Source: Flavobacterium sp. GSB-24
Lineage (GTDB): Bacteria > Bacteroidota > Bacteroidia > Flavobacteriales > Flavobacteriaceae
Assembly (NCBI RefSeq): GCF_027924665.1
Contig: NZ_AP027043.1
Location: forward strand, 4,340,001 to 4,404,000
Length of the DNA stretch: 64,000 nt
Reading direction: 5' to 3'
How positions within the stretch are numbered: the first letter of the stretch is position 1; every line of letters begins with the position of its first letter. The notes beneath the pieces are model-generated. The model was not told where the DNA came from. It ran no database searches and saw only the letters and a list, made by a program, of their open reading frames with translations. Shown in pieces: positions 1 to 64,000 of this stretch. The position numbers and the translations under genes were made by a program.

Positions 1-2938
1 CTGCTAATCCCGTTTGATCCATTACTCCAGTTTGATTTATACCGTCTTGAGCATTTAGACCAATCTCTGGATCTACACCTTTGTAGCCCGTAATTACAAA
101 TAGGTTTTCTCCCATTACATAGAATCTAACTTTAGATTTTTTGTATTTTAATGGCAGTGTGTAACCAAGTGATAAGGTTTGAAGTCTAAAGAATGATGCA
201 TCTTCAATCCAATAATCAGAATACTTTGGTGCCGATGTAATACCGCTGTTTAAGAAATCATCAGGCACATTAAAAGCTGGTAACCTGTTTGGATCGTTTA
301 ACATCATGTTGGTCGCATTTAATGCTTTTTGACCAAACATTCCGTAGCCTGAAATTCCAAGATCAAAATTTTCATAAGTAAAATTCATTCCTATACCTAA
401 AGTTAAATCTGGCTGGATGTTTCCTAAGTCTCTTTTATCTGCATCAACCAATGCGCTCTCTGCCACTACTTCATTCGCAGCGTTATAATATTGAATTTTT
501 CCATCAGCATCTAAACCAGCATTTTTAAATCCCCAGAAAGTTCCAACTGGGTATCCTTCGGCAATAATTTGAGAATATTGTCCAGACATACCTGCTAAAC
601 CATGCAGAGATCCGCTGTAAATAACATCTGTTTTGTACGTTGGGTTTGAAAGTTTTTCGATTTTTTGAACGTTGTGACCCAGTGTCAAATTCGCATTCCA
701 ATTGAATTTATCTCCTTTTACAATATCTGCATTCAAAGTAAGTTCAACTCCTTTATTCGACATTTCACCAACATTAGCCAGCATAGTTCCTACTAAGTAA
801 GGAGGCTGAGGCACTTCGTAAGTATATAATAAATCTTTTGTTGTTTTAGAATACCATTCGAATGATCCTGTAATTCTATTGAAAAGACCAAAATCAAAAC
901 CAACGTTTATCTGCTCTGTCGATTCCCACTTCAAATCAGGATTCGGATTTTGTTTTGGTGAATAAGCCAAACTCCAAGTTTTAGTAACTGGATCGTAGTA
1001 ACTGTCGTTTCCAACTCCTAAAATAGAAAGCGATTTGTATTCGCCAATTCCATCTTGATTTCCTGTAACCCCATAACCAACTCTAACTTTTAAATTGTCT
1101 AACCATCCTTTTGAAGATTCCATGAATGCTTCGTTAGAAATTCTCCAGGCTGCAGATGCAGATGGGAAAGTTCCCCATTTATTGTTTTCTCCAAAACGGC
1201 TTGATCCGTCGCGTCTTACAGTTGCTGTCAATAAATATTTACCGTCGTAACCATAGTTGGCGCGAGCATAAAACGAAACTAAATTTGATTTTCCTTTATA
1301 TGAATAAACATCACCCAGACGATAATTGTAACCAGCCCCTAAATTGTTATAGCTGAAAGCATCTGTTACAAAACCGCCTCTTTGTGCTCCAAAACCTTCG
1401 TAAATATTTTGCAGGTAAGAATATCCAGCCAAAGCACTTACGTTATGTTTGTCGAAAGTTTTATTGTAGTTTACGTAAAGTTCTCCTTGTGCATTTGTAA
1501 ATTCGCCATAACTTCTCTGTGCAAAACCCCCTTCTGTCTGCCCTTCCATAACGGCATACGATGGTTTGTACGAACCTCCTTTTACGGCATTATGTTCTAA
1601 TGAAATATTAGCTGTAGCGGTAAAATCGTTTAAGAATTTGACATCTGTTTTAAAATAACCTAATAATCTGTGTCTCTCATTATCAATGGTTCTGTTGGTT
1701 AAAATCTCAACTGGATTTTGATAAATATTTCCAGTTACTTCAGAAAATTCACCATCAGAATTGTAAACTGGAATTGTTGGATTTAAGTTGTAAGCTCTTT
1801 CAAAAATTCTATAGTCTATAGGGTGCCATTTGTCGATATTTGCAAATAATCCCATATCAAACTTTACATCTTTGTTGTCTCCAAGAAATTGATAAGCTGT
1901 AACGTTTCCGCTGATTCTTTCTAAACCAGATCTTTTTATAAGACCTTCATTGTTTAGATAAGAAAGTGAAGTTCTGAAACCGCTGTCTGCTTTACCAGAA
2001 TTAATACTTAAAGTATGTGACTGCGAAACTGCAGTCTGTTCAATTGCTTTCTGCCAGTTTGTGTTTCCGCCATAATCTACAGCATCTGCCAATCCATTTT
2101 CACGAACATAACCTCTCCATTGATTGGCTGATAAAAGATCTAAATTATTGGCAGCGTAACCAAAACTTGATAATCCGCTGTACGTTACAGACACTCCTTT
2201 AGTTCCAGATTTAGTCGTAATCATGATTACCCCGTTTGCTCCTCTAGAACCATAAATTGCAGTTGCAGAAGCATCTTTAAGAACATCAACCGATTTAATA
2301 TCTGCCGGCTGCACCACATTTATGTCTACCCCTGCAATACCATCAACCACAATTAACGGACTGTTGCTTGCTGTTAAAGAAGTTCCTCCACGTAATCGTA
2401 TTGTAGAACCCGCGGATGGATCGCCGGAAGGACGAATAATATTTAATCCTGCTACTTTTCCTTGTAAAACTTGTTCTGTTGATGAAATTGTTCCTTTTAC
2501 TAAATCATCGGCTCCAACAGTTGAAATAGCTCCCGTTAAATCTGATTTTTTTACTTTTCCATAACCTACAGAAACTACTTGTACTTCTGCCAAAGTATAA
2601 CCATCATTTTGCAGACGCACTTCAAGATTAGAAGTAGTTCCTGTAACCTGAACTCTTTGAGTTGTTGAACCAATAAAAGAAACTTCGATTGCACCTCCTA
2701 CGGCTACCTGAAGACTAAATTTACCGTCAAAATCTGTTGTAGTTCCGTTTTTTGTTCCTACTTCAATGATAGAAGCTCCCGGCAATACATTGCCAGTATT
2801 GTCGTAAACGGTTCCTGATATCTGTTTTTTCCCCTGCGCAAATATGCCGGCAGAAAGAAAAAGCATAAAAATCATCAATACCGCCGATTTAGCAGTCCAC
2901 ATTTGATGCAGGACGCTTTTTTTATTTTTACTATTCAT
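1..2938 (-). CDS. SusC/RagA-family TonB-linked outer membrane protein (C-terminus beyond window)
   Basis: About 979 codons are visible and the frame is open to the left edge. The N-terminus has a hydrophobic signal segment ending FAQG (about residue 35), then a CarboxypepD_reg-like domain (ISGTVYDNTGNVLPGA), then the plug with VVSVGYGKVKKSDLTGAIS, LQGKVAGLNI and DASATAIYGSRGANGVI, all classic for SusC. The family forms outer-membrane TonB-dependent importers of oligosaccharides or peptides paired with a SusD lipoprotein, here presumably off the left side. It starts 29 bp after the stop of the 360-residue gene, so it is the third gene of a leftward operon. The substrate cannot be told. Confidence 0.93.
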   Translation of the reverse strand, partial: MNSKNKKSVLHQMWTAKSAVLMIFMLFLSAGIFAQGKKQISGTVYDNTGNVLPGASIIEVGTKNGTTTDFDGKFSLQVAVGGAIEVSFIGSTTQRVQVTGTTSNLEVRLQNDGYTLAEVQVVSVGYGKVKKSDLTGAISTVGADDLVKGTISSTEQVLQGKVAGLNIIRPSGDPSAGSTIRLRGGTSLTASNSPLIVVDGIAGVDINVVQPADIKSVDVLKDASATAIYGSRGANGVIMITTKSGTKGVSVTYSGLSSFGYAANNLDLLSANQWRGYVRENGLADAVDYGGNTNWQKAIEQTAVSQSHTLSINSGKADSGFRTSLSYLNNEGLIKRSGLERISGNVTAYQFLGDNKDVKFDMGLFANIDKWHPIDYRIFERAYNLNPTIPVYNSDGEFSEVTGNIYQNPVEILTNRTIDNERHRLLGYFKTDVKFLNDFTATANISLEHNAVKGGSYKPSYAVMEGQTEGGFAQRSYGEFTNAQGELYVNYNKTFDKHNVSALAGYSYLQNIYEGFGAQRGGFVTDAFSYNNLGAGYNYRLGDVYSYKGKSNLVSFYARANYGYDGKYLLTATVRRDGSSRFGENNKWGTFPSASAAWRISNEAFMESSKGWLDNLKVRVGYGVTGNQDGIGEYKSLSILGVGNDSYYDPVTKTWSLAYSPKQNPNPDLKWESTEQINVGFDFGLFNRITGSFEWYSKTTKDLLYTYEVPQPPYLVGTMLANVGEMSNKGVELTLNADIVKGDKFNWNANLTLGHNVQKIEKLSNPTYKTDVIYSGSLHGLAGMSGQYSQIIAEGYPVGTFWGFKNAGLDADGKIQYYNAANEVVAESALVDADKRDLGNIQPDLTLGIGMNFTYENFDLGISGYGMFGQKALNATNMMLNDPNRLPAFNVPDDFLNSGITSAPKYSDYWIEDASFFRLQTLSLGYTLPLKYKKSKVRFYVMGENLFVITGYKGVDPEIGLNAQDGINQTGVMDQTGLA

Positions 2939-2967
2939 TAGAATTGGTGTTTTAATTTAATAGTGAA

Positions 2968-4050
2968 TTATTTATCTAAAGTTTTTAGCGGAATTGTCGT
3001 GTCCGAAATCGTTTTATCCTTGTTGTCTTTTACTAAAACATGAATTTCATTTAAATTTGAAATACCGTTTAGTTCAGAAACAAGATTCACAAAACCTTTA
3101 ATTTCTGCAGTTCCTCCAGAAAACTCACCAGAGAATGTTTTTGTGCCAGCTGTAATAGTGTAAAGTAATTTGTTTACACCTGGTTCGTTATTTTTTCTAG
3201 ACATTCCAAGAAAATCTTTTTGACTTATCTGTAATGGGAAAAAGTTGAAACTCGGCGGCGGCGGCGGAATAAATTCTCCAGCATAAATAATTTGGTCGCC
3301 AGAATTTGTTGTCCAGTCTTTTGCTACCATTAGGAAAGTAATATTTTCCATAACAAAACCTGGCTCTGTATTGTAATATTGCTGCGGAATCAAATCCATC
3401 CTGTAAAAACCATTTCCAAGATCTTTCAATTTTGTTTTTTCAGACACATCTGGAAGCCATGCTTGATACTCCTGCAAAACTGCCCAGTTGTTTAAACCAC
3501 TATGAAAATGAACGCTTTCAACACCTGCAAAACCATCTTTCAAATTAGAATTGAATAAAATACTAACTGGTTTATCAATTAAAGGTTTTGTTGGGTATGA
3601 TCTGATTACCTCATTTGCAGTATAAAATGACGTAAAATCTGTATACGGCATATTGGCAACCTCACTTTGTTTAGATCCGTTTTTGTTTTTTAAACGAAAC
3701 CAAAAGCCCGCACTTGCTGCAATTTCTGCAGGAGTTTTAGAAAAATAAACTGTTGGAGTTAAAGTAAAACTCCAAACTTTGTTTCCTTCATATTTAAGTT
3801 TGGCAAATTCAGAAGAGTTCTCCCAATTTCCAGCATCTGGTTCAGATGGCGACCAAATCCAGATGTATAAATTTTCGTTTTCTGCAAATGTTGTTCCTGA
3901 TAAATCAAAATACCAGGTCACTTGTTCATCATATTTGTATACAACAGGATAAGATGACATTGGCCCTACAGCTCCAGCAGCCTCTTGTGCCTGAATAAAA
4001 TTAGGAGCCATCAACAAGGCAAGTAAAATTGTATATATAAACTTTTTCAT
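2968..4050 (-). CDS. secreted protein of a Sus-like operon, unknown function
   Basis: 360 residues with a clear N-terminal signal peptide (MKKFIYTILLALLMAPNFIQA). The body is rich in Trp, Tyr and beta-strand-like segments (YIWIWSPSEPDAGNW, FWFRLKNKNG, VHFHSGLNNW) and has a short poly-Pro run (EFIPPPPPSFNF) before a final domain. I do not recognise a named family. Its position between a DUF5004-like lipoprotein (8 bp upstream) and SusC (29 bp downstream) suggests a surface or periplasmic ligand-binding role in the same uptake system. No catalytic motif is visible. Confidence 0.85.
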   Translation of the reverse strand: MKKFIYTILLALLMAPNFIQAQEAAGAVGPMSSYPVVYKYDEQVTWYFDLSGTTFAENENLYIWIWSPSEPDAGNWENSSEFAKLKYEGNKVWSFTLTPTVYFSKTPAEIAASAGFWFRLKNKNGSKQSEVANMPYTDFTSFYTANEVIRSYPTKPLIDKPVSILFNSNLKDGFAGVESVHFHSGLNNWAVLQEYQAWLPDVSEKTKLKDLGNGFYRMDLIPQQYYNTEPGFVMENITFLMVAKDWTTNSGDQIIYAGEFIPPPPPSFNFFPLQISQKDFLGMSRKNNEPGVNKLLYTITAGTKTFSGEFSGGTAEIKGFVNLVSELNGISNLNEIHVLVKDNKDKTISDTTIPLKTLDK

Positions 4051-4058
4051 ATTACTTT

Positions 4059-4580
4059 TTAATTAATAGCATTTAATTTAAATACATAAGACACAAAATC
4101 TACTCCGTCTGAAGAATGCGTTAACTGAATCTGCATTTCGTCATTTTTTCCTGGAACAGAAATCAATCGAAGTTCATCTGTTTTTTGAGTTTTTTGTGCA
4201 TCACTATACAAGTAGATTCTTGTTGCACCAGAATTAGTCGGCTGAAAAGCTGAGCTTAGCGCCCAGTAACCCTTTGGAGCAAATAATGGAGGGACATTTC
4301 CAGTTACTTCATAAGTTGTTGGCTGGTTTTTTTCGTCTACGCTGAAGTTGATTTTAAAATCTTCGTAGTTGAAATAGGTACTCAAGTTTTCTTCATTTGG
4401 TTCGATCTTATTTGCTTTCGCAACTTCATCAACCATTTTCAGATTTGCCAATTGCCAATTCCCATTTACTTTCTCATAAATGGTAATCGGATCTACGTAG
4501 CTTCCATCTTCTGTGTTGTCGCAGCTAAGCGCAAAAAAACACATTATAAAAGCTAACCAATAAAGACTTTTACATTTCAT
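4059..4580 (-). CDS. DUF5004-like lipoprotein, first gene of the Sus operon
   Basis: 173 residues. The signal peptide ends in a lipobox (FFALSC), so Cys20 should be lipidated. The remainder (NGNWQLANLKMVDE, then beta-rich sequence with YEVTGNVPP and GYWALSSAFQP) resembles the DUF5004/lipocalin-like lipoproteins common in Bacteroidota Sus-type loci. It opens the leftward operon and lies back to back with the DUF6377 regulator at 5061. The lipoprotein assignment is strong and the domain name is from memory of the family. Confidence 0.82.
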   Translation of the reverse strand: MKCKSLYWLAFIMCFFALSCDNTEDGSYVDPITIYEKVNGNWQLANLKMVDEVAKANKIEPNEENLSTYFNYEDFKINFSVDEKNQPTTYEVTGNVPPLFAPKGYWALSSAFQPTNSGATRIYLYSDAQKTQKTDELRLISVPGKNDEMQIQLTHSSDGVDFVSYVFKLNAIN

Positions 4581-5060
4581 AAATTTTGGTTTTTGTTAGT
4601 TTGTTACCCCCTTCAAAAGGATACAGCGAAACTAGAAGTTAAATAAATCTTAAAAAAAATATCTGAGAAAAATCAAGATAAAATCTGAGCATTTTAAAAC
4701 ACAACTAATTAAATATCAATTATTTATATTTATTTTTACATTTAAAAAATCAAGAAGTTGTTTAGATCAAAATCGGTGGTTTTTTAATGGTAAAAATGAC
4801 AATATCTAAAATAATCACTATATTTTTTTCACTATGCATATATATAACTAGTTTTTATTGTATAATTGCAAATAATTTATTCTTTTTTAACATTTACAGC
4901 TTATTTTTATTCCAAAAACCACCTTCTAAAGCGATGTTATTAAACAATTTACAAGATTCTAAAAATTAGTTTTCGTCTAATCCCAAACTTATTTTTTAAT
5001 TTTAAAACGAATTAATTAAAATATCTAACAACTACTTTTTACCCTAACCAAAACCAAATC
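4581..5060. promoter_or_regulatory. divergent intergenic region between Sus operon and DUF6377 regulator
   Basis: 480 bp, very AT-rich and without a convincing gene. A 60-codon frame at 4787 has only low-complexity hydrophobic sequence and I left it out. It must hold promoters for both diverging units. No perfect TAnnTTTG was found on either strand (TAGTTTTC near 4966 is one mismatch away). A pair of inverted GGTGGTTTTTT / AAAAACCACC segments (near 4770 and 4915) is present, with unknown meaning. Confidence 0.4.
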
Positions 5061-6659
5061 ATGCGAAGAATATTGATACTGCTTTTCTTCATTGGAAGTT
5101 TTTCTCTGACTGCAAAAGAGACAAATCCTTACTTAGAAGAATTAGATCAGGTTCTCTTGAAAAAAGATGTTTACCTGAAACAGAAATATCGAAAAATTGA
5201 AGCTTTAAAGAAAAACGTTTCAAAGTTTACGCTTAATCAAAACAATGAAGAGCTGTACAATTGTTATATGTCATTATTTGAAGAATACAAATCTTTTAAA
5301 TACGACTCTGCTTATTATTATCTGGAGCAATCTAAAATCAAAGCTAAAATTTTAAAAGATCCTAAGTTTTTGTCTAAAAGCCGAATTAAAGAAGGTTTTG
5401 TTTTACTGTCTTCTGGACTTTTTAAAGAAGCAATTGATACTCTGAATGTTATTGATGATACTAAACTTGATCTTAAAAATAAATTTGAATATTATAACAT
5501 TAAAGCCCGAGCCTATTATGATTTAGCCGACTACAACCGTGATCAGCGCTTTAATATTCATTATGTGCAGCAGGGAAATCATTTCTTAAAAAAGGCATTG
5601 GCTTTAATTGGTACAAATACTAATGAATATTGGGCAGCAGAAAGCCTGAAACGTCTAAAGCAGCAAGATTGGCGCGGAGCAGAATTCGCCTTTAGCTATT
5701 GGATTAATAATTATAACCTGCCTCCCGATTATTACGGAATTGCAACTTCGAGTCTGGGATATATTTATTCGGAAAGAGGATATACCAAAAAGGCTATTCA
5801 ATACCTAGCACTTGCCGCGGTTGCCGATGTTAAAAATGCAACAAAAGAAACGGTTGCACTTCGAAACCTGGCCAACGAACTTTTTAAAATGGGATATTTG
5901 GATAAAGCCAATGAATACATCAATATAGCGATGGATGATGCCACTTTTTATAACGCCAGACATCGAAAAATTGAAATCTCATCTATTCTGCCGATTATAG
6001 AAAAGGCACAATTGAATAATGTAAAAGACAAAAATGATAAACTGGAAAAAATCATTATCCTATTGACCATTCTTACGGTTATTATTTTTCTGTTTTTAGG
6101 GATTATTTTCAAGCAGTTGAAAGAAAAAAATAAGGCTAGAAAAATTATGGCTTCTTCTTATCTGCAATTACAAGAAATGAATGTGAGTTTAAGCGAGGCA
6201 AATGCTATAAAAGAAGAATATATTACGTATTTCATCAAAGCAACTTCGGCTTTCATCAATAAAATAGATCATATTCAGAAAAGCACGCTTCATAAAATTA
6301 TCACCAAAAAAACAGATGAAGTTATTGCCAGTTTAAAGCGCTATAACGTAAAGGAAGAAAGAGAAAATCTATTTCATCAATTTGATGAGATCTTCTTGAG
6401 ATTGTTTCCCACTTTTGTGACCGAATTCAATAAACTGTTCCCAAACGATCATAAATGCATTGTAAAAAAAGGCGAACTTTTGAATACCGAATTACGAATT
6501 TTTGCTTTGTACCGATTAGGAATTCAAGACAGTAGTCAAATGGCAGAATTCTTAGAACTTTCTGTGGCTACAATTTACACCTACAAAACCAGAATTAAAA
6601 GTAAATCTGATTTTAAAGATACTTTTGAACAAAAAATTATGGAGATTAAAACTATTTAA
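5061..6659 (+). CDS. TPR / DUF6377-type membrane-bound transcriptional regulator
   Basis: 532 residues. Signal peptide ([18 protein letters not shown]), helical TPR-like periplasmic region (~25-320), one transmembrane helix ([18 protein letters not shown], ~330-350), a coiled-coil linker, then a cytoplasmic DUF6377-like domain ending in a helix-turn-helix ([36 protein letters not shown]). This architecture is known in Bacteroidota as a one-protein sensor-regulator, often beside SusC/D loci. It diverges from the DUF5004-SusC operon, which suggests it regulates that operon. The DNA-binding role is inferred from the C-terminal HTH-like sequence. Confidence 0.87.
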
Positions 6660-6660
6660 A

Positions 6661-6741
6661 GGTGCTGAGATACTAAGGTTCTGAGATACTAAGGCCCTGA
6701 GCTTCTGAGTTTTTGAGTTTCTGAGCTTCTAAGTTTTTGAG
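6661..6741. repeat. degenerate short tandem repeat (CTGAGNTNCTAAG type)
   Basis: Right after the regulator stop, the segment repeats variants of TGAGATACTAAGG, CTGAGCTTCTGAG and TTTTTGAGTTTCTGAG roughly every 12-24 bp. It is not coding. It has the look of a variable intergenic low-complexity repeat. Confidence 0.6.
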
Positions 6742-6800
6742 ATTTTCTAAAAGCTTCGGAGAAGCTAAATATTTATAGAAATATAGGTAATACCTCAAGA

Positions 6801-6867
6801 AAAAAGCTCCAGCGGAGCGACATATTATTAGTACTTAAATTTATATGTCGCTCCGCTGGAGCTTTTT
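6801..6867. terminator. 25-bp perfect inverted repeat, bidirectional terminator-like
   Basis: Arms 6801-6825 and 6843-6867 are perfectly complementary (AAAAAGCTCCAGCGGAGCGA and its complement) around a 17-bp loop. The A-run at one end and T-run at the other let it act as an intrinsic terminator in both directions, which suits its place between convergent genes (stops at 6659 and 7035). The perfect identity of the arms suggests a dispersed repeat element recruited as a terminator. Confidence 0.75.
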
Positions 6868-7034
6868 GTATAACAAACATTTTTCTATAAATAATTCGTC
6901 ACTCTGTGACTTCTCATAAACAGAGCAATTTCCATTATATTTTTTTTCTGATAAAACATGTCGTACGAACTACATCTCAAAAAATTCTTGAATTGCTTCG
7001 CCTATTCTCTATTGCGAGCCGTGGCTATATTTTA

Positions 7035-8258
7035 TTATTCGGAAGTCTCCAATTGCAAAATTGTATTTTGATAGAGTTTACTCAACGAAAATAACTGCTC
7101 AACAAAAATCATTACTGCAATAGGCACGAAGAAAAACATGATCAAATCTTCTTCGTATAAAAAATAAGTTGTAATTAATAAAATACGGGCATATTCTAAA
7201 TAATATATCCATTTTCGCTGTTCTAATAAAGCCCCGCAATTGATTAAGGTGATTATAATAAAACAAAGTACAAACAGTTTATCATAGATTTCTAAATAAT
7301 CGAAATAATACGTAAAAACGGTTAAAACCAGCGTACAGATTCCCAATTTTATATAAAGGTAATTTTTAAATCGAAGTCTTTGATGCGGGTTACTTTTATC
7401 CTGAAGAAAACGCTTTTCCAGAATGGGGCGAATATCTTGATCCATGTGGGCTGGACTTCCAAAAACCGCCTTCCATTTCGCTTTAAATCCGCTGGAGCGT
7501 TTCCATAATTCGTAAATTTCAAAGTAATAATGAAAGTGCTGCCACAAGAAACTATAGCTTTTAAGCGGGTGCGTTAACCCGTATTTTGGTTTTTCTTCCT
7601 CGGTTTGAAAAGTTCCAAAAAGGCGATCCCAAAACGTAAACATATCTCCGTAATTTTTATCCAGATATTTTTCGTCAGATGCATGATGAACGCCATGAAC
7701 AGAAGGTGTTACAAAAACATATTCCAGCCATTTTATTTTACCAATAAGCTGTGTATGTGTAAAAAAAGAATATGCTCCGTGGACAATTAGCATCGTAATT
7801 ACCATTGCAGGATGAAAACCCATTAATGGCAGCACACACCAAAATCCCGTTCGTATTATTGCCTGAAAAGTTGTAATTCTGGCCGCAGCGGTAAAATTAA
7901 ATTCTTCGCTGTGATGATGCACAATATGCGCCGCCCAGAAAAAATTGACTTCATGTCCTAATCGGTGGTACCAATACCAAACGAAATCGGTGGCAAGAAT
8001 GAGGGCAAACCAAACCAAAGCGTTGCTCGGAATATCAAATATTCTATAATCGTCATAGATTAAATAATACAACTGATAAAAACTGGCGGCAATAAATAAG
8101 TTAATCAACCGCTCTGCAATACCAATGCTAATATTAGAAACTGAGCTTTCATAGTTAAAAATTTCAGGCCTTTTTCTGCGTTGAGCAAGCTTATATTCTA
8201 AAAATAAAAAAAGAAAAAAGGCTGGCATAGCAAAAGCTAGAAAATTGATATTTTTCAT
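7035..8258 (-). CDS. sterol desaturase / fatty acid hydroxylase family membrane protein
   Basis: 407 residues with several transmembrane segments and the histidine-box signature of the fatty-acid-hydroxylase superfamily: HRLGH, then HIVHHHSEEFN, then HGVHHASD, which would bind a di-iron centre. Family members hydroxylate or desaturate lipid substrates in the membrane. The C-terminal ~130 residues add further hydrophobic helices. It is monocistronic by spacing: 128 bp to the dehydrogenase stop upstream of it, and a strong inverted-repeat terminator downstream. The substrate is unknown. Confidence 0.88.
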   Translation of the reverse strand: MKNINFLAFAMPAFFLFLFLEYKLAQRRKRPEIFNYESSVSNISIGIAERLINLFIAASFYQLYYLIYDDYRIFDIPSNALVWFALILATDFVWYWYHRLGHEVNFFWAAHIVHHHSEEFNFTAAARITTFQAIIRTGFWCVLPLMGFHPAMVITMLIVHGAYSFFTHTQLIGKIKWLEYVFVTPSVHGVHHASDEKYLDKNYGDMFTFWDRLFGTFQTEEEKPKYGLTHPLKSYSFLWQHFHYYFEIYELWKRSSGFKAKWKAVFGSPAHMDQDIRPILEKRFLQDKSNPHQRLRFKNYLYIKLGICTLVLTVFTYYFDYLEIYDKLFVLCFIIITLINCGALLEQRKWIYYLEYARILLITTYFLYEEDLIMFFFVPIAVMIFVEQLFSLSKLYQNTILQLETSE

Positions 8259-8386
8259 TTGTATGATATTTTTCGATTCTAAAAATTGTATTTAATAGCA
8301 CAAACGAAAAAGACACTCCCGTTAATTACCTTTTTAAAGACTAAAAATGTAATCAACGAAAATGATCTTTACGAAGTAAACCTGAT

Positions 8387-9673
8387 TTAATTTTGTTTAT
8401 ACTGAGGCGCTTCTAAAGCAACTTCTTTTACCGATTGTGTTTCGGCTACTTTTTTCAAAGCAATTATATAAGCAGCAATACGAGGCGTTACATCATGTTT
8501 TACTGCAACTCTAAAAACAGTATCAAAACCTTTTTCTAATATATCCTCCAGACGTTTGTTAATCTGGTGAATTCTCCAAGACTCCAAAAGCGAATTTTGA
8601 AGCCATTCGAAATAAGAAACCGTAACACCGCCGGCATTGGCTAAAATATCAGGAACAACTAATATATTTTTATCATGGAGAATTTGATCTGCATCTGAAG
8701 AAACAGGACCATTGGCACCTTCAACAATAATTCTTGCCTGAACATCTCCTGCATTTTTCTGCGTAATCACATCTTCTTTTGCAGCCGGAATCAACACATC
8801 AACGTCTAAAAGCAATAAATCGTCATGTTTTATGGCAACCGAATTTGGATAACCTTTTATCGTTTTATTATTCAAATTATAATACAAAATCAGTTCTGGA
8901 ATATTAATTCCGTCTGGATTATGCAAAGCTTCTGAAACATCACTTACGGCAACGATTTTTATTCCTTTTTCATATAAAAATAAAGCCGAATGCAGTCCGA
9001 CATTTCCAAAACCTTGAATAGCCGCAGTAGCTCTTGCAGGTCTGATTTTTAATTTTTGAAGTGCCAGAAGACTTATAATACTTACGCCTCTTCCTGTAGC
9101 TTCTACTCTGCCTAAAGATCCTCCAGAATGAAGATGTTTTCCTGTAACTACGGCATGAATTGGTCTGCCGTGCACTATCGAAAATTCATCCATCAGCCAG
9201 CCCATTTCGTCTGGACCAGTTCCCATGTCTGGAGCTGGAACATCTTTTTCTGGTCCAAAAATATCCGCTAAAGCTTTTGTGTAAGCTCTTGTAATTTTTT
9301 CTAATTCTGCTTTAGAATGTTTTCTAGGATCGCAAATAATGCCGCCTTTAGCGCCGCCAAACGGAATTCCGGTTACAGCAGATTTCCAGGTCATCCAGGC
9401 GGCAAGTGCTTTTACTTCATCGAGATTAACAGCGGTATCATATCGAATGCCTCCTTTTGAAGGTCCTAAAGCTGTATTGTGAATTACTCGGTAACCTTCA
9501 AAATTTTGAACGTCTCCGTTATCTAAGGTAATAGAAAAGTTTACAGTGATTTGTTTTTCTGGCCGCTGTAGTTTTTGTCTAATAGAATCATCTAATTTTA
9601 AAATATCTGCAGCAATATTAAAGCGATCAATCATCGATTGAAAGGGATTATGTTTTATAATTTCTGAACTCAT
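8387..9673 (-). CDS. glutamate dehydrogenase (Glu/Leu/Phe/Val dehydrogenase family, RocG/GudB-like)
   Basis: 428 residues, the usual size of the hexameric RocG/GudB class. Substrate-binding PSKGGIR (71-77) and the catalytic-lysine motif GGAKGGI (106-112, Lys109) are intact, followed by PAPDMGTGPDEM and the Rossmann motif GFGNVG. It interconverts glutamate and 2-oxoglutarate plus ammonia in the cytoplasm. Preference for NAD over NADP cannot be decided by eye. A leader-peptide/terminator module sits upstream (9842-10014), suggesting control by attenuation. Confidence 0.93.
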   Translation of the reverse strand: MSSEIIKHNPFQSMIDRFNIAADILKLDDSIRQKLQRPEKQITVNFSITLDNGDVQNFEGYRVIHNTALGPSKGGIRYDTAVNLDEVKALAAWMTWKSAVTGIPFGGAKGGIICDPRKHSKAELEKITRAYTKALADIFGPEKDVPAPDMGTGPDEMGWLMDEFSIVHGRPIHAVVTGKHLHSGGSLGRVEATGRGVSIISLLALQKLKIRPARATAAIQGFGNVGLHSALFLYEKGIKIVAVSDVSEALHNPDGINIPELILYYNLNNKTIKGYPNSVAIKHDDLLLLDVDVLIPAAKEDVITQKNAGDVQARIIVEGANGPVSSDADQILHDKNILVVPDILANAGGVTVSYFEWLQNSLLESWRIHQINKRLEDILEKGFDTVFRVAVKHDVTPRIAAYIIALKKVAETQSVKEVALEAPQYKQN

Positions 9674-9841
9674 AATATATAGTTTTTAGTTTTGGGTTAC
9701 TTTTTAAGTTATATCTTCTTTATGAAGATTTTTATCTGCTTTATTGCTTCTGCTACATGCAACACGGAATTTTTATTAAACAGCAGCGCATCAAAATATT
9801 TATATTTCTATTGGTTCTCATATTTCATTTTTTAAATAATT

Positions 9842-9875
9842 CAAAAAAAAGCCTTTCATGGTGCAATGAAAGGCT
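9842..9875 (-). terminator. intrinsic terminator between leader ORF and glutamate dehydrogenase (attenuator)
   Basis: On the minus strand, AGCCTTTCA and TGAAAGGCT form a perfect 9-bp stem around an 8-nt loop, followed directly by T8. It stands 33 nt after the leader ORF stop and ~170 nt before the dehydrogenase start, the layout of a transcription attenuator. Confidence 0.7.
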
Positions 9876-9908
9876 AAAAAAAAAAATAACTAACAAGTAC
9901 TTTCTCTA

Positions 9909-9998
9909 TTAACGCCATTTCAAAACGCGGTTCATCATGCAGCACATCGCAAAGCTGCATGGAAAAAACGTTTTCATATTTCGGCTATAGTTTTTCAT
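9909..9998 (-). CDS. 29-residue Cys/Met-rich leader peptide
   Basis: ATG at 9998, TAA at 9909. The peptide begins MKNYSRNMKTFFPCSF and continues AMCCMMNRVLKWR, so Cys and Met codons cluster (C, then M-C-C-M-M). The nucleotides of this cluster also form a stem (ATGCAGC 9954-9960 with GCTGCAT 9937-9943), placing a pause or antiterminator structure within the codon run. The AUG begins only ~9 nt past a TAGATTTG -7 element, so the mRNA would be nearly leaderless. Strongly like an amino-acid attenuation leader. The amino acid sensed (Cys/Met) is an inference. Confidence 0.6.
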   Translation of the reverse strand: MKNYSRNMKTFFPCSFAMCCMMNRVLKWR

Positions 9999-10006
9999 TG
10001 TTGAAG

Positions 10007-10014
10007 CAAATCTA
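10007..10014 (-). promoter_or_regulatory. -7 element TAGATTTG of leader/glutamate dehydrogenase unit
   Basis: An exact match to the Bacteroidota -7 consensus TAnnTTTG on the minus strand, just upstream of the leader ATG. No clear TTTG -33 element was seen at the usual 19-21 bp spacing. Confidence 0.55.
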
Positions 10015-10121
10015 CAAAAATATATTTATAAATTCTATAGAATTAGTCGAGTTTATTTTCGATCAATTGAAAACATAACATTAAATCAACTGTAAATTAA
10101 AGGATTAACGTCTAAAAAAAT

Positions 10122-10976
10122 TTACTGCAATTGTGAAATAAATATAAAAACGATAGCAATTAAAGCCAGAAACAAGCCAAAAATATTAGTTTTAGAAAGC
10201 TTTTCTTTAAAGAAATAAGCTCCAATTATAGTTCCAAGAATAATAACCCCCATGTTCATTCCTGCAAAAACTGTCGACGGATTTTCTGCAAATGCTTTAT
10301 GAGCTTTTAAGTAGAATAAAATATTTCCGAAATTAAAAACTCCAACCAGCATTCCGAAAGGAATATTTTTAACTTCTAATTTTTCTTTTGGAATAATTAT
10401 TTTATAAAGCACGATAAAGACAGAAACAGCAAACGAAATTAGAAAAACCAAAAACAAAGATGTTGTATAAGGAACTGCCGTATACAAAGCAATTTTCTTA
10501 AAAAGTATATCTACAAGTCCAAAACCGAATAATACCAATGCTGGATAAATCCATTTATTGTCATTATTGTCAGACTGTTTTCTAAGAATGAATAAAAGGG
10601 CGGCAAAACCAATTAAAACACCAATAACTTTATAAGTGTTAAATGACTCATTAAACAAAAGCCAGGCTGCTAAAATGGGAATAAAAAGCGACAATCGCTG
10701 CGCGGCATCTGTTTTTGCAATTCCCATAAATCGAATGGAAAGTGCCAAAAATAAAAACACAATTGGAAGTAAAATTCCGACTGCTGTATAAATTCCTAAA
10801 GGTGCATTATTATCTAATGATTGAAGGTCTGGTCCAAAAGTAAAATAGCAGAGCGTAATGGCTGTTATATAATTGAAAGAAATGATCTGAGAAGGATTTG
10901 CATTGTATTTTCTTGAAATTTTGAATACAACACCCACAATAACACTGCATAAAATGCTTAAAATAAGGAATAACAT
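10122..10976 (-). CDS. EamA/DMT-superfamily transporter
   Basis: 284 residues with about ten hydrophobic helices throughout and the internal two-fold repeat style of drug/metabolite transporters (first half ending FIPILAAWLLFNESF, second half ending GAYFFKEKLS, each followed by a hydrophobic helix). It should be an inner-membrane exporter or permease of a small metabolite. The substrate cannot be deduced. Its stop lies ~120 bp upstream of the leader-peptide promoter, so the two are separate units. Confidence 0.85.
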   Translation of the reverse strand: MLFLILSILCSVIVGVVFKISRKYNANPSQIISFNYITAITLCYFTFGPDLQSLDNNAPLGIYTAVGILLPIVFLFLALSIRFMGIAKTDAAQRLSLFIPILAAWLLFNESFNTYKVIGVLIGFAALLFILRKQSDNNDNKWIYPALVLFGFGLVDILFKKIALYTAVPYTTSLFLVFLISFAVSVFIVLYKIIIPKEKLEVKNIPFGMLVGVFNFGNILFYLKAHKAFAENPSTVFAGMNMGVIILGTIIGAYFFKEKLSKTNIFGLFLALIAIVFIFISQLQ

Positions 10977-11021
10977 AGATTTATATTTGGATTGTAAAAG
11001 TACTCTATTCCAAAATAAAAA

Positions 11022-11053
11022 GGCCCAACCGGTTTTAAAAAACCAGTTAGACC
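11022..11053 (-). terminator. intrinsic terminator after the MoxR-like/VWA operon
   Basis: The minus strand forms a 14-bp stem (GGTCTAACTGGTTT with AAACCGGTTGGGCC, including G-U pairs) followed by T5, 26 bp after the stop of the AAA+ gene. Confidence 0.75.
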
Positions 11054-11078
11054 AGATAAGATTTTAAAGAAAATTAGC

Positions 11079-12542
11079 TTAAAATTTACTGATATAACTT
11101 CCGTAAATATCTCTAAACTGATTTCCTTTTGCAAATCTGTCTTTGCTTAATTTTCTATATTCAACCAATCCCCACAAAACAAATTCTTTCATAAAGTATT
11201 GATCTTCTTTTGCCAGTTGAGGCTGGTATTTTTTTAATAATTCATCTAATGGAGTAACTTCATCCAGAATATTTTTATACTCTGCGTCTGAAGCATCGTC
11301 TAATAATTCGAAACCACTTTCGGCAAAAAACCATTCTACAACATCAGAATACGGCGTTTTTTCGTCTGGTTTTTCTAATTTTTCAATTTTAGGAAAATAT
11401 TCTGGAAACAAAGTTCTGATCGCTGAACCAATAAGACTTTCTGCCACAACATCTGCTCCCTCCTGCTCGCCTTCATAAACCAATTCTACTTTTCCTGTAA
11501 TCGCAGGAATGATACCGATAAAATCAGATAAACGAAGCGTTGTTTTATCAACTCCAGAAATCAAAGCACGACGTTCTGCGGTACTTATTAAATTTTCAAA
11601 AGCTGTAATACTCATTCTGGCACTTACACCACTTTTATTATCGATATATTCGCTTTCGCGGGCTTCAAAACTTATTTGTTCTAAAATATCTCTGGCTAAG
11701 CTCGGTACATAAACGATATCCGTTTGGTTTTGATCTAATTTAGATTCCTGTTCTGTAATAGTTCTTGCAATAGCAATATTCTCAGGATAGTGCGTTAAAA
11801 TCTGAGATCCAATTCTGTCTTTTAAAGGTGTTACTATACTTCCTCTATTGGTATAATCTTCTGGATTTGCCGTGAAAACAAACTGCATATCCAGAGGCAT
11901 CCTAACTTTAAAACCTCTAATTTGTATGTCGCCTTCTTGAAGGATATTGAATAAAGCAACTTGAATTCTTGCCTGTAAATCGGGTAATTCGTTGATTACA
12001 AAAATACAGCGGTTCGCTCTCGGAATCATTCCGAAGTGAATTACGCGGTCGTCTGCATAAGACAATTTTAAATTTGCCGCCTTTATTGGATCTACGTCTC
12101 CAATTAAATCGGCAACGGTTACGTCTGGAGTTGCTAACTTTTCGAAGAAACGATCACTTCTATGCAGCCAAGAAATTGGTGTGTCTTCTCCTTTTTCTTC
12201 AATTAAATCTTTAGCAAAACGAGAAATCGGATTTAACGGATCGTCATTAATTTCTGAACCCGATACATACGGAATATATTCATCTAATAATTCGATCATT
12301 TTACGCGCCAAACGAGTTTTTGCCTGTCCGCGAAGTCCAAGTAAATTAATATTGTGACGTGATAAAATTGCGCGTTCTAGTTCTGGAATTACAGTATTTT
12401 CAAAACCATGAACGCCTTCAAAAACAGGTTTTCCGGATTTTATTTTTTCACGAAGATTATTTCGCAATTCATCTTTAATGCTTGTACTTTTATATCCAGC
12501 GGCTTTTAATTGACCTAAAGTCTTTATATTATTTATTTCCAT
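11079..12542 (-). CDS. MoxR/ChlI-like AAA+ ATPase
   Basis: 487 residues from the ATG at 12542. Upstream in-frame codons run through an intergenic repeat (12623-12640), so the longer frame is unlikely. It has Walker A GLRGQAKT (about residues 68-75) and a Walker-B-like segment CIFVINELPDL in which the canonical Asp is Asn, then a sensor region (FVFTANPEDYTNRGSIVTPLKDRIGS). It resembles magnesium-chelatase subunit I / MoxR ATPases that remodel partner proteins together with VWA proteins. The VWA gene at 12689-13807 lies just upstream in the same operon, supporting a pair. Confidence 0.87.
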   Translation of the reverse strand: MEINNIKTLGQLKAAGYKSTSIKDELRNNLREKIKSGKPVFEGVHGFENTVIPELERAILSRHNINLLGLRGQAKTRLARKMIELLDEYIPYVSGSEINDDPLNPISRFAKDLIEEKGEDTPISWLHRSDRFFEKLATPDVTVADLIGDVDPIKAANLKLSYADDRVIHFGMIPRANRCIFVINELPDLQARIQVALFNILQEGDIQIRGFKVRMPLDMQFVFTANPEDYTNRGSIVTPLKDRIGSQILTHYPENIAIARTITEQESKLDQNQTDIVYVPSLARDILEQISFEARESEYIDNKSGVSARMSITAFENLISTAERRALISGVDKTTLRLSDFIGIIPAITGKVELVYEGEQEGADVVAESLIGSAIRTLFPEYFPKIEKLEKPDEKTPYSDVVEWFFAESGFELLDDASDAEYKNILDEVTPLDELLKKYQPQLAKEDQYFMKEFVLWGLVEYRKLSKDRFAKGNQFRDIYGSYISKF

Positions 12543-12622
12543 TTTATTGAAATATAGATTGTTTATTATTGATTTGGTGAGCGTTATATTTTTTTCGTCA
12601 AAGAAACCTTTGAACCTACATA

Positions 12623-12640
12623 GACGCACTACTGTGCGTC
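12623..12640. repeat. short palindromic intergenic repeat GACGCAC-TACT-GTGCGTC
   Basis: Perfect 7-bp arms and a 4-bp loop between the VWA and AAA+ genes. Short palindromes of this kind are often dispersed in Flavobacterium intergenic DNA (from memory). There is no T-run, so not a terminator. Confidence 0.55.
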
Positions 12641-12688
12641 GCTACAGAAAAAAACTTTGAACCTTTGTTCCTCTGAACCTTTGCCCCT

Positions 12689-13807
12689 TTATTTAATTCT
12701 TTTCTTCCTATTCGTTTCATAATCTTCAAAAATCATTTCACCCAAACCTTTCAGTCCAGTATAAAATGCTTTTCCCTGATTTGCTTCTGTAAACTGATTT
12801 ACAAAACGCTGTAAATACGGATCTTTGGCAATCATAAAAGTTGTGATCGGAATATGCAGTTTTCTTGCCTGCTGAGCCTGTGTGTAGCATTTATCTACAA
12901 TATATTCGTCAAGACCATTACTATTCATATAATAGGAACCATCACGTTCGCGAACGCAACTTGGTTTTCCATCGGTAATCATGAAAATCTGCTTGTTGGT
13001 ATTTCGTTTTCTGCGAAGGATATCCATTGCCAGCTGCAAACCTGCAACCGTATTGGTATGATAAGGTCCAACTTGTAAATATGGTAAATCTTTAATTGGA
13101 ATTGTCCAGGCATCATTTCCAAAAACTAAAATATCGAGTGTATCTTTTGGATATCTTGTCGTAATTAATTCAGCAAGAGCCATGGCCACTTTTTTCGCAG
13201 GCGTAATTCGGTCTTCGCCGTATAAAATCATGCTGTGACTGATATCGATCATCAAAACCGTACTCATCTGTGCTTTGTACTGCGTTTCTTCGACAACCAA
13301 ATCATTTTCGGTGAGCATAAAACTTTCCACCCCATTATTGATCTGTGCATTTCGAAGACTTTCGGTCAAAGAAATTCTTTCTAAACCATCTCCAAAATTA
13401 AACTCACGGAATTCTCCTGTGTGTTCATCTCCATTTCCGGCATGTTTCGTTTTATGATTACCGCTTCCTGAACGCTTCAAATTACCAAAAATCTGATCTA
13501 AAGCCTGTTGTCTAATGGCTCTTTCGGTTTTTGCAGTAATTCCTAATCCAGGACTTCCATCGTCTTTAACTTCATCTCTGATGTATCCTTTTTTCTTAAG
13601 ATCCTCAATAAAATCGTCGATGGTATAATTTTCGTCGGTAAGTTTATATTCGATGTCCAGTTCCCGAAGCCAGCTGATAGCTTCGTCAAAATCGCCCGAA
13701 GTATGGGTGATCAACTCTTTAAAAATAGTAAAAAGTTTGTCAAACGGAGACTGAAAAGGAGCTTCGTAAGTCTTAAAGTAAAAGCCTTTTTTAAATTCGT
13801 TTTTCAT
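12689..13807 (-). CDS. VWA-domain protein, partner of the MoxR-like ATPase
   Basis: 372 residues. The C-terminal ~200 residues are a von Willebrand A domain with an intact MIDAS (DISHS at the start; later TNTVAGLQ and ITDGKPS supply the Thr and Asp), binding a divalent metal. The N-terminal ~150 residues are helical and charged, with GSGNHKTKHAGNGDEHTGE as linker. MoxR/VWA pairs act as metal-insertion or chaperone machines. It is first in a two-gene leftward operon with the AAA+ gene. Confidence 0.88.
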   Translation of the reverse strand: MKNEFKKGFYFKTYEAPFQSPFDKLFTIFKELITHTSGDFDEAISWLRELDIEYKLTDENYTIDDFIEDLKKKGYIRDEVKDDGSPGLGITAKTERAIRQQALDQIFGNLKRSGSGNHKTKHAGNGDEHTGEFREFNFGDGLERISLTESLRNAQINNGVESFMLTENDLVVEETQYKAQMSTVLMIDISHSMILYGEDRITPAKKVAMALAELITTRYPKDTLDILVFGNDAWTIPIKDLPYLQVGPYHTNTVAGLQLAMDILRRKRNTNKQIFMITDGKPSCVRERDGSYYMNSNGLDEYIVDKCYTQAQQARKLHIPITTFMIAKDPYLQRFVNQFTEANQGKAFYTGLKGLGEMIFEDYETNRKKRIK

Positions 13808-13913
13808 AAATCTAAAATTACGTCTTTTTAGAATTATGAAAAACGAATCGTTTATTAATTTTTAGTTAAAATATTTAATCAAAAACTACAATTAACAATG
13901 TTAGATGTATTAA

Positions 13914-14294
13914 TTATTCAAACTTTCCGTCTACGTAGTACCAAGATCCATTTTCGAACTTAAAAGTAGAAAACTCATAATGTACTTGTGGTTTATTATT
14001 TGAATCTAAAAAGTAGGCTTTGAATTCAACTGTATTTTCTGTAAAACTCAATATTTCTAGTTTCTGCCACTTATTCGAAACTGCCCATCTTAAAATTTCT
14101 GGTTTTGAATAATATTTTCTTTCTGAACTATAAGTCGTTTCCAAAAGATAATCTGCATTATGAGAAGCGTATGCCGAATATCTCGAACGCATTAATGCCA
14201 ATGCAGATGGAGCTTTTTGACTAGTATCTAAATACAATCCGCAGCAGTTTTCAAACAATAAACCGGTATCGCAGAAGCATTTTTTATTCTCCAT
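13914..14294 (-). CDS. ychJ: YchJ/UPF0225-family SEC-C-like protein
   Basis: 126 residues from the ATG at 14294, chosen because YchJ proteins begin a few residues before the first cysteines (here MENKKCFCDTGLLFENCC). A start six codons upstream is possible. The Cys-rich N-terminus resembles a SEC-C zinc motif, and the middle LALMRSRYSAYASHNADYLLETT is the YchJ signature. The biochemical role is unknown. It overlaps the end of the 77-residue gene by 11 nt, so the two are translationally coupled. Confidence 0.85.
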   Translation of the reverse strand: MENKKCFCDTGLLFENCCGLYLDTSQKAPSALALMRSRYSAYASHNADYLLETTYSSERKYYSKPEILRWAVSNKWQKLEILSFTENTVEFKAYFLDSNNKPQVHYEFSTFKFENGSWYYVDGKFE

Positions 14295-14517
14295 CGACTG
14301 GTTCTTCTCCATTAATTTTTACATGAAGCTGATTCAACAAAACCTGATAACGAGTGATTTCTCTTACTTCTTCATCTTCTTCTGCAAAATCAATCATTTC
14401 GTCTAGTGTTTCGCTTACCTCCAATAATTTATTGTTTGCTTCTCTGTCATTTTTTGCAGCGATTAAATCGATAATTTCTTGTACGCTTGCTTTTAAGTTT
14501 TCGAATTTACTATTCAT
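14284..14517 (-). CDS. small acidic helical protein, unknown function
   Basis: 77 residues, almost entirely predicted helix and strongly acidic (DEMIDFAEEDEEVREI). No family recognised. The 11-nt overlap with ychJ at its 3' end supports that it is real and co-expressed. Confidence 0.7.
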   Translation of the reverse strand: MNSKFENLKASVQEIIDLIAAKNDREANNKLLEVSETLDEMIDFAEEDEEVREITRYQVLLNQLHVKINGEEPVDGE

Positions 14518-14538
14518 ATATTTTTTTGTTTTTATTTT

Positions 14539-14609
14539 GTTTCAAGTTTCAGGTTTCATATTCCAAACGTTAACTTGAAACCTGAAACCTGAAACCTGAA
14601 ACTTGAAAC
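14539..14609. repeat. GTTTCAAGTTTCAGGTTTCA palindromic repeat
   Basis: The left arm (14539-14558) is exactly complementary to the right arm ending at 14609, and the right side carries extra tandem units of CTGAAAC. The same motif occurs singly at about 15640, so it is a dispersed intergenic repeat. Confidence 0.65.
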
Positions 14610-14612
14610 TAT

Positions 14613-14759
14613 TTATTCTTCGTTTTTACTTTCGTTAAATTTCTTTACAATTTCCTTTAGCTTTTCTTTACGAGCTATTTCGGCTTGCTTTGCTTTTGCT
14701 TGGGCTTTGTGCAATTTATCATTGTGTTTCTTGATATTGCGTTCGTTATTGCGTCCCAT
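14613..14759 (-). CDS. 48-residue basic small protein, translationally coupled
   Basis: ATG at 14759, TAA at 14613. The protein (MGRNNERNIKKHNDKLHKAQ, then KAKQAEIARKEKLKEIVKKF and an acidic tail NESKNEE) is one charged helix. Its ATG overlaps the stop of the upstream gene in the arrangement TAATG (one shared base), a strong sign of coupled translation. Function unknown. Confidence 0.65.
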   Translation of the reverse strand: MGRNNERNIKKHNDKLHKAQAKAKQAEIARKEKLKEIVKKFNESKNEE

Positions 14760-15301
14760 TATATTTCTCTTTTAATTTGTTCCAACGTTTTCTCCGTAAA
14801 AATTAATTCGTTGATAATCTGCTTTCGCAATTCATCAATATCATCATAATCAAAATGCTTTGCCCAAGAAGTTAATTGCTGCAAATTTCTTATTTGTTTC
14901 AATCTTTTGGTCGTTTCAAAACTTGTTCGCAGCACTGCTTTACCATCATATTCTGGGTTCTGTTTATGCTCATAATTGGCAAGATTCTTTTCGAAATCGG
15001 CTTTTATGTAATACAGTTTTTCTTCGGCGTTGTCTGGGTAAAATTCTTCCCATTTGGCAAAACCAATTTTAGTTTTCGATTCTGTCTCAGGCTCTCTGGC
15101 TATTAAACGCCATTTACTGTTTGCTAATCTTCCCCAATGATTGGAAACGCGGTACATTCCTGCTTCTGTATAATAATAAGAACTTCCTGCTTTACTTTCA
15201 AATTGCTTTTTTAAACCTTCAATTTCATTTGGAAGCACTTCCTTAAAGGCACAAAATGTATTTTTAAAAGAATTAGGATGTGGCTTAAAGTTTTTCTGCA
15301 T
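14759..15301 (-). CDS. conserved hypothetical protein, unknown function
   Basis: 180 residues from the ATG at 15301 (MQKNFKPHPNSFKNTF). The longer frame upstream reads through poorly conserved-looking sequence. Features include YYYTEAGMYRVSNHWGRLANSKWRL and a helical C-terminus. No signal peptide or membrane segment, so presumably cytoplasmic. A TATATTTG -7-like element (15306-15313) lies immediately before the ATG, which would make the mRNA leaderless. Not recognised as a named family. Confidence 0.72.
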   Translation of the reverse strand: MQKNFKPHPNSFKNTFCAFKEVLPNEIEGLKKQFESKAGSSYYYTEAGMYRVSNHWGRLANSKWRLIAREPETESKTKIGFAKWEEFYPDNAEEKLYYIKADFEKNLANYEHKQNPEYDGKAVLRTSFETTKRLKQIRNLQQLTSWAKHFDYDDIDELRKQIINELIFTEKTLEQIKREI

Positions 15302-15354
15302 GCTGCAAATATACTCAGATTGTATGGAACTCCCTAAAACAAACATTAATTGCT

Positions 15355-15362
15355 TACCTTTG
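15355..15362 (+). promoter_or_regulatory. -7 element TACCTTTG for the 81-residue gene
   Basis: Exact TAnnTTTG match 25 bp before the ATG at 15388. A -33 element is not obvious. Confidence 0.5.
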
Positions 15363-15387
15363 CTTCGTAATTTCAAAATAAAAAAAG

Positions 15388-15633
15388 ATGTCTAAAGATT
15401 CACAACAAAAAATGCCGCAAAAAGGAGTTTTTACAGGTATTATAGAAAAAGATGAAAACAATAATTATTTCTGCGGCGAATATCTTTTAGATTATAAAAT
15501 GGTTCAATCTAACTTTAATGTCGGCGATTGGATCACTATAAAATCGATTATCGAAAACCCAAGTGATATCAGCTACAATAAATACCCAAAGAAATCAAGA
15601 AACTTCGATAAGGCTAATCATAAGCCGGAATAG
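15388..15633 (+). CDS. small hypothetical protein, unknown function
   Basis: 81 residues (MSKDSQQKMPQKGVFTGIIE and onward), with a beta-rich centre (VGDWITIKSII) and a basic tail. It diverges from the gene starting at 15301 and has a good -7 element, which supports it. No family recognised. Confidence 0.7.
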   Translation: MSKDSQQKMPQKGVFTGIIEKDENNNYFCGEYLLDYKMVQSNFNVGDWITIKSIIENPSDISYNKYPKKSRNFDKANHKPE

Positions 15634-15639
15634 TTCTTT

Positions 15640-15880
15640 TGTTTCAAGTTTCAGGTTTCAGGTTGGAACGTTTAATTTTTAACGCAGAGAACGCAAAGTT
15701 TTTTTTTTATCTAAAGGAACGTTTATAAACACAGAGTTCGCAAAGCTTTTTTTATACAAGGCATTGCGAACTTTGCTTTTGTAAATAATGTTTAAATAAA
15801 AATCTTAGCATTCTTTGCGTAATTTTTGATAAACTTTGTGTTTAAAAAAATCTTAGCTCCCTTTGCGGTTAAATAAACTT
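15640..15880. repeat. intergenic repeat region with CGCAAAG/CTTTGCG inverted units
   Basis: Begins with TTTCAAGTTTCAGGTTTCAGG (shared with 14539-14558), then several direct and inverted units: AACGCAGAGAACGCAAAG, ACACAGAGTTCGCAAAGC, GCATTGCGAACTTTGC, CATTCTTTGCGTAA, CTCCCTTTGCGGTT. Non-coding, and it fills most of the 380-bp gap before the KTSC gene. Confidence 0.6.
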
Positions 15881-15935
15881 ATAGTTACTTTTCTCAATAT
15901 TTTGTACATCAAAACTAAAAAGTTAAAAAAAAGTG

Positions 15936-15943
15936 TACCTTTG
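15936..15943 (+). promoter_or_regulatory. -7 element TACCTTTG for the KTSC gene
   Basis: Exact TAnnTTTG match 70 bp before the ATG at 16014, giving a ~65-nt 5' UTR. Confidence 0.55.
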
Positions 15944-16013
15944 CAAAAAATTTGTCGATTTGAACTAATTAATATCGATTTCAAACTAATAGACAAGTAG
16001 TTACCTTTTATTT

Positions 16014-16454
16014 ATGAAAAAAATAGTTGAATACCGCAAGTTACTAAACGTAGAAAAAACTGCAGAGTTAAAAGAGTTAAAAACAATTTATCGTAATGCA
16101 ATGAAAGAAGCGCATCCTGATAAATTTCAAGGAGATGACGCTGGTCTAAAAGCTGCTGAAGAAAAAAGTAAAACTATCATCGAAGCTTACCACTTTTTAG
16201 TAAGCATTCACCCTGATACTATTAAACTTAATTTACCTGAGTACACAGAAACAATTTCAACTTGTACAATTACAGATTATAAATTTGTTGAAGGTCGTTT
16301 AATCATTGACTTTTCTAACGGAAGCGTTTACGAATACATTAGTGTTCCTAAAGCAACTTACGTTAAAATGGTAAATGCTGATTCTCCTGGAAGATTTGCA
16401 AAAAGACATATCTTAAACTCTTTTACTTGGAGAAAGAAAACAAATCAAGAATAG
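16014..16454 (+). CDS. J-domain-like / KTSC-domain protein
   Basis: 146 residues. Residues 1-68 look like a J-domain: helix YRNAMKEAHPDKF with an intact HPD, and EEKSKTIIEAYHFL as a following helix. Residues ~80-140 match a KTSC domain (GRLIIDFSNGSVYEYISVPKATYVKMVNADSPGRFAKRHI). J-domains stimulate Hsp70 (DnaK), while KTSC is a small fold of unknown or nucleic-acid-related role. It could be a co-chaperone targeting a KTSC-bound partner. Followed by a strong terminator. Confidence 0.82.
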   Translation: MKKIVEYRKLLNVEKTAELKELKTIYRNAMKEAHPDKFQGDDAGLKAAEEKSKTIIEAYHFLVSIHPDTIKLNLPEYTETISTCTITDYKFVEGRLIIDFSNGSVYEYISVPKATYVKMVNADSPGRFAKRHILNSFTWRKKTNQE

Positions 16455-16476
16455 TTTTTAAACACTATATTTACAA

Positions 16477-16508
16477 AAAAGCGCTCTATTAAACGAGCGC
16501 TTTTTTTA
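16477..16508 (+). terminator. intrinsic terminator after KTSC gene
   Basis: GCGCTC (16481-16486) and GAGCGC (16495-16500) form a stem flanked by A6 and T7, 23 bp after the stop. Confidence 0.85.
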
Positions 16509-16673
16509 TGTCAAAAAATTAAAAATTTGATTATTAAGATTTAAAATTAGTTTCTAGTTAAGAGTTTTAAATCAAATTAAGCCAACAAACACACTGATTC
16601 AATGGGTTTTAAGACTAAAAAAACTATAACAAAATTTTAGGTTACAAAATTCTGTATGTTTTATAATTTTAGA

Positions 16674-16681
16674 TACTTTTG
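16674..16681 (+). promoter_or_regulatory. -7 element TACTTTTG for the TlpA-like gene
   Basis: Exact TAnnTTTG match 34 bp before the ATG at 16716. Confidence 0.5.
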
Positions 16682-16715
16682 TTGCACAAATCAATTAACT
16701 AATTAATTTTTTATA

Positions 16716-17882
16716 ATGAAAAAAATACTTTTTGTACTTACAGCTTCTGCAGCTATCATTTCTTGCAGCAAAGTTAAAGATGGAGAATACCTTATTACAG
16801 GTACAGCTACAGGGATTGAAAACGGGAAAACTATTATTTTACAAGGTGCAGATCCTGCTACAAGAATGCCAGTTTCTCTTGATACAGTAAAAGTTGAAAA
16901 TGGAAAATTTGAAATAAAAGGAAAAGTAACTGAACCAGCTTTCCATACTTTGATTTTACAAGGAGCTAATGGTCCTATTCCATTGATTCTTGAATCAGGT
17001 GAAATTAAAGTTACAATTGATAAAGACAGTATCCAAAAATCTAAAGTTTCTGGAACTTACAATAATGATGAGTATGTATCTTTCATTGAAGATATTACAA
17101 AAACTCAAAAAAGCTTAATTGATTTTCAGAAAAAGAATAATCAAAAAATGCAGCAAGCACAGCAAGCTCAAGATACAGCAGTTATCAACAGCTTGATGAA
17201 ACAATACATGGAAATCCAGAAAGAAGTTGGAGAAAACAGCAAAAAGAAATATTATACTTATGCTGAAACTCATCCAAAATCATATATCTCAGCTATTCTT
17301 ATTCAAAATTTATTGAATGATCCAACAGCTGATACTAAAAAATTAGAAAGCCTTTACAATTCTTTAGATGAGTCTTTGAAAAAGACTACTCCTGGAAAAG
17401 AAATCAAAACTAGATTTGGCCAAGCAAAAATGCCATCTGTTGGAGCTACAGCTGCACCAGTGGGCAGTGCTAAATGAAGAGCAGATTTTTCGGCTCCTAA
17501 TCCAGAAGGAAAAGTAGTTTCACTGAAACAAAGTTTAGGTAAAGTAACAATCGTAGATTTCTGGGCTTCATGGTGTGGACCATGCAGACAAGAAAATCCT
17601 AATGTTGTAGCAATGTATAAAAAATTGCACCCAAAAGGATTAAATATTGTTGGAGTGTCTTTAGATAAAGATGCTGCAAAATGGAAAGAAGCGATTGCAA
17701 AAGATGGCTTAACTTGGACACACGTTTCAAACCTAAAATTTTGGGACGAGCCAATTGCAAAACAATATAATGTTGAATCTATTCCTGCAACTTTTATTCT
17801 TGATGCCTCAGGAAAAGTGGTTGCTCAAGACTTAAGAGGTCCAGAATTGGAAGCAAAAATCGTAGAGCTTTTAGCTAAATAA
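16716..17882 (+). pseudogene. TlpA-like DUF4369-thioredoxin lipoprotein interrupted by in-frame TGA
   Basis: Residues 1-253 give a lipoprotein signal (MKKILFVLTASAAIISCSK) and a DUF4369-like domain, ending GSAK then TGA at 17475-17477. In the same frame, without any shift, a full thioredoxin/AhpC-TSA domain follows (RADFSAPNPEGK, VDFWASWCGPCRQENP with the CGPC active site, ATFILDASGKVV) to TAA at 17880. Whole-length relatives fuse these domains as periplasmic thiol-disulfide reductases. The only internal ATG (17613) lies after CGPC, so the catalytic part is lost unless TGA is read through. One base change (for example from GGA) explains the break. A sequencing error is possible. Confidence 0.8.
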
Positions 17883-17900
17883 TAGCATTTTCAGAATAAT

Positions 17901-17928
17901 AAAAAATCTCCCTCGTGGAGATTTTTTT
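17901..17928 (+). terminator. intrinsic terminator after the TlpA-like gene
   Basis: AAAAAATCTCC (17901-17911) pairs with GGAGATTTTTT (17917-17927), 18 bp after the stop. The remaining ~340 bp to the tRNA promoter holds no gene or motif I can support. Confidence 0.8.
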
Positions 17929-18270
17929 ATTTTATACTCAATATTGAAAACTCATTAAAAATAGCAACAGTTTTAATTAATCAGCCCTTAGAAAACGATC
18001 TGCATATTAAATATGTTTGTTTTTTTTTTAAGTCAACACTCATAAACAAAACAGAATTTTTGATCAACTTTACTCTTGATTTATGAGGAAAATCAGTAAT
18101 TATAAATTTAAATCTATGCTGTAAAACATAAAAAAACGGCAATCACACATTAAGAATAATCCTATTTTATTGAATAAATAAAAAAAAAGTCCCAATTAAG
18201 CTTTTTTTATTTTATTCACTTCCAATGAATTAAAAAATAACTTTAAAATAACTTAAAATTAAGTGCTTTT

Positions 18271-18305
18271 TTTGTTTGCAAATGTAGAAAACGTTGCTAT
18301 CTTTG
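18271..18305 (+). promoter_or_regulatory. tRNA-Tyr promoter (TTTG-N19-TATCTTTG)
   Basis: TTTG at 18275-18278 and TATCTTTG at 18298-18305, separated by exactly 19 bp: a textbook Bacteroidota -33/-7 pair 40 bp ahead of the tRNA. Confidence 0.8.
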
Positions 18306-18345
18306 CAACCGCTTAGAACAACAAAGCACAACAATACAAAGCTGA

Positions 18346-18426
18346 GGGGAGATACTCAAGCGGCCAACGAGGGCAGACTGTAAATCTGCTGTGTGAACTT
18401 CGCAGGTTCGAATCCTGCTCTCCCCA
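18346..18426 (+). tRNA. tRNA-Tyr (anticodon GTA)
   Basis: 81 nt. Acceptor GGGGAGA pairs with TCTCCCC, discriminator A at 18426. Anticodon stem-loop GCAGACTGTAAATCTGC gives GTA. The variable arm is long (class II, as for bacterial tRNA-Tyr), and the T-arm carries GGTTCGAATCC. CCA is not encoded. Its 3' end begins the accessory island. Confidence 0.95.
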
Positions 18427-18494
18427 CGAAAAGGCCGAAAAGCTGGAAAACTTAAAGTTTTCAATCTTTTTAAAAAGCCTTAAAAAATGTCTTA

Positions 18495-18527
18495 AAGCCA
18501 GTAAATCCGATGATTTACTGGCTTTTT
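18495..18527 (+). terminator. hairpin with T-run downstream of tRNA-Tyr
   Basis: AAAGCCAGTAAATC pairs with GATTTACTGGCTTT around 3 bases, followed by T3. Copy B has an equivalent hairpin with compensated bases (CCTGCAAATC / GATTTGCAGG), so the structure is conserved rather than the sequence. Confidence 0.75.
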
Positions 18528-18600
18528 TGCTTTATGGGCTGTTTTCAATATTTATAAATGCTCACAAAATTAAAGGTGCAGAATCGGTGCACTTTCCGGC

Positions 18601-19919
18601 TGGAGTTGATACCTTTTTTGCGACTAAAAGCTTAGGCAGTATCTATCGGATGTAGTAAAAAATGAAGATATATAGCCTAAAAATTTCTGACTGGCGGCTA
18701 ACTTTATTCCCGCTAAATTAAACGGCATGAAAAATACTAGGAGAACCTTTACTTTAGGCTTTAAGATCCTGGCCGCTTCCATGAGCATTCACTGCGGAAG
18801 AGTCTGTGACGTGGCAAGAGCACTCAACATCAGTACAAGTACCCTTCACCACTGGAAGAAGCTTTACCAAGAAGGCAGATTTACCATAAAGAAAACTTCA
18901 TCTGAAATATCCCATAAAAATGAGCTGCAGAAGCTTCGGAAACAGATAAAAGAATTAGAAATTGAAAGGGACATCCTAAAAAAAGGCTCAAAATATCTTC
19001 TCCAAGAGCGGCGGGTGAAATATGAATTCATCAGAGAAAATGCTGAAATATTTCCTGTCGAGAAGATGTGCCGGATTTTTCAGATCCACAAAAGCAGTTT
19101 CTTCCGATGGAGGAAAAGAACACCCACTGCAAAGTCAGTGCGGAAAGCCCATATAATAAAAGAAATTATAAGAATTTACCACTGGAGCCATTGCCGATAC
19201 GGAAGCCCTAGAATTGCTAAAGAATTAGATTCCATCGGGATAAAAGTTTCCAGAAAATTTGTCGGGCAAATTATGAAGGAAAACCATCTGAGAAGCATTG
19301 CAAAATCTAAATATAAAAAGACTACAAACCCACCCCGTAATAACAGATCAGCAGAAAACAGATTAGAACAGATTTTTAAGGCATCCAGAAGAAACGAAAT
19401 CTGGGTTTCTGATATCACCTACATCGAAACAGATGAAGGCTGGATCTATCTTACTGTGGTGATAGACCTTTTTGACCGTAAAGTGATCGGATGGTCAATC
19501 AGCGAAACAATGCGGGCAAAAGATACCAGCATTGCCTCTTTAGCAAAAGCTCTTCTAAATCGTCCCCTGCAGGACAATCAGGAATTACTCTTTCACTCAG
19601 ACCAAGGAAAGCAATATGCCTGTCGTGAGTTTACTGCTTTATTAGTCACAAATAAAATAACCCAAAGCATGAGCCGAAAAGGAAACTGTTATGATAACGC
19701 AATAGCAGAAAGCTTCTTCAAGACATTAAAGGTAGAACTGATATACCAAAATAAATATAAGACTAAAGAGAAAGCAGAAAAATCAATAACCGATTATATC
19801 GAGAACTTTTACAACACCTGCAGAAGACATTCTGCACTCGGAAACTTAACCATCGAAGAGTTTCAGAATCAGCAGCCAATTAAATAATGGCTTTTCTTAT
19901 GATACTAGGATTAAACTGG
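18601..19919 (+). mobile_element. IS3-family insertion sequence, apparently intact
   Basis: About 1.32 kb around one transposase ORF. Ends inferred from imperfect ~28-bp terminal inverted repeats: left GGAGTTGATACCT through CTAAAAGC, right (complement) CCAGTTTAATCCT through GAAAAGC. No target duplication is obvious, and comparison with copy B shows ~110 bp of flank replaced by the IS. End positions are approximate by a few bases. Confidence 0.75.
18727..19887 (+). CDS. IS3-family transposase, single fused ORF
   Basis: 386 residues. N-terminal helix-turn-helix (CDVARALNISTSTLHHWKKL) and leucine-zipper-like helix (ELQKLRKQIKELEIERDIL), then HTH_21 and an rve integrase core with DITYI, LFHSDQGKQY and the glutamate in NAIAESFFKTLKVE, the DDE triad. 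Most IS3 elements make this protein by -1 frameshifting between orfA and orfB. Here orfA runs directly into orfB across an A7 tract (CTAAAAAAAGG near 18980) without a frameshift. Confidence 0.93.
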   Translation: MKNTRRTFTLGFKILAASMSIHCGRVCDVARALNISTSTLHHWKKLYQEGRFTIKKTSSEISHKNELQKLRKQIKELEIERDILKKGSKYLLQERRVKYEFIRENAEIFPVEKMCRIFQIHKSSFFRWRKRTPTAKSVRKAHIIKEIIRIYHWSHCRYGSPRIAKELDSIGIKVSRKFVGQIMKENHLRSIAKSKYKKTTNPPRNNRSAENRLEQIFKASRRNEIWVSDITYIETDEGWIYLTVVIDLFDRKVIGWSISETMRAKDTSIASLAKALLNRPLQDNQELLFHSDQGKQYACREFTALLVTNKITQSMSRKGNCYDNAIAESFFKTLKVELIYQNKYKTKEKAEKSITDYIENFYNTCRRHSALGNLTIEEFQNQQPIK

Positions 19920-20354
19920 GTGTACAATCGATGCTTTTAGATTTAGCAAGAACTTATATTACTGTATTAAAACAATTTGAAGGATCGAGTTCGAAACATT
20001 ACTGACAACAACAAAAACTCTGTAAAACTTTGAAGTTCAACTCTAGCTAGAAGACAGATTACCATACAAATCTAAAGATTCTTCTTTGTTAACTATTTAC
20101 TATTGTTTTAACAAAGCACATTTCCTGTTGTTCGACAGAAGCCAAAAATTGATTTATTTCTCAATTGCCAAAATCGCTTTTAACAATTATCATATGTAAG
20201 TTGCATTATTTTCTTCTAATGTAAAGCCCGCAATTTGGATAAGTGTTTACATACAATTTTCAAGCCTTTTAAAGATTATTTTAAAATAATTGAACTTAGA
20301 CCAATTAACTGGATTAGGCCTGCGGCAATTAATCTTCGGGCAGTCTTTCATGAT

Positions 20355-20735
20355 TTACTTTGTCATCAGTAAAAGTTGCAATTTAAAATTCTCTAATTTA
20401 ATTAAATAGTAAACTGCAAACAATAAAATCCAGGCGATAAATATTAATAATAAACTGGTAAAGTCTTGATTTATAAATTTTGCATATTGACAAAAAAAGC
20501 CAAAAAATAAAAGCAAAATAAAATTATATAGAATTGCATTTTTTAAGCTTATTTTAAAGCAACCAGTTAAAAAATTCCAATTTGTAAGCTGGTCAGAAAT
20601 TATAGTTTTTTTTGGATTTGAAAAGTCTATTATAACCTCCTGAGATAAATCGAGAGCAACAACGATTTTTTCACTTTTGAGATCGTATTTATAATTATTT
20701 TCTTCTAAAATTGTAATGATCTTATTTAGTTCCAT
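20355..20735 (-). CDS. small membrane protein, unknown function
   Basis: 126 residues with a soluble N-terminal ~60 residues and two transmembrane helices (YNFILLLFFGFFCQYA and LLLIFIAWILLFAVYYLI). Only 6 bp after the stop of the lipoprotein gene, so the second gene of a two-gene leftward operon. No family recognised. Confidence 0.65.
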   Translation of the reverse strand: MELNKIITILEENNYKYDLKSEKIVVALDLSQEVIIDFSNPKKTIISDQLTNWNFLTGCFKISLKNAILYNFILLLFFGFFCQYAKFINQDFTSLLLIFIAWILLFAVYYLIKLENFKLQLLLMTK

Positions 20736-20741
20736 CTTTAT

Positions 20742-21530
20742 TTATTCTAGTATTATAGGTCTTGGACTGTTGGGATTATCTTCTGCCGGAAGCTCATCTG
20801 TAGGCACCTGCAATGGAGGCAAAGCTTCGTTAACAAATAAAGAGCTGATACCACCCGCAATTATGGCTCCAGGTCCACTGTAAGCAAACATTAATGCTCC
20901 TAAAGTGTCAGCAACAATTACCTTAGATCCAGGTTTTGCAGATTTTCCTTTAGTAGAATATTTAGAGTTCCAATACTCATTTGAGCTTTTCAGAACACTT
21001 TCAAATAAAATTATTTGATTTTCTTCTTCTGGAGTTAGTTGATTTTTGCTTTTAAAATCTTCAATTTTTACTGCATACTGAGTATATTTCATGTCAGTTT
21101 TTAATATTTCATCAACTAAACTGCCGACTTTTCTTGATATTTTATTCGAAATAAACAAGGCTTCTTTTTTTGAATTCCAAAATGTAACAATGTCAAAATT
21201 TTCCGAATCTACATCTTTAAAAGCCAGTTTAATATCTTCGATTTTTACATTTTCAAATTCCTTGGGATATTTCTCTTTAAGGTCTTCAGTCATTTCTGTG
21301 ATTACTAAATCCGATTTTTTGTTTTCCACACCATTTTTACTTTTGCTATATAATGTATGGTTTTTATAATATAATGCCAAAGCTTCATTATGATAAAAAC
21401 CATAGTCCGTTAACGGAATTGAAATTTTTGAATTTGAAGTTTGTTTTTTAACAGATGCATCATTTGTGCAACTTACATAAGCAATACTTACTGAAGTCAA
21501 CACTACAAGCGGTAATAATAATTTTTTCAT
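20742..21530 (-). CDS. lipoprotein with Gly-rich hydrophobic segment, unknown function
   Basis: 262 residues from the ATG at 21530, chosen because it starts the signal peptide MKKLLLPLVVLTSVSIAYVSC (lipobox, Cys21). The middle is charged and helical (FESVLKSSNEYWNSKYS). Near the C-terminus a Gly/Ala-rich hydrophobic stretch (GALMFAYSGPGAIIAGG) precedes a Pro-rich tail. Such a segment could insert in a membrane, but I assign no function. It heads an operon with the 126-residue membrane protein inside the accessory island. Confidence 0.72.
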   Translation of the reverse strand: MKKLLLPLVVLTSVSIAYVSCTNDASVKKQTSNSKISIPLTDYGFYHNEALALYYKNHTLYSKSKNGVENKKSDLVITEMTEDLKEKYPKEFENVKIEDIKLAFKDVDSENFDIVTFWNSKKEALFISNKISRKVGSLVDEILKTDMKYTQYAVKIEDFKSKNQLTPEEENQIILFESVLKSSNEYWNSKYSTKGKSAKPGSKVIVADTLGALMFAYSGPGAIIAGGISSLFVNEALPPLQVPTDELPAEDNPNSPRPIILE

Positions 21531-22150
21531 TTTTTTAAATTTAATAAAATTAAATGGCAATATATGTGAGTTGATTGGGAATCAAGTTGGGAGATATTTA
21601 TAAAGCAAAGATTATCATGATTGTAAGAATATTGCTGCTCCGTTATAAATTATTTTTTCATAAATCTTGCTAACAAGCTATTTTTTCTGAACACAATTAT
21701 TAAAATGTAATGACTATTGCTCCATATCATGGTTATTTAAAAAAGAGTTACATTTTTTTCAAACTATTTTGTACATCTTTTCCAAGAAAATAATATTGTA
21801 TTGTAAATGTAGTTTCTCTTTTAGAGCGTTCAAATTAAAAAGTAGTTTACGGGCAATTTTAGGTTTTAACGTTTTGTTTCAATGATTAACGTAAAAAAAA
21901 ATCTTTATTGCTTTAGGAGATAGGTGTTTTTTTTTTATGCCTATATAGTTAGATTGGACAATGTATCAGATGTGTTTGCGGTTAATTATGCTACCTAGCA
22001 TTTGCAGATAATCAATTATTTATGGTAATGTAGCAAAGAATTCAACACAGCCTTCGGGCTGTTTTTTTATTTTATAATGTCTTAAAATCGTTAAAAATAG
22101 GCTTAAACCCGACTAAATCTTACAGATGTGTCGGTGAAATTAAAAACATG
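21531..22150. other. AT-rich gap with orphan terminator
   Basis: No supported gene. The only clear element is a plus-strand hairpin ACAGCC-TTCG-GGCTGT followed by T7 (22047-22069), an intrinsic terminator with no ORF in front of it. It could end an undetected small RNA or be left from an eroded gene. Confidence 0.45.
22047..22069 (+). terminator. orphan intrinsic terminator
   Basis: Six-bp G+C-rich stem with a stable TTCG tetraloop and T7. No plus-strand ORF precedes it within several hundred bases. Confidence 0.7.
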
Positions 22151-22606
22151 ATAAAAAATGGGAAAACCCAGTCAGGCATCAAAGATATACTTATAAGCTG
22201 TGCGTGAAAACAATAGTTGAAAATATAATTATCAGTAAAGGAAAACCTATGAAATTGATCAGCTGTGCACCTATATCATGCATAAGAGGAATTAGATCTA
22301 TCCAGTTTATGCTTTGGACAAGAATTCTAAAAATGTTGTGTTTTAATGTCGGCAACGAACCAATAAAACACTAAGCCGTGTTTTTGAAACTTTAAATTAT
22401 CAGAAAGCAAAAAAGATATTTACAGACAGATTGAAAAACTATAGATATTTGATGGATGAGAAATTACCTTCCGTAAAACGTTTTGGCACTAGTCATATTG
22501 AAAGGAAAAATTTGACTTTGGGAAAGCATCCCAAAAGATTAAACAGGAGGACGATATGTTTTAGTTGAAGTTTGATAATCTTAATTTGTATTTTAAAATT
22601 TTTTTT
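22151..22606 (+). pseudogene. IS1-family transposase fossil
   Basis: Broken over several frames. IKNGKTQSG (22151-) looks like the InsA zinc region. YEIDQLCTYIMHKRN, PVYALDKNSKNVV and TLSRVFETLNYQKAKKIF match the order of InsB. HIERKNLTLGKHPKRLNRRT (from 22494) is the conserved InsB C-terminal motif. Stops and frameshifts interrupt it, so it is inactive. Bases 22607-22823 hold nothing supported. Confidence 0.72.
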
Positions 22607-22823
22607 GGCTTTGAACGAAAAAGCTTCTGATATCTCTGAATCTTCCTTAGTAGCGGGAACAGAACTATAACCCGCATCTGGCAAATCTCATTAAATCATA
22701 AGAAATCCAATAACGACTAAATAATTATCCCATTCAAATAAACAACCACGTCATAGGGCTCCACTCTCTCCGGCCAAAATCATATTAAAAGATTTAAAAC
22801 AAAAGAAAAAAAATAAATGAAAA

Positions 22824-22987
22824 CTAACTAACTTTATTCGGCTGCATCGGGTTTGAGACTAAATTAAGCGCATTCTTCGGATCTGCCGCCCGGGCGAAGC
22901 GAACAAACGAAGCAGATCATCCCAAATACAAAGTCATTTTTCTATTAAGCCTTTTGCCCAAATCCGCTGCAGCAGCTGTTAGTGGCT
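22824..22987 (-). repeat. attC-like site R1 (downstream of the SH3-like gene)
   Basis: On the minus strand: R''-like AGCCACTAAC, an L''/L' arm pair (CTGCAGCGGATTTGGG against CTGCATCGGGTTTGAG), a central hairpin (GATCTGC / GCAGATC) and a terminal GTTAGTT. It lies 8 bp beyond the stop of the gene it follows. Shares layout and sequence with R2-R4. Confidence 0.6.
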
Positions 22988-22995
22988 TTTATTTT

Positions 22996-23681
22996 TTAAA
23001 AACCATAAGCTTCAAATCTATATTTATATTTCTTTTTTTCGATAATCCATATGATGTCATAACCACCAGCTCCGTCACTATTTGATGATGTAATGTGTAA
23101 AACATCATTTAAATCGTCGTAATTTGCTTTTGAATTATACAGACTCGGTTCGTATAAATTTTTTAAAGCAATATTCGGCAATTCTATTTTTACATTATCT
23201 ATTTCAATTTTGATCGACTTATACTCCTTTTTTGGAATTCCTCCATCATTTCCAAATATTTGTAAATTATCAATTTTCAATAATATGGATTTATCATTTT
23301 TGAGAAATTTTAAATTGTGCTTTTCTCTGCTAAATTCAGTTTCACTAATTTCAATTTTTACTTTTTCATTTTCCAATTCTGCTTTTACATTAGGATTTGC
23401 ATTCAATGGAATATTTGTAAAATCGTTTATATACTTAATTCTGTCTTTGTAAATATATCCGTTTAATTGTTTTCCGTCCTTTTTGTAGTCAATATTAACC
23501 CAATTCCCTTTAGGTTCAAAATAATAAACTATAAAACCATTTTCCAATTTATCAGAAATATTGTTTCCTTTTTCGGCTGAACTTCTAACATTTACAAATC
23601 CATCCAAATCATTTATTATTCCAAATTGCGAGAAGCAAAAATTGAAATTAAAAATTAAAAAAAGTAGATTATTCTTTTCAT
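22996..23681 (-). pseudogene. secreted SH3b-like protein, frameshifted in a homopolymer near its N-terminus
   Basis: An ATG at 23681 begins MKRIIYFF then hits a stop. Adding one T to the T7 tract (23657-23663 region) restores LIFNFNFCFSQFGIINDLDGF, a perfect signal peptide leading into an SH3b-like domain (GFVNVRSSAEKGNN, GNWVNIDYKKDG, GYIYKDRI). The rest of the frame is open to 22996 (ending EKKKYKYRFEAYGF). Without the correction only a TTG start at 23607, inside the mature protein, is available. Either a natural one-base loss or a homopolymer sequencing error. It is the gene of the first cassette, between sites R2 and R1. Function unknown. Confidence 0.65.
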
Positions 23682-23704
23682 TTTCGACGGTTTTCGTGTA
23701 AAAT

Positions 23705-23870
23705 AGCCACTAACGGCCTGGAACTGCAGCAGGTATGGACTAAATCAAGCCCATTCTTCGGATTTGCCACCCGAGCGATAGCGAACAGACGAAGTAAATC
23801 ATTACAGATACAAAATCATTTTTCATTAAGATAATTGCTCAAATACGTTGTAATAGCTTTTACCACAGTT
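23705..23870 (-). repeat. attC-like site R2
   Basis: Same design as R1. On the minus strand it ends GTTAGTGGCT, exactly complementary over 10 bases to the start of R1 (AGCCACTAAC), as expected for the two ends of one integron cassette. The 5' side (GTGGTAAAAGC) has diverged. The central hairpin region is present. Confidence 0.6.
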
Positions 23871-24593
23871 TATTTATGAATGATGAATTTCTTTTCTTCT
23901 TCTAATAATTCTACCATTTTTTTCAGTTTTTTACTCCAATCTAAAATAATTAAATCTTTGTTGTGAGCGAAATTAATATTTCTGCTGGGGTGATTTTCGT
24001 AGGTTGTATCTATTTCCCAACCATTTGTTTTCCATTTGTTTTCCATTTCTCAATTTCTTCTTTTGTAAGCTTAGAATTGTCAATTTTTTCATTATCGAAT
24101 TCCCGTGTATCAAAATAATCATATTTGTATTGGTAAATTTTATCTTCAATATAAATTTCAAAATATTGAATACATGTGTGCATAGATATGATTCTGTTAG
24201 AAATTCCTTTTTTTATTTCTAACGAATCTTTTTGATATTGACAAGGCAAAACTTTTTCCTCTTCAATTTTGTTTTTGTTAAGCTTGAAAAAAGAAAAGAA
24301 TAATGTATCTTTTATTTTAATCGGTTTAAATATTTTGAGTGAATTCTCTTCATATTCTGAGTTTTTGAATTTCTGCAAGTATGTTACATTACCATTCTTC
24401 CAAAATAGGAAGACAGTTGAATAACTGCATAGTTAGTGCACGTTAAATTTGTAAAACCAATTTCCGTAATTCCGCTTTTTTTTAGACTAGCAATTTCAAT
24501 TTTTACGATGGAATCAGTCTTTGATCTAAAGTTTTGCGCATAAATCTGATTTAGTAACATTAATGTGACTATTAGATAAAAGTTTCTATTGAT
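23870..24593 (-). pseudogene. decayed cassette gene, secreted protein of unknown function
   Basis: Joined frames read (ATC where ATG is expected) NRNFYLIVTLMLLNQIYAQN, a signal peptide, then KIEIASLKKSGITEIGF, a frameshift near 24400, FWKNGNVTYLQKFKNSEYEE and onward, then a second break. That break is an exact 11-bp tandem duplication (ATTTGTTTTCC twice, 24022-24043). Deleting one copy restores EKWKTNGWEIDTTYENHPSR and the frame to TAA at 23870. So at least three lesions are visible (start, frameshift, duplication). Lies between R3 and R2. Confidence 0.65.
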
Positions 24594-24610
24594 TTCAGGT
24601 TTTCTAAAAT

Positions 24611-24790
24611 TGGCGGTAATGTTCTGGCACTACCAGCGGGTTTGGGACTAAATTAAGGCCATTCTTCGGATTTGCCACTCGAGCGAAGCGAACAGACGAA
24701 GTAAATTAGCCCAGATACAAAACCAGCTTTTCTCCCGATACTTCGGGAAAGCCAAATCTCCAAAATTGCTTGTAGCATGTGTCAGCGGTT
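24611..24790 (-). repeat. attC-like site R3
   Basis: Plus-strand left part TGGCACTACCAGCGGGTTTGG, right part GTAGCATGTGTCAGCGGTT, central segment as in R1/R2 plus an extra hairpin CCCGATACTTCGGG. Its end (ATTACCGCC on the minus strand) is complementary with one mismatch to the start of R2 (GTGGTAA), again matching cassette logic. Confidence 0.58.
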
Positions 24791-24797
24791 GTTTCCT

Positions 24798-25208
24798 TTA
24801 ATTAAAGGGTTCGAAGCAATCATAATTTCTCTGTCTATAGATTTTATCATCTTTAAACTCAAAAAATTGAGCAAAATGCGCAACCATTTCTCCTCCAATA
24901 GGAATATTTCCAATACCAACGGATAAAGTGCCTTTCCATATTGCTTCAAGAATTACCACATTTTCAAAAGAAAAAAGATTCTGAATCTCATATTCTTCTT
25001 TCAATAATATTTTTCGTCCTCTTTCTGAGCCTTCTTTCAATTCTTCTAAATTTCTATAGACAGTGTTTTTTACAATAGCATTTGGGAATTCTATTTGTTC
25101 AATTTCAGAATGATAAAACTTTTCAAGCTCATCTGATGATTGTCTTTCTTGAACCATCTTAAGAAATTCAATCACAATTTTTTGATTATCTGACAAATTG
25201 GTTTTCAT
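24798..25208 (-). CDS. SnoaL/NTF2-like family protein
   Basis: 136 residues, intact. The opening helix NQKIVIEFLKMVQERQSSDELEKFYHSEIEQIEFP and the beta-sheet end (GGEMVAHFAQFFEFKDDKIYRQRNYDCFEPF) are typical of the NTF2-like/SnoaL fold, a cone-shaped pocket used by isomerases, hydrolases and binding proteins. The substrate is unknown. Cytoplasmic, with no signal. It sits between attC-like sites R4 and R3, 7 bp from R3, as a single-gene cassette. Confidence 0.78.
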   Translation of the reverse strand: MKTNLSDNQKIVIEFLKMVQERQSSDELEKFYHSEIEQIEFPNAIVKNTVYRNLEELKEGSERGRKILLKEEYEIQNLFSFENVVILEAIWKGTLSVGIGNIPIGGEMVAHFAQFFEFKDDKIYRQRNYDCFEPFN

Positions 25209-25248
25209 AAAATTTATAGTTTGAATGGTTGTAATCTTTCACGCGAAA

Positions 25249-25393
25249 TAACCGCTAGCGTTATTGCACTATAGCGGGTTTGGCACTAAATTAAGCCCTC
25301 TTTTAGGATTTGCCAAATTGTCCCAAATGCAAAACCATCTTTTCCTTAAACTCAATGCCCAAATCCTTTGTAGCGGCTGTTAACAGCGGTTTA
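25249..25393 (-). repeat. attC-like site R4
   Basis: Plus strand starts AACCGCTAGCGTTATTGCAC and ends GTAGCGGCTGTTAACAGCGGTT. L-like arms CTATAGCGGGTTTGG and CCCAAATCCTTTGTAGCGG face each other. It lacks the ~35-bp central hairpin of R1-R3, a difference expected of the variable terminal structure of attC sites. AGCGGTT at its minus-strand end pairs with AACCGCT at the start of R3. Confidence 0.58.
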
Positions 25394-25429
25394 TTTATCT
25401 ATAATTAAAGAGTACTAAGTTTTAGTCCA

Positions 25430-25810
25430 CTACTCCTTTAGCTTTTTCATTCTGTATTTAATTCCCCACTCTCCCATTGATTGCATAATGGGGCTTAAAG
25501 TCATTCCAAATTCCGTTAATGTATATTCCACTTTTGGGGGGATTTCTGCATAAATTTTTCTATTAATTATACCATCCTGCTCAAGTTCCCTAAGCTGTGA
25601 TGTGAGCATAGATTGGGTTATGCCTATGATTGATTTTTTTAATTCTCCAAATCTGGCAGGAGAAGTGTGATAAATAGCATTGATCAGAATCGGTTTCCAT
25701 TTTCCACCTAAAACTTGCATTGTTGCAGTGACTGGACAGGATCTTTCATCAAAAACCCTTTTTTTTTCTTTAATAACTTCTTGATTATCAATATTAGTAT
25801 TATTTTTCAT
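25430..25810 (-). CDS. HxlR-family transcriptional regulator
   Basis: 126 residues with the family signature: DERSCPVTATMQVLGGKWKPILI, then RFGELKKSIIGITQSMLTSQLRELEQDGII (winged HTH) and PPKVEYTLTEFGMTL. The single conserved cysteine (Cys25) is the residue through which relatives such as YodB sense quinones or thiol stress. It stands back to back (120 bp) with a flavin-type NAD(P)H oxidoreductase, the same pairing as known HxlR-azoreductase circuits, so it probably represses that gene. Site R4 follows it, so it may be the first gene of the cassette array. Confidence 0.87.
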   Translation of the reverse strand: MKNNTNIDNQEVIKEKKRVFDERSCPVTATMQVLGGKWKPILINAIYHTSPARFGELKKSIIGITQSMLTSQLRELEQDGIINRKIYAEIPPKVEYTLTEFGMTLSPIMQSMGEWGIKYRMKKLKE

Positions 25811-25930
25811 ACTTACACATTTTAAATGTCCTACTTGTATTATTTATTTTAACTCTGCATATTTGCGATACAAAAATAAATAAAACTAACCAATAATAGA
25901 AAATCACTCACTTTTTTAATTCTCTTGATT

Positions 25931-26548
25931 ATGACTAACAACTCTCACACCCGCCCCCTTGATATTCTTCGAATCGACAGCAGCTCGCGTTATGTCGATT
26001 CCGTGTCCCGGCACCTGACCGACCACTTTGTGGCTCGTCTGTTGCGGGAATATCCCCAGGCTAACCTCACGACAAGAGATTTAGCGGCAGGCCTACCCAT
26101 ACCAACCGAGGCGTTCGTTGATGGGAGCCTGTACTCTATGCAAAACCCAACCCCGGCCATGCAGGCCGCCATGCAGCTTTCCAACGAAATGGTGGCCGAA
26201 CTCCTCGCTGCCGACCTGGTGGTACTCGGAATGCCGATCTACAACTGGACCGTTCCCTCTACCTTTAAGGCGTATATTGACCATGTCAACCGTCTGGGCG
26301 TGACCTTTGAATATCTCGATGGCGTTTCTCATGGCTTACTCCGCGCCCGAAGCATTTACATCATCTTTACCAGCGGGGGTACCGGCTTAGGCAGCGAGAA
26401 GGATTTCGCTACTCCATACGTGAAGTATTTGTGGCAGACGCTGGGTATTGAGCACGTGCAGTTTATTGATGCTTCCGGGCTTTTGTTTAACGCTGAGGAG
26501 AATACTCGCAAAGCAGAGGACCAGATTGATCAGCTGGTGCTGCGCTAA
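25931..26548 (+). CDS. FMN-dependent NAD(P)H oxidoreductase / azoreductase-like, horizontally acquired
   Basis: 205 residues from the ATG at 25931. Flavodoxin-like fold: RIDSSSRYVDSVSR (phosphate-binding loop), ADLVVLGMPIYNWTVPSTFKAYIDHVNR and IYIIFTSGGTGLG match the AzoR/NQO family, which reduces quinones and azo compounds with NAD(P)H. Base composition is foreign: 26101-26220 is 60% G+C by direct count against 28% in 25081-25140. The change is abrupt at the start and stop codons. Probably transferred from a GC-rich donor and placed next to the HxlR regulator. Confidence 0.85.
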   Translation: MTNNSHTRPLDILRIDSSSRYVDSVSRHLTDHFVARLLREYPQANLTTRDLAAGLPIPTEAFVDGSLYSMQNPTPAMQAAMQLSNEMVAELLAADLVVLGMPIYNWTVPSTFKAYIDHVNRLGVTFEYLDGVSHGLLRARSIYIIFTSGGTGLGSEKDFATPYVKYLWQTLGIEHVQFIDASGLLFNAEENTRKAEDQIDQLVLR

Positions 26549-26592
26549 GTCCTTAACAACTAAAAAACAAAAACAAATAAACTTTAATAAAC

Positions 26593-26964
26593 ATGGTAAA
26601 TACTTTAAATTGGTTTGAAATACCCGCTACAGATTTCGAAAGGGCAAAGACTTTTTATTCCAAAGTTTTAGATGCTCAAATTACTCAAGACCCTAATACT
26701 GATATGCAATATGCATATTTACCCTCTGATCCACAAAAAGGCGCATTCGGCGGAGCAATTGCCCGTGGTGAAAACTTTGTTCCAGCGGTGACCGGCACAA
26801 CGGTTTACTTAGATGGCGGACATGACCTTTCGGTTCCATTATGCAGAGTAGAAAGTGCCGGCGGAAGAGTTATTCTGCCCAAAACCTCTATTGGTGACAA
26901 CGGCTTTATTGCCCTTTTTATCGACACAGAAGGAAACAAGGTAGGGTTCCATTCAATGGGTTAA
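26593..26964 (+). CDS. VOC-family (glyoxalase/bleomycin-resistance-like) protein
   Basis: 123 residues: NTLNWFEIPATDFERAKTFYSKVL is the typical first beta-alpha-beta unit, and a second unit ends TEGNKVGFHSM. The VOC fold binds a metal and small electrophiles. The exact substrate is unknown. It lies 44 bp after the oxidoreductase in the same direction, but its base composition is local, so it was not part of the same transfer. Confidence 0.85.
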   Translation: MVNTLNWFEIPATDFERAKTFYSKVLDAQITQDPNTDMQYAYLPSDPQKGAFGGAIARGENFVPAVTGTTVYLDGGHDLSVPLCRVESAGGRVILPKTSIGDNGFIALFIDTEGNKVGFHSMG

Positions 26965-26992
26965 TACATTGTTCTCCGTATCTTTGTAAAAT

Positions 26993-27030
26993 AGCTGATA
27001 GAAGTGTGATGATTGCTATTTCTATCAGCT
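26993..27030 (+). other. 11-bp inverted repeat after the VOC gene
   Basis: AGCTGATAGAA (26993-27003) and TTCTATCAGCT (27020-27030) pair perfectly around 16 bases, 26 bp after the stop. No T-run follows, so termination is uncertain. Bases 27031-27304 hold no supported gene. Confidence 0.5.
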
Positions 27031-27304
27031 TTACCCTATTCCATGGACAAAGACATGAGTAACATCGACAAAACAGCATCGACATACAGAACTCCGGCAC
27101 CTAACACAGCGGTTTTGGGGATGGTCTGGAGTTTAATGTCCAAAATGGTATTTTACACATGGTAACCTGTCTGGAATTGGCCATTTCTAGCGAAAACATA
27201 ATTCACTTTTCTGCTATTCCCTAGTTAAATTTTACGGCTGTTTCTCATGCTAGAAATTTTGCGTTTGCAGATAGATTCAAACCATATTAAATACAGGAGG
27301 AATA

Positions 27305-27854
27305 AACAATAACGAAGCCATCATTACACCACATCCTAAACTTAAAATGCTGGAAACAAAAATTGAGATGCTGGATATTGAAAGAAAGCTTAAGGCTAGT
27401 TATTTACTCCCAAAAATTGATTTAGGCTATTATTATCTTTCAGAGCCGTCCTATTTTGATAATTTTCGTAGAGAAGATTACAAGATAGGGCTTAACTTCA
27501 CCTTACCTATTTTTTTAAGAAAAGAAAGAGGAGCCTTAAACTTAACTAAACTAAAACTACAGGATACAAAGTTTGAACTGCAACAGGAACAGTTACAGAT
27601 TAAAAATAAAATTGATGCACAACTTACTGAAATTGCATCGCTTAAAATACAGTTAAACCTTTTGGAAAGCCTTGTAAAAGATTACCAGACAATACTGGGC
27701 TGATGACCGCCTTTTTTCATTTGGAGAAAGTTCAATCTTTATTATTAATTCCCGTGAAACCAATCTTATAGCTGCAAGAATACAGCAAATTAATATGGAG
27801 AACAGTTTATTAATGAGTAATGCCAGTCTTTTTAAAATTATGGCCAGATATTAA
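27305..27854 (+). pseudogene. TolC-family outer membrane efflux protein fragment, frameshifted
   Basis: The frame reads AIITPHPKLKMLETKIEMLD, KASYLLPKIDLGYYYLSEP, YKIGLNFTLPIFLRKERGAL and a helical stretch, ending in a stop near 27703. The continuation DDRLFSFGESSIFIINSRET to MARY and TAA at 27852 lies in another frame. The motifs are those of the C-terminal half of TolC/CusC-like efflux channels. The N-terminal half is missing, so it is a remnant. Confidence 0.75.
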
Positions 27855-28257
27855 ATCTGAATCTCTCTAAATGGATCATCCGCATAGTAAAACAGATGGT
27901 CAGTGACAAAATTATATTACAACTTTAATATGGGCATAACTTTCCAAAGCTTACTGGTAAGCGATTAATATTCAACAAAAACTATTAAAACTTCTGTCAT
28001 CTATTTTTATACTCTATACTTTTGATCATGCATAATATTCTTCCTGATGAAGGGTCAGGACGGAATCCACTTTGATCACCAAAATAGCTTCAGATGTCTT
28101 AACCATTTTTGAGGATAATAATTATCACAGCCTCCATCATAAATTTGTCCACCCTGAGAATTTTAAATGTAATTTATTAAATATTATTCTATAGATAGTA
28201 ATATGTTTTTTGTCGCATCTTTCAGAAACAAATATAAGAATTTAAGTAATTTAAAAT
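27855..28257. other. gap without recognisable feature
   Basis: 403 bp of AT-rich sequence between the TolC fragment and the IS6 fragment. No ORF, terminator or repeat that I can support. Confidence 0.4.
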
Positions 28258-28629
28258 TTAGCCCGCCAATTTACAGAATGATTTAAAAATAGATATCCCT
28301 GGTTTGACCATCTGATTCTTTCTCAGCATATGCACAACTTCAATTCCGCTCAATGTTCGCTTAGCCGATTCAAAACTTTTAAAACCTAGTCCATTTCGGA
28401 TGCGCCATTTTATAAAACGATGGTCCTGCTCTACAATATTGTTGAGATATTTACACTGCCGGATTTTAATCTTTGAGAACGAACGTTTGTTATAGACTTT
28501 GATCGCTGCGGTATTAAAACCGCTTATATCGATGTTTATTACTCTGGGACTACAGTTAGTACTAATTGCTTTAATTAGAAATGATTGGGCATTCATTCTC
28601 TGCCTTCTTTTAGTTAATAAGAGATTCAA
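28258..28629 (-). pseudogene. IS6-family transposase, 5'-truncated
   Basis: 123 residues matching the last part of IS6 (IS26-like) transposases: GFNTAAIKVYN, then KYLNNIVEQDHRFIKWRIRN and GLGFKSFESAKRTLSGIEVV. The N-terminal HTH and the first catalytic residues are absent, so it is inactive. Confidence 0.85.
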
Positions 28630-28782
28630 GCAATTTTGTGTTCATTATCAATCAGTTGTTGGATGTGATAAAAAATTGGAGAATTAGAAAGGAGAATATA
28701 ATCTTAAATTACTTCTCAATTCCTTTTAACATTCCTTAAAGGCTTTCAAAATTTTTTCTGTTAGTTCGGTCTTAAAAATTTG

Positions 28783-28790
28783 TAAGTTTG
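28783..28790 (+). promoter_or_regulatory. -7 element TAAGTTTG, possibly of a lost tRNA gene
   Basis: Exact TAnnTTTG. It lies ~160 bp before a tRNA-like 3' end (28951-28972) and no ORF follows. It may be the relic of a tRNA promoter separated from its gene. Confidence 0.35.
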
Positions 28791-28950
28791 CCTTTCAATT
28801 AATTACGAATTACAACATTATTTAAACAGATAATCTGCTCCGGAACTTTTCAAAATGCATAAAAGTGCACAAAAAGTTCATGGCAGAATCGTGGCAAAAT
28901 AACGAGAAATTATTAGGGAATGCAGTATAAAAGCGGGATTCAACATTTTT

Positions 28951-28972
28951 GTTCGAATCCCTTTTTCTCCGC
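28951..28972 (+). pseudogene. tRNA 3'-end remnant
   Basis: GTTCGAATCCCTTTTTCTCCGC has a T-loop (TTCGAATC) and an acceptor-like CTCCGC end similar to tRNA-Ser genes, but no 5' half is found upstream. It stands exactly where tRNA-Tyr stands relative to flank copy A. Confidence 0.45.
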
Positions 28973-29495
28973 GAAGGCCCGAAAACAAAGGAAAAACAAG
29001 ATTTTCAAAGTTTTAAAAAATGGCCAAAAAAAGTGATAAACCCTGCAAATCCAACGATTTGCAGGTTTTTTTCATTTATACCGCTTTTCAATATTTATAA
29101 AATCGAACAAAATCTTTGTTGCAGAATCGTGGCGCATGAAGTTTGTTAAAAATAGAAAACCAGCAAAACCAAGCCCTATCAAGTTTAGGTTCGAAACTTT
29201 TAGAGAAGGATTTTTGGCATAATAAAATATTCAAATGGATCAACTAGGTTCTGGGTGCAGAATCGTTGCACCTAGATTTAAGACAAATCTTAAAATACTA
29301 TAAAACAGCAACTTGAAAAATTAAGTTCAAATCATTACTAACATCAACTCTGTAAAATTTTGAAGTTCAACTCTATCTAGAAGACAGATTTCCATACAAA
29401 TCTAAAGATCCTGCTTTGATTACTATTTAGTATTGTTATAACAAAGCACATTCCCTGCTGTTCAACAGAAGCTATAAATTGATTTATTTCTATCG
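28951..29495. repeat. island flank copy B
   Basis: Collinear with 18404-20175 once the IS3 element is removed: tRNA-like end, GAAGGCCCGAAAAC, hairpin CCTGCAAATC/GATTTGCAGG with T7, TTTTCAATATTTATAAAA, GCAGAATCGTGGC (29119-29135), GTGCAGAATCGTTGCAC (29255-29271), then ACTCTGTAAAATTTTGAAG, AGAAGACAGATTTCCATACA and AACAAAGCACATTCCC. No intact gene inside. Bases 28630-28950 and 29496-29588 hold no gene either. Confidence 0.65.
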
Positions 29496-29588
29496 CATTC
29501 AATCTGGAATTCTAACGGTTTTAAAAAAAGCTTTTAAAAATAAAGAATAATTGGATTTCATTTGACAAAACTGAAGCCTAATAGATTC

Positions 29589-29960
29589 CTATTGTTTGAT
29601 AAGTTTTACGTTAAGCATTTTTTCTGATAATTTTGATTTTTTACTTTTAAACCCTGTTAATGAGAATTCCAGATTATCTTTAACAGATGCAGCGATAATG
29701 AACTCGCCGTTAGCATCTGTAAAAACTTTTCTCGCCCTTTCTATAAGCAATACTGTAACGTTTTTTAAGGGTTCTCCGTATTTGTCTGTAACACGTCCTT
29801 TAATGATAATTACTGTCGAAGCTTGTTCTGGCTGAAAAAAAAACTCAAGCTGCGAATGGCTTTCTGCAAAAGCTATCGAAAAAAAATTGAAGGTTATCAA
29901 TGTCAGTATTGATATATGTTTTGTTTTATTGCCGAAGAATTTAAGGATAGGATTTTTCAT
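29589..29960 (-). CDS. CarboxypepD_reg-like protein, SusC N-terminal domain without plug or barrel
   Basis: 123 residues: signal segment ISILTLITFNFFSIAFA, then IIIKGRVTDKYGEPLKNVTVLLI to LEFSLTGFKSKKSKLSE, the carboxypeptidase-D-regulatory-like domain that opens SusC proteins. It stops at LNVKLIKQ, just where the SusC plug normally begins. Located 60 bp after the HExxH lipoprotein gene and ~90 bp before flank copy B, so it may be a SusC gene cut off by the island, or a stand-alone domain. Confidence 0.7.
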   Translation of the reverse strand: MKNPILKFFGNKTKHISILTLITFNFFSIAFAESHSQLEFFFQPEQASTVIIIKGRVTDKYGEPLKNVTVLLIERARKVFTDANGEFIIAASVKDNLEFSLTGFKSKKSKLSEKMLNVKLIKQ

Positions 29961-30020
29961 TTTTAAAATTAGGATTTTTATGAGTTCGCTGGATTCATTT
30001 TAACAGTTTAACATAGGGCA

Positions 30021-31241
30021 TCACCACTTTCCTTCTCCTTTATATTTAACCAAAAATGGGTTTAATGGTTTTATTTTGAAAACGGGCTTGTTATAACTTT
30101 TTTGGAGGTATTTACTTTTATTGTAAGTCTTAAGAACATCAGGATCTAAAAATGGAAGATCTTCAATATAGATTAGATATTTATATAAATTCTGCACCAT
30201 AGTTTGCAAACCTCCCCCGTCTGCCCTATTAACCAAATTACTAGTATGTTGATAGCCGCTATGGTGGCCATATTCATGCGTCCATACTGACATATCACCA
30301 ATCCAGTGCCCTACTACATAATAAGACTCCCAATGAGAAGCCAGCGGACCGCCTCCCCAAGCATTTTCACCACCTACCATTGCCATATAGAGCTTCCTCC
30401 CATCAATATAGTTTGCATAAATATCTTCCATTTGGGCCTCGGTAAAATAATCATATACGCCATTAATATCTTCAGCATTTCCATGCCAGTTTAGAGCCCC
30501 CTCCAACGGCAGTCCTTCAATGTCCATCTGCTCCTTTTTATATCGGTCAAAATTCATAAATGTATCATAATACAATGGATGGCTTAAAACATATGAAAAA
30601 TTTATGATCATTGTTATAGCCTCCTTTGCCAGAACTGGATTCATAGGCAGATACGAATTCGGATTTGGATCACTCAAATGATACTTGTCACTGAACGCGA
30701 CCAGCCGTGAAGATTTTATTCTTTTAAACTTTTGAAATAAAGGATCATCTGATTGCAATGAAAATGTGATGTCATCTGAAGAAATACCTTCTATTCTCTC
30801 AATTGTAACGGTTCCTCCGGATTCCAACTCATATTGATTCCCCTTATCCGTCAAGGGAATCTTATGAAAAGAACGGTGGAAAGCTGGAATTTTAGAAAAA
30901 TTATAAATTAGGAATCTTTTGTCATAATTGCGCAGTTTTGCATAAACTTTTACATTAGACAGCCCAACAGGTGAATAAAGTGATATTTGTACAGAATCTT
31001 TTCCTTTCAGTATGATCTGCAATGGCTCATTCACTCGGAACCAGCGATCATTATTATCATACATTTTTGACGGGCTTTCATCATCTTCAAACATTGTCAT
31101 AGGTCTATTATCTTTGGGCAGATCTGACGCATCTATTTGTGCAAGAATATAATCATCCTGCTTTGAATCATTATCGCTGCAGCCTAAAATCAAAGTTGCA
31201 AAGATCACACAAATCATAAAACAAAAAATATTTTTTCTCAT
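30021..31241 (-). CDS. HExxH zinc-metalloprotease-like lipoprotein
   Basis: 406 residues. Lipoprotein signal (MRKNIFCFMICVIFATLILGC, Cys21). The C-terminal half has WTHEYGHHSGYQH, an HExxH zinc motif (HEYGH), with an EDI/GAW-rich region before it. It resembles lipoprotein metallohydrolases associated with SusC/SusD importers, thought to act on peptides or glycopeptides at the cell surface. A three-box operator and promoter (31347-31436) lie ~105 bp upstream. It forms an operon with the SusC-like N-terminal gene. Confidence 0.82.
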   Translation of the reverse strand: MRKNIFCFMICVIFATLILGCSDNDSKQDDYILAQIDASDLPKDNRPMTMFEDDESPSKMYDNNDRWFRVNEPLQIILKGKDSVQISLYSPVGLSNVKVYAKLRNYDKRFLIYNFSKIPAFHRSFHKIPLTDKGNQYELESGGTVTIERIEGISSDDITFSLQSDDPLFQKFKRIKSSRLVAFSDKYHLSDPNPNSYLPMNPVLAKEAITMIINFSYVLSHPLYYDTFMNFDRYKKEQMDIEGLPLEGALNWHGNAEDINGVYDYFTEAQMEDIYANYIDGRKLYMAMVGGENAWGGGPLASHWESYYVVGHWIGDMSVWTHEYGHHSGYQHTSNLVNRADGGGLQTMVQNLYKYLIYIEDLPFLDPDVLKTYNKSKYLQKSYNKPVFKIKPLNPFLVKYKGEGKW

Positions 31242-31346
31242 AGCATATTATTTTTTATTCAGGTTAAAATTTAAGCTACAAAATGCAGTTTTAAATTCTC
31301 TATTATATAATTATTCACAGGCAAATCTGCATCTTAAATTACCATC

Positions 31347-31437
31347 CAAATATTGAAATTAATCGCATATACTGCTATCAAAAAGTAGTTAACGGTAGTT
31401 ATTTGCCGATTAATAAACAAATATGCCGATTAACGGG
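31347..31437 (-). promoter_or_regulatory. three-box operator S1 and promoter of the HExxH lipoprotein operon
   Basis: Reading leftward: CCGTTAATCGG (31426-31436), TTATTAATCGG (31406-31416), ACCGTTAAC (31388-31396) followed by TACTTTT, and a -7-like AATATTTG (31347-31354). Box periods are 20 and 21 bp. The -7 begins 42 bp after the first base of the last box, as in S2-S4. Box sequences fit LytTR-type sites. Bases 31438-31861 hold nothing supported. Confidence 0.7.
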
Positions 31438-31861
31438 ATCCAATTCTTTGACAGCACTGGAAGATTTTCATGACTGAGAATTTCAGACTCATTATAAAAA
31501 AAGATTGCTTCCATTTTAAAATAGAGGCACTGCTCTTAAAAAGAGGCCAATATCAAAACTGGTTTTAAAATAAATGTTATACAGCTTTTACATAAGTCGG
31601 AAAAAAGATGATGCATTAGCTCCTATAAATGAACCCTTCCTGACTCTTATGTTTTTTTTAATGGAGGAATAATGAATTTAAACCATTAGGCTCAGAGATT
31701 AGAGTAGTATAAAAAGTGGATTCTTTATTTATAACCAGAAAATTCTTCCGCACCCAATAATAATTTAGGTTATCCCAGATTTCAATTATAAATCCGCTTC
31801 AAGGATAAAGCTTCATTAAGCTCATATATGATGTTATAACTAGATGCAATGACTAATAAAA

Positions 31862-32179
31862 TCAAAATATTCCAAGCCGCTCAAGGAGAATTTTGCCTCT
31901 CACCCACTCTAAACCTAAATCGGTAAGGGAACTTTCGTCGGTGTCGTAATTTACAACCACAAGGCCTAAAATTTCCAATTCCAATAAGGCATCAAGAATT
32001 TTTGCCTCATTTTCGATGGCACTACTGGATGAAACCGCAGTGCTTGAAATGCTGTAAAATACCTCCATTATTTCTTCGAAAGGCACGCTGCCAAAATAAT
32101 TACTGCTAAGAGCGATCAGAACTTGATCTAGAAAAGCAGATCTGGCCTTGTCCATCATCCAATTTTCCATTTGATTCAT
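31862..32179 (-). CDS. small hypothetical protein, unknown function
   Basis: 105 residues, helical, acidic, possibly winged-helix-like at the end (ALLELEILGLVVVNYDTDESSLTDLGLEWV resembles helix-wing sequence). No signal or membrane segment and no known family. It stands alone, 120 bp after a leftward terminator. Confidence 0.55.
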   Translation of the reverse strand: MNQMENWMMDKARSAFLDQVLIALSSNYFGSVPFEEIMEVFYSISSTAVSSSSAIENEAKILDALLELEILGLVVVNYDTDESSLTDLGLEWVRGKILLERLGIF

Positions 32180-32302
32180 ATAATTTTATATTCCACAATT
32201 ATTTCTAAAGGCAACTGTATCTTTCAATGCCATTATCTGCTTTCTCCGAACGAAAATTTCGTAACAGTTTTGGTGTCAATATAGTACATCTATTTTCTAT
32301 TT

Positions 32303-32333
32303 AAAAAAACCGCCTAAAAATAATTTAGACGGC
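32303..32333 (-). terminator. intrinsic terminator of the S2 unit
   Basis: Minus strand: CCGTCTAAA pairs with TTTAGGCGG (one G-U/T mismatch tolerated) and T7 follows. It ends whatever is transcribed from promoter S2 ~780 bp upstream. Confidence 0.7.
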
Positions 32334-32458
32334 TTTATCCTGTAACTTACTATTAGCATACTAACTCAAAATAGTGAATAAAAGGAAATGCTCTTTGATA
32401 AAAGCTAATTTTGTTCTGTAATTGACGACCTATAAAATTTTAAACTTTTATTTTATTG

Positions 32459-33062
32459 TTAGTCGGATAAAAATAAACGGTCATTAAGTTGAGAAGCGCT
32501 AAGGATTTCTCCAAAAGCATCGTGAGCTGAAATATTATAATCCCTTATATCTGGTTCTTATTGCCGTTCCGTAAATTTAACTGTCAAATGAAGCTTTATA
32601 TAATTATTCTTTCCAAATATACTCGGATGTAACTTGCTAATATATATTTAACCAAAGCTCTATCTTCCCTTGCCAGTTCCCCGCGATATAACTGGACTCA
32701 CACTTTGAAGCTAAAGAGACACCGCACTCTGTATTGTAACCTCGTACAATTGTCATGTGAAGATGACGCCGAAATCCACTTTTAGCATTTATCGGGAGAA
32801 ATTAAATATTGTGTATCATGCCCCGAAAACCTTGGACCAAAGTAACCCTTTTTAATACTGGCAGCTTTATGTGGATCTTATAAAAATGCATAAAATTAAA
32901 TACAATATTAAAACTGTCCAGACTATAAATCGCACGCACTTATTGATAATGTAAAATTTATTCATAATTTCTTTATCTCATTTAATGGACTTGCAGAGCT
33001 TGCTTTAAATTTTCTTGAAAAAGTAAAATCAAAAAAATATTTTTCCCACCGAATTCAAATCT
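32459..33062 (-). pseudogene. decayed protein gene downstream of operator S2
   Basis: Protein-like segments in switching frames: SRKFKASSASPLNEIKKL, DPHKAASIKKGYFGPRFSGH, then SGFRRHLHMTIVRGYNTECG continuing to GNWQGKIELWLN, then YIKLHLTVKFTERQ, a stop, and ISAHDAFGEILSASQLNDRL ending at TAA 32459. Stops and frameshifts interrupt every frame, so it is non-functional. The family is not recognised. It lies between a well-preserved promoter (S2) and an intact terminator. Confidence 0.45.
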
Positions 33063-33115
33063 AAAAATATTGTCCTGGACAGCCTGTAGGGATTACAGAA
33101 CAACTGTTTCTCCAG

Positions 33116-33207
33116 CAAAGATTTCTCTTTTCCTGTAAACAATAAAATTAAAAGTAGTTAACGGTCATAAATCACAAATTCACCATCCCTTTTTACCGAT
33201 TAACGGC
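33116..33207 (-). promoter_or_regulatory. three-box operator S2 and promoter
   Basis: Leftward: CCGTTAATCGG (33196-33206), a weak middle box GGTGAATTTG (33175-33184), ACCGTTAAC (33157-33165) followed by TACTTTT, and -7-like AATCTTTG (33116-33123). Periods 21 and 21 bp, with the same last-box-to--7 distance as S1, S3 and S4. The only downstream gene is decayed. Confidence 0.65.
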
Positions 33208-33379
33208 ATTTAATCAAGGAAATCTCGATTTTACACAAAATGTTGCTGTAGAAGCTTTAATAACTTTAAAAATCAATACTTTATAAAACTTTAGATCCAT
33301 TTTTTTAACCTACATACGATTAAAATCTAGAAGATTGCCTTCTACTCCGACCATATAAAACTGCTGCATGACAAAAATT

Positions 33380-33469
33380 ACGTTAACGAGCCAATTATGC
33401 CTTTAAGTTACATTATCTGACCGTTAACTACTTTTCAATATGTAAAATACGGTTTAGAAATTAGCTTTA
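33380..33469 (+). promoter_or_regulatory. three-box operator S3 and promoter of the SusC-SusD operon
   Basis: Rightward: ACGTTAACG (33380-33388), GCCTTTAAG (33399-33407), ACCGTTAAC (33420-33428) followed by TACTTTT, and -7-like TAGCTTTA (33462-33469). Periods 20 and 21 bp. Transcription would start near 33475, leaving a ~205-nt leader before the SusC ATG. The 33208-33379 interval between S2 and S3 shows nothing else. Confidence 0.7.
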
Positions 33470-33679
33470 CGTTTTTAACATATAATCTGTCATTTGTTAA
33501 AATAAACTTCTCTTGATTAAGTCAAATTGATAATCATAAAATAATGCCTATGAAAAATTTGCGGATCCAAAAATAAATTTGACTGCAGTCTTGCAATCAG
33601 CAATCGAAAATAATTCTCTCTTAATGAAAATTATTTTTTGATTCGAAGATAAATTAATAAAAACCAAAACAGCCAAAGT

Positions 33680-36600
33680 ATGAAAAACCAAGTAGTCCAA
33701 AAAAAACGATTGTTCTGTCGAAATTTAAAAATAATACTGTTCCAGTTCGTTCTAGGAATTGCGTTGTCAAGTTTCACAGTGCCCATTAAGACACATGAAC
33801 TAAAAAAGCTGGACGCCAAATTAAATGCAGGACCTATTATTAAAGGAAAAGTTACAGACCAAACGGGCAGCCCGCTTCCTGGAGCAACAGTTATGGCAAA
33901 AGGAACAAAAACTGCAGTTTTAACAGATTTTGATGGAAATTTCATTATTGAAATGCCAGCAAATGTAAACCGTATTGTTATTTCTTACGTTGGAATGGAA
34001 ACTAAAGAAATTGGTATAGAAAATATTACACCAACTATTGTTTTAACAGAAGCAGGACAAAATCTTAAAGAGGTTGTAGTTACAACTGGATATGAAAAAA
34101 CTTCAAAAAGAACATTTACGGGAGCAATCAGTAAAATTTCTGGAGCTGAATTAAAAGTGGATGGAGTTGTTGATGTGAGCAGAATGATTGAAGGAAAAGC
34201 TGCCGGAGTTACGGTTCAAAACGTTACAGGATCTTTTGGATCAACTCCAAAAATTACGGTTCGTGGATCTTCTTCTATCTTCGGAGATACAAAACCTCTT
34301 TGGGTTATTGATGGTGTTGTTCAAGAGGATATTATCAATGTAACATTTGCCGATTTAGCTTCAGGAAATTCAGCAACATTATTAAGTTCTGCGGTAGCTG
34401 GTTTAAATGCTAACGATATACAAAGTATTGAAATTCTAAAAGATGCATCCGCTACTTCTATCTATGGTTCAAGATCGTTAAACGGAGTAGTTGTTGTAAC
34501 AACTAAACAAGGCCGCAGAGACACTCCCTTAAAAATTAGTTATTCTGTCGAAAATACAGTGAGAGCAGTTCCTAGTTATACTCAATATGATGTTTTGAAT
34601 TCTCAAGAATCAATGAGTGTTTTTCAAGAGATGAGAGAAAAAGGATATTTGAGCCAAAGCGCATCTTTAACATCAAGATTTAGCGGTGTTTATGGTATTT
34701 TAGCAAAACAGGTTAATCTTTATGATAGCTCTAATGGCTTATATGGTGTAAAAAATGAACAGCCATACATCAATGAATTTTTAAAAAAATATGAGTTAGC
34801 AAATACAGATTGGTTTAAAGTTTTATTTAGACCTTCTATTACTCAAAATCACTCTTTAAGTTTTTCAGGTGGAGGAAAGAATAATACTTTTTATGGTTCT
34901 TTAGGTTATTATACTGATCCAGGATGGACTCTGGCAGATAATGTGAAACAATTATCATCAAACTTAAAAGGAACATTTTATATCAATGATAGATTAAATA
35001 TTACTTTATCAACGCTTGCATCTGCTCGTGATCAAGAAGCACCTGGTACTTACGAAAGTAAAGATGATGTTGTATTTGGTAAAATTACGAGAGATTTTGA
35101 TATTAATCCTTTCAACTATGTTTTGAGTACAAGTAGAACATTAAGACCTTATGATGATAATGGAAATTTAGAATATTATCAAAATAACTGGGCTCCAATG
35201 AATATTCTTAACGAATTAAAGAATAATAAACTTGGTATAAAAGTAAAAGATATTCGTTTTCAAGCTGATTTAGATTATAAAATCAATAAAAATTTGACAT
35301 ACAATTTTACTGGTTCAGCTCGCTATGCTACTACATCCAGAGAGCATAAAATTTACGAAGATTCAAATGTCGTAGGTGCGTATAATGCTGGTGTTGGAGA
35401 TAATCCAAATACGCAGATTCAAAGAGATAACGTGTTTTTATACCAAAATCCAAATGACTTAACTGCGCCTAAAGTATCAGTTTTACAAAACGGTGGATTT
35501 TTAAGAAAATACACAAATGATATGACTTCATATAATGTTAGAAATAGTGTCACATACAGAAACACATTTAATGAAAAGCATGAACTTGAAGGTTTTTTTG
35601 GTACAGAGTTTAGATCTGTAGATAGAAACAACGACAATTTTACAGCTGCAGGTTTGCAATATGAAAAAGGACTAAGTGCCTTTATTGACCCTAAATTGAT
35701 TGAAAAATTGGTAAATGAAGGAAATACTTATTACGATTTTGGTGCTGAGAGAGAGCGTACTGTTGGTTTCTTTGGAAAAGTAGGTTATACTTATGACCGC
35801 AGATATACAGTATCAGTTACTGGACGTTACGATGGATCGAATAGACAAGGTGATACAGGGTCTTCAAGATGGCTGCCTACATACACAGTTAGTGGTAAAT
35901 GGAATATCAAGGAAGAAAAATTCATGAGAGATGTAGAATCTATAAACAATTTAGCGCTTAGAGCTTCTTACGGTCTAACGGCAACTGCGGGTCCAGCAAC
36001 AAATTCATTAGCGATTTATAAAAGTTACATTACAGATCGTTTTGCAACAACTGACAGAGAAAATGCAATACGTATAGAAGATTTGCAAAATCAGGATTTA
36101 ACTTGGGAAAAACAATACGAAACTAATATTGGTGTAGATTTAGGAATGTTTAGGAACAGATTGCAATTTACAACTGATGTTTATAGACGTACAGCATTCG
36201 ATTTGATTGATTATGTAATTACATCAGGAGTTGGAGGAGAGGCAGTTAAAATGGGGAATAATGCCGATATGGAAACTAAAGGTATCGAAATAGGTTTTAC
36301 CACTCAAAATATTGTTTCGCCAGATTTTAAATGGTCTACTACATTGAACTTTTCTATTTATGATCAAAAAATCACAAATTTAGCAAATAGACCTTCAGCA
36401 TTTGATTTAATAGCTGGTAACGGAGGAAATACAGTAGGACATCCTAGAAACTCATTGTATTCGTATCAATTTACAGGATTAAACAATGAGGGTTTACCAA
36501 CTTTCAAATTGCAAGACGGTGCTGAAAATAATATTACAGAGGCAAATTTTCAGGATACTAATGATGTAATGAAATATTTGAAATACGAAGGATCAGTTGA

Positions 36601-37123
36601 ACCAAATAAATCAATTGGTCTTGCCAATACATTTACTTATAAGAGCTGGTCATTGTATGTGTTTATAGTAGGATCAGGAGGAAACAAAGTGAGATTAAAT
36701 CCAGTTTACAGTAATAGGTATACAGATCAAACTGTTTTTACAAAAGAATTTGCTAACAGATGGATAAGTCCAGGAGATGAAAACTTCACTGATGTTCCTG
36801 TTATTGCTGACCAATTAATGAACAGAAATTATGGCAGTAATAATTTACAAATTGCTTATAACACTTATAATTTCTCTGATGTTAGAATTGCCAGCGGTGA
36901 TTTTGTCAGATTAAAAAACATCTCTCTAGGCTGGGAATTTCCAAGTGATTTTAAGAGAAAGTTAGGGGTGAGTACTTTTAATTTGAAAGGATCAGCAGTT
37001 AATCCGTGGTTAATTTATTCAGATAAAAAATTACACGGTCAAGATCCAGAGTTTCGTAATACAGGGGGCGTAGCTTTTCCAATTACAGCACAGTACACTT
37101 TTGCAATAAACCTCTCATTTTAA
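33680..37123 (+). CDS. SusC/RagA-family TonB-linked outer membrane protein
   Basis: 1147 residues, full length. The signal region (residues 20-40, ILFQFVLGIALSSFTV) is followed by the carboxypeptidase-like domain (IIKGKVTDQTGSPLPGATV) and the plug (VVVTTGYEKTSKRTFTGAIS, IEGKAAGVTV, DASATSIYGSRSLNGVVVV), then a 22-strand-type barrel ending in YTFAINLSF. It imports a ligand captured by the SusD partner. First gene of a four-gene operon under operator S3. Confidence 0.95.
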   Translation: MKNQVVQKKRLFCRNLKIILFQFVLGIALSSFTVPIKTHELKKLDAKLNAGPIIKGKVTDQTGSPLPGATVMAKGTKTAVLTDFDGNFIIEMPANVNRIVISYVGMETKEIGIENITPTIVLTEAGQNLKEVVVTTGYEKTSKRTFTGAISKISGAELKVDGVVDVSRMIEGKAAGVTVQNVTGSFGSTPKITVRGSSSIFGDTKPLWVIDGVVQEDIINVTFADLASGNSATLLSSAVAGLNANDIQSIEILKDASATSIYGSRSLNGVVVVTTKQGRRDTPLKISYSVENTVRAVPSYTQYDVLNSQESMSVFQEMREKGYLSQSASLTSRFSGVYGILAKQVNLYDSSNGLYGVKNEQPYINEFLKKYELANTDWFKVLFRPSITQNHSLSFSGGGKNNTFYGSLGYYTDPGWTLADNVKQLSSNLKGTFYINDRLNITLSTLASARDQEAPGTYESKDDVVFGKITRDFDINPFNYVLSTSRTLRPYDDNGNLEYYQNNWAPMNILNELKNNKLGIKVKDIRFQADLDYKINKNLTYNFTGSARYATTSREHKIYEDSNVVGAYNAGVGDNPNTQIQRDNVFLYQNPNDLTAPKVSVLQNGGFLRKYTNDMTSYNVRNSVTYRNTFNEKHELEGFFGTEFRSVDRNNDNFTAAGLQYEKGLSAFIDPKLIEKLVNEGNTYYDFGAERERTVGFFGKVGYTYDRRYTVSVTGRYDGSNRQGDTGSSRWLPTYTVSGKWNIKEEKFMRDVESINNLALRASYGLTATAGPATNSLAIYKSYITDRFATTDRENAIRIEDLQNQDLTWEKQYETNIGVDLGMFRNRLQFTTDVYRRTAFDLIDYVITSGVGGEAVKMGNNADMETKGIEIGFTTQNIVSPDFKWSTTLNFSIYDQKITNLANRPSAFDLIAGNGGNTVGHPRNSLYSYQFTGLNNEGLPTFKLQDGAENNITEANFQDTNDVMKYLKYEGSVEPNKSIGLANTFTYKSWSLYVFIVGSGGNKVRLNPVYSNRYTDQTVFTKEFANRWISPGDENFTDVPVIADQLMNRNYGSNNLQIAYNTYNFSDVRIASGDFVRLKNISLGWEFPSDFKRKLGVSTFNLKGSAVNPWLIYSDKKLHGQDPEFRNTGGVAFPITAQYTFAINLSF

Positions 37124-37137
37124 CAATAAAATTGATT

Positions 37138-38625
37138 ATGAAAAATATAAAATTAACACTGTCATTATTATTACTAGCTGGTATTAGCAGTTGTGATGAT
37201 TTTCTTTCAGAGGTACCAGATAATAGAACGCAGATAGATACTCCTGAAAAGATATCCGAATTGTTGGTTACAGCATATCCTAAAACTACTTACTTTGTTA
37301 TTGCTGAGACAATGTCAGATAATATTTTTGACACTGAAGTAAAAACAAATGCTAACATAAGCAATGAGGAAAGTTTTAATTGGGACATGCAGACTCAAAT
37401 TGAAAGAGATACTGAAAACGGATTTTGGACAGGATCTTACGAGGCTATTGCAGCGGCAAATCAAGCCTTGGCTTCGATCGAAAAACTTGGAAGCCCTGGT
37501 ACTTTAAATCCTCAAAAAGGAGAAGCATTAATTGCAAGAGCATACAACCATTTTATGTTAGTTTCTTTGTGGTCAAACAGATATAATCCAGCGACTGCAT
37601 CGACAGATTTAGGAGTTCCTTATGTTACAGAACCCGAAACTGCCTTGTTGGCAAAATATAAGCGTAATACAGTTAAAGAAGTGTTCGACTTTATAGAAAA
37701 GGATCTTATTGAAGGAATGAAGTTTGTTACCAGCAACTACAAAGAGCCTAAATATCATTTTACAGTAGATGCTGCTAAAGCGTTTGCTTGCCGTTTTTAC
37801 TTGATAAAAGGAGACTGGGATAAAGTATTGGAGTATTCAGAAGGACTTGGTTCTAAACCAACGAAACTTAGAAATTATACAGCTTTTAATGCTGCGGCTT
37901 TTGCTCAAATGCCGATCGAATATTCTAAGGCAGAGCAGGATACTAATTTATTGATTAATTATCCTAATTCAATTGCAAATAGAGCAGCGTCATATAGATT
38001 TGCTTTTCCATCACTTAAATCAGATGAATTGCTAGGACCTCAAACGAATATGTGGGGAAAAGCCAACTTAATAAATGCAAATGGTTACTATTATGGTGGT
38101 TCAAATGTTTTTATTCCTAAGCTTTATGAGTATTTTAAATATACAAATGTTACAGCTGGAATTGGAGAAGCTTACACCGCTACGGTTTTATTTAGTAACG
38201 ATGAAATGTACCTAAACCGTATTGAAGCTCTTGTAATGAAAAACAGATTTACAGAAGTAAATACTGAATTAGGATACTTTTTAGGAACAAGAACCTCAGG
38301 CTATAATCCAGCAACTGATATTTTAGATGAAGCCAGAGTAACTGCAAAATATCCAGTAGTTGCAAATGAATTTACTCCTTTCTATGAATTAAGCGCAGTT
38401 CAGACTTCTTATATCAAAGCAATTGCAGAGGCAAGAAGAAGAGATTTTATGAGAGAGGGTCTTAGATGGTTCGATATTAAACGTTTTAATTTAGTAGTAG
38501 AGCACAATACTCTTGAATTTGGTAAAGTGGTTCGAAAAAACATTCTAGAGAAAGATGACAAACGCAGAGCTTTACAAATACCGTTAAGAGCTTCAAGTAA
38601 TGGTATTGAGAAAAATCCTAGATAA
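37138..38625 (+). CDS. SusD/RagB-family nutrient-binding lipoprotein
   Basis: 495 residues from the ATG at 37138 (14 bp after the SusC stop). Lipoprotein signal MKNIKLTLSLLLLAGISSC, then DDFLSEVPDNRTQIDTPEKI, TPR-like helices (GEALIARAYNHFMLVSLW) and the family C-terminal signature IAEARRRDFMREGLRWFDIKR. It caps the SusC barrel at the surface and binds the substrate. Confidence 0.94.
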   Translation: MKNIKLTLSLLLLAGISSCDDFLSEVPDNRTQIDTPEKISELLVTAYPKTTYFVIAETMSDNIFDTEVKTNANISNEESFNWDMQTQIERDTENGFWTGSYEAIAAANQALASIEKLGSPGTLNPQKGEALIARAYNHFMLVSLWSNRYNPATASTDLGVPYVTEPETALLAKYKRNTVKEVFDFIEKDLIEGMKFVTSNYKEPKYHFTVDAAKAFACRFYLIKGDWDKVLEYSEGLGSKPTKLRNYTAFNAAAFAQMPIEYSKAEQDTNLLINYPNSIANRAASYRFAFPSLKSDELLGPQTNMWGKANLINANGYYYGGSNVFIPKLYEYFKYTNVTAGIGEAYTATVLFSNDEMYLNRIEALVMKNRFTEVNTELGYFLGTRTSGYNPATDILDEARVTAKYPVVANEFTPFYELSAVQTSYIKAIAEARRRDFMREGLRWFDIKRFNLVVEHNTLEFGKVVRKNILEKDDKRRALQIPLRASSNGIEKNPR

Positions 38626-38645
38626 ATTTTAATTAGAAAACTAAT

Positions 38646-39503
38646 ATGAAAACAGTAAAAATATATACAGCAGTGCTTATGACAGGGGTATTACTTCTTT
38701 CTTCTTGCGCACATGAAGACCAGCCAAAAGAAAGCTGGTTAGATTTTTCGGTACCAAATAAAACGGATTTAGATAAATGGATTGATGTAAATTTCTTAGA
38801 TCCTTATAATATCAACGTGTACTATATATGGAATCAAAATCTGGTAGATAACAATAGATATTTATATCCGCCAAAAGGAGAAAAAGTCCAGCCAGCAATG
38901 GAAGTAGTTAAGAAAATCTGGATTGATAGTTATACGACTATTGGAGGAGCTGATTTTGTTAAGAAAATTGCACCGAGAGAGTTTGTACTTGTAGGAGGAA
39001 TAAACTTAAATACAAATGGTACAGTAACATTAGGACTTGCTGAAGCGGGTCAAAAAGTTACTCTTTTTCAGGTAGACAATCTTAACAAAAAAAATAGAGC
39101 GAACGTAACGCAGTTTATTCATACCATTCAGCATGAGTACGTTCATATCTTGAATCAGACCAAGCCTTTTGATGAACAAGCTTGGGCTAAATTAACGCCG
39201 ACTGGATATACTACAAGCTGGTATACTGCAGCAATAGCTACTTCAAGAAATTTAGGTTTTATAACAAGTTACGCCAGATTAAGTATTTATGAAGATTTTG
39301 CTGAAACTGCTGCTACAATTTTAACGAGCTCAAAAGCGGAGTATGATGCGATTTTAGCTGGTGTTACAGATACTGCGGCAAAAGCTAATATAAAAGCAAA
39401 AGAAGCACTTGTAGTGAAATATTATAGAGATGCTTTCAATATTGATTTTTATGCTTTAAGAGATGAAGCTCAAAAAAATACTGATTTTGTAATAAATAAT
39501 TAA
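38646..39503 (+). CDS. substrate-import-associated HExxH zinc metallohydrolase lipoprotein
   Basis: 285 residues. Lipobox VLLLSSC. FIHTIQHEYVHILNQTKPF holds the HExxH zinc site (HEYVH), and YARLSIYEDFAETAATIL likely supplies the third ligand (a Glu). This type of protein is regularly encoded next to SusC/SusD pairs and is thought to process imported peptides or glycopeptides at the surface. It is 20 bp downstream of susD and functionally parallel to the HExxH lipoprotein at 30021. Confidence 0.88.
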   Translation: MKTVKIYTAVLMTGVLLLSSCAHEDQPKESWLDFSVPNKTDLDKWIDVNFLDPYNINVYYIWNQNLVDNNRYLYPPKGEKVQPAMEVVKKIWIDSYTTIGGADFVKKIAPREFVLVGGINLNTNGTVTLGLAEAGQKVTLFQVDNLNKKNRANVTQFIHTIQHEYVHILNQTKPFDEQAWAKLTPTGYTTSWYTAAIATSRNLGFITSYARLSIYEDFAETAATILTSSKAEYDAILAGVTDTAAKANIKAKEALVVKYYRDAFNIDFYALRDEAQKNTDFVINN

Positions 39504-39526
39504 GGACAATTCTAAAAATAGATATT

Positions 39527-40882
39527 ATGAAAGTAAAAAATATATACAAGTACTTAGTGGTTTCTTTAGGGGCTTTGCTTTTGGGATCATGTACAAGCAC
39601 AGAAGTAGATTCGGATTTTGATCAAAATGCGACGGAGAGATTAAGCGGACGCCAAAAAGAATTGAATGACCTACTACTTTCCTCTGCAGAAGGATGGAAA
39701 GCAGTTTATTATACTGATAGTACACAATTAGGTGGTTGGACCCATTTAATGAAATTTCTGCCAGAAGGAAAAGTAGATATGGCATCAGATTTTACTATAG
39801 GTACAGATACAGACACAAAAACGTATACAAGTCAGTATGAAATCCAGATGGGAAGTACTGTGAGCCTAGTTTTTACAACACAAAACAGAATACATCTTTT
39901 ATCTGATGCTGGTAATTCTCCAACAGCTTCGCTTTTAGCAAAAGGATATTTGGGAGATTTTCAATTCTATTATTATGGACAAAAGGATGGAGATATTCTT
40001 TTTAGAACAAATAGAAACGGACATTTTCTGCGTTTTATAAAAGCAACAGCACAGGATTGGGCAGATCTGTCAAAAAATAAAGCGACCATAAGCAGTTTAA
40101 ATGGAGATATGTACAGTCCGTTGTTTAGGATAATGGAAACAAATGATGGAGCAGCTACACATAAGTTTGACTTTAGCTATAATACGAACGCTCGTTTTGG
40201 TACCGCAACATCCTTAGAACCAGGTAGTCAGGAGGCATATGATCTCGCATTTGCATTTACACCAACAGGAGTTGTTACCAAACTTCCAGTAATCGTCAAA
40301 GGTCAAAAACTTACGAATTTCATTTACGATAGTGCAACAAGTAACTTTGTAGCAACTGGCACAAATGAAGTTAGTGCTACTATTAAATATACCAATATAC
40401 CTCCAAGGCCGACAGATGATTATAACATATTATTGCCGGGAAAAGTTTATTCCAGATTTGGCTACTATCCCGACGATTACACAGCTGATGCCTCTACGAA
40501 TTCCAAATTATTTCAAGCAGAAATAGATAAAATTAATGCAAATTTACCTGATGGCCAATATCTCACTTCTGTACAATTATATCTAAATCATTCACAGGGT
40601 AGCTTTATTTACTATACTTTCGAGGGCAGAGGATCTTTACTGCATTTTGTAGATGTGCAGGAAGATGCTGTAAACAAAAAAATTATTTTAAATCATAAGT
40701 CTTGGAACAAAGACACAACTGCTGCGACTCCTGCATTCATTGACGGATTTGATAAAAACCTGATGGATGCTAATGGGCTGTATGTTAAAAAAGAAAATTT
40801 CAAACTAAAATATTCAAATGCCGTCTATACTTTTACGAGTTCTTCAAGTCCATTTAGAATGACCGCTTGGCAGCTGATCTAA
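39527..40882 (+). CDS. DUF4302-like lipoprotein
   Basis: 451 residues. Signal and lipobox (YLVVSLGALLLGSC), then SGRQKELNDLLLSSAEGWKA and WTHLMKFLPEGKVDMASDF, typical of DUF4302 lipoproteins that close SusC-SusD-metallohydrolase operons. The role is probably surface ligand binding. It is the last gene before a strong terminator. Confidence 0.87.
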   Translation: MKVKNIYKYLVVSLGALLLGSCTSTEVDSDFDQNATERLSGRQKELNDLLLSSAEGWKAVYYTDSTQLGGWTHLMKFLPEGKVDMASDFTIGTDTDTKTYTSQYEIQMGSTVSLVFTTQNRIHLLSDAGNSPTASLLAKGYLGDFQFYYYGQKDGDILFRTNRNGHFLRFIKATAQDWADLSKNKATISSLNGDMYSPLFRIMETNDGAATHKFDFSYNTNARFGTATSLEPGSQEAYDLAFAFTPTGVVTKLPVIVKGQKLTNFIYDSATSNFVATGTNEVSATIKYTNIPPRPTDDYNILLPGKVYSRFGYYPDDYTADASTNSKLFQAEIDKINANLPDGQYLTSVQLYLNHSQGSFIYYTFEGRGSLLHFVDVQEDAVNKKIILNHKSWNKDTTAATPAFIDGFDKNLMDANGLYVKKENFKLKYSNAVYTFTSSSSPFRMTAWQLI

Positions 40883-40910
40883 TAATTTTATTTAGTGCTC
40901 GATCTTAAGA

Positions 40911-40938
40911 AAATGCAGCCCCTTTTAGGGCTGCATTT
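40911..40938. terminator. bidirectional terminator between convergent operon and kinase gene
   Basis: AAATGCAGCCC and GGGCTGCATTT form a perfect 11-bp stem with a 6-bp loop, 29 bp after the DUF4302 stop. Confidence 0.75.
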
Positions 40939-41077
40939 CTATATGCAATGACAGTTCCAATCAGTTCCTGCTTTATACAATATTATGAATCTCATCATCA
41001 AAAATGACGGCTTTATGATTCATAATTGTAATAAAACATCTTTTTACTTTATAATAATTAATAGTTTAAAGTTTATT

Positions 41078-44000
41078 TTATTTGATCTTAAACTTAATTG
41101 TGACTGCAGTTCCCAAACTCTGATCTTCAGTTTTTAGATCTTCAATCTGTAAAATAATCTTTTGACTATTAGATGAGGAGTTTATTAGTTCTATTCTCTC
41201 TTTAACAATTGCTGTTGACCAGGACTTATAGACAAACTCCCTCTTTTGCGTTAATTTTGAAGCCGCTTCTCTTCCTACTCCATTATCTTCAACTTTAACT
41301 ACACAAAAATCATTTTCAATAAAACATGTTATCTTTATCGCCTTTTCACCCTCTTTTGGACTTAAGCCATGAATAATTGCATTTTCTACAAAAGGCTGAA
41401 TTAACATTCCTGGTATAAATATATCTTCCTTATTCACATTTTCATCTGTAAAAATCGAAAACTTCAACTCTTCATTTAGCTGCAGACTGCTTAGTATAAG
41501 GTACTGATTAATATAATCCAATTCATCTTTTAAAGAAACAGATTCCTGCTTAGAGATATCTAACGTTAAGCGAAGCAGTCGTGAGAAGGCGCCGAAATAT
41601 CTATTCGCCTCCTCTTCCCCTTTCAAAATCATAATGCTCTGCATATTATTTAATATATTAAAGACAAAATGAGGATTCATTTGTGCTTTTAATGCATTTG
41701 ATTTTAAAATAATTATTTCCTTTTCTCTTTCAAAAATCTTTTTCTGTTTTCTAATTTTTCTTCTGAATATATATATTACAAATGCAATTAACAATAAAAA
41801 TATAAAACCGAGAAAAAAAGGTGTCTTGTAAAAAATCTGTTCAACAAGTACATTTATTTTAATATGATCCGTTATTTCAGATCCATAAAAATCTTTCACT
41901 TTAAGCTCTATGACAAATTTGCCAGGCGGCAGATTACTCAATTTAACAATGCCTATTCCATCACGACCTACCCATCCATCAGTTAATCCGTTAATACGAT
42001 AGAAATAAGTGCTTCTACGATTATTATACATATCATTTGTAGTGAATTCAACCGAAAAATAATTTTTATTGTACGGCAATGTAATACTTCTATTTTCATT
42101 TAAATAATCTGTAACATTTTCTTTTCTTTCTATGGAAAAATATTCTGTTTTAGAAATAAATATTTTAGCATCTCTTTTCTTAAAATTAAATTCTTTAGGA
42201 TTTAACTCAACAATACCATTTAATCCGCCGAAATAGAAACTGCTGTCATTTTTTTTATAAAATGATCTGAGAATACATTCATTATCAGGCAATCCGTCCT
42301 GCAAATGAAAATTATTAAATTTCATGTTTTTTTTATGGAGTGCAGATATCCCAAAAAAGGTCGAGAACCAAAATTGGCCATCCGCTTCCAATATGCCATA
42401 TACAGCATTGTTAGACAAGCCGGCTGATTCGTCATAAACATCAATTTTCTGGGTTTTTAAATTTAGACAGACAGCCCCAGAATTATGCGTTCCGAGCCAG
42501 ATATTTTTATTTGCATCTTCGTGTAGCACGTAAACTTTTCTATTGGAAAAAAAAGAGTTTTTAGCCTTATAATCTATCCATTTCTTTCCTTTGCCTTTAA
42601 AGTACAGACCATTATTAGTGGCTACCCACAAATTGCCATTGCCGGATTGCAAAATATCATAAACAGTTAAACGGTCAGAATTAATATTGCCGAGCTTGCA
42701 TCGAAATAATTTTCCAGATTTTTTATCCAAAATAAATAGGCCTTTATCGGATCCTACCCAAAACGAATCTTTTGATTTTGCTTTTAGAAATGTACAATTG
42801 AAATCGAATCTCTTTCCATATTTTCTGGTTGCAATTACATTTGTTCTTAAATCAATGGATGTTATAAAAGCACCTTCACCAGCTGCCCATAAAATTCCAT
42901 TTTGATCTATTAGCATAGAATTATAAATATTGCCAGAATTGGACGGGTCATAAATTTTTAAAAGAAGCTGGCCTTTAGCGTCTAATTTAAAAAGTCCAGT
43001 AGAAGAGCATACATACAAATTTCCTCGATCATCAGAAACTATTCCTTTGGCACTAATTGGCGAATTCTTAATTTGCAGGTACTTTTTAAATCTTGCATCT
43101 GTAGGTTTAAGCATAACAATATTATAATTATTCGAAAACCAGATGATGTTATTAGAATCCAGAGTTAGGCTGTTATTAATAATTTTCCTATCAAAATGTA
43201 ATTCAAAAGTATCAGTAACTGTAAATTCAATTTTCTCTTTATTAAATTTTTCTATAAAAACCTTGTCTGCTTGAACTGTAAAAAATTTTGAGTTTTTATA
43301 TGAGAAGTTGTCATACGGGCAATTAAACATTTGAATATTTAAATTCTTTAAATAGCTATAATTATACTTTTTTCCATTAAAAAGAACGGTGCCGCTGGTA
43401 TGGGGCTTGAAAATTTCTCCATCCTGTGTAAAATGTAGGTTAGATCCATCTTCTTTAAAGTTCAAAATGAACTGCATGCCTTTATCGTCGATCAGATATA
43501 AGTTCCAGCGAGATTTTACCAGTATTTTTCCCTGGTCCAATTCTTTTATCACTTTTAGGGGCAGATTTTCAGCACCAGTGGCCGCGCCGTGCTGTTTCTT
43601 ATGTGCAGCTATCCTTGGAAGCTCTGGAGACTGAAATATCTTCTGATTGTAATTTTTATCGATTTTTATAACGTAATTTTCACCGGTACTGATCCATATA
43701 TTATTTTTCTTATCTTGAAGCGCGCTTACATCTTGATTGCTTCTGATCTCATGTTTTGATTGCCATTTAATGTGCTTGACATTAAATGTATTTGGATTTA
43801 TTACATAGGCCCCATCAGGATTAATAGCCCAGACGTTCCCCTTTCTATCCTGGGTCCAAGCATTGATACAGATCGCAGTAATAGAAAAACGCTTTTCATC
43901 ACTGTCTTTCATAGTAAATTTAACAATGTTTATCCCATCGTATTTGAAGAATGTTCCTTGTTCATTTACTGCATACCAGACAAAACCATCTCTGTCAATA

Positions 44001-44134
44001 AAAGGCTGGCTGGCAACAAAATAAGATTGTGAAAGATCATGAATATGAACTGCATTTGTTGTATAGTTTTGGCTAAAAACATGAACAGAAAAAAAAAACA
44101 AAAGGGGATTTAAACAAAAAAATATAGCTCGCAT
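41078..44134 (-). CDS. LytS-type sensor histidine kinase with beta-propeller (Reg_prop) and Y_Y_Y domains
   Basis: 1018 residues from the ATG at 44134, chosen because it opens the signal peptide MRAIFFCLNPLLFFFSVHVFSQ. Repeated NIWISTG, GNVWAIN, GNLWVATNNGLY and NIWLGTHNSGA motifs form periplasmic propellers. YFYRINGLTDGWV marks the Y_Y_Y domain. One membrane helix (FFLGFIFLLLIAFVIYIF) precedes a LytS-type kinase with KAQMNPHFVFNILNNMQS (phospho-His), QPFVENAIIHG (N box) and VEDNGVGR. Such kinases pair with LytTR regulators. None lies in the window, but LytTR-like operators flank the gene on both sides. Confidence 0.93.
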   Translation of the reverse strand: MRAIFFCLNPLLFFFSVHVFSQNYTTNAVHIHDLSQSYFVASQPFIDRDGFVWYAVNEQGTFFKYDGINIVKFTMKDSDEKRFSITAICINAWTQDRKGNVWAINPDGAYVINPNTFNVKHIKWQSKHEIRSNQDVSALQDKKNNIWISTGENYVIKIDKNYNQKIFQSPELPRIAAHKKQHGAATGAENLPLKVIKELDQGKILVKSRWNLYLIDDKGMQFILNFKEDGSNLHFTQDGEIFKPHTSGTVLFNGKKYNYSYLKNLNIQMFNCPYDNFSYKNSKFFTVQADKVFIEKFNKEKIEFTVTDTFELHFDRKIINNSLTLDSNNIIWFSNNYNIVMLKPTDARFKKYLQIKNSPISAKGIVSDDRGNLYVCSSTGLFKLDAKGQLLLKIYDPSNSGNIYNSMLIDQNGILWAAGEGAFITSIDLRTNVIATRKYGKRFDFNCTFLKAKSKDSFWVGSDKGLFILDKKSGKLFRCKLGNINSDRLTVYDILQSGNGNLWVATNNGLYFKGKGKKWIDYKAKNSFFSNRKVYVLHEDANKNIWLGTHNSGAVCLNLKTQKIDVYDESAGLSNNAVYGILEADGQFWFSTFFGISALHKKNMKFNNFHLQDGLPDNECILRSFYKKNDSSFYFGGLNGIVELNPKEFNFKKRDAKIFISKTEYFSIERKENVTDYLNENRSITLPYNKNYFSVEFTTNDMYNNRRSTYFYRINGLTDGWVGRDGIGIVKLSNLPPGKFVIELKVKDFYGSEITDHIKINVLVEQIFYKTPFFLGFIFLLLIAFVIYIFRRKIRKQKKIFEREKEIIILKSNALKAQMNPHFVFNILNNMQSIMILKGEEEANRYFGAFSRLLRLTLDISKQESVSLKDELDYINQYLILSSLQLNEELKFSIFTDENVNKEDIFIPGMLIQPFVENAIIHGLSPKEGEKAIKITCFIENDFCVVKVEDNGVGREAASKLTQKREFVYKSWSTAIVKERIELINSSSNSQKIILQIEDLKTEDQSLGTAVTIKFKIK

Positions 44135-44623
44135 ATTGCAGTTTAAACAATTAAATCTTAATAATTGCAAAACAAATCTGATGCTATTGCTTTTAACTTT
44201 TCTGCAAAACAGTAAACATTTAGAAAGAAGCTCCATAAACTAAAAAATTTTAGTCAGTTGATTAAAACATACAGCTTGAATCGTTTTTGAATCTGTAGTT
44301 TAAGCAAACATAATAAAAATAGGTTATTGAAATAATTCCTGCTGCTTAATTTTTTAAATATTAAAAAAAATTAAGAGTCGATAATTAAGAAAGAAAATAA
44401 GAATCTCAATAATCATTAATTCATCTTAGATTGGCGCAAGCTTATTCATTGGTCTCCTAATTGATATCTCACATCAAAATATTGTTCCTCAAGTGAATTT
44501 TACATTCGACTGATAATTTTAGGCAGGCAAATAAAAACATTCATTACTGGTAAGTTTAAGGGAAACGGCAATATTTTATCGATAAATTTTCTCTTCATTC
44601 GAGATTTCTAAAACAACTAAAAA

Positions 44624-44645
44624 AGCGGCCCCTGTAAGAGCCGCC
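44624..44645 (-). terminator. intrinsic terminator of the giant adhesin-PorP operon
   Basis: Minus strand GGCGGCTC, then TTACA, then GGGGCCGC followed by T6, 69 bp after the PorP stop. The remaining 44237-44623 interval shows no gene or motif. Confidence 0.75.
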
Positions 44646-44714
44646 TCTTTTATATATTTAATCGCTGAATAAGAGGAATTCAATACGTCAGTGCATAAAA
44701 ATAATTCTTCTCAT

Positions 44715-45701
44715 TCAATCATGAACCGGACCCTGAGTACAGGGACAATTGCTGATCGATTCTAAAAGATCCAAACCAATAGTGATAGAATGCGTGCCCG
44801 CATTGTAATTTCCGAGCTGGTTAAGTGTTATCTGATAGGCATATCCAAAATAAAATTTAGATTTCATGAAGCCAGCCATCGGCCCGACGGATAAAGGCTT
44901 GAATATTTGATCATTGATCATGCGGTAGGAAATCCCTATCCAATAATATTCATCATAAGGGTTATATTGCCTAAACTTGAAATTGATATCGGCAGTAGAA
45001 CGTCCGTCTCCTGCAAAATACTGAAAATACATGGAAGGCTCGTACTCAATTCGGCTGTTGTACCTGTCTTTGAAAACATAGCCGGTATAAAGCTGATAAT
45101 TTGCCAGTAGTTCAGGTTCAGCGGCTCTGTATTTATCGCTATTTTTTTTCAGCACATTGTTTACGCTCAAACTCAAATAAAATTTGCTGATGCGATAAAG
45201 CACACCAAGATCAAAATTATTGTTTGGCAAATAACGGTCAGTGACAATGGCATCCAATACTGGCTGTTCCATCGTTAGATTAAATTTATCGCTGTCTATC
45301 CGAAAATGGTTGAGATTATAGGAAAGCCCGAATGATAAATACTCTTTTGCATAATAATCCAAAATTAAATGATGGGCAAAAGAAATTTTAGCCCCGGTCT
45401 GCCTTGTATAGCCATTTTTATCATTATATAGGCTTATCCCTATTCCAGAGCGGTCAAAAACCCTAAAATCAGCATATAATGACTGATTGTTTGGAGAATC
45501 CTTCAAGCCTACCCACTGCGCAAGACCGTTGGCCCTAATTCTCAGGTTATCTCCAATGCCCGCATATGTGGGAGAAATGACAAATGAATTATCAGCCAGA
45601 TATTGTGTAAATACTGGCAGATTTAATTCCTGTCCATTGCTTGAAGCTGCAACTAGAAATAGCAATATTAATAATTTTATCTTTTTTTTATATAGCCGCA
45701 T
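44715..45701 (-). CDS. PorP/SprF-family type IX secretion membrane protein
   Basis: 328 residues. Signal peptide ending AASSNGQ, then the family hallmark PVFTQYLADNSFVISPTYAG and beta-barrel-like strands to the end (GNYNAGTHSITIGLDLL). SprF/PorP proteins are outer-membrane partners for T9SS cargo with type B C-terminal domains. It lies 17 bp after the 2966-residue T9SS protein, so it is that protein's dedicated partner. Confidence 0.92.
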   Translation of the reverse strand: MRLYKKKIKLLILLFLVAASSNGQELNLPVFTQYLADNSFVISPTYAGIGDNLRIRANGLAQWVGLKDSPNNQSLYADFRVFDRSGIGISLYNDKNGYTRQTGAKISFAHHLILDYYAKEYLSFGLSYNLNHFRIDSDKFNLTMEQPVLDAIVTDRYLPNNNFDLGVLYRISKFYLSLSVNNVLKKNSDKYRAAEPELLANYQLYTGYVFKDRYNSRIEYEPSMYFQYFAGDGRSTADINFKFRQYNPYDEYYWIGISYRMINDQIFKPLSVGPMAGFMKSKFYFGYAYQITLNQLGNYNAGTHSITIGLDLLESISNCPCTQGPVHD

Positions 45702-45718
45702 AATATTTCCTTAATCCG

Positions 45719-48700
45719 TCATCTGTATATTGTGACATGTCCTCTAAATTCTCTATCGTCTTTTTTATCGTTCAATTTCAAAACATACCAGTAATCGCCC
45801 GATGGCAATTCTGCCCCTTTATATTTTCCGTCCCATTTCTGTCCATAGTGGTATTTGTTTATTAGACGTCCATATCTATCAAATACTGAAAATTCGAGTT
45901 TGTCATAAATGTTGGTGCATCCAGGTCCCCATGTGTCATAAATGCCATCGCCATTAGGTGTAAAATAATTGGGGATGCAGATATCTATGTAAACCATAGG
46001 AACAGTTACGCTGCTGGTGCAGCCATTTCTATCTCTTACTTTCACTTCATAATCTCCAGACTGATAAATTTTGAAGTTATTTGATGATGTAAAATCTCCT
46101 CCGTTTAAACTGTATTCGTACTCAGGAATTCCGCCGGCTGCTCGCACTGAAATTACATTCATCTCATCTTGCTGAGGGAACGGCGCAAGAGTAAGTGGGC
46201 TGTAAGGCCGAATTTCAAAACTGTCACTTTTTGCAGTGCATCCGTTGGTATGCCTAGCCACTACATAATGTCTTCCAGAATCGACATTGGAAAAAGTATT
46301 GTTAGGCTGCCATGGCCCCTGATCGCTGTCAAGCGAATAATCGACGTCCTCCACATCAGAATTGCTTCTGTCAACTGTAACGGTCACAATGTTGTACTGT
46401 CTATTATTAACGCAATCGTATTGGATCTCAACGCTTGGATTTAGAATGACAGCTTTTTGCATTATAACTTCTACTTCGCTGGCACATCCATTATTATCCT
46501 TTATGTATGCTGTATGTTTTCCTTCGCTTTGGTTCAGATAATCTTTAACAGAACCGTTCACAGGAGAATAATTTCCATTTTCATTATCAAGACTTTCAAA
46601 ATATGGTGGGGTTCCTCCTTTTATTTCGATAAAGAATGCACCGTTTTTATCGCCTTTGCATATTTCGGGTATTCTTGAATTTGGAATTTCAGAAGCCGCT
46701 AAAAATGCTGGTTCCGTTATTTCAATGTCCTTATAAATATTGCTGCATCCCATTATATCTTGTACGATAATGGTATATACTCCTTTAGGCAGTCTTTCAA
46801 ACTTCCCGCTTTCTACAAACATGTTCAAGTTAGGTGAAATGGCATATTTAATATTTCCAGTCCCCCCTTGCGCTACAACATTTATTATTCCATCATTATT
46901 ACCAAAACAGCTTACAGGAGAGACTGTATAAGTGGATCTCAATGATTGGTCTGGTTCACTTACATTAACTGCTTGAGAATTTATTTCGCAATCCCCGCTT
47001 CTTACATGAACTGTATAAGGGCTTAAATCTGCCGATAAGGAATCAAAGATCCCTGCTTTCTGAGCAGGACGGACCTCTACTCCGTTTCTATCCAATAATG
47101 AGTACTCATAATCTCCCATACCTCCCTTTGATTCAGCTGCAATCATTGCTGTAGCATCACCTTTACAGTTAACTCCGGCATTTTTTACATCTAATTCGAC
47201 TGATAACGGGACGATAGGTTCCACACGAACTGTTCCTGACAATTCGCTTACGCAGCCCTTGCTATCTTTAACCCAATATTGATGCATCCCCGGCTTTACG
47301 CTGAATATAGTTTGAGAATCAAAACTGGCTCCATAACTGGCTCCATCTTCGCTATAAACATAAGGAGAAGTGCCCCCAGTCGCTTTTAAAATGAGAGTTG
47401 CGTCAGATAAACAGGTAATTTCGGTGTTTTGAGATAAATCCACTTCAATTTTTACCGGATCTGAAATCGTAATAATTTCGGATACCGCTTCACAGCTAAA
47501 TCCATCACTTACCACCACGGTGTAATTCCCTGAAAATAGCCCTCTAAATTCATTGGACTGCTGGGGACCAGATGTAATGACTTCCCCTGACGGAGAAGTG
47601 TATTTTAGAGAATAGGCATAATTAGCACCCACACCTCCGGTAACATTGGAAACTCTAATAACTCCGCTTCCGTCACCATAACAAGGCAGCACAGGAGAGG
47701 CTGCAGAGGCTGCAAATTTTATAGCATCTGGTGCTCTTAAATCGACAATAGCTGTTGCAACGCAGCCTTTTCCATCTTTTACATTTACCTTATAATGTCC
47801 TGGTGTTAAATTATTAAAATAGTATTCTTCTGAATATGCGTGGCTGACTGGACCAATCAATTCGTATTGGTAAACTCTTTCCGTCCAACCCCCTGACGCT
47901 GTAGCCGTAATAGTTCCATCATTATTTCCTTCTTTGCAGGTAATTGGCGTTTCTTTCGCCTGAATGTCTAATTTAGCTTGTGGCTGTGAAATATGGAAAC
48001 CGCTACGGGCTTCGCATTTAGGACTTCCTGCCAATTTTATTGCAACTGTATAATCACCTGCAACTAATCCGTTTATCTTAATAGGGCCTGCATTCTCTGA
48101 CTTTCCTGATATTTCAGGCATTGGACCTGTAATTGTATAGTCAAAAGCTCCTGCGTCATTGCTTGGGGCAGGCTGCGAGTCAACTAAAACTAATTCTATA
48201 CTTCCTTCATTAGTTCCGTAGCAAATTTCCGTGTTCAGAGAATGAACTTGAATTTCAAATGTATTAGGATTATACACATGATAATATTCTTCAATTGAAC
48301 ATCCTGTCACCGTATCAGTGACATTGATTAAATAATCGCCAATATCTAATCCTTCAAACTCTCCTGTTGCATTAGTCTGAGGTGCAATTGCTGTTTTGTC
48401 CATACCTGTTAATTGATACTGCAGGGATCCTGCGCCTCCTTTTACAGCTGCAGAAACTTTTATCGACTCTAAATTCTGACACGTAATAGGCAAGACTTTA
48501 TTTATGGATATATTTTCTAGAACAGTAAAAGGCTTGATTGCAATAGTCTCGGATGTGCCCATACAATTATTCTTATCATATACATTTATCTTATAATTTC
48601 CTCCTTTATGATCGTATTCGGAGTAAATATTCGAAGAGCCATTTTGAACCTCTGTTCCATCTCTTAAAAACTGATAGGCAACATAGCTGCCAGCTCCTGC

Positions 48701-51700
48701 TCCGCCTTTTACATTATCCGCGGCAATTACCGCATAATTAAATCCATTAGAATCTCTATTACAGCTATATTGAGTCCCGTTTGCGGTAACTTCAAGCTGC
48801 TCTGGTTGATCAACCTTGACATCCATTTTGGCTGTGCATCCTCTATTCGATTTTACCTCAACAGTATAGCTGCCTGCTGGCAGATCTGTAAATTCAGCAG
48901 AGGTCTGATCTGAAATGGAAGCTATTGAACCTCCAGAAATGCTATAGGTATAAGGCAGATTATTATTTTCATTAGAAATCGTAACTGTAATTGCCCCATT
49001 GTTTGCCCCATTGCAGGTTGTATTTCTGGCATGTGCCTCAAATTTTACGGGAGTTGCTGCCGATAAGGTAACTGCTGCATTAGCCGTACAATGATTCTTG
49101 CTATCCTGCATTGTAATGGTATAGTTATCTGCTGTCAGTCCAGTAATTTTATCTCCATTAATCATAATTCCGGGATGCATTGGATTAATGGAATAACTAT
49201 ACGAACCTGTTCCTCCTGAAGGCGTTAAGGAAATTACTCCGTTGTTAGTTTCGCATCCAGGCAATACACTTGCTGAAGCAATTATATTAACAGGAGCATC
49301 AATTTTAATTGTTTTTGTATCTGCACATCCATTCGCATCTTTCACCGTAACGGAATGGTTTCCTGACGCTAATCCCGTTATGTCGTATGGAAGGGCGCCA
49401 ATAGCTATAAAATCTCCATTATCAATTTTCATAAAATAAGATCCTTTGCCTGCAGCTGTCTCAGTGATGCGAACTGTAAATTCATTTTCGCCAGAGCATT
49501 TATCTACGACGGATAGTGCTATAGATGGGCTTGGATCTTTGGCTGTAATCTGGGTTAAAGTAAATGTGCATCCGTTCGCATCTTTCACCAATATATTCCA
49601 GTCTGTTCCCGGTTCTGCTAATTCTAAAACATTGTTGCCTCCAAATAGAGAAGGAACCTCTGGACTAACAGCTGCAGCATATTGATAAGATCCAGCTCCT
49701 CCTGCAGCATTTACAGTTACCAAAGCTCCTGTGCGACAGTTCGCATTACTTACGCTCACTATTTCTGCTCTAAGAGCAGAGGCAGGCTGTCCAATTTTAA
49801 ACATCTTAGAAGCAGAACACAACGTGCCGTCCATTTCTTTGACATATAGAGAGTAATTGCCCGGTTTTATTCCTTTTATCACTGCCGTGAAATCATCCCC
49901 TGCCAAGCCGTTTACCGAATCGCCCAAGGAAGGGATCACTTCATTATTGGTTAAATTATCTCTGACTTCATAGCGAAGTTTTGTCGCATTATATTGAGAT
50001 ACTGTAAAAGCAACCTCGCCATCGGCTGCACCATTGCAAGTCACCTCTTTAGCAGTAATCGGATCAATTTTAAGATTTGAGATACTAGGCGTTTTAATCT
50101 CTAAATAAGATGGACATCCATTTGAATCCACTACCTCAAACACGTAGTCCATATTTTGCTCCAGCTTATCAAAAGTAAAAGAAGAAGATGCAAGGGGTCC
50201 CGATGTTCTGCCATTGCCGAATATAGTGTAGGTGAAAGCAGGCCCCGTTCCGCCAGCTACTTCTAATGTAACTGAAACACCGTCTGCGCAGGTGGCTCCA
50301 GCAATTGTACTTGATACCTTTAGATAAGGCGGCGGTTCTATTCTTAATTTATCACTTTTAAATTCACAGCCATTTGCATCCGTAGCATATATATAATAAT
50401 CGCCAAATTGAAGATTCGGAAAATTATGCACTGCTGATGCATCCGCTTGAGTTGCGGCTGTATAGGAATCTATCACTTCCATAGCATTATTGTACAAATT
50501 ATAAATGTAGGGAGCCTTTCCTCCATTGGCTACATTAACATCAAAACTTCCTGGTTTAACAGGTCCGCACTTTATTCCGTTAGCATGAATCTGCATTGTG
50601 ATCGCAATTGGATTATTCAACGTTAGATTGCCAGAAGCTGTACAGCCTTTAGAGTCTTTTACGATATAATCATAAACGCCTGCCGATAAGCCCCCAAATT
50701 TATTCGAATCCTGAAATGACTTTCCATTATCGATACTGAATGAAAAAGGGCTTTCTCCTGATAGAGCGTTAAATGAAATAGTTCCATTGGCAGCTCCATC
50801 ACAAACAGGTTCTGTTGTTTCATAAGATACCGTAACATCTGCAGGATCTTTTACCACTACTGCTGATGTTTCCTTTATACAACCTTTTGAATCTGTTATT
50901 TCAAAAATATAACTTCCCGAAGCTGATGCAGAATATTCAAAAAAAGTGCCGTTAAATGAGATCGGCAGACCGCTAAAATTAGCCGAATTGCGTTTTGCTC
51001 TGTAACCAAATGGAGCCGCTCCACCTGTTACGGTTGCTTTTATTATTGCTGCATTCTGCGGAATAGCGGCACAGGTAAGATTCTTAGTTAAAACTGCCTC
51101 AGTGCTCAGTTGCTCGTCAATAACAACCTTAGCGCTAGACGAACAGCCATTTGCATCCATAATGATAAAATCATATGATCCTGCAGCAACAGCTTGGTAT
51201 GTAAATGAACGTTCCAAAAAAGAAGGTCTAAAAGCTTCATATTCAAACCCTCCATCACGGCTAACCTTATATGTAAAAGGCTCCTTGCCTCCTGCAATAT
51301 CAATGGTAATAGGAACGCTGTTTTTGCCGTCAAAGCAGAATCCATTTGTTTTATTGACTACAGCTTGAGGCGGATCTGTCTGTTTAATAACTAAATTGAC
51401 ATCTTTGCTGCTATTGCTGCATGAATTTTTATCATATCCCACAACAGTATATTTTCCAGGAGAAATTTTCTTTAAGATCCCTCCTGCATTGCCATCACTA
51501 AAGAAAGTGGTTTCCTTGCCATTAGAGTCTTTCAATATAAAATTATATGGAGGAGTTCCTCCAGATGCGCTAACGGTAACAACCGCGCCATCAGAACATG
51601 TAGCCTCTGTTGCTGATGCATCTACCAAAAAAAATTCGGAAGAAGTCACTGCTGCAGGAATGTCAAAATCGCAATCAGGAGATTTTTCATTGTACCTTAC

Positions 51701-54619
51701 TTTAACCCTATAAGGGGTAGCCTTCAGTCCACTAATAACAACAGGAGATTCAGAAGATGATTTCCATGGTTCTCCGTCAATGGAATATTGGAATGCATCT
51801 GAAAAATTTTCGGCATATATGCTCAATGACCCGCTGCTTTCTCCCTTACATTTCACCGGAGTGCTTTCAACTCTGGCATTAAACACTTTATTGGCATTAA
51901 CTTTAATTTTAAATATGGACTGTGCCCCACAGGATTTTGGAACCTGAAATACCTTAATATCATCTATTGCAACATCGTTACCATTCTCTTTTCTCACATT
52001 CGAACGGATAATTAAACGTAAGGAAGTGTTATTGCCAGGATTAAGAGTTAGTGGGGTTTCCGGGAAGTGTTTCCAGTCTGTGTTAGAGACTGATCTGGAA
52101 ATGGGACCTGTGGCAAACCATGAAATCTCATCTCCATTGGCATCGACCAATGCAATTCTTAAATTAGGGTCTTCATTTCCTGCACCTGGCCGCATTAAAT
52201 TCATAGCATAAAAATCAAAATTAATGGGCTGATTCGGAATCACATCATTAATTTTCTTTTCGTATAGAATTGTTGTCTCAGGTATCTGGCTACCAATATT
52301 TACAGCCAAAAATCTTCCTTTAGGATCATTACCATTACTGGTGTGGTCTTTGGGATATCTCCATCCCCAATCGAAAGTTGCTGCCTGATTGATAGAACTG
52401 GTCACCGAATAATCTCCATCGTTGATAGCATAGCTGCCGTTGCAATAAGTGTCGGCCCGTTCCGGCAGCTGCCTTTCAAAACAATAATAAAAACTGTTAA
52501 TACCTGGCGATGTAGTGTTTTCTCCGCTGCCAAAACTTTCATCCAGCAGATTACTGTAAGTACTTACTGCCAACACGTTATAGTCTACGGTAATATAATG
52601 GTCCCCTGGGGGAATATTAACAAATTCCGTAGGATGGGCCGCATTAGTATTAGGCTGACCATCTAGGTAAAGCTGATACGAGTACTTAGGATCACCTGCT
52701 CCTCCGTTAATAATGACAGCAGAATTTGCAGTCCCATTGCAGTTGTAAACAGGATCATTAACAGTAATATTTGGTGGAGCGGGCTTTGGATCTAATTTTA
52801 GTCCCGCCATTTCAAAAATGCATCCTGCGGCATCTTTTATAAAAACTGAATATGGTCCGCCAGGTTTAATGTAGCCTTCATTCTGGGTTATCCAGCTCTT
52901 TTGATTATCAAAACTGTACAGATACAGATTAGGAGCAGGAAATGGAGTTCCCCCCTGCGGATTGGTAATTCTTGCAATTCCTTCCGTAGTATCAGATGAT
53001 GGCCCACAGCCCGAAAGTGAGCCAATGCCTGCAGAGGCTGTCAAAGGCGTTGTAGCTCCAATATCTATAATCTTAGAATTATCTGAACAGCTGCTGCCAT
53101 TATTTATACCACTCTTTGTATATCTCACAACTATACTATACTGTCCATTTTTCAAATTATTGAAAATGATGCCCGAACTGGTTCCTTTTATAAAATTTAC
53201 GCCATTATCTTTACTGTATTCCATTGTAAAACCATTATCATTTGTAAGCTTTATATTAATGCTGCTGTCTTCTCCGCATTTTCCGCTGGTTACTACAATA
53301 TCATATTCTGGTTTGGTTACATTGGGTATTGAAATTTTCTTATCCACAATGCAGCCGTTCACATCTTCAACACGTATGGTATATGTTCCGCCTTTTTTAA
53401 CGGTCACTATACCATTAGGAACGTCTTGAAAACCCTCATTATCTATATCAACCGAATATTTATAAGGCTTAACTCCCCCGGTAGCAGATCCTTTAATTAA
53501 GCCGTTAGTACAAACTGTAAACGTTTGGGAAACGGTAGAATTGTTACTAATCTTAGTTGCGGAAGTAATTCTAATACTCTGTTCTTCAGTAGCGCACGAT
53601 CCATCTACAGCAGACACAATACGATAGAATCCTGCATCTAACCCGGTAAATTCAAATTCTGAAAGCGATACTGGCCCAATAGTACTTAAAGGAACAATAT
53701 TTTCATTTTTATATATTTGATACTTGAGCTGTTTATTTACAGCATTTGTAGTTACTTTAATAGTTCCTTTTTCACCAGAACATAAAGGCTGCCCCGCAGT
53801 TAGCGAAGATGTAAAAGCAATAGCGTTTATGGCAATATTTTTAATACTGAAGACACAGCTCCCATCTACCCCCTTCAATCTTATAAAAATATTGTATGAT
53901 CCTGGATTTGAAACTGTAAATGTATTGCTGTCCTGCCAATTGCTTGGAGCCGGGTTTGTAGTGCAGCTGTACTCATAATCCTTATTAAAGCCTCCAGCAA
54001 TTATCTGTCCGGGAATGCTACAGCCGTTACTGTCAGTAATAATATCACTTTTCACTATTCCCTTTGGATCCAGCTCATTTTTATATACATTAAAGTAAAA
54101 GACAGATTCTGTATTATTTTGATTTCTAATTTTCACCCTAAATTCTCCACTACTGTTAGCAGAATAATCAGCTCCTTCTCCTACATCCGCCCAAGTGCAG
54201 TTTGCATCTCTGCTTGGACAGCTTCCGCTGGACGGAGATGCGCATCCTCCTGTTTTCCTCTGCCATATAATAAAAAGCGCATCTTTTATACCTGTTTGGA
54301 TTAATCTGCTGTCATTTAAGCCACATAGAAACAATTTTGGAAGCAGAGTCCCATCATTGGGACATTGAGAAACTACACCTGCGTAAGGGCTTTGGGCATA
54401 TTTTGTTACTGGATTTGCAATTACCTCCGAATCTGTAATACTAGAAATCTGCCTATAGGCCGCGATTTTATCTTCAAGATACTGATTGTCAGTATTTAAA
54501 AAAAAATTAAAATCCTTCTTGACATTGAAATTAAAGGCTACCGCATTTTGCGAATGCACTGCAAAAACCTGCATTATAAGCAAAATTAATAGTAGCTTCA
54601 GAATAGTAGTTTTTTTCAT
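45719..54619 (-). CDS. giant SprB-repeat surface protein with T9SS type B sorting domain
   Basis: 2966 residues. Signal peptide MKKTTILKLLLILLIMQVFA. More than twenty SprB-type repeats (for example TCNGANNGAITVTISNENN, CFGNNDGIINVVAQGGTG) of about 70-80 residues, each closing in GxYxVxVxDxxGC. Around residues 690-900 a different block without SprB motifs (DESFGSGENTTSPG, GRFLAVNIGS, DWKHFPETPLTLNPGN, AIDDIKVF) looks like a jelly-roll domain. The end, CIPNYFTPNGDGIYDTWGPG to EFRGHVTIYR, is the gliding-associated type B domain recognised by T9SS. Probably a cell-surface adhesin of the gliding-motility SprB kind. Operator S4 lies 140 bp upstream. Confidence 0.95.
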   Translation of the reverse strand: MKKTTILKLLLILLIMQVFAVHSQNAVAFNFNVKKDFNFFLNTDNQYLEDKIAAYRQISSITDSEVIANPVTKYAQSPYAGVVSQCPNDGTLLPKLFLCGLNDSRLIQTGIKDALFIIWQRKTGGCASPSSGSCPSRDANCTWADVGEGADYSANSSGEFRVKIRNQNNTESVFYFNVYKNELDPKGIVKSDIITDSNGCSIPGQIIAGGFNKDYEYSCTTNPAPSNWQDSNTFTVSNPGSYNIFIRLKGVDGSCVFSIKNIAINAIAFTSSLTAGQPLCSGEKGTIKVTTNAVNKQLKYQIYKNENIVPLSTIGPVSLSEFEFTGLDAGFYRIVSAVDGSCATEEQSIRITSATKISNNSTVSQTFTVCTNGLIKGSATGGVKPYKYSVDIDNEGFQDVPNGIVTVKKGGTYTIRVEDVNGCIVDKKISIPNVTKPEYDIVVTSGKCGEDSSINIKLTNDNGFTMEYSKDNGVNFIKGTSSGIIFNNLKNGQYSIVVRYTKSGINNGSSCSDNSKIIDIGATTPLTASAGIGSLSGCGPSSDTTEGIARITNPQGGTPFPAPNLYLYSFDNQKSWITQNEGYIKPGGPYSVFIKDAAGCIFEMAGLKLDPKPAPPNITVNDPVYNCNGTANSAVIINGGAGDPKYSYQLYLDGQPNTNAAHPTEFVNIPPGDHYITVDYNVLAVSTYSNLLDESFGSGENTTSPGINSFYYCFERQLPERADTYCNGSYAINDGDYSVTSSINQAATFDWGWRYPKDHTSNGNDPKGRFLAVNIGSQIPETTILYEKKINDVIPNQPINFDFYAMNLMRPGAGNEDPNLRIALVDANGDEISWFATGPISRSVSNTDWKHFPETPLTLNPGNNTSLRLIIRSNVRKENGNDVAIDDIKVFQVPKSCGAQSIFKIKVNANKVFNARVESTPVKCKGESSGSLSIYAENFSDAFQYSIDGEPWKSSSESPVVISGLKATPYRVKVRYNEKSPDCDFDIPAAVTSSEFFLVDASATEATCSDGAVVTVSASGGTPPYNFILKDSNGKETTFFSDGNAGGILKKISPGKYTVVGYDKNSCSNSSKDVNLVIKQTDPPQAVVNKTNGFCFDGKNSVPITIDIAGGKEPFTYKVSRDGGFEYEAFRPSFLERSFTYQAVAAGSYDFIIMDANGCSSSAKVVIDEQLSTEAVLTKNLTCAAIPQNAAIIKATVTGGAAPFGYRAKRNSANFSGLPISFNGTFFEYSASASGSYIFEITDSKGCIKETSAVVVKDPADVTVSYETTEPVCDGAANGTISFNALSGESPFSFSIDNGKSFQDSNKFGGLSAGVYDYIVKDSKGCTASGNLTLNNPIAITMQIHANGIKCGPVKPGSFDVNVANGGKAPYIYNLYNNAMEVIDSYTAATQADASAVHNFPNLQFGDYYIYATDANGCEFKSDKLRIEPPPYLKVSSTIAGATCADGVSVTLEVAGGTGPAFTYTIFGNGRTSGPLASSSFTFDKLEQNMDYVFEVVDSNGCPSYLEIKTPSISNLKIDPITAKEVTCNGAADGEVAFTVSQYNATKLRYEVRDNLTNNEVIPSLGDSVNGLAGDDFTAVIKGIKPGNYSLYVKEMDGTLCSASKMFKIGQPASALRAEIVSVSNANCRTGALVTVNAAGGAGSYQYAAAVSPEVPSLFGGNNVLELAEPGTDWNILVKDANGCTFTLTQITAKDPSPSIALSVVDKCSGENEFTVRITETAAGKGSYFMKIDNGDFIAIGALPYDITGLASGNHSVTVKDANGCADTKTIKIDAPVNIIASASVLPGCETNNGVISLTPSGGTGSYSYSINPMHPGIMINGDKITGLTADNYTITMQDSKNHCTANAAVTLSAATPVKFEAHARNTTCNGANNGAITVTISNENNNLPYTYSISGGSIASISDQTSAEFTDLPAGSYTVEVKSNRGCTAKMDVKVDQPEQLEVTANGTQYSCNRDSNGFNYAVIAADNVKGGAGAGSYVAYQFLRDGTEVQNGSSNIYSEYDHKGGNYKINVYDKNNCMGTSETIAIKPFTVLENISINKVLPITCQNLESIKVSAAVKGGAGSLQYQLTGMDKTAIAPQTNATGEFEGLDIGDYLINVTDTVTGCSIEEYYHVYNPNTFEIQVHSLNTEICYGTNEGSIELVLVDSQPAPSNDAGAFDYTITGPMPEISGKSENAGPIKINGLVAGDYTVAIKLAGSPKCEARSGFHISQPQAKLDIQAKETPITCKEGNNDGTITATASGGWTERVYQYELIGPVSHAYSEEYYFNNLTPGHYKVNVKDGKGCVATAIVDLRAPDAIKFAASAASPVLPCYGDGSGVIRVSNVTGGVGANYAYSLKYTSPSGEVITSGPQQSNEFRGLFSGNYTVVVSDGFSCEAVSEIITISDPVKIEVDLSQNTEITCLSDATLILKATGGTSPYVYSEDGASYGASFDSQTIFSVKPGMHQYWVKDSKGCVSELSGTVRVEPIVPLSVELDVKNAGVNCKGDATAMIAAESKGGMGDYEYSLLDRNGVEVRPAQKAGIFDSLSADLSPYTVHVRSGDCEINSQAVNVSEPDQSLRSTYTVSPVSCFGNNDGIINVVAQGGTGNIKYAISPNLNMFVESGKFERLPKGVYTIIVQDIMGCSNIYKDIEITEPAFLAASEIPNSRIPEICKGDKNGAFFIEIKGGTPPYFESLDNENGNYSPVNGSVKDYLNQSEGKHTAYIKDNNGCASEVEVIMQKAVILNPSVEIQYDCVNNRQYNIVTVTVDRSNSDVEDVDYSLDSDQGPWQPNNTFSNVDSGRHYVVARHTNGCTAKSDSFEIRPYSPLTLAPFPQQDEMNVISVRAAGGIPEYEYSLNGGDFTSSNNFKIYQSGDYEVKVRDRNGCTSSVTVPMVYIDICIPNYFTPNGDGIYDTWGPGCTNIYDKLEFSVFDRYGRLINKYHYGQKWDGKYKGAELPSGDYWYVLKLNDKKDDREFRGHVTIYR

Positions 54620-54759
54620 AAATGATCAATTATTTAAAAGCATTTTTTTTTCTTTGGAAGAAATACAATGGTGAACTTTGTTTTTTTACAGCTAAATTTC
54701 TTGGTTTATTTTTTATCAAAATTTTATACTGTTTTTTTGAAATAGGGATTATTGATGTG

Positions 54760-54849
54760 TAAATATCAAAAAATGAGAAGGCAAACGATAACCATAAGTA
54801 GTTAACGGTCTTAAATCGGATAAAAACGTTTCATTCTTCAGATTATCGC
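54760..54849 (-). promoter_or_regulatory. three-box operator S4 and promoter of the giant adhesin operon
   Basis: Leftward: GCGATAATCTG (54839-54849), a middle box ACGTTTTTATC (near 54818-54829), ACCGTTAAC (54801-54809) followed by TACTTAT, and -7-like GATATTTA (54760-54767). Periods 20 and 21 bp, with the last-box-to--7 distance identical to S1-S3. Bases 54850-55058 show nothing more. Confidence 0.65.
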
Positions 54850-55058
54850 AATTCATCAATTGAAGAAGAAGCTTCTCTGTAATTCGATTTTTATTTGACA
54901 TTCGTTAAAGGGCAGTCATTTTTTTCTAAAAAAAGCTTAAAACTTCTTACGGGTGCAAGGTTACATTAAAAAAGTTTTAAAGGTGATTTCCTATATAGCG
55001 CTCTTTTAAATTTTTAAATCGTATTTGTAACTGTTAGCCAGAATTCTATGTGATACAA

Positions 55059-56093
55059 TTATCTAAGTGAAGAAATCATTGCACTGTACTTGATTTTATT
55101 TTTCAAAACTGTATTAGCGCCTTTGACGGCGGCTCGTAAGGGATCTTCTCCTATAGACACTTTTAAGCAGGTCTTCATTTCTATTCTCCGATCAAGACCG
55201 CGAAGAAAGGCACCTCCTCCAGTTAGATATAATCCTCGTTTATAGATATCTGCTGCTATTTCTGGCGGAACCATGGAAAGAGTAAATATTATTGCCTCTT
55301 CTATTCTGCATATTGAATCATCCAGAGCTTTGGAAATTTCTCTGCGGCCGACTTTGAGATTAGTTATTATGCCATTTGCTAATTTTTTTCCACTGACAGT
55401 TACTTCTTCAGGATTTTTTTCAAGTTCATCGATTGCTGAGCCGGCTTCAATTTTTAATTTTTCTGCTGAGACTAAACCAATCTGAATCTGATGTTCTGTC
55501 TTAAGATAACCTAAAATATCTTCAGTAAAAACATCGCCTGCAATTTTTATAGACTTACTGCAAATGATCTCACCAAGACAAATCACAGCAATTTCAGTAG
55601 TGCCGCTGCCTATATTAACGATCATATTTCCTTGAGGATTCATAACATCTAAGCCAATTCCTATTGCGGCTGCTAGCGGCTCATAGATCAAACAAACTTC
55701 TTTTATTCCTATTTTTTTGCCCGCCTCTCTGATGGCTCTAATTTCAATTTCACTAATTGACAAAGGCATACAGATAAGCATACGAAGTGAAAATGGAAAG
55801 AAATTTAATTTTAATGCAGGTATACCACCAATAAATTTGCCCATCATTTTCTCTGCGGCATCAAAGTCGGCAATTACCCCTTCCTTGATAGGACGAATGG
55901 TCTTTATATTGCTGTGTGTTTTGCCCTGCATTAAATACGCATCTCTGCCTACAGCAATAATTTTCTTTTTCACGAGGTCCCTAGCCACTATACTTGGGCT
56001 GTCAATAACAATTTCATCTTCATTAATTATCAAAGTATTAGATTTTCCCAAGTCAACGGCTATTTCCCTTATCATCAATTCTGACAGCCACAT
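55059..56093 (-). CDS. MreB-like actin homologue (paralogue)
   Basis: 344 residues, MreB length. Actin-fold nucleotide motifs are present but deviate: REIAVDLGKSNTLI (usual DLGTANTLI), NIGSGTTEIAV (usual DIGGGTTE) and LTGGGAFLRGLDRRI. The short N-terminus MWLSELM could be the membrane-binding helix, which supports this start. MreB normally directs cell-wall synthesis from an mreBCD operon. Here no mreC/mreD follow, and neighbours are T9SS and adhesin genes. It may be a specialised filament protein for surface-protein positioning; that is inference. Confidence 0.88.
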   Translation of the reverse strand: MWLSELMIREIAVDLGKSNTLIINEDEIVIDSPSIVARDLVKKKIIAVGRDAYLMQGKTHSNIKTIRPIKEGVIADFDAAEKMMGKFIGGIPALKLNFFPFSLRMLICMPLSISEIEIRAIREAGKKIGIKEVCLIYEPLAAAIGIGLDVMNPQGNMIVNIGSGTTEIAVICLGEIICSKSIKIAGDVFTEDILGYLKTEHQIQIGLVSAEKLKIEAGSAIDELEKNPEEVTVSGKKLANGIITNLKVGRREISKALDDSICRIEEAIIFTLSMVPPEIAADIYKRGLYLTGGGAFLRGLDRRIEMKTCLKVSIGEDPLRAAVKGANTVLKNKIKYSAMISSLR

Positions 56094-56424
56094 AAGCAGT
56101 AATCTTAAAAATTAAAGGTTTATTTCGCACTAATGGAAGTCTGGGGCAAGAATATTAAAAAAAGCTTTTTTACATAAAAATATGCGTGCGAGCATGTCAC
56201 TTATAAATTAAATATTAGTCACTAAATCAACTACAAAAAAAATCTAAACTAAACCACTTTGCCTTCTCGCCCAAGAAAAACTATTGTCCGCTAATTCAAA
56301 ATATTTCAAATCAAGCACAAAGAATGAATAATCCTATTGGCCGGTTTCTACTTTATTTTATAGCTGTATGCTAATTATTAAATTAAAATCAGATAAAAAA
56401 ACACTAATTATTTCTCAGGAAATA
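56094..56424. other. gap without recognisable feature
   Basis: 331 bp upstream of the MreB-like gene. Probably holds its promoter, but no exact TAnnTTTG is found on the minus strand. No ORF or terminator with clear support. Confidence 0.35.
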
Positions 56425-57525
56425 CTAAGGATTTGCATCAGCGATGCTTTTTAATATTATTTCCTCATCCAAATCATTGAATATCTTTTCCGCTTCCATG
56501 CTCGATGTCAGGCGGTCATCATTTTCAAATTGATATATAGGGTTAATTTCTAAGACTCTTTTGAAATATTTTTTTGCTTCTTTCTTTTTATTGAGCTTTT
56601 CATTTATAATGCCCAAATAAAACTGCAGGTCTGCATCATTAGGATCTTTTTGAATCCTTTCAAGTAAAATTTTTTCAAAACCCTGATAATCTCTTGTTTC
56701 TAAGTATAGCTTAAATTCTGCTATATCAAAAACCCGATTGCCCACTTCGTGAATTCTATATTCCAATATTGCCTTTTTCGCATTTTCAGCATTACCCAAT
56801 AAGAAATTTAGTATTATAATGTTTTTTAGTATGTTTTCCTTTTTAGGATCATCCATATCAATAGGAAGCTTTCTATGAGTTCCAGCCGCTACCGCCTTAT
56901 CCCTTTCAGATTTAGAAGAAAATTCGTCATCTTTTCGTGTAGAGGCATTAACTGCGTAATAGAAATTTACTTTACCTGTATAATTCTTTTTTTTTAGTTC
57001 CGTAAAGTAATTTAATGCGTTAGAATAATTCTTGGCTATTATATTAATATATGCGCCATAGTACAAATAACATAGCTGATCTTTGTCAAGCTGGTAAAGA
57101 TCTAGAAAGTTATTGCCGCTTGCTTCATACTTTTTTTCCATAAAAAGAACAGCACCACGATTGGCCAATTTTCTCTTAATATCATAAATGGCAGATTTTA
57201 CTGATTCAGAATATTTAAAGAGCCTGGTAGAATTTTCTGTAATTAGCAATTCATTGAAAGCTTGCACCGCAAGACCAAGATTTTTATTATCTCCCTTATT
57301 TTCAGCAAGACTATAATTTGAAACCCCTTTAATATAATAATAATCTGATTTTTCCTCATCTGTTGCATTAAGAATCTTGTAATCGAGATCACTAATCAAC
57401 GTTAGTGCGCGTTGCGGATATCCCTCTCTCAATTCCCTGAAAGCCGATTTTATCTCCTGTTTCTGTGCTCTTACCCCACTAAAAATTAGAAATGGTAAGA
57501 ATGATAGTAAATGACTCAGTTTCAT
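56425..57525 (-). CDS. secreted TPR-repeat protein
   Basis: 366 residues from the ATG at 57525, chosen for the signal peptide MKLSHLLSFLPFLIFSGVRA. Helical repeats follow, with a clear TPR at the C-terminus (ADLQFYLGIINEKLNKKKEAKKYFKRVLEINP). A periplasmic scaffold role is likely. It is in line with the OmpA/PD40 gene (162 bp upstream), suggesting joint function at the envelope. Confidence 0.8.
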   Translation of the reverse strand: MKLSHLLSFLPFLIFSGVRAQKQEIKSAFRELREGYPQRALTLISDLDYKILNATDEEKSDYYYIKGVSNYSLAENKGDNKNLGLAVQAFNELLITENSTRLFKYSESVKSAIYDIKRKLANRGAVLFMEKKYEASGNNFLDLYQLDKDQLCYLYYGAYINIIAKNYSNALNYFTELKKKNYTGKVNFYYAVNASTRKDDEFSSKSERDKAVAAGTHRKLPIDMDDPKKENILKNIIILNFLLGNAENAKKAILEYRIHEVGNRVFDIAEFKLYLETRDYQGFEKILLERIQKDPNDADLQFYLGIINEKLNKKKEAKKYFKRVLEINPIYQFENDDRLTSSMEAEKIFNDLDEEIILKSIADANP

Positions 57526-57687
57526 AGTTATTATTTTTTTTGAAAAACCCATACTTTTTTTGTTTTTTTTGCAAACTCTCCGACCTGATAAAGTCATTTG
57601 GAAAATGTTTCAGTATTTCTTTAAGACGAATCATAAAAAGGCAATACCTTTTATCGCCAAGAAACAGGGCTATAAAGATTTTTACCA

Positions 57688-59634
57688 TTAGAGTTCTTTA
57701 ATAATAAATTGGCTTCGCCTATTTTTTTGGTGCTCCTCCTCTGTGCATTTCACCCCGTCGCCGCAATTATTCGTCAATTCAGATTCTCCAAAACCTTCTC
57801 CTGTTAATCTATCAGGAGATATGCCATTCTTAATCAGCCAATCAACTGTAGATTTTGCTCTGCGAGCCGATAAAACCTGATTATATATGGCAGTATTCCT
57901 GCTATCTGTATGCGAACGGATAGCTAATTTTAATGAAGGATGCTGCATCAGAACATCAAGAATTTTCTCCAATTCAAAAACTTCATCTTTATTAATTTCT
58001 GACTTATTCAAATCGAAGTAGATCATTTTTATGCCAAAACATTTCCCTAAATCATCTCCGACAACAATTTTACATCTCGATTTATCAAGGAGTACTAAAA
58101 AGTCTTTTTTCTTATTTTCCCTGACGGTCTTAACTTTTAGTTCTCGGGTAAAGTAATCCTGTAACGATGCCCTAATAGTGTAATTCTGACCCGCCTCAAC
58201 AAAAAAGCTGTAACTCGCAGTAGAATCTGCTACTGTTTTGCTTTTTAAAACCATCTTTGAATCATACAATTCTAAAGTTGTTCCTGGAAGCAGTAATCCA
58301 GTTTCAGAATCCATCACGTGGCCGTTAAGCTCCTCTTTTTCAGGAACTATTTTTTTTGCTTCCAGAAAACTGTATATCTCATCGGTTCCTGTGTCATTTT
58401 TGTTGGACGAAAAGAAACCTTTCCTTGATTCAGAATCTATCACGTATGCAAAATCGTCTCCCGAAGTATTGATATCAGAACCTATATTTTGAATAAACCC
58501 CACCGAGCCATCATCCTCAAATGCACCTACAAAAACATCAAGACCTCCGAGGCCTGGATGCCCGTCTGATGCAAAATAAATTTCATTTTCTTTGCTTATA
58601 AAAGGGTAGGTTTCCCTGCCTTCTGTATTAATGCTTGGACCAAGATTTATAACTTCACCAAATACTCCGTTCTCTCCTATACTTACTTTAAAAATATCAG
58701 ACTTACCTAACGTTCCAGGCCTATCAGATGCAAAAAACAAAGTTTTCTCATCCGAACTAAGTGCAGGATGCGCGCTGCTATAATTATCTCCATTAAAAGA
58801 CAGTTCCTGTACATCGGTAATGTTATCATTTTCTACCCTTCCACTGTAAATTTTAAGAAAGGTTATTCCCTTCTCGCTTTTCTTCAATTTCCCTCCAGTA
58901 AAATTGTTGCCTGTAAAATAGGCAGTCTTGCCATCTTTGGTAAATATCAGCGAACACTCATTAAATTTACTTAGTGAATTTATATTAACCTTAGAAGGTT
59001 TGCTCTTGCCTGCTGAACCTCTAATACTATCAATATCGGCAGCGTATATATGAGTAAAATAACGGTCAGTCCACTGGTGCTTGTTTTTGACAAAATTACC
59101 GGTATCTCTGGCTGATGTAAAGTAAACCTTTCCAGATCTGACAAATGCGCCGAAATCAGAATAGGGCGAATTAAAACTGCACTCGTAAATTGCATATCTT
59201 CCTGAATTTGAAATTATCTTTTTCATATAATTTTTGTCATTCTTATTTAAAGCTCCCCGGCTGTCACTTTTATCTTTAGCTGCAAGCCTCTGCATGATTT
59301 GATCAGCTCTTTTTATTTGTCCGGCCGACTTTAAACATTGCGAATAGCGGAAATCGTATTCAGAATCTTGCAAATCGTTCATGGCATATAGTTCTCCATA
59401 CCATTTAGCAGCCTCCTTATATTGGGCGTTATAATAGTACGAATCCCCAAGTTTTTTAAACATGATTTCAGACTTAAATCCTTTTGCTGCTATTCTTTCA
59501 TATGTTTTAATGGCATCAATAAATGCATACCTTTCAAAATTTTTATCCCCCGAAGTTAAATTCTTCTGGCAAAAGGCATTAAGCGAAAATGCATTGAATA
59601 TAATGAAGGTTCCAATTGCAATAATATTTTTCAT
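57688..59634 (-). CDS. OmpA-family protein with TPR and PD40 repeats (PorE-like)
   Basis: 648 residues. Signal peptide ending NAFCQ, N-terminal TPR (FERYAFIDAIKTYERIAAKG), a PD40/WD40-like propeller (ALSSDEKTLFFASDRPGTLG, ENEIYFASDGHPGLGGLDVF), a carboxypeptidase-like domain (LNGHVMDSETGLLLPGTTLE) and a C-terminal OmpA domain (FDLNKSEINKDE, SHTDSRNTAIYNQVLSARRA) that binds peptidoglycan. This is the layout of PorE, the T9SS component anchoring the machine to the cell wall. It starts 11 bp after the PorP stop. Confidence 0.9.
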   Translation of the reverse strand: MKNIIAIGTFIIFNAFSLNAFCQKNLTSGDKNFERYAFIDAIKTYERIAAKGFKSEIMFKKLGDSYYYNAQYKEAAKWYGELYAMNDLQDSEYDFRYSQCLKSAGQIKRADQIMQRLAAKDKSDSRGALNKNDKNYMKKIISNSGRYAIYECSFNSPYSDFGAFVRSGKVYFTSARDTGNFVKNKHQWTDRYFTHIYAADIDSIRGSAGKSKPSKVNINSLSKFNECSLIFTKDGKTAYFTGNNFTGGKLKKSEKGITFLKIYSGRVENDNITDVQELSFNGDNYSSAHPALSSDEKTLFFASDRPGTLGKSDIFKVSIGENGVFGEVINLGPSINTEGRETYPFISKENEIYFASDGHPGLGGLDVFVGAFEDDGSVGFIQNIGSDINTSGDDFAYVIDSESRKGFFSSNKNDTGTDEIYSFLEAKKIVPEKEELNGHVMDSETGLLLPGTTLELYDSKMVLKSKTVADSTASYSFFVEAGQNYTIRASLQDYFTRELKVKTVRENKKKDFLVLLDKSRCKIVVGDDLGKCFGIKMIYFDLNKSEINKDEVFELEKILDVLMQHPSLKLAIRSHTDSRNTAIYNQVLSARRAKSTVDWLIKNGISPDRLTGEGFGESELTNNCGDGVKCTEEEHQKNRRSQFIIKEL

Positions 59635-59645
59635 AATAGTCGATT

Positions 59646-60557
59646 TTAAAAGAAACGTCCGGTAGTAATTCTGTCATATTTTTTGAAAAACTCAAAGCGC
59701 AGAAAAATTTCATGTGAGCCAGAATTGTATTTTCTCAGTTTAGTTGTTTCACTATCATATCCATATCCTAGATATAATCCGTTAGAAATTTGAAAACCGG
59801 CTATTGCGCTTACTGCTGCATCCCACCTGTACGCTGCGCCAATTGTCAACTTTTCAAAAAATAGAAAATTTGCAGATATATCTGCCTGAAGCGGCGCCCC
59901 TTCAACAAGTTTAACTAAAAAGGCAGGCTTGAATTTCACTTCTTGTGAAAGATTAAGTATACATCCTCCGATGAGATAATAGTTTATCTGTTCCTTATAA
60001 ATTGCCAGATCATTATCATTATAGTGCTGGGTTTGGATAAAACCGGGCACCGAAAGCCCAATGTACCCTTTATTCGAATGCCAGTAAATCCCTGTACCTA
60101 TATTTGGCGAAAACTCACTGATCGAATTTTGAAATTGCGGATCTCCCGAAATTTGAGGGTTTAATTTTGCTACATCGAGATTGAAAATAGAGGCCGTCGC
60201 TTTTACTCCAAAAGAAAGTTTCCATGAATCTGATGTTTGAATCGTATAAGAAAGGTCAGCAGAAATCTTAGTATCGCTTGTAGGACCAATTTTATCGCTG
60301 ATCAATGAAACTCCCAGCCCGATATTGCTCTCATTTATCGGGGTATTAATCGAGACTGCATTGCTTTCAGGAGCACCATCCATGCCAATCCATTGGCTTC
60401 TATGCAGGCCAAATAAGCTTAAAACTCCCCTCGATCCAGCATACGCCGGATTTATATTGATCGTGTTGTACATATATTGGGTAAACTGAGAATCTTGCTG
60501 GGCATGGCAAAAAAAGATGCTCAGGAGCATAATGGGCATTAAAAAATTTGTTTTCAT
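59646..60557 (-). CDS. PorP/SprF-family type IX secretion membrane protein
   Basis: 303 residues. Signal peptide (MKTNFLMPIMLLSIFFCHA), then QDSQFTQYMYNTININPAYAGSRG, the strict PorP/SprF signature, and an outer-membrane beta-barrel ending SGSHEIFLRFEFF. It follows the 416-residue type-B-domain protein by 79 bp, making a second cargo/PorP pair in this locus. Confidence 0.93.
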   Translation of the reverse strand: MKTNFLMPIMLLSIFFCHAQQDSQFTQYMYNTININPAYAGSRGVLSLFGLHRSQWIGMDGAPESNAVSINTPINESNIGLGVSLISDKIGPTSDTKISADLSYTIQTSDSWKLSFGVKATASIFNLDVAKLNPQISGDPQFQNSISEFSPNIGTGIYWHSNKGYIGLSVPGFIQTQHYNDNDLAIYKEQINYYLIGGCILNLSQEVKFKPAFLVKLVEGAPLQADISANFLFFEKLTIGAAYRWDAAVSAIAGFQISNGLYLGYGYDSETTKLRKYNSGSHEIFLRFEFFKKYDRITTGRFF

Positions 60558-60636
60558 ATTGTTTGTCCATAATTCGTAACTTGACAGTTACCTTATTATT
60601 AAATTTTTTTTTGCACTGGTGAAATTGTAAAGGCAG

Positions 60637-61887
60637 CTACCAGCTTAAGAACAGGTATCCCGCTTTCTGTTTTGTTTTTGCGCCACTTTGATTTTTAAGA
60701 TATAAAACGTAAAAATAGGTCCCAGGCGGCAGCAGCTCTTTTTGGGAAATCGTTGTTCTTCCTTGGGAGTAACCTCTAAAAAAGTTATCATTAGATCCGT
60801 AATTGATCGTTTCGTATACCTTAACGCCCCATCGATTATATATTTCAATGGAATTCTCGCTGCCACAATCTGCTAAACCGTTAATTGTAAGATAATCATT
60901 GATATTATCTCCATTAGGAGACACTGCATTAAAGACCGTTATTGATTTGCAGGAATCCTGCGCAGTACCGCTGAATCGCGCTAAGGTGAAAATGCCGTAA
61001 TCTGAAGCCTGAACCACTGTGCTAATTTCTTTTGCAAAAGGATCTGCTGTTCCGCCTTCATCGACCCATATTTTTTTGGACTCATCCCAACGAATAATAT
61101 GCAGCTCGTCTAAAGGAGCAGCATAAATAGCTGACGGTGTTGTGTCTTCGTCCCATGTAAGACTTATAATTGCCCCGCTGCCATCTTTTGTTTTCTCTAC
61201 AGACCAATACTCTCTATCATCAATTAAACTAATCTCTTTCTGACTATTAACGTGAGGATAATTCAAGTTTGAATTTTCAAAAAAATATCTTCCACCAAAA
61301 GCATTTTCTGCATTATTAAGAAATGAAATGCCTGCATATCTATACTGTCCGCCTGCGCCGATAGGGAAATGGAAATCAGCTTTTCCATTTTTTTGAACCA
61401 ATCCGTTTACATAAGAATCGTCATTGGCATTTACTGCTTCTGCATCTTCCATAAAAAAGAGCTTCCCATTATAAGATGTATTATCTAGTATGCCTTTTTG
61501 AAAAGTCGAGCTGCCAAATATTCGCACTCCATTTGACAGGTAAAAAGCTGGCTGCGTCTCTTTGTTATTAAATATGGCATTGCACCAGTCCATAGCAGCA
61601 TTTCCAGAAATATTCTGAGCGCCCGAAACGCCAACCATGTATGTAGTTCCCGTTTTTGAGCCAGCTGTGAATGTCACTTTGCCATCATTATTGTAATGGT
61701 TATACAAATAAAAGTCCCCATCATTTATTAATTTTGCCGCAAGCCTATTATCCATAGGCATTAAGGTTGAAACTACAGTCCCAGCACTTACATATAAATC
61801 TCCTAAATTAACTGTTTGCGGATAGGTTTTCTGCAAAGCGGGCAATAGCAGAAGTAGGCATAAATGGCTTAAAATATTTTTCATCAA
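60637..61887 (-). CDS. T9SS type B sorting-domain secreted protein
   Basis: 416 residues. Signal peptide (MMKNILSHLCLLLLLPAL), a beta-rich body with FHFPIGAGGQYRYAGISFLN and a CTD CKSITVFNAVSPNGDNINDY to YNRWGVKVYE and YFYVLYLKNQSG, the gliding-motility-associated type B C-terminal domain. Secreted and attached to the cell surface by the T9SS. Probably paired with the PorP gene that follows. Confidence 0.9.
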   Translation of the reverse strand: MMKNILSHLCLLLLLPALQKTYPQTVNLGDLYVSAGTVVSTLMPMDNRLAAKLINDGDFYLYNHYNNDGKVTFTAGSKTGTTYMVGVSGAQNISGNAAMDWCNAIFNNKETQPAFYLSNGVRIFGSSTFQKGILDNTSYNGKLFFMEDAEAVNANDDSYVNGLVQKNGKADFHFPIGAGGQYRYAGISFLNNAENAFGGRYFFENSNLNYPHVNSQKEISLIDDREYWSVEKTKDGSGAIISLTWDEDTTPSAIYAAPLDELHIIRWDESKKIWVDEGGTADPFAKEISTVVQASDYGIFTLARFSGTAQDSCKSITVFNAVSPNGDNINDYLTINGLADCGSENSIEIYNRWGVKVYETINYGSNDNFFRGYSQGRTTISQKELLPPGTYFYVLYLKNQSGAKTKQKAGYLFLSW

Positions 61888-61969
61888 AGATTATTTTTTA
61901 TTCGTTACAATGCGATGCATTAAAATTTAAAAAACGGCAACAATTACATATAATCCCCGCAATTAAAAA

Positions 61970-63523
61970 TTACAGTTTTAAGGGAAGTGCAGGATTTGAA
62001 ATGACTCTACATCTTCGAACATTTACTGCAATTTCTCCAGGCGCAGATCTAAAGGCTTCATCGCCATAAGGCTGGAAGGTGCCAGACGGATAAGATTTTC
62101 CTTTTATAGAGTACTTTATGGAAGCTCTGCCACTGAAAGAATCTAGAGGAGAAAATGTAACACTACCGGTATCGGGGTTATAGGAAAAGGTCCCTTGGCT
62201 ATCTTTCACCTCATAGGGATTTGGAACCGCACTGCCATCACTGTTCAAAAATCTGAATTGTGTTCTGTCTATATTTTCAGACGCCCCAATTGGAGATCCG
62301 GTAGTTGGACCAGCATATGCAAGGTCGTTATCTAAAGGATTTAGAATAAGAGTTGCATTTTTGCAAATCTCACCTGAATCGTAATTAGCTTCAGCAGCAT
62401 AAGGTAGCATAATATCTAAATTCCAAATTTTATGTATATCGTTCAAACCTCCTGTACTTGCAGCAAATCCAATTCTAAAATTCTCTGGAATTAAAGCATC
62501 AATGGTATGCTTGCTATCAGGCCCTCTATTTGCTAGCGTGTTGAAATCAGTTACAGCAGGATTTGCGTTTTCCGAATAAGTTATGGAAGTGCGATACCAA
62601 TACTTATCAATTATTGTACTAACAACATTTTGATGCTGGATCTTTACAGTCACATTGTATCCTCCTAGGGAATTGGGCATCAATTCAATAAAAGCCTTGC
62701 GATAAGACGGATTCTGCATATCGGTAGTATAAGATCCTGATCTTAGATCAAACCGATCACCAGCAAAACTGCCTAATAGGTCATAACTACCTGAACTATT
62801 CAGCGTAGCACCTGCAACTACTCCTTTAGATTTTAAAGTTTCAAGGGTGCCCATGGTAGTAAGCACAGGGTAACCTGTATATCCGTCTCCCCGACCTTCT
62901 GCATCAATATATGGACCTCTTGCGCCGCGGAGAGTCACATGGCTCTTAGCCTGATCCTTCCACAGAATGCCAGGCATCTGGATACCATTGATTCTTTCGT
63001 CCGGATTGAAAATCATGTTTTTAAAATTTCCATAAATATCCAGTGCTATCCCTAGATAAGCACCAGAGAGCCCTTCTTTTCTCGTATCCTGAAAATTATT
63101 ATTGGTTCTTCTGAAACTATAGCCCAACTGACCGCCATAAGAGCCACTTGATAACGGATTTGCTGCAGCATCAAATAAAAAAACACTAATGCCGTCCGCT
63201 CCAGTACCATCGTAAATTGCGTAGTTAAATGAAATTTTGATTCCGACTGCACTATTAAACATCTTATTACCAATAACAACAGCGCCAAATTTATAGTTTT
63301 CGGCTGGAGTCAACTCTAATCCTGTTGGAGTAAATTTTGCTGAATTTGCTCCAGATCCTGTAGGTAGAACAACCTCTGATGGCTTCGTTCCAGAGGTGAA
63401 GCTCTGGTGATAGGGAAAACCTCCATACAATTGCGCATTTGCTTTCTGATAACTTCCAAGACATATGAAAAGCGTCAGAATAGCATATTGCAATTTTCTC
63501 AAAAAATAATAACACTTCTTCAT
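61970..63523 (-). CDS. secreted L-type-lectin-like protein
   Basis: 517 residues from the ATG at 63523 (signal YAILTLFICLGSYQKANA). The first ~330 residues look like an L-type (legume-like) lectin fold: FPYHQSFTSGTKPSE, KISFNYAIYDGTGADGISVF, GLSGAYLGIALDIYGNF, VTVKIQHQNVVST, FRIGFAASTGGLNDIHKIWN. The C-terminal part (LNPLDNDLAYAG, FSPLDSFSGRASIKYSI) resembles Ig-like cadherin-type repeats. No T9SS C-terminal domain is visible. May bind glycans at the cell surface. Confidence 0.8.
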   Translation of the reverse strand: MKKCYYFLRKLQYAILTLFICLGSYQKANAQLYGGFPYHQSFTSGTKPSEVVLPTGSGANSAKFTPTGLELTPAENYKFGAVVIGNKMFNSAVGIKISFNYAIYDGTGADGISVFLFDAAANPLSSGSYGGQLGYSFRRTNNNFQDTRKEGLSGAYLGIALDIYGNFKNMIFNPDERINGIQMPGILWKDQAKSHVTLRGARGPYIDAEGRGDGYTGYPVLTTMGTLETLKSKGVVAGATLNSSGSYDLLGSFAGDRFDLRSGSYTTDMQNPSYRKAFIELMPNSLGGYNVTVKIQHQNVVSTIIDKYWYRTSITYSENANPAVTDFNTLANRGPDSKHTIDALIPENFRIGFAASTGGLNDIHKIWNLDIMLPYAAEANYDSGEICKNATLILNPLDNDLAYAGPTTGSPIGASENIDRTQFRFLNSDGSAVPNPYEVKDSQGTFSYNPDTGSVTFSPLDSFSGRASIKYSIKGKSYPSGTFQPYGDEAFRSAPGEIAVNVRRCRVISNPALPLKL

Positions 63524-63556
63524 ATTTTTATCTGTCATAGCAATGGATTTTAGGAA

Positions 63557-64000
63557 TTAATCTTTTACTTTGAATACAATGTTCATAAATGAATTTTCGG
63601 ATATCGCTGCACCAGCCTTAATCGAGTACGTAATTACTCCCGAGGCCGAAATTGAAACACTGTCAAATACAGTGCTGTCAAAGTAAGTCACGAAATAATC
63701 TAAATCAGCAGGAGCCAAAACTGGCAGTACCGATGCATTGTTACTTCTCGCTTGTCCACTGCCTTGGTGATAACCAAATTGTCGGGCATATAGACTATAA
63801 ACATCCAGGGTTTGAGGCCCGCTTAAGAGGGCCCCTGACTGATTATGCGTTGGGACAGCCACTGAGGGAGCATAAAAAAAATTGGGCATCGCCGACTTGA
63901 CCTGCTTTATCAGTCCTGAAACAGGATCGCCTACCAAAATTCTGTCGGAAACTGAAGAATAGGATTCTCCGTCATAAACGTAAGTGTTGCTTCCTGTCTG
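63557..64000 (-). CDS. C-terminal end of a secreted protein (continues beyond window)
   Basis: 148 codons open to the right edge. The visible part (SNTYVYDGESYSSVSDRILV, AMPNFFYAPSVAVPTHNQSG, LAPADLDYFVTYFDSTVFDS, SISASGVITYSIKAGAAISE) is beta-rich and ends NIVFKVKD. It reads as the tail of a large surface protein. Its stop is 33 bp before the lectin-like gene, so they are co-transcribed. No sorting domain is recognised in this end. Confidence 0.75.
   Translation of the reverse strand, partial: QTGSNTYVYDGESYSSVSDRILVGDPVSGLIKQVKSAMPNFFYAPSVAVPTHNQSGALLSGPQTLDVYSLYARQFGYHQGSGQARSNNASVLPVLAPADLDYFVTYFDSTVFDSVSISASGVITYSIKAGAAISENSFMNIVFKVKD

Follow-up and report, generated by a model that had tools for sequence, protein, structure and literature searches.

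Why should several promoters in one stretch of a Flavobacterium genome carry the same direct repeats at the same distance from their core promoter, and which protein would read them? An earlier note on a 64,000-nt stretch of Flavobacterium sp. GSB-24 (contig NZ_AP027043.1, positions 4,340,001 to 4,404,000; hereafter the window) described four such sites, S1–S4, and ascribed them to a single activator bound over about four helical turns and governing a surface-protein regulon. We examined these sites in the genome of GSB-24 and across the genus. From sequence comparison, we consider it highly probable (roughly 85%) that a single LytTR two-component system, encoded on the same island, uses the shared sequence as its operator. 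We found no operator described for a Flavobacterium LytTR response regulator among open-licence papers in PubMed Central; LytTR operators are known elsewhere.

Anatomy and phase of the sites

All four sites were present when the sequence was inspected, with the first box of S3 and S4 starting one base further out than had been reported. We number each site from the first base of its last box (ACCGTTAAC). The TACTT said to follow this box belongs to a longer box, ACCGTTAACTACTT, which occupies positions 1–14 in each of S1–S4, and an element fitting NANNTTTR lies at positions 43–50 in 4/4. S1 (31347..31437, minus strand) comprises box1 CCCGTTAAT (31437–31429), a weak box2 (about 31417–31409), box3 ACCGTTAACTACTT (31396–31383) and the −7 element AATATTTG (31354–31347). 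S2 (33116..33207, minus strand) has box1 GCCGTTAAT, box3 ACCGTTAACTACTT (33165–33152) and −7 AATCTTTG (33123–33116), and its box2 is unrecognisable. S3 (33379..33469, plus strand) has box1 TACGTTAAC, a weak box2 GCCTTTAAG, box3 ACCGTTAACTACTT (33420–33433) and −7 TAGCTTTA (33462–33469), and S4 (54760..54850, minus strand) has box1 TGCGATAAT, box2 AACGTTTTT, box3 ACCGTTAACTACTT (54809–54796) and −7 GATATTTA (54767–54760). The claim that this phasing is hard to obtain by chance held: at most three of the four sites were co-phased at any offset in 5000 dinucleotide-preserving shuffles (5 shuffles), against 4/4 observed.

The count of four was too low, as seven sites were found. S5 (21804..21893, minus strand) lies within the window and consists of box1 TACGTTAAT, box2 AACGTTAAA, box3 CCCGTAAACTACTT (21853–21840), TTTG at positions 20–23, and −7 TACATTTA (21811–21804). 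S6 (C1:4408754-4408843) and S7 (C1:4413851-4413941, box1 also TACGTTAAT) are located just outside it. S5–S7 were recovered by searching for the box alone, yet they match the phase set by S1–S4; when all seven sites were shuffled (n = 5000), no more than 4/7 were co-phased (1 shuffle), compared with 7/7 observed. The string ctatatagg was noticed by eye upstream of S4, S5, and S7 (window 54990–55000 and 21935–21945; L042 ~9958–9970).

Three boxes per site was correct for the outer two, less so for the middle one. Across 18 sites, box1 starts 40–42 bases ahead of box3, and box2 starts 20–21 bases ahead of box3, with box2 weak in several. Box1 is close to TACGTTAAT at S1–S3 and identical to it at S5 and S7. 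Box2 can be made out clearly at S5–S7 but is weak or missing at S1–S4: it is poor at S1 and S3, cannot be recognised at S2, and reads AACGTTTTT at S4.

Position 20, which was specified in no search pattern, is T in all seven sites of GSB-24, in 36/36 own-type sites of four genomes, and in 51 of the 53 sites overall (seven genomes). This T is the first base of a four-base −33 element lying 19 nt before the −7. S5 has the full TTTG-N19--7 arrangement; the −33 is otherwise degenerate. Since the TAnnTTTG box of F. psychrophilum is placed at −12 to −5 in the part of its promoter map considered here (PMC9723704), the last box would fall at about −54 to −46.

Genome-wide search

The box by itself is unremarkable, because CCGTTAACTACTT with up to one mismatch matched 21 times in the 5.35-Mb genome and its reversed control 26 times; it was rejected on these counts as a genome-wide marker. 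Seven of the 21 matches carry the −7 at 43–50, and these all lie outside frames of 100 codons within 52 kb (C1:4361804-4413898). None of the remaining 14 has a −7 at that position, and 12 of them lie inside frames of 100 codons.

The earlier note had suggested a genome scan with a composite motif. CGTTAACTACTT-N28-TANNTTTR, with up to one mismatch, matched seven times genome-wide; these matches are S1–S7, all intergenic and in the one 52-kb cluster, and the reversed control matched once. At two mismatches, there were 9 matches versus 14 for the reversed control, the two extra matches being scattered.

Comparison with known LytTR promoters

In the portion of PMC6193735 used here, LytTR promoters are described as having 9-bp direct repeats 12 (11–13) bp apart, with a strong bias to a distance of 10 bp before the −35. 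By arithmetic on this layout (9 + 10 + 4 + 19), the −7 starts at position 43, and the published arrangement thus explains the exact phasing. The Flavobacterium sites show the LytTR repeat spacing, a proximal repeat about 10 bp before the −33, a known box, and a linked REC+LytTR protein with an FhRhHRS-like motif. As judged from these features, the operators appear to be the known LytTR architecture joined to a Bacteroidota −7, with a box added to make three and the last one extended.

There is a close likeness to PlnC and PlnD of Lactobacillus plantarum, which recognise TACGTTAAT repeats separated by 12 bp (PMC2714321, relevant passages). The box of these REC+LytTR proteins is identical to box1 of S5 and S7, the period is 21, and the repeats lie directly upstream of the −35/−10. 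PlnC/PlnD sites have two repeats, whereas the Flavobacterium sites combine a strong 14-bp proximal box with one or two weak ones. Unlike PlnC/PlnD, the Flavobacterium system also has the sigma-A −7 of Bacteroidota, a kinase with a periplasmic propeller, and surface-protein targets. AgrA of Staphylococcus aureus, in the sections of PMC4227749 relevant here, likewise has a LytTR domain acting on direct repeats, a poor core promoter with a non-optimal spacer, and the FhRhHRS motif, but belongs to a quorum peptide system; its proximal repeat is centred near −60, compared with near −50 in Flavobacterium by the F. psychrophilum −12 to −5 convention.

LytTR regulatory systems (LRS), including LRS-like operons of Bacteroides, share repeats 11–13 bp apart placed 10–11 bp before the −33/−35, and positive autoregulation (PMC6193735, same portion). 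The Bacteroides LRS-like promoters end in TATCTTTG after a 19-bp spacer; by our own count, their −7 would start at 46 rather than 43. LRS rely on membrane inhibitors and have no kinase, whereas the Flavobacterium system has a kinase and a REC domain. The promoter map of F. psychrophilum shares the TAnnTTTG sigma-A −7 and places gliding/T9SS genes in special promoter classes, but invokes alternative sigma factors (SM4-6) for them; LytTR and direct repeats have no occurrences in its main text (PMC9723704).

The linked regulator and kinase

No LytTR gene lies inside the window itself. LytTR genes are numerous in Flavobacterium genomes, and that of GSB-24 has 19. One of these, at C1:4409003-4409764 (L042:5003-5764), ends about 160 bp before S6 and encodes a 253-aa REC+LytTR response regulator (RR) matching PF00072 and PF04397 above cut-offs. 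It reads FFRIHKS where the LytTR signature is FhRhHRS (signature as given in the cited part of PMC4227749). When RR was compared with solved structures, many receiver domains were among the best 60 of 103 matches, and the LytTR domain was poorly covered in three alignments. The leader containing S7 belongs to a Reg_prop/Y_Y_Y/His_kinase membrane sensor (C1:4410648-4413686), and the gene order behind S7, on the same strand, is kinase, REC-only protein, RR. RR carries a receiver domain and its gene comes after that of a histidine kinase, which sets it apart from LRS, where a membrane inhibitor replaces the kinase. RR is most likely the regulator that would bind these operators, to judge from its position and the comparisons below.

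The REC-only protein (L042:6159-6590; C1:4410159-4410590) is related to RR, without the LytTR domain, and is also present in G187; it is possibly a phosphate sink or a decayed duplicate. A second Reg_prop/Y_Y_Y/His_kinase sensor (41078..44236, minus strand) may provide a second input, because it is 60% identical to the kinase encoded directly before the regulator on contig C16 of G390. No operator was found before this second sensor.

We suggest the following mechanism. The S7 membrane kinase, with its periplasmic propeller, would respond to a signal and phosphorylate RR, its presumed partner. RR molecules would then align along the same face of the DNA, bound to direct-repeat boxes spaced one per two helical turns: the strong 14-bp box ACCGTTAACTACTT nearest the promoter, preceded by one or two weaker boxes of 9 bp. 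The last box would lie at about −54 to −46, before a promoter that combines a weak −33 with a sigma-A −7 close to consensus, an arrangement in which bound RR would recruit RNA polymerase. The circuit would act back on its own kinase through S7 and drive the gene after RR through S6, as well as the SprB-like adhesin with SprF, the SusCD/metallopeptidase operon, and lipoproteins.

That the boxes lie wholly ahead of a poor −33 leads us to read RR as an activator. The same protein might instead repress, or both activate and repress, in the manner of PlnD: in L. plantarum one set of repeats serves PlnC for activation and PlnD for repression (PMC2714321, as above), and the REC-only relative adjoining RR could be read in the same direction. 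We regard this as unlikely, since the boxes stop short of the −33 and leave the −7 uncovered, the −33 is poor at every site except S5, as in activator-dependent promoters, and the kinase itself stands behind a site. Of the activator over about four helical turns proposed earlier, the single regulator is thus retained; activation is suggested by site position, and several sites have a weak middle box.

Co-occurrence across the genus

We searched 398 genomes for RR and scanned 203 Flavobacterium genomes with the composite (up to one mismatch), so that the composite covers about half of the 398. Among 199 genomes of the genus, the composite matched 7 times in GSB-24, 4 times in G187, and 5 times in G151; 8 genomes had one match and 188 had none. 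RR is 89% identical in G187, 72% in G151 (185 residues, contig end), and 53% in G111, and reaches at most 47% in the remainder of the 199. The 398-genome search added G390 (Flavobacterium sp. 245), which has an RR of 74% and a paralogue of 63% identity. This genome, chosen by its RR, has 13 composite matches, all on its two RR-bearing contigs. Four or more sites were found only in the four genomes with an RR at least 72% identical (203 scanned). Conversely, G230, of the same species as GSB-24, has no RR at E ≤ 1e-65 and no composite match at up to one mismatch.

One of the five G151 matches (C158:49313) is probably due to chance, and resembles a two-mismatch match of GSB-24 (L052). The reversed composite reaches 4 matches per genome (G083, G162), and the count of four in G187 is therefore unremarkable by that control; it is the forward background of at most one match in other genomes, together with the clustering, that carries the co-occurrence argument. 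When sites were chosen by the box, the strict NANNTTTR stood at 43–50 in 5/7 sites of G151 and in 10 of the 18 in G390, where a further 5 fitted with one mismatch and 3 did not fit. The sites in related genomes are not independent and are partly the same sites by descent.

Co-divergence of regulator and boxes

G111 and G334 (F. endophyticum), with RR at 53% identity, have no own-type composite matches. Within 40 kb near RR, each has three exact matches to NCCNNNNNNTACTT-N28-NANNTTTR (reversed control, 0). Their boxes are altered to ACCAGTTAT or ACCAGTTAC, that is CC(A/T)(G/C)TTA(C/T)TACTT, with periods of 20/21 and the −7 at 43. Across 396 genomes, the variant CCWSTTAYTACTT-N28-NANNTTTR matched 6 times in G334, 5 times in G111, 6 times in G014, and once each in 11 others, compared with 5 in total for the reversed control. 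None of the 17 multi-site matches falls inside a frame of 120 codons. Because the −7 stood in the search pattern, the phase of these sites carries no independent weight; T20, found in 15/17, and the upstream boxes do. Among the five LytTR genes of G014, one with about 35% identity to RR is directly preceded by an exact generic match. Two of the five G111 sites have no obvious downstream gene. On the minus strand of G111:C32, operators at L107:158598 and 164375 (contig coordinates) are correctly phased, face away from the kinase, and have no evident gene behind them.

With RRs less than about 50% identical, the exact pattern is lost. G090 (RR 47%) has two generic matches, and G067 and G313 (RR 45%) have no exact one. 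In 80 LytTR loci of named genomes searched with a spacer of 28, there were 6 matches versus 1 for the reversed control, all in L198 (G390) and L199 (G334); the other 78 loci gave no match at this spacer. A freer three-box scan is insensitive, because it recovered only 2 matches in known positives. It gave 3 matches versus 1 for the control in the group that includes L203 and L204 (Flavobacterium sp. ENC and LC2016-23; RR 40%), with one match in each of these two loci, and 3 versus 2 among loci below 40%. The sites at L203:3619 and L204:3419 end in GCCACTTATAACGA with TAATTTTG at 43–50, and the Treponema bryantii LRS box pair ACCACTTAT/GCCACTTAT equals the boxes in these two loci (PMC6193735, same portion). 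That they belong to the series is suggestive only.

The proposal of one DNA-binding protein for all sites thus gains comparative support, as the operator co-occurs with RR and changes with it across genomes. Could one of the 18 remaining LytTR proteins of GSB-24 be that protein? One of the 19 LytTR genes (C1:4434656, 38% identical) does lie about 21 kb beyond S7. In our view this is very improbable, as the RR gene beside S6 is the only LytTR gene among the sites, and the site numbers track RR orthologues and their divergence (a comparison run for RR alone of the 19). The flanks (1.5 kb) of the genome's own LytTR genes showed no enrichment of the box geometry: S6 was recovered, and besides it there were matches at just two loci, with similar reversed controls.

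AraC-type proteins can bind 20-bp-spaced direct repeats, and an AraC-family gene is present both in the site cluster, near S6 (L042:2089-3111), and in G187. This protein is scarcely credible as the reader of the boxes: the box is the LytTR box, the match in G187 has an internal TGA, and no match was found at E ≤ 1e-25 in 197 of the 199 genomes, including the site-bearing G151, on which ground the AraC neighbour was rejected. Equally hard to sustain is a recent duplication of one promoter without selection on the operator: some G390 sites and three G334 island sites are near copies of one another, but the bases separating boxes and −7 in GSB-24 vary freely while the box, T20, and −7 are kept, the orthologous S7 and S4 sites of G187 keep boxes and phase with the remainder diverged, and alignments gave no support for duplication.

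Targets

Returning to the operators, the genes behind them agree with what had been described: HExxH-SusC genes at S1 and S3, an adhesin with PorP/SprF at S4, and gene remnants at S2. S1 precedes a 406-aa lipoprotein with HEYGH (30021..31241, minus strand; no Pfam or NCBIfam match), whose relatives are found on contigs of G187, G151, and G390, and a truncated SusC-like fragment. Behind S2, the decayed stretch (31450..33115, minus strand) retains traces of another 406-aa gene (42% over 43 aa) and of a neighbouring 340-aa gene known from G390 (45% over 73 aa). S3 leads an operon (33680..40882, plus strand) encoding SusC-like, SusD-like, Peptidase_Mx1 (HEYVH), and DUF4302 proteins, and operons of this type also lie downstream of sites in G390 and G151. 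The S4 targets are a 2966-aa SprB-repeat adhesin with a T9SS type B sorting domain (45719–54619, minus strand) and PorP/SprF (44715–45701, minus strand). S5 precedes a 262-aa predicted lipoprotein (20742..21530, minus strand; no Pfam match), and S7 the kinase itself. S6 precedes a 118-aa protein (L042:4223-4579) starting ILVHDSS, which is conserved in both G187 (77%) and G390 (60%) and matches neither Pfam nor NCBIfam; its fold prediction had a mean pLDDT of only 40.5.

Sites also stand before the adhesin orthologues in G187, G151, and G390, and other sites in these genomes variously precede the kinase, SusC, the 406-aa protein, an MreB-like protein, or large lectin-like proteins. Some lie at some distance before ordinary metabolic genes, such as proline dehydrogenase in G151. 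In G390, two adjacent small peptides of 69 and 63 aa (no Pfam match), with double-glycine leaders recognised by eye, are encoded behind an S5-like site. An ABC exporter with a C39 peptidase domain lies 3 kb past these peptides (G390:C12, L136:9675-10100 and 12262-14409), the operator being nearly identical to S5, and the set is bacteriocin-like by appearance. The adhesin cluster of GSB-24 also encodes an MreB-like protein (window 55059–56093), an actin homologue being unusual in an adhesin island, and its orthologue in G151 has its own operator (L104:4189, two mismatches). The idea of a surface-protein regulon fits the adhesin, SusCD/metallopeptidase, and lipoprotein genes; the regulon is not one of surface proteins alone, because it includes its own kinase and, in one relative (G390), double-glycine peptides and a C39 exporter.

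Island setting

The locus is accessory, as comparison with the same-species genome G230 indicates. Collinearity with G230 (96.6% over 16 kb) breaks off at window position 18600, immediately past tRNA-Tyr (18346..18427, plus strand), and what lies beyond is absent from that genome. Degenerate copies of the tRNA-Tyr 3′ end and the bases that follow it occur at 28951..29129 (plus strand; 71% over 183) and, beyond S7, at 78425–78587 on the window scale (75% over 164). The copies flank two segments, the first holding S5 and the second S1–S4, S6, S7, and RR. The gene after tRNA-Tyr is an IS3-like transposase (18727–19887), not a tyrosine integrase, and a DDE transposase fragment lies at 28258–28629; no integrase was identified among the island genes scanned. 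The island is not distinct in GC (0.340 vs 0.332 and 0.336), and its right-hand end was not found in 40 kb of G230. The SprF of G230 is of the housekeeping type only, 68% identical to the island copy; GSB-24 also has the housekeeping type, at C1:930240.

Implications

As a broader picture, we tentatively suggest, at somewhat less than even odds, that Flavobacterium carries exchangeable island-borne surface kits, each equipped with its own propeller-kinase/LytTR pair and an operator code private to it. RR and boxes would diverge jointly under a fixed geometry (box, 10 bp, −33, 19 bp, −7), which would let kits exist side by side within the genus without cross-talk. Such kits may include an SprB/SprF adhesin set additional to the housekeeping one, and those of some strains also double-glycine peptides and a C39 exporter. 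Regulator, operator, promoter geometry, and targets are now tied together well enough for direct tests. The natural RR variants (89, 74, 72, 63, 53, and about 35% identity) with matching operators may offer a route to a LytTR recognition code, and the system would provide a regulatory entry point to accessory adhesins of the SprB type, which the type IX system secretes.
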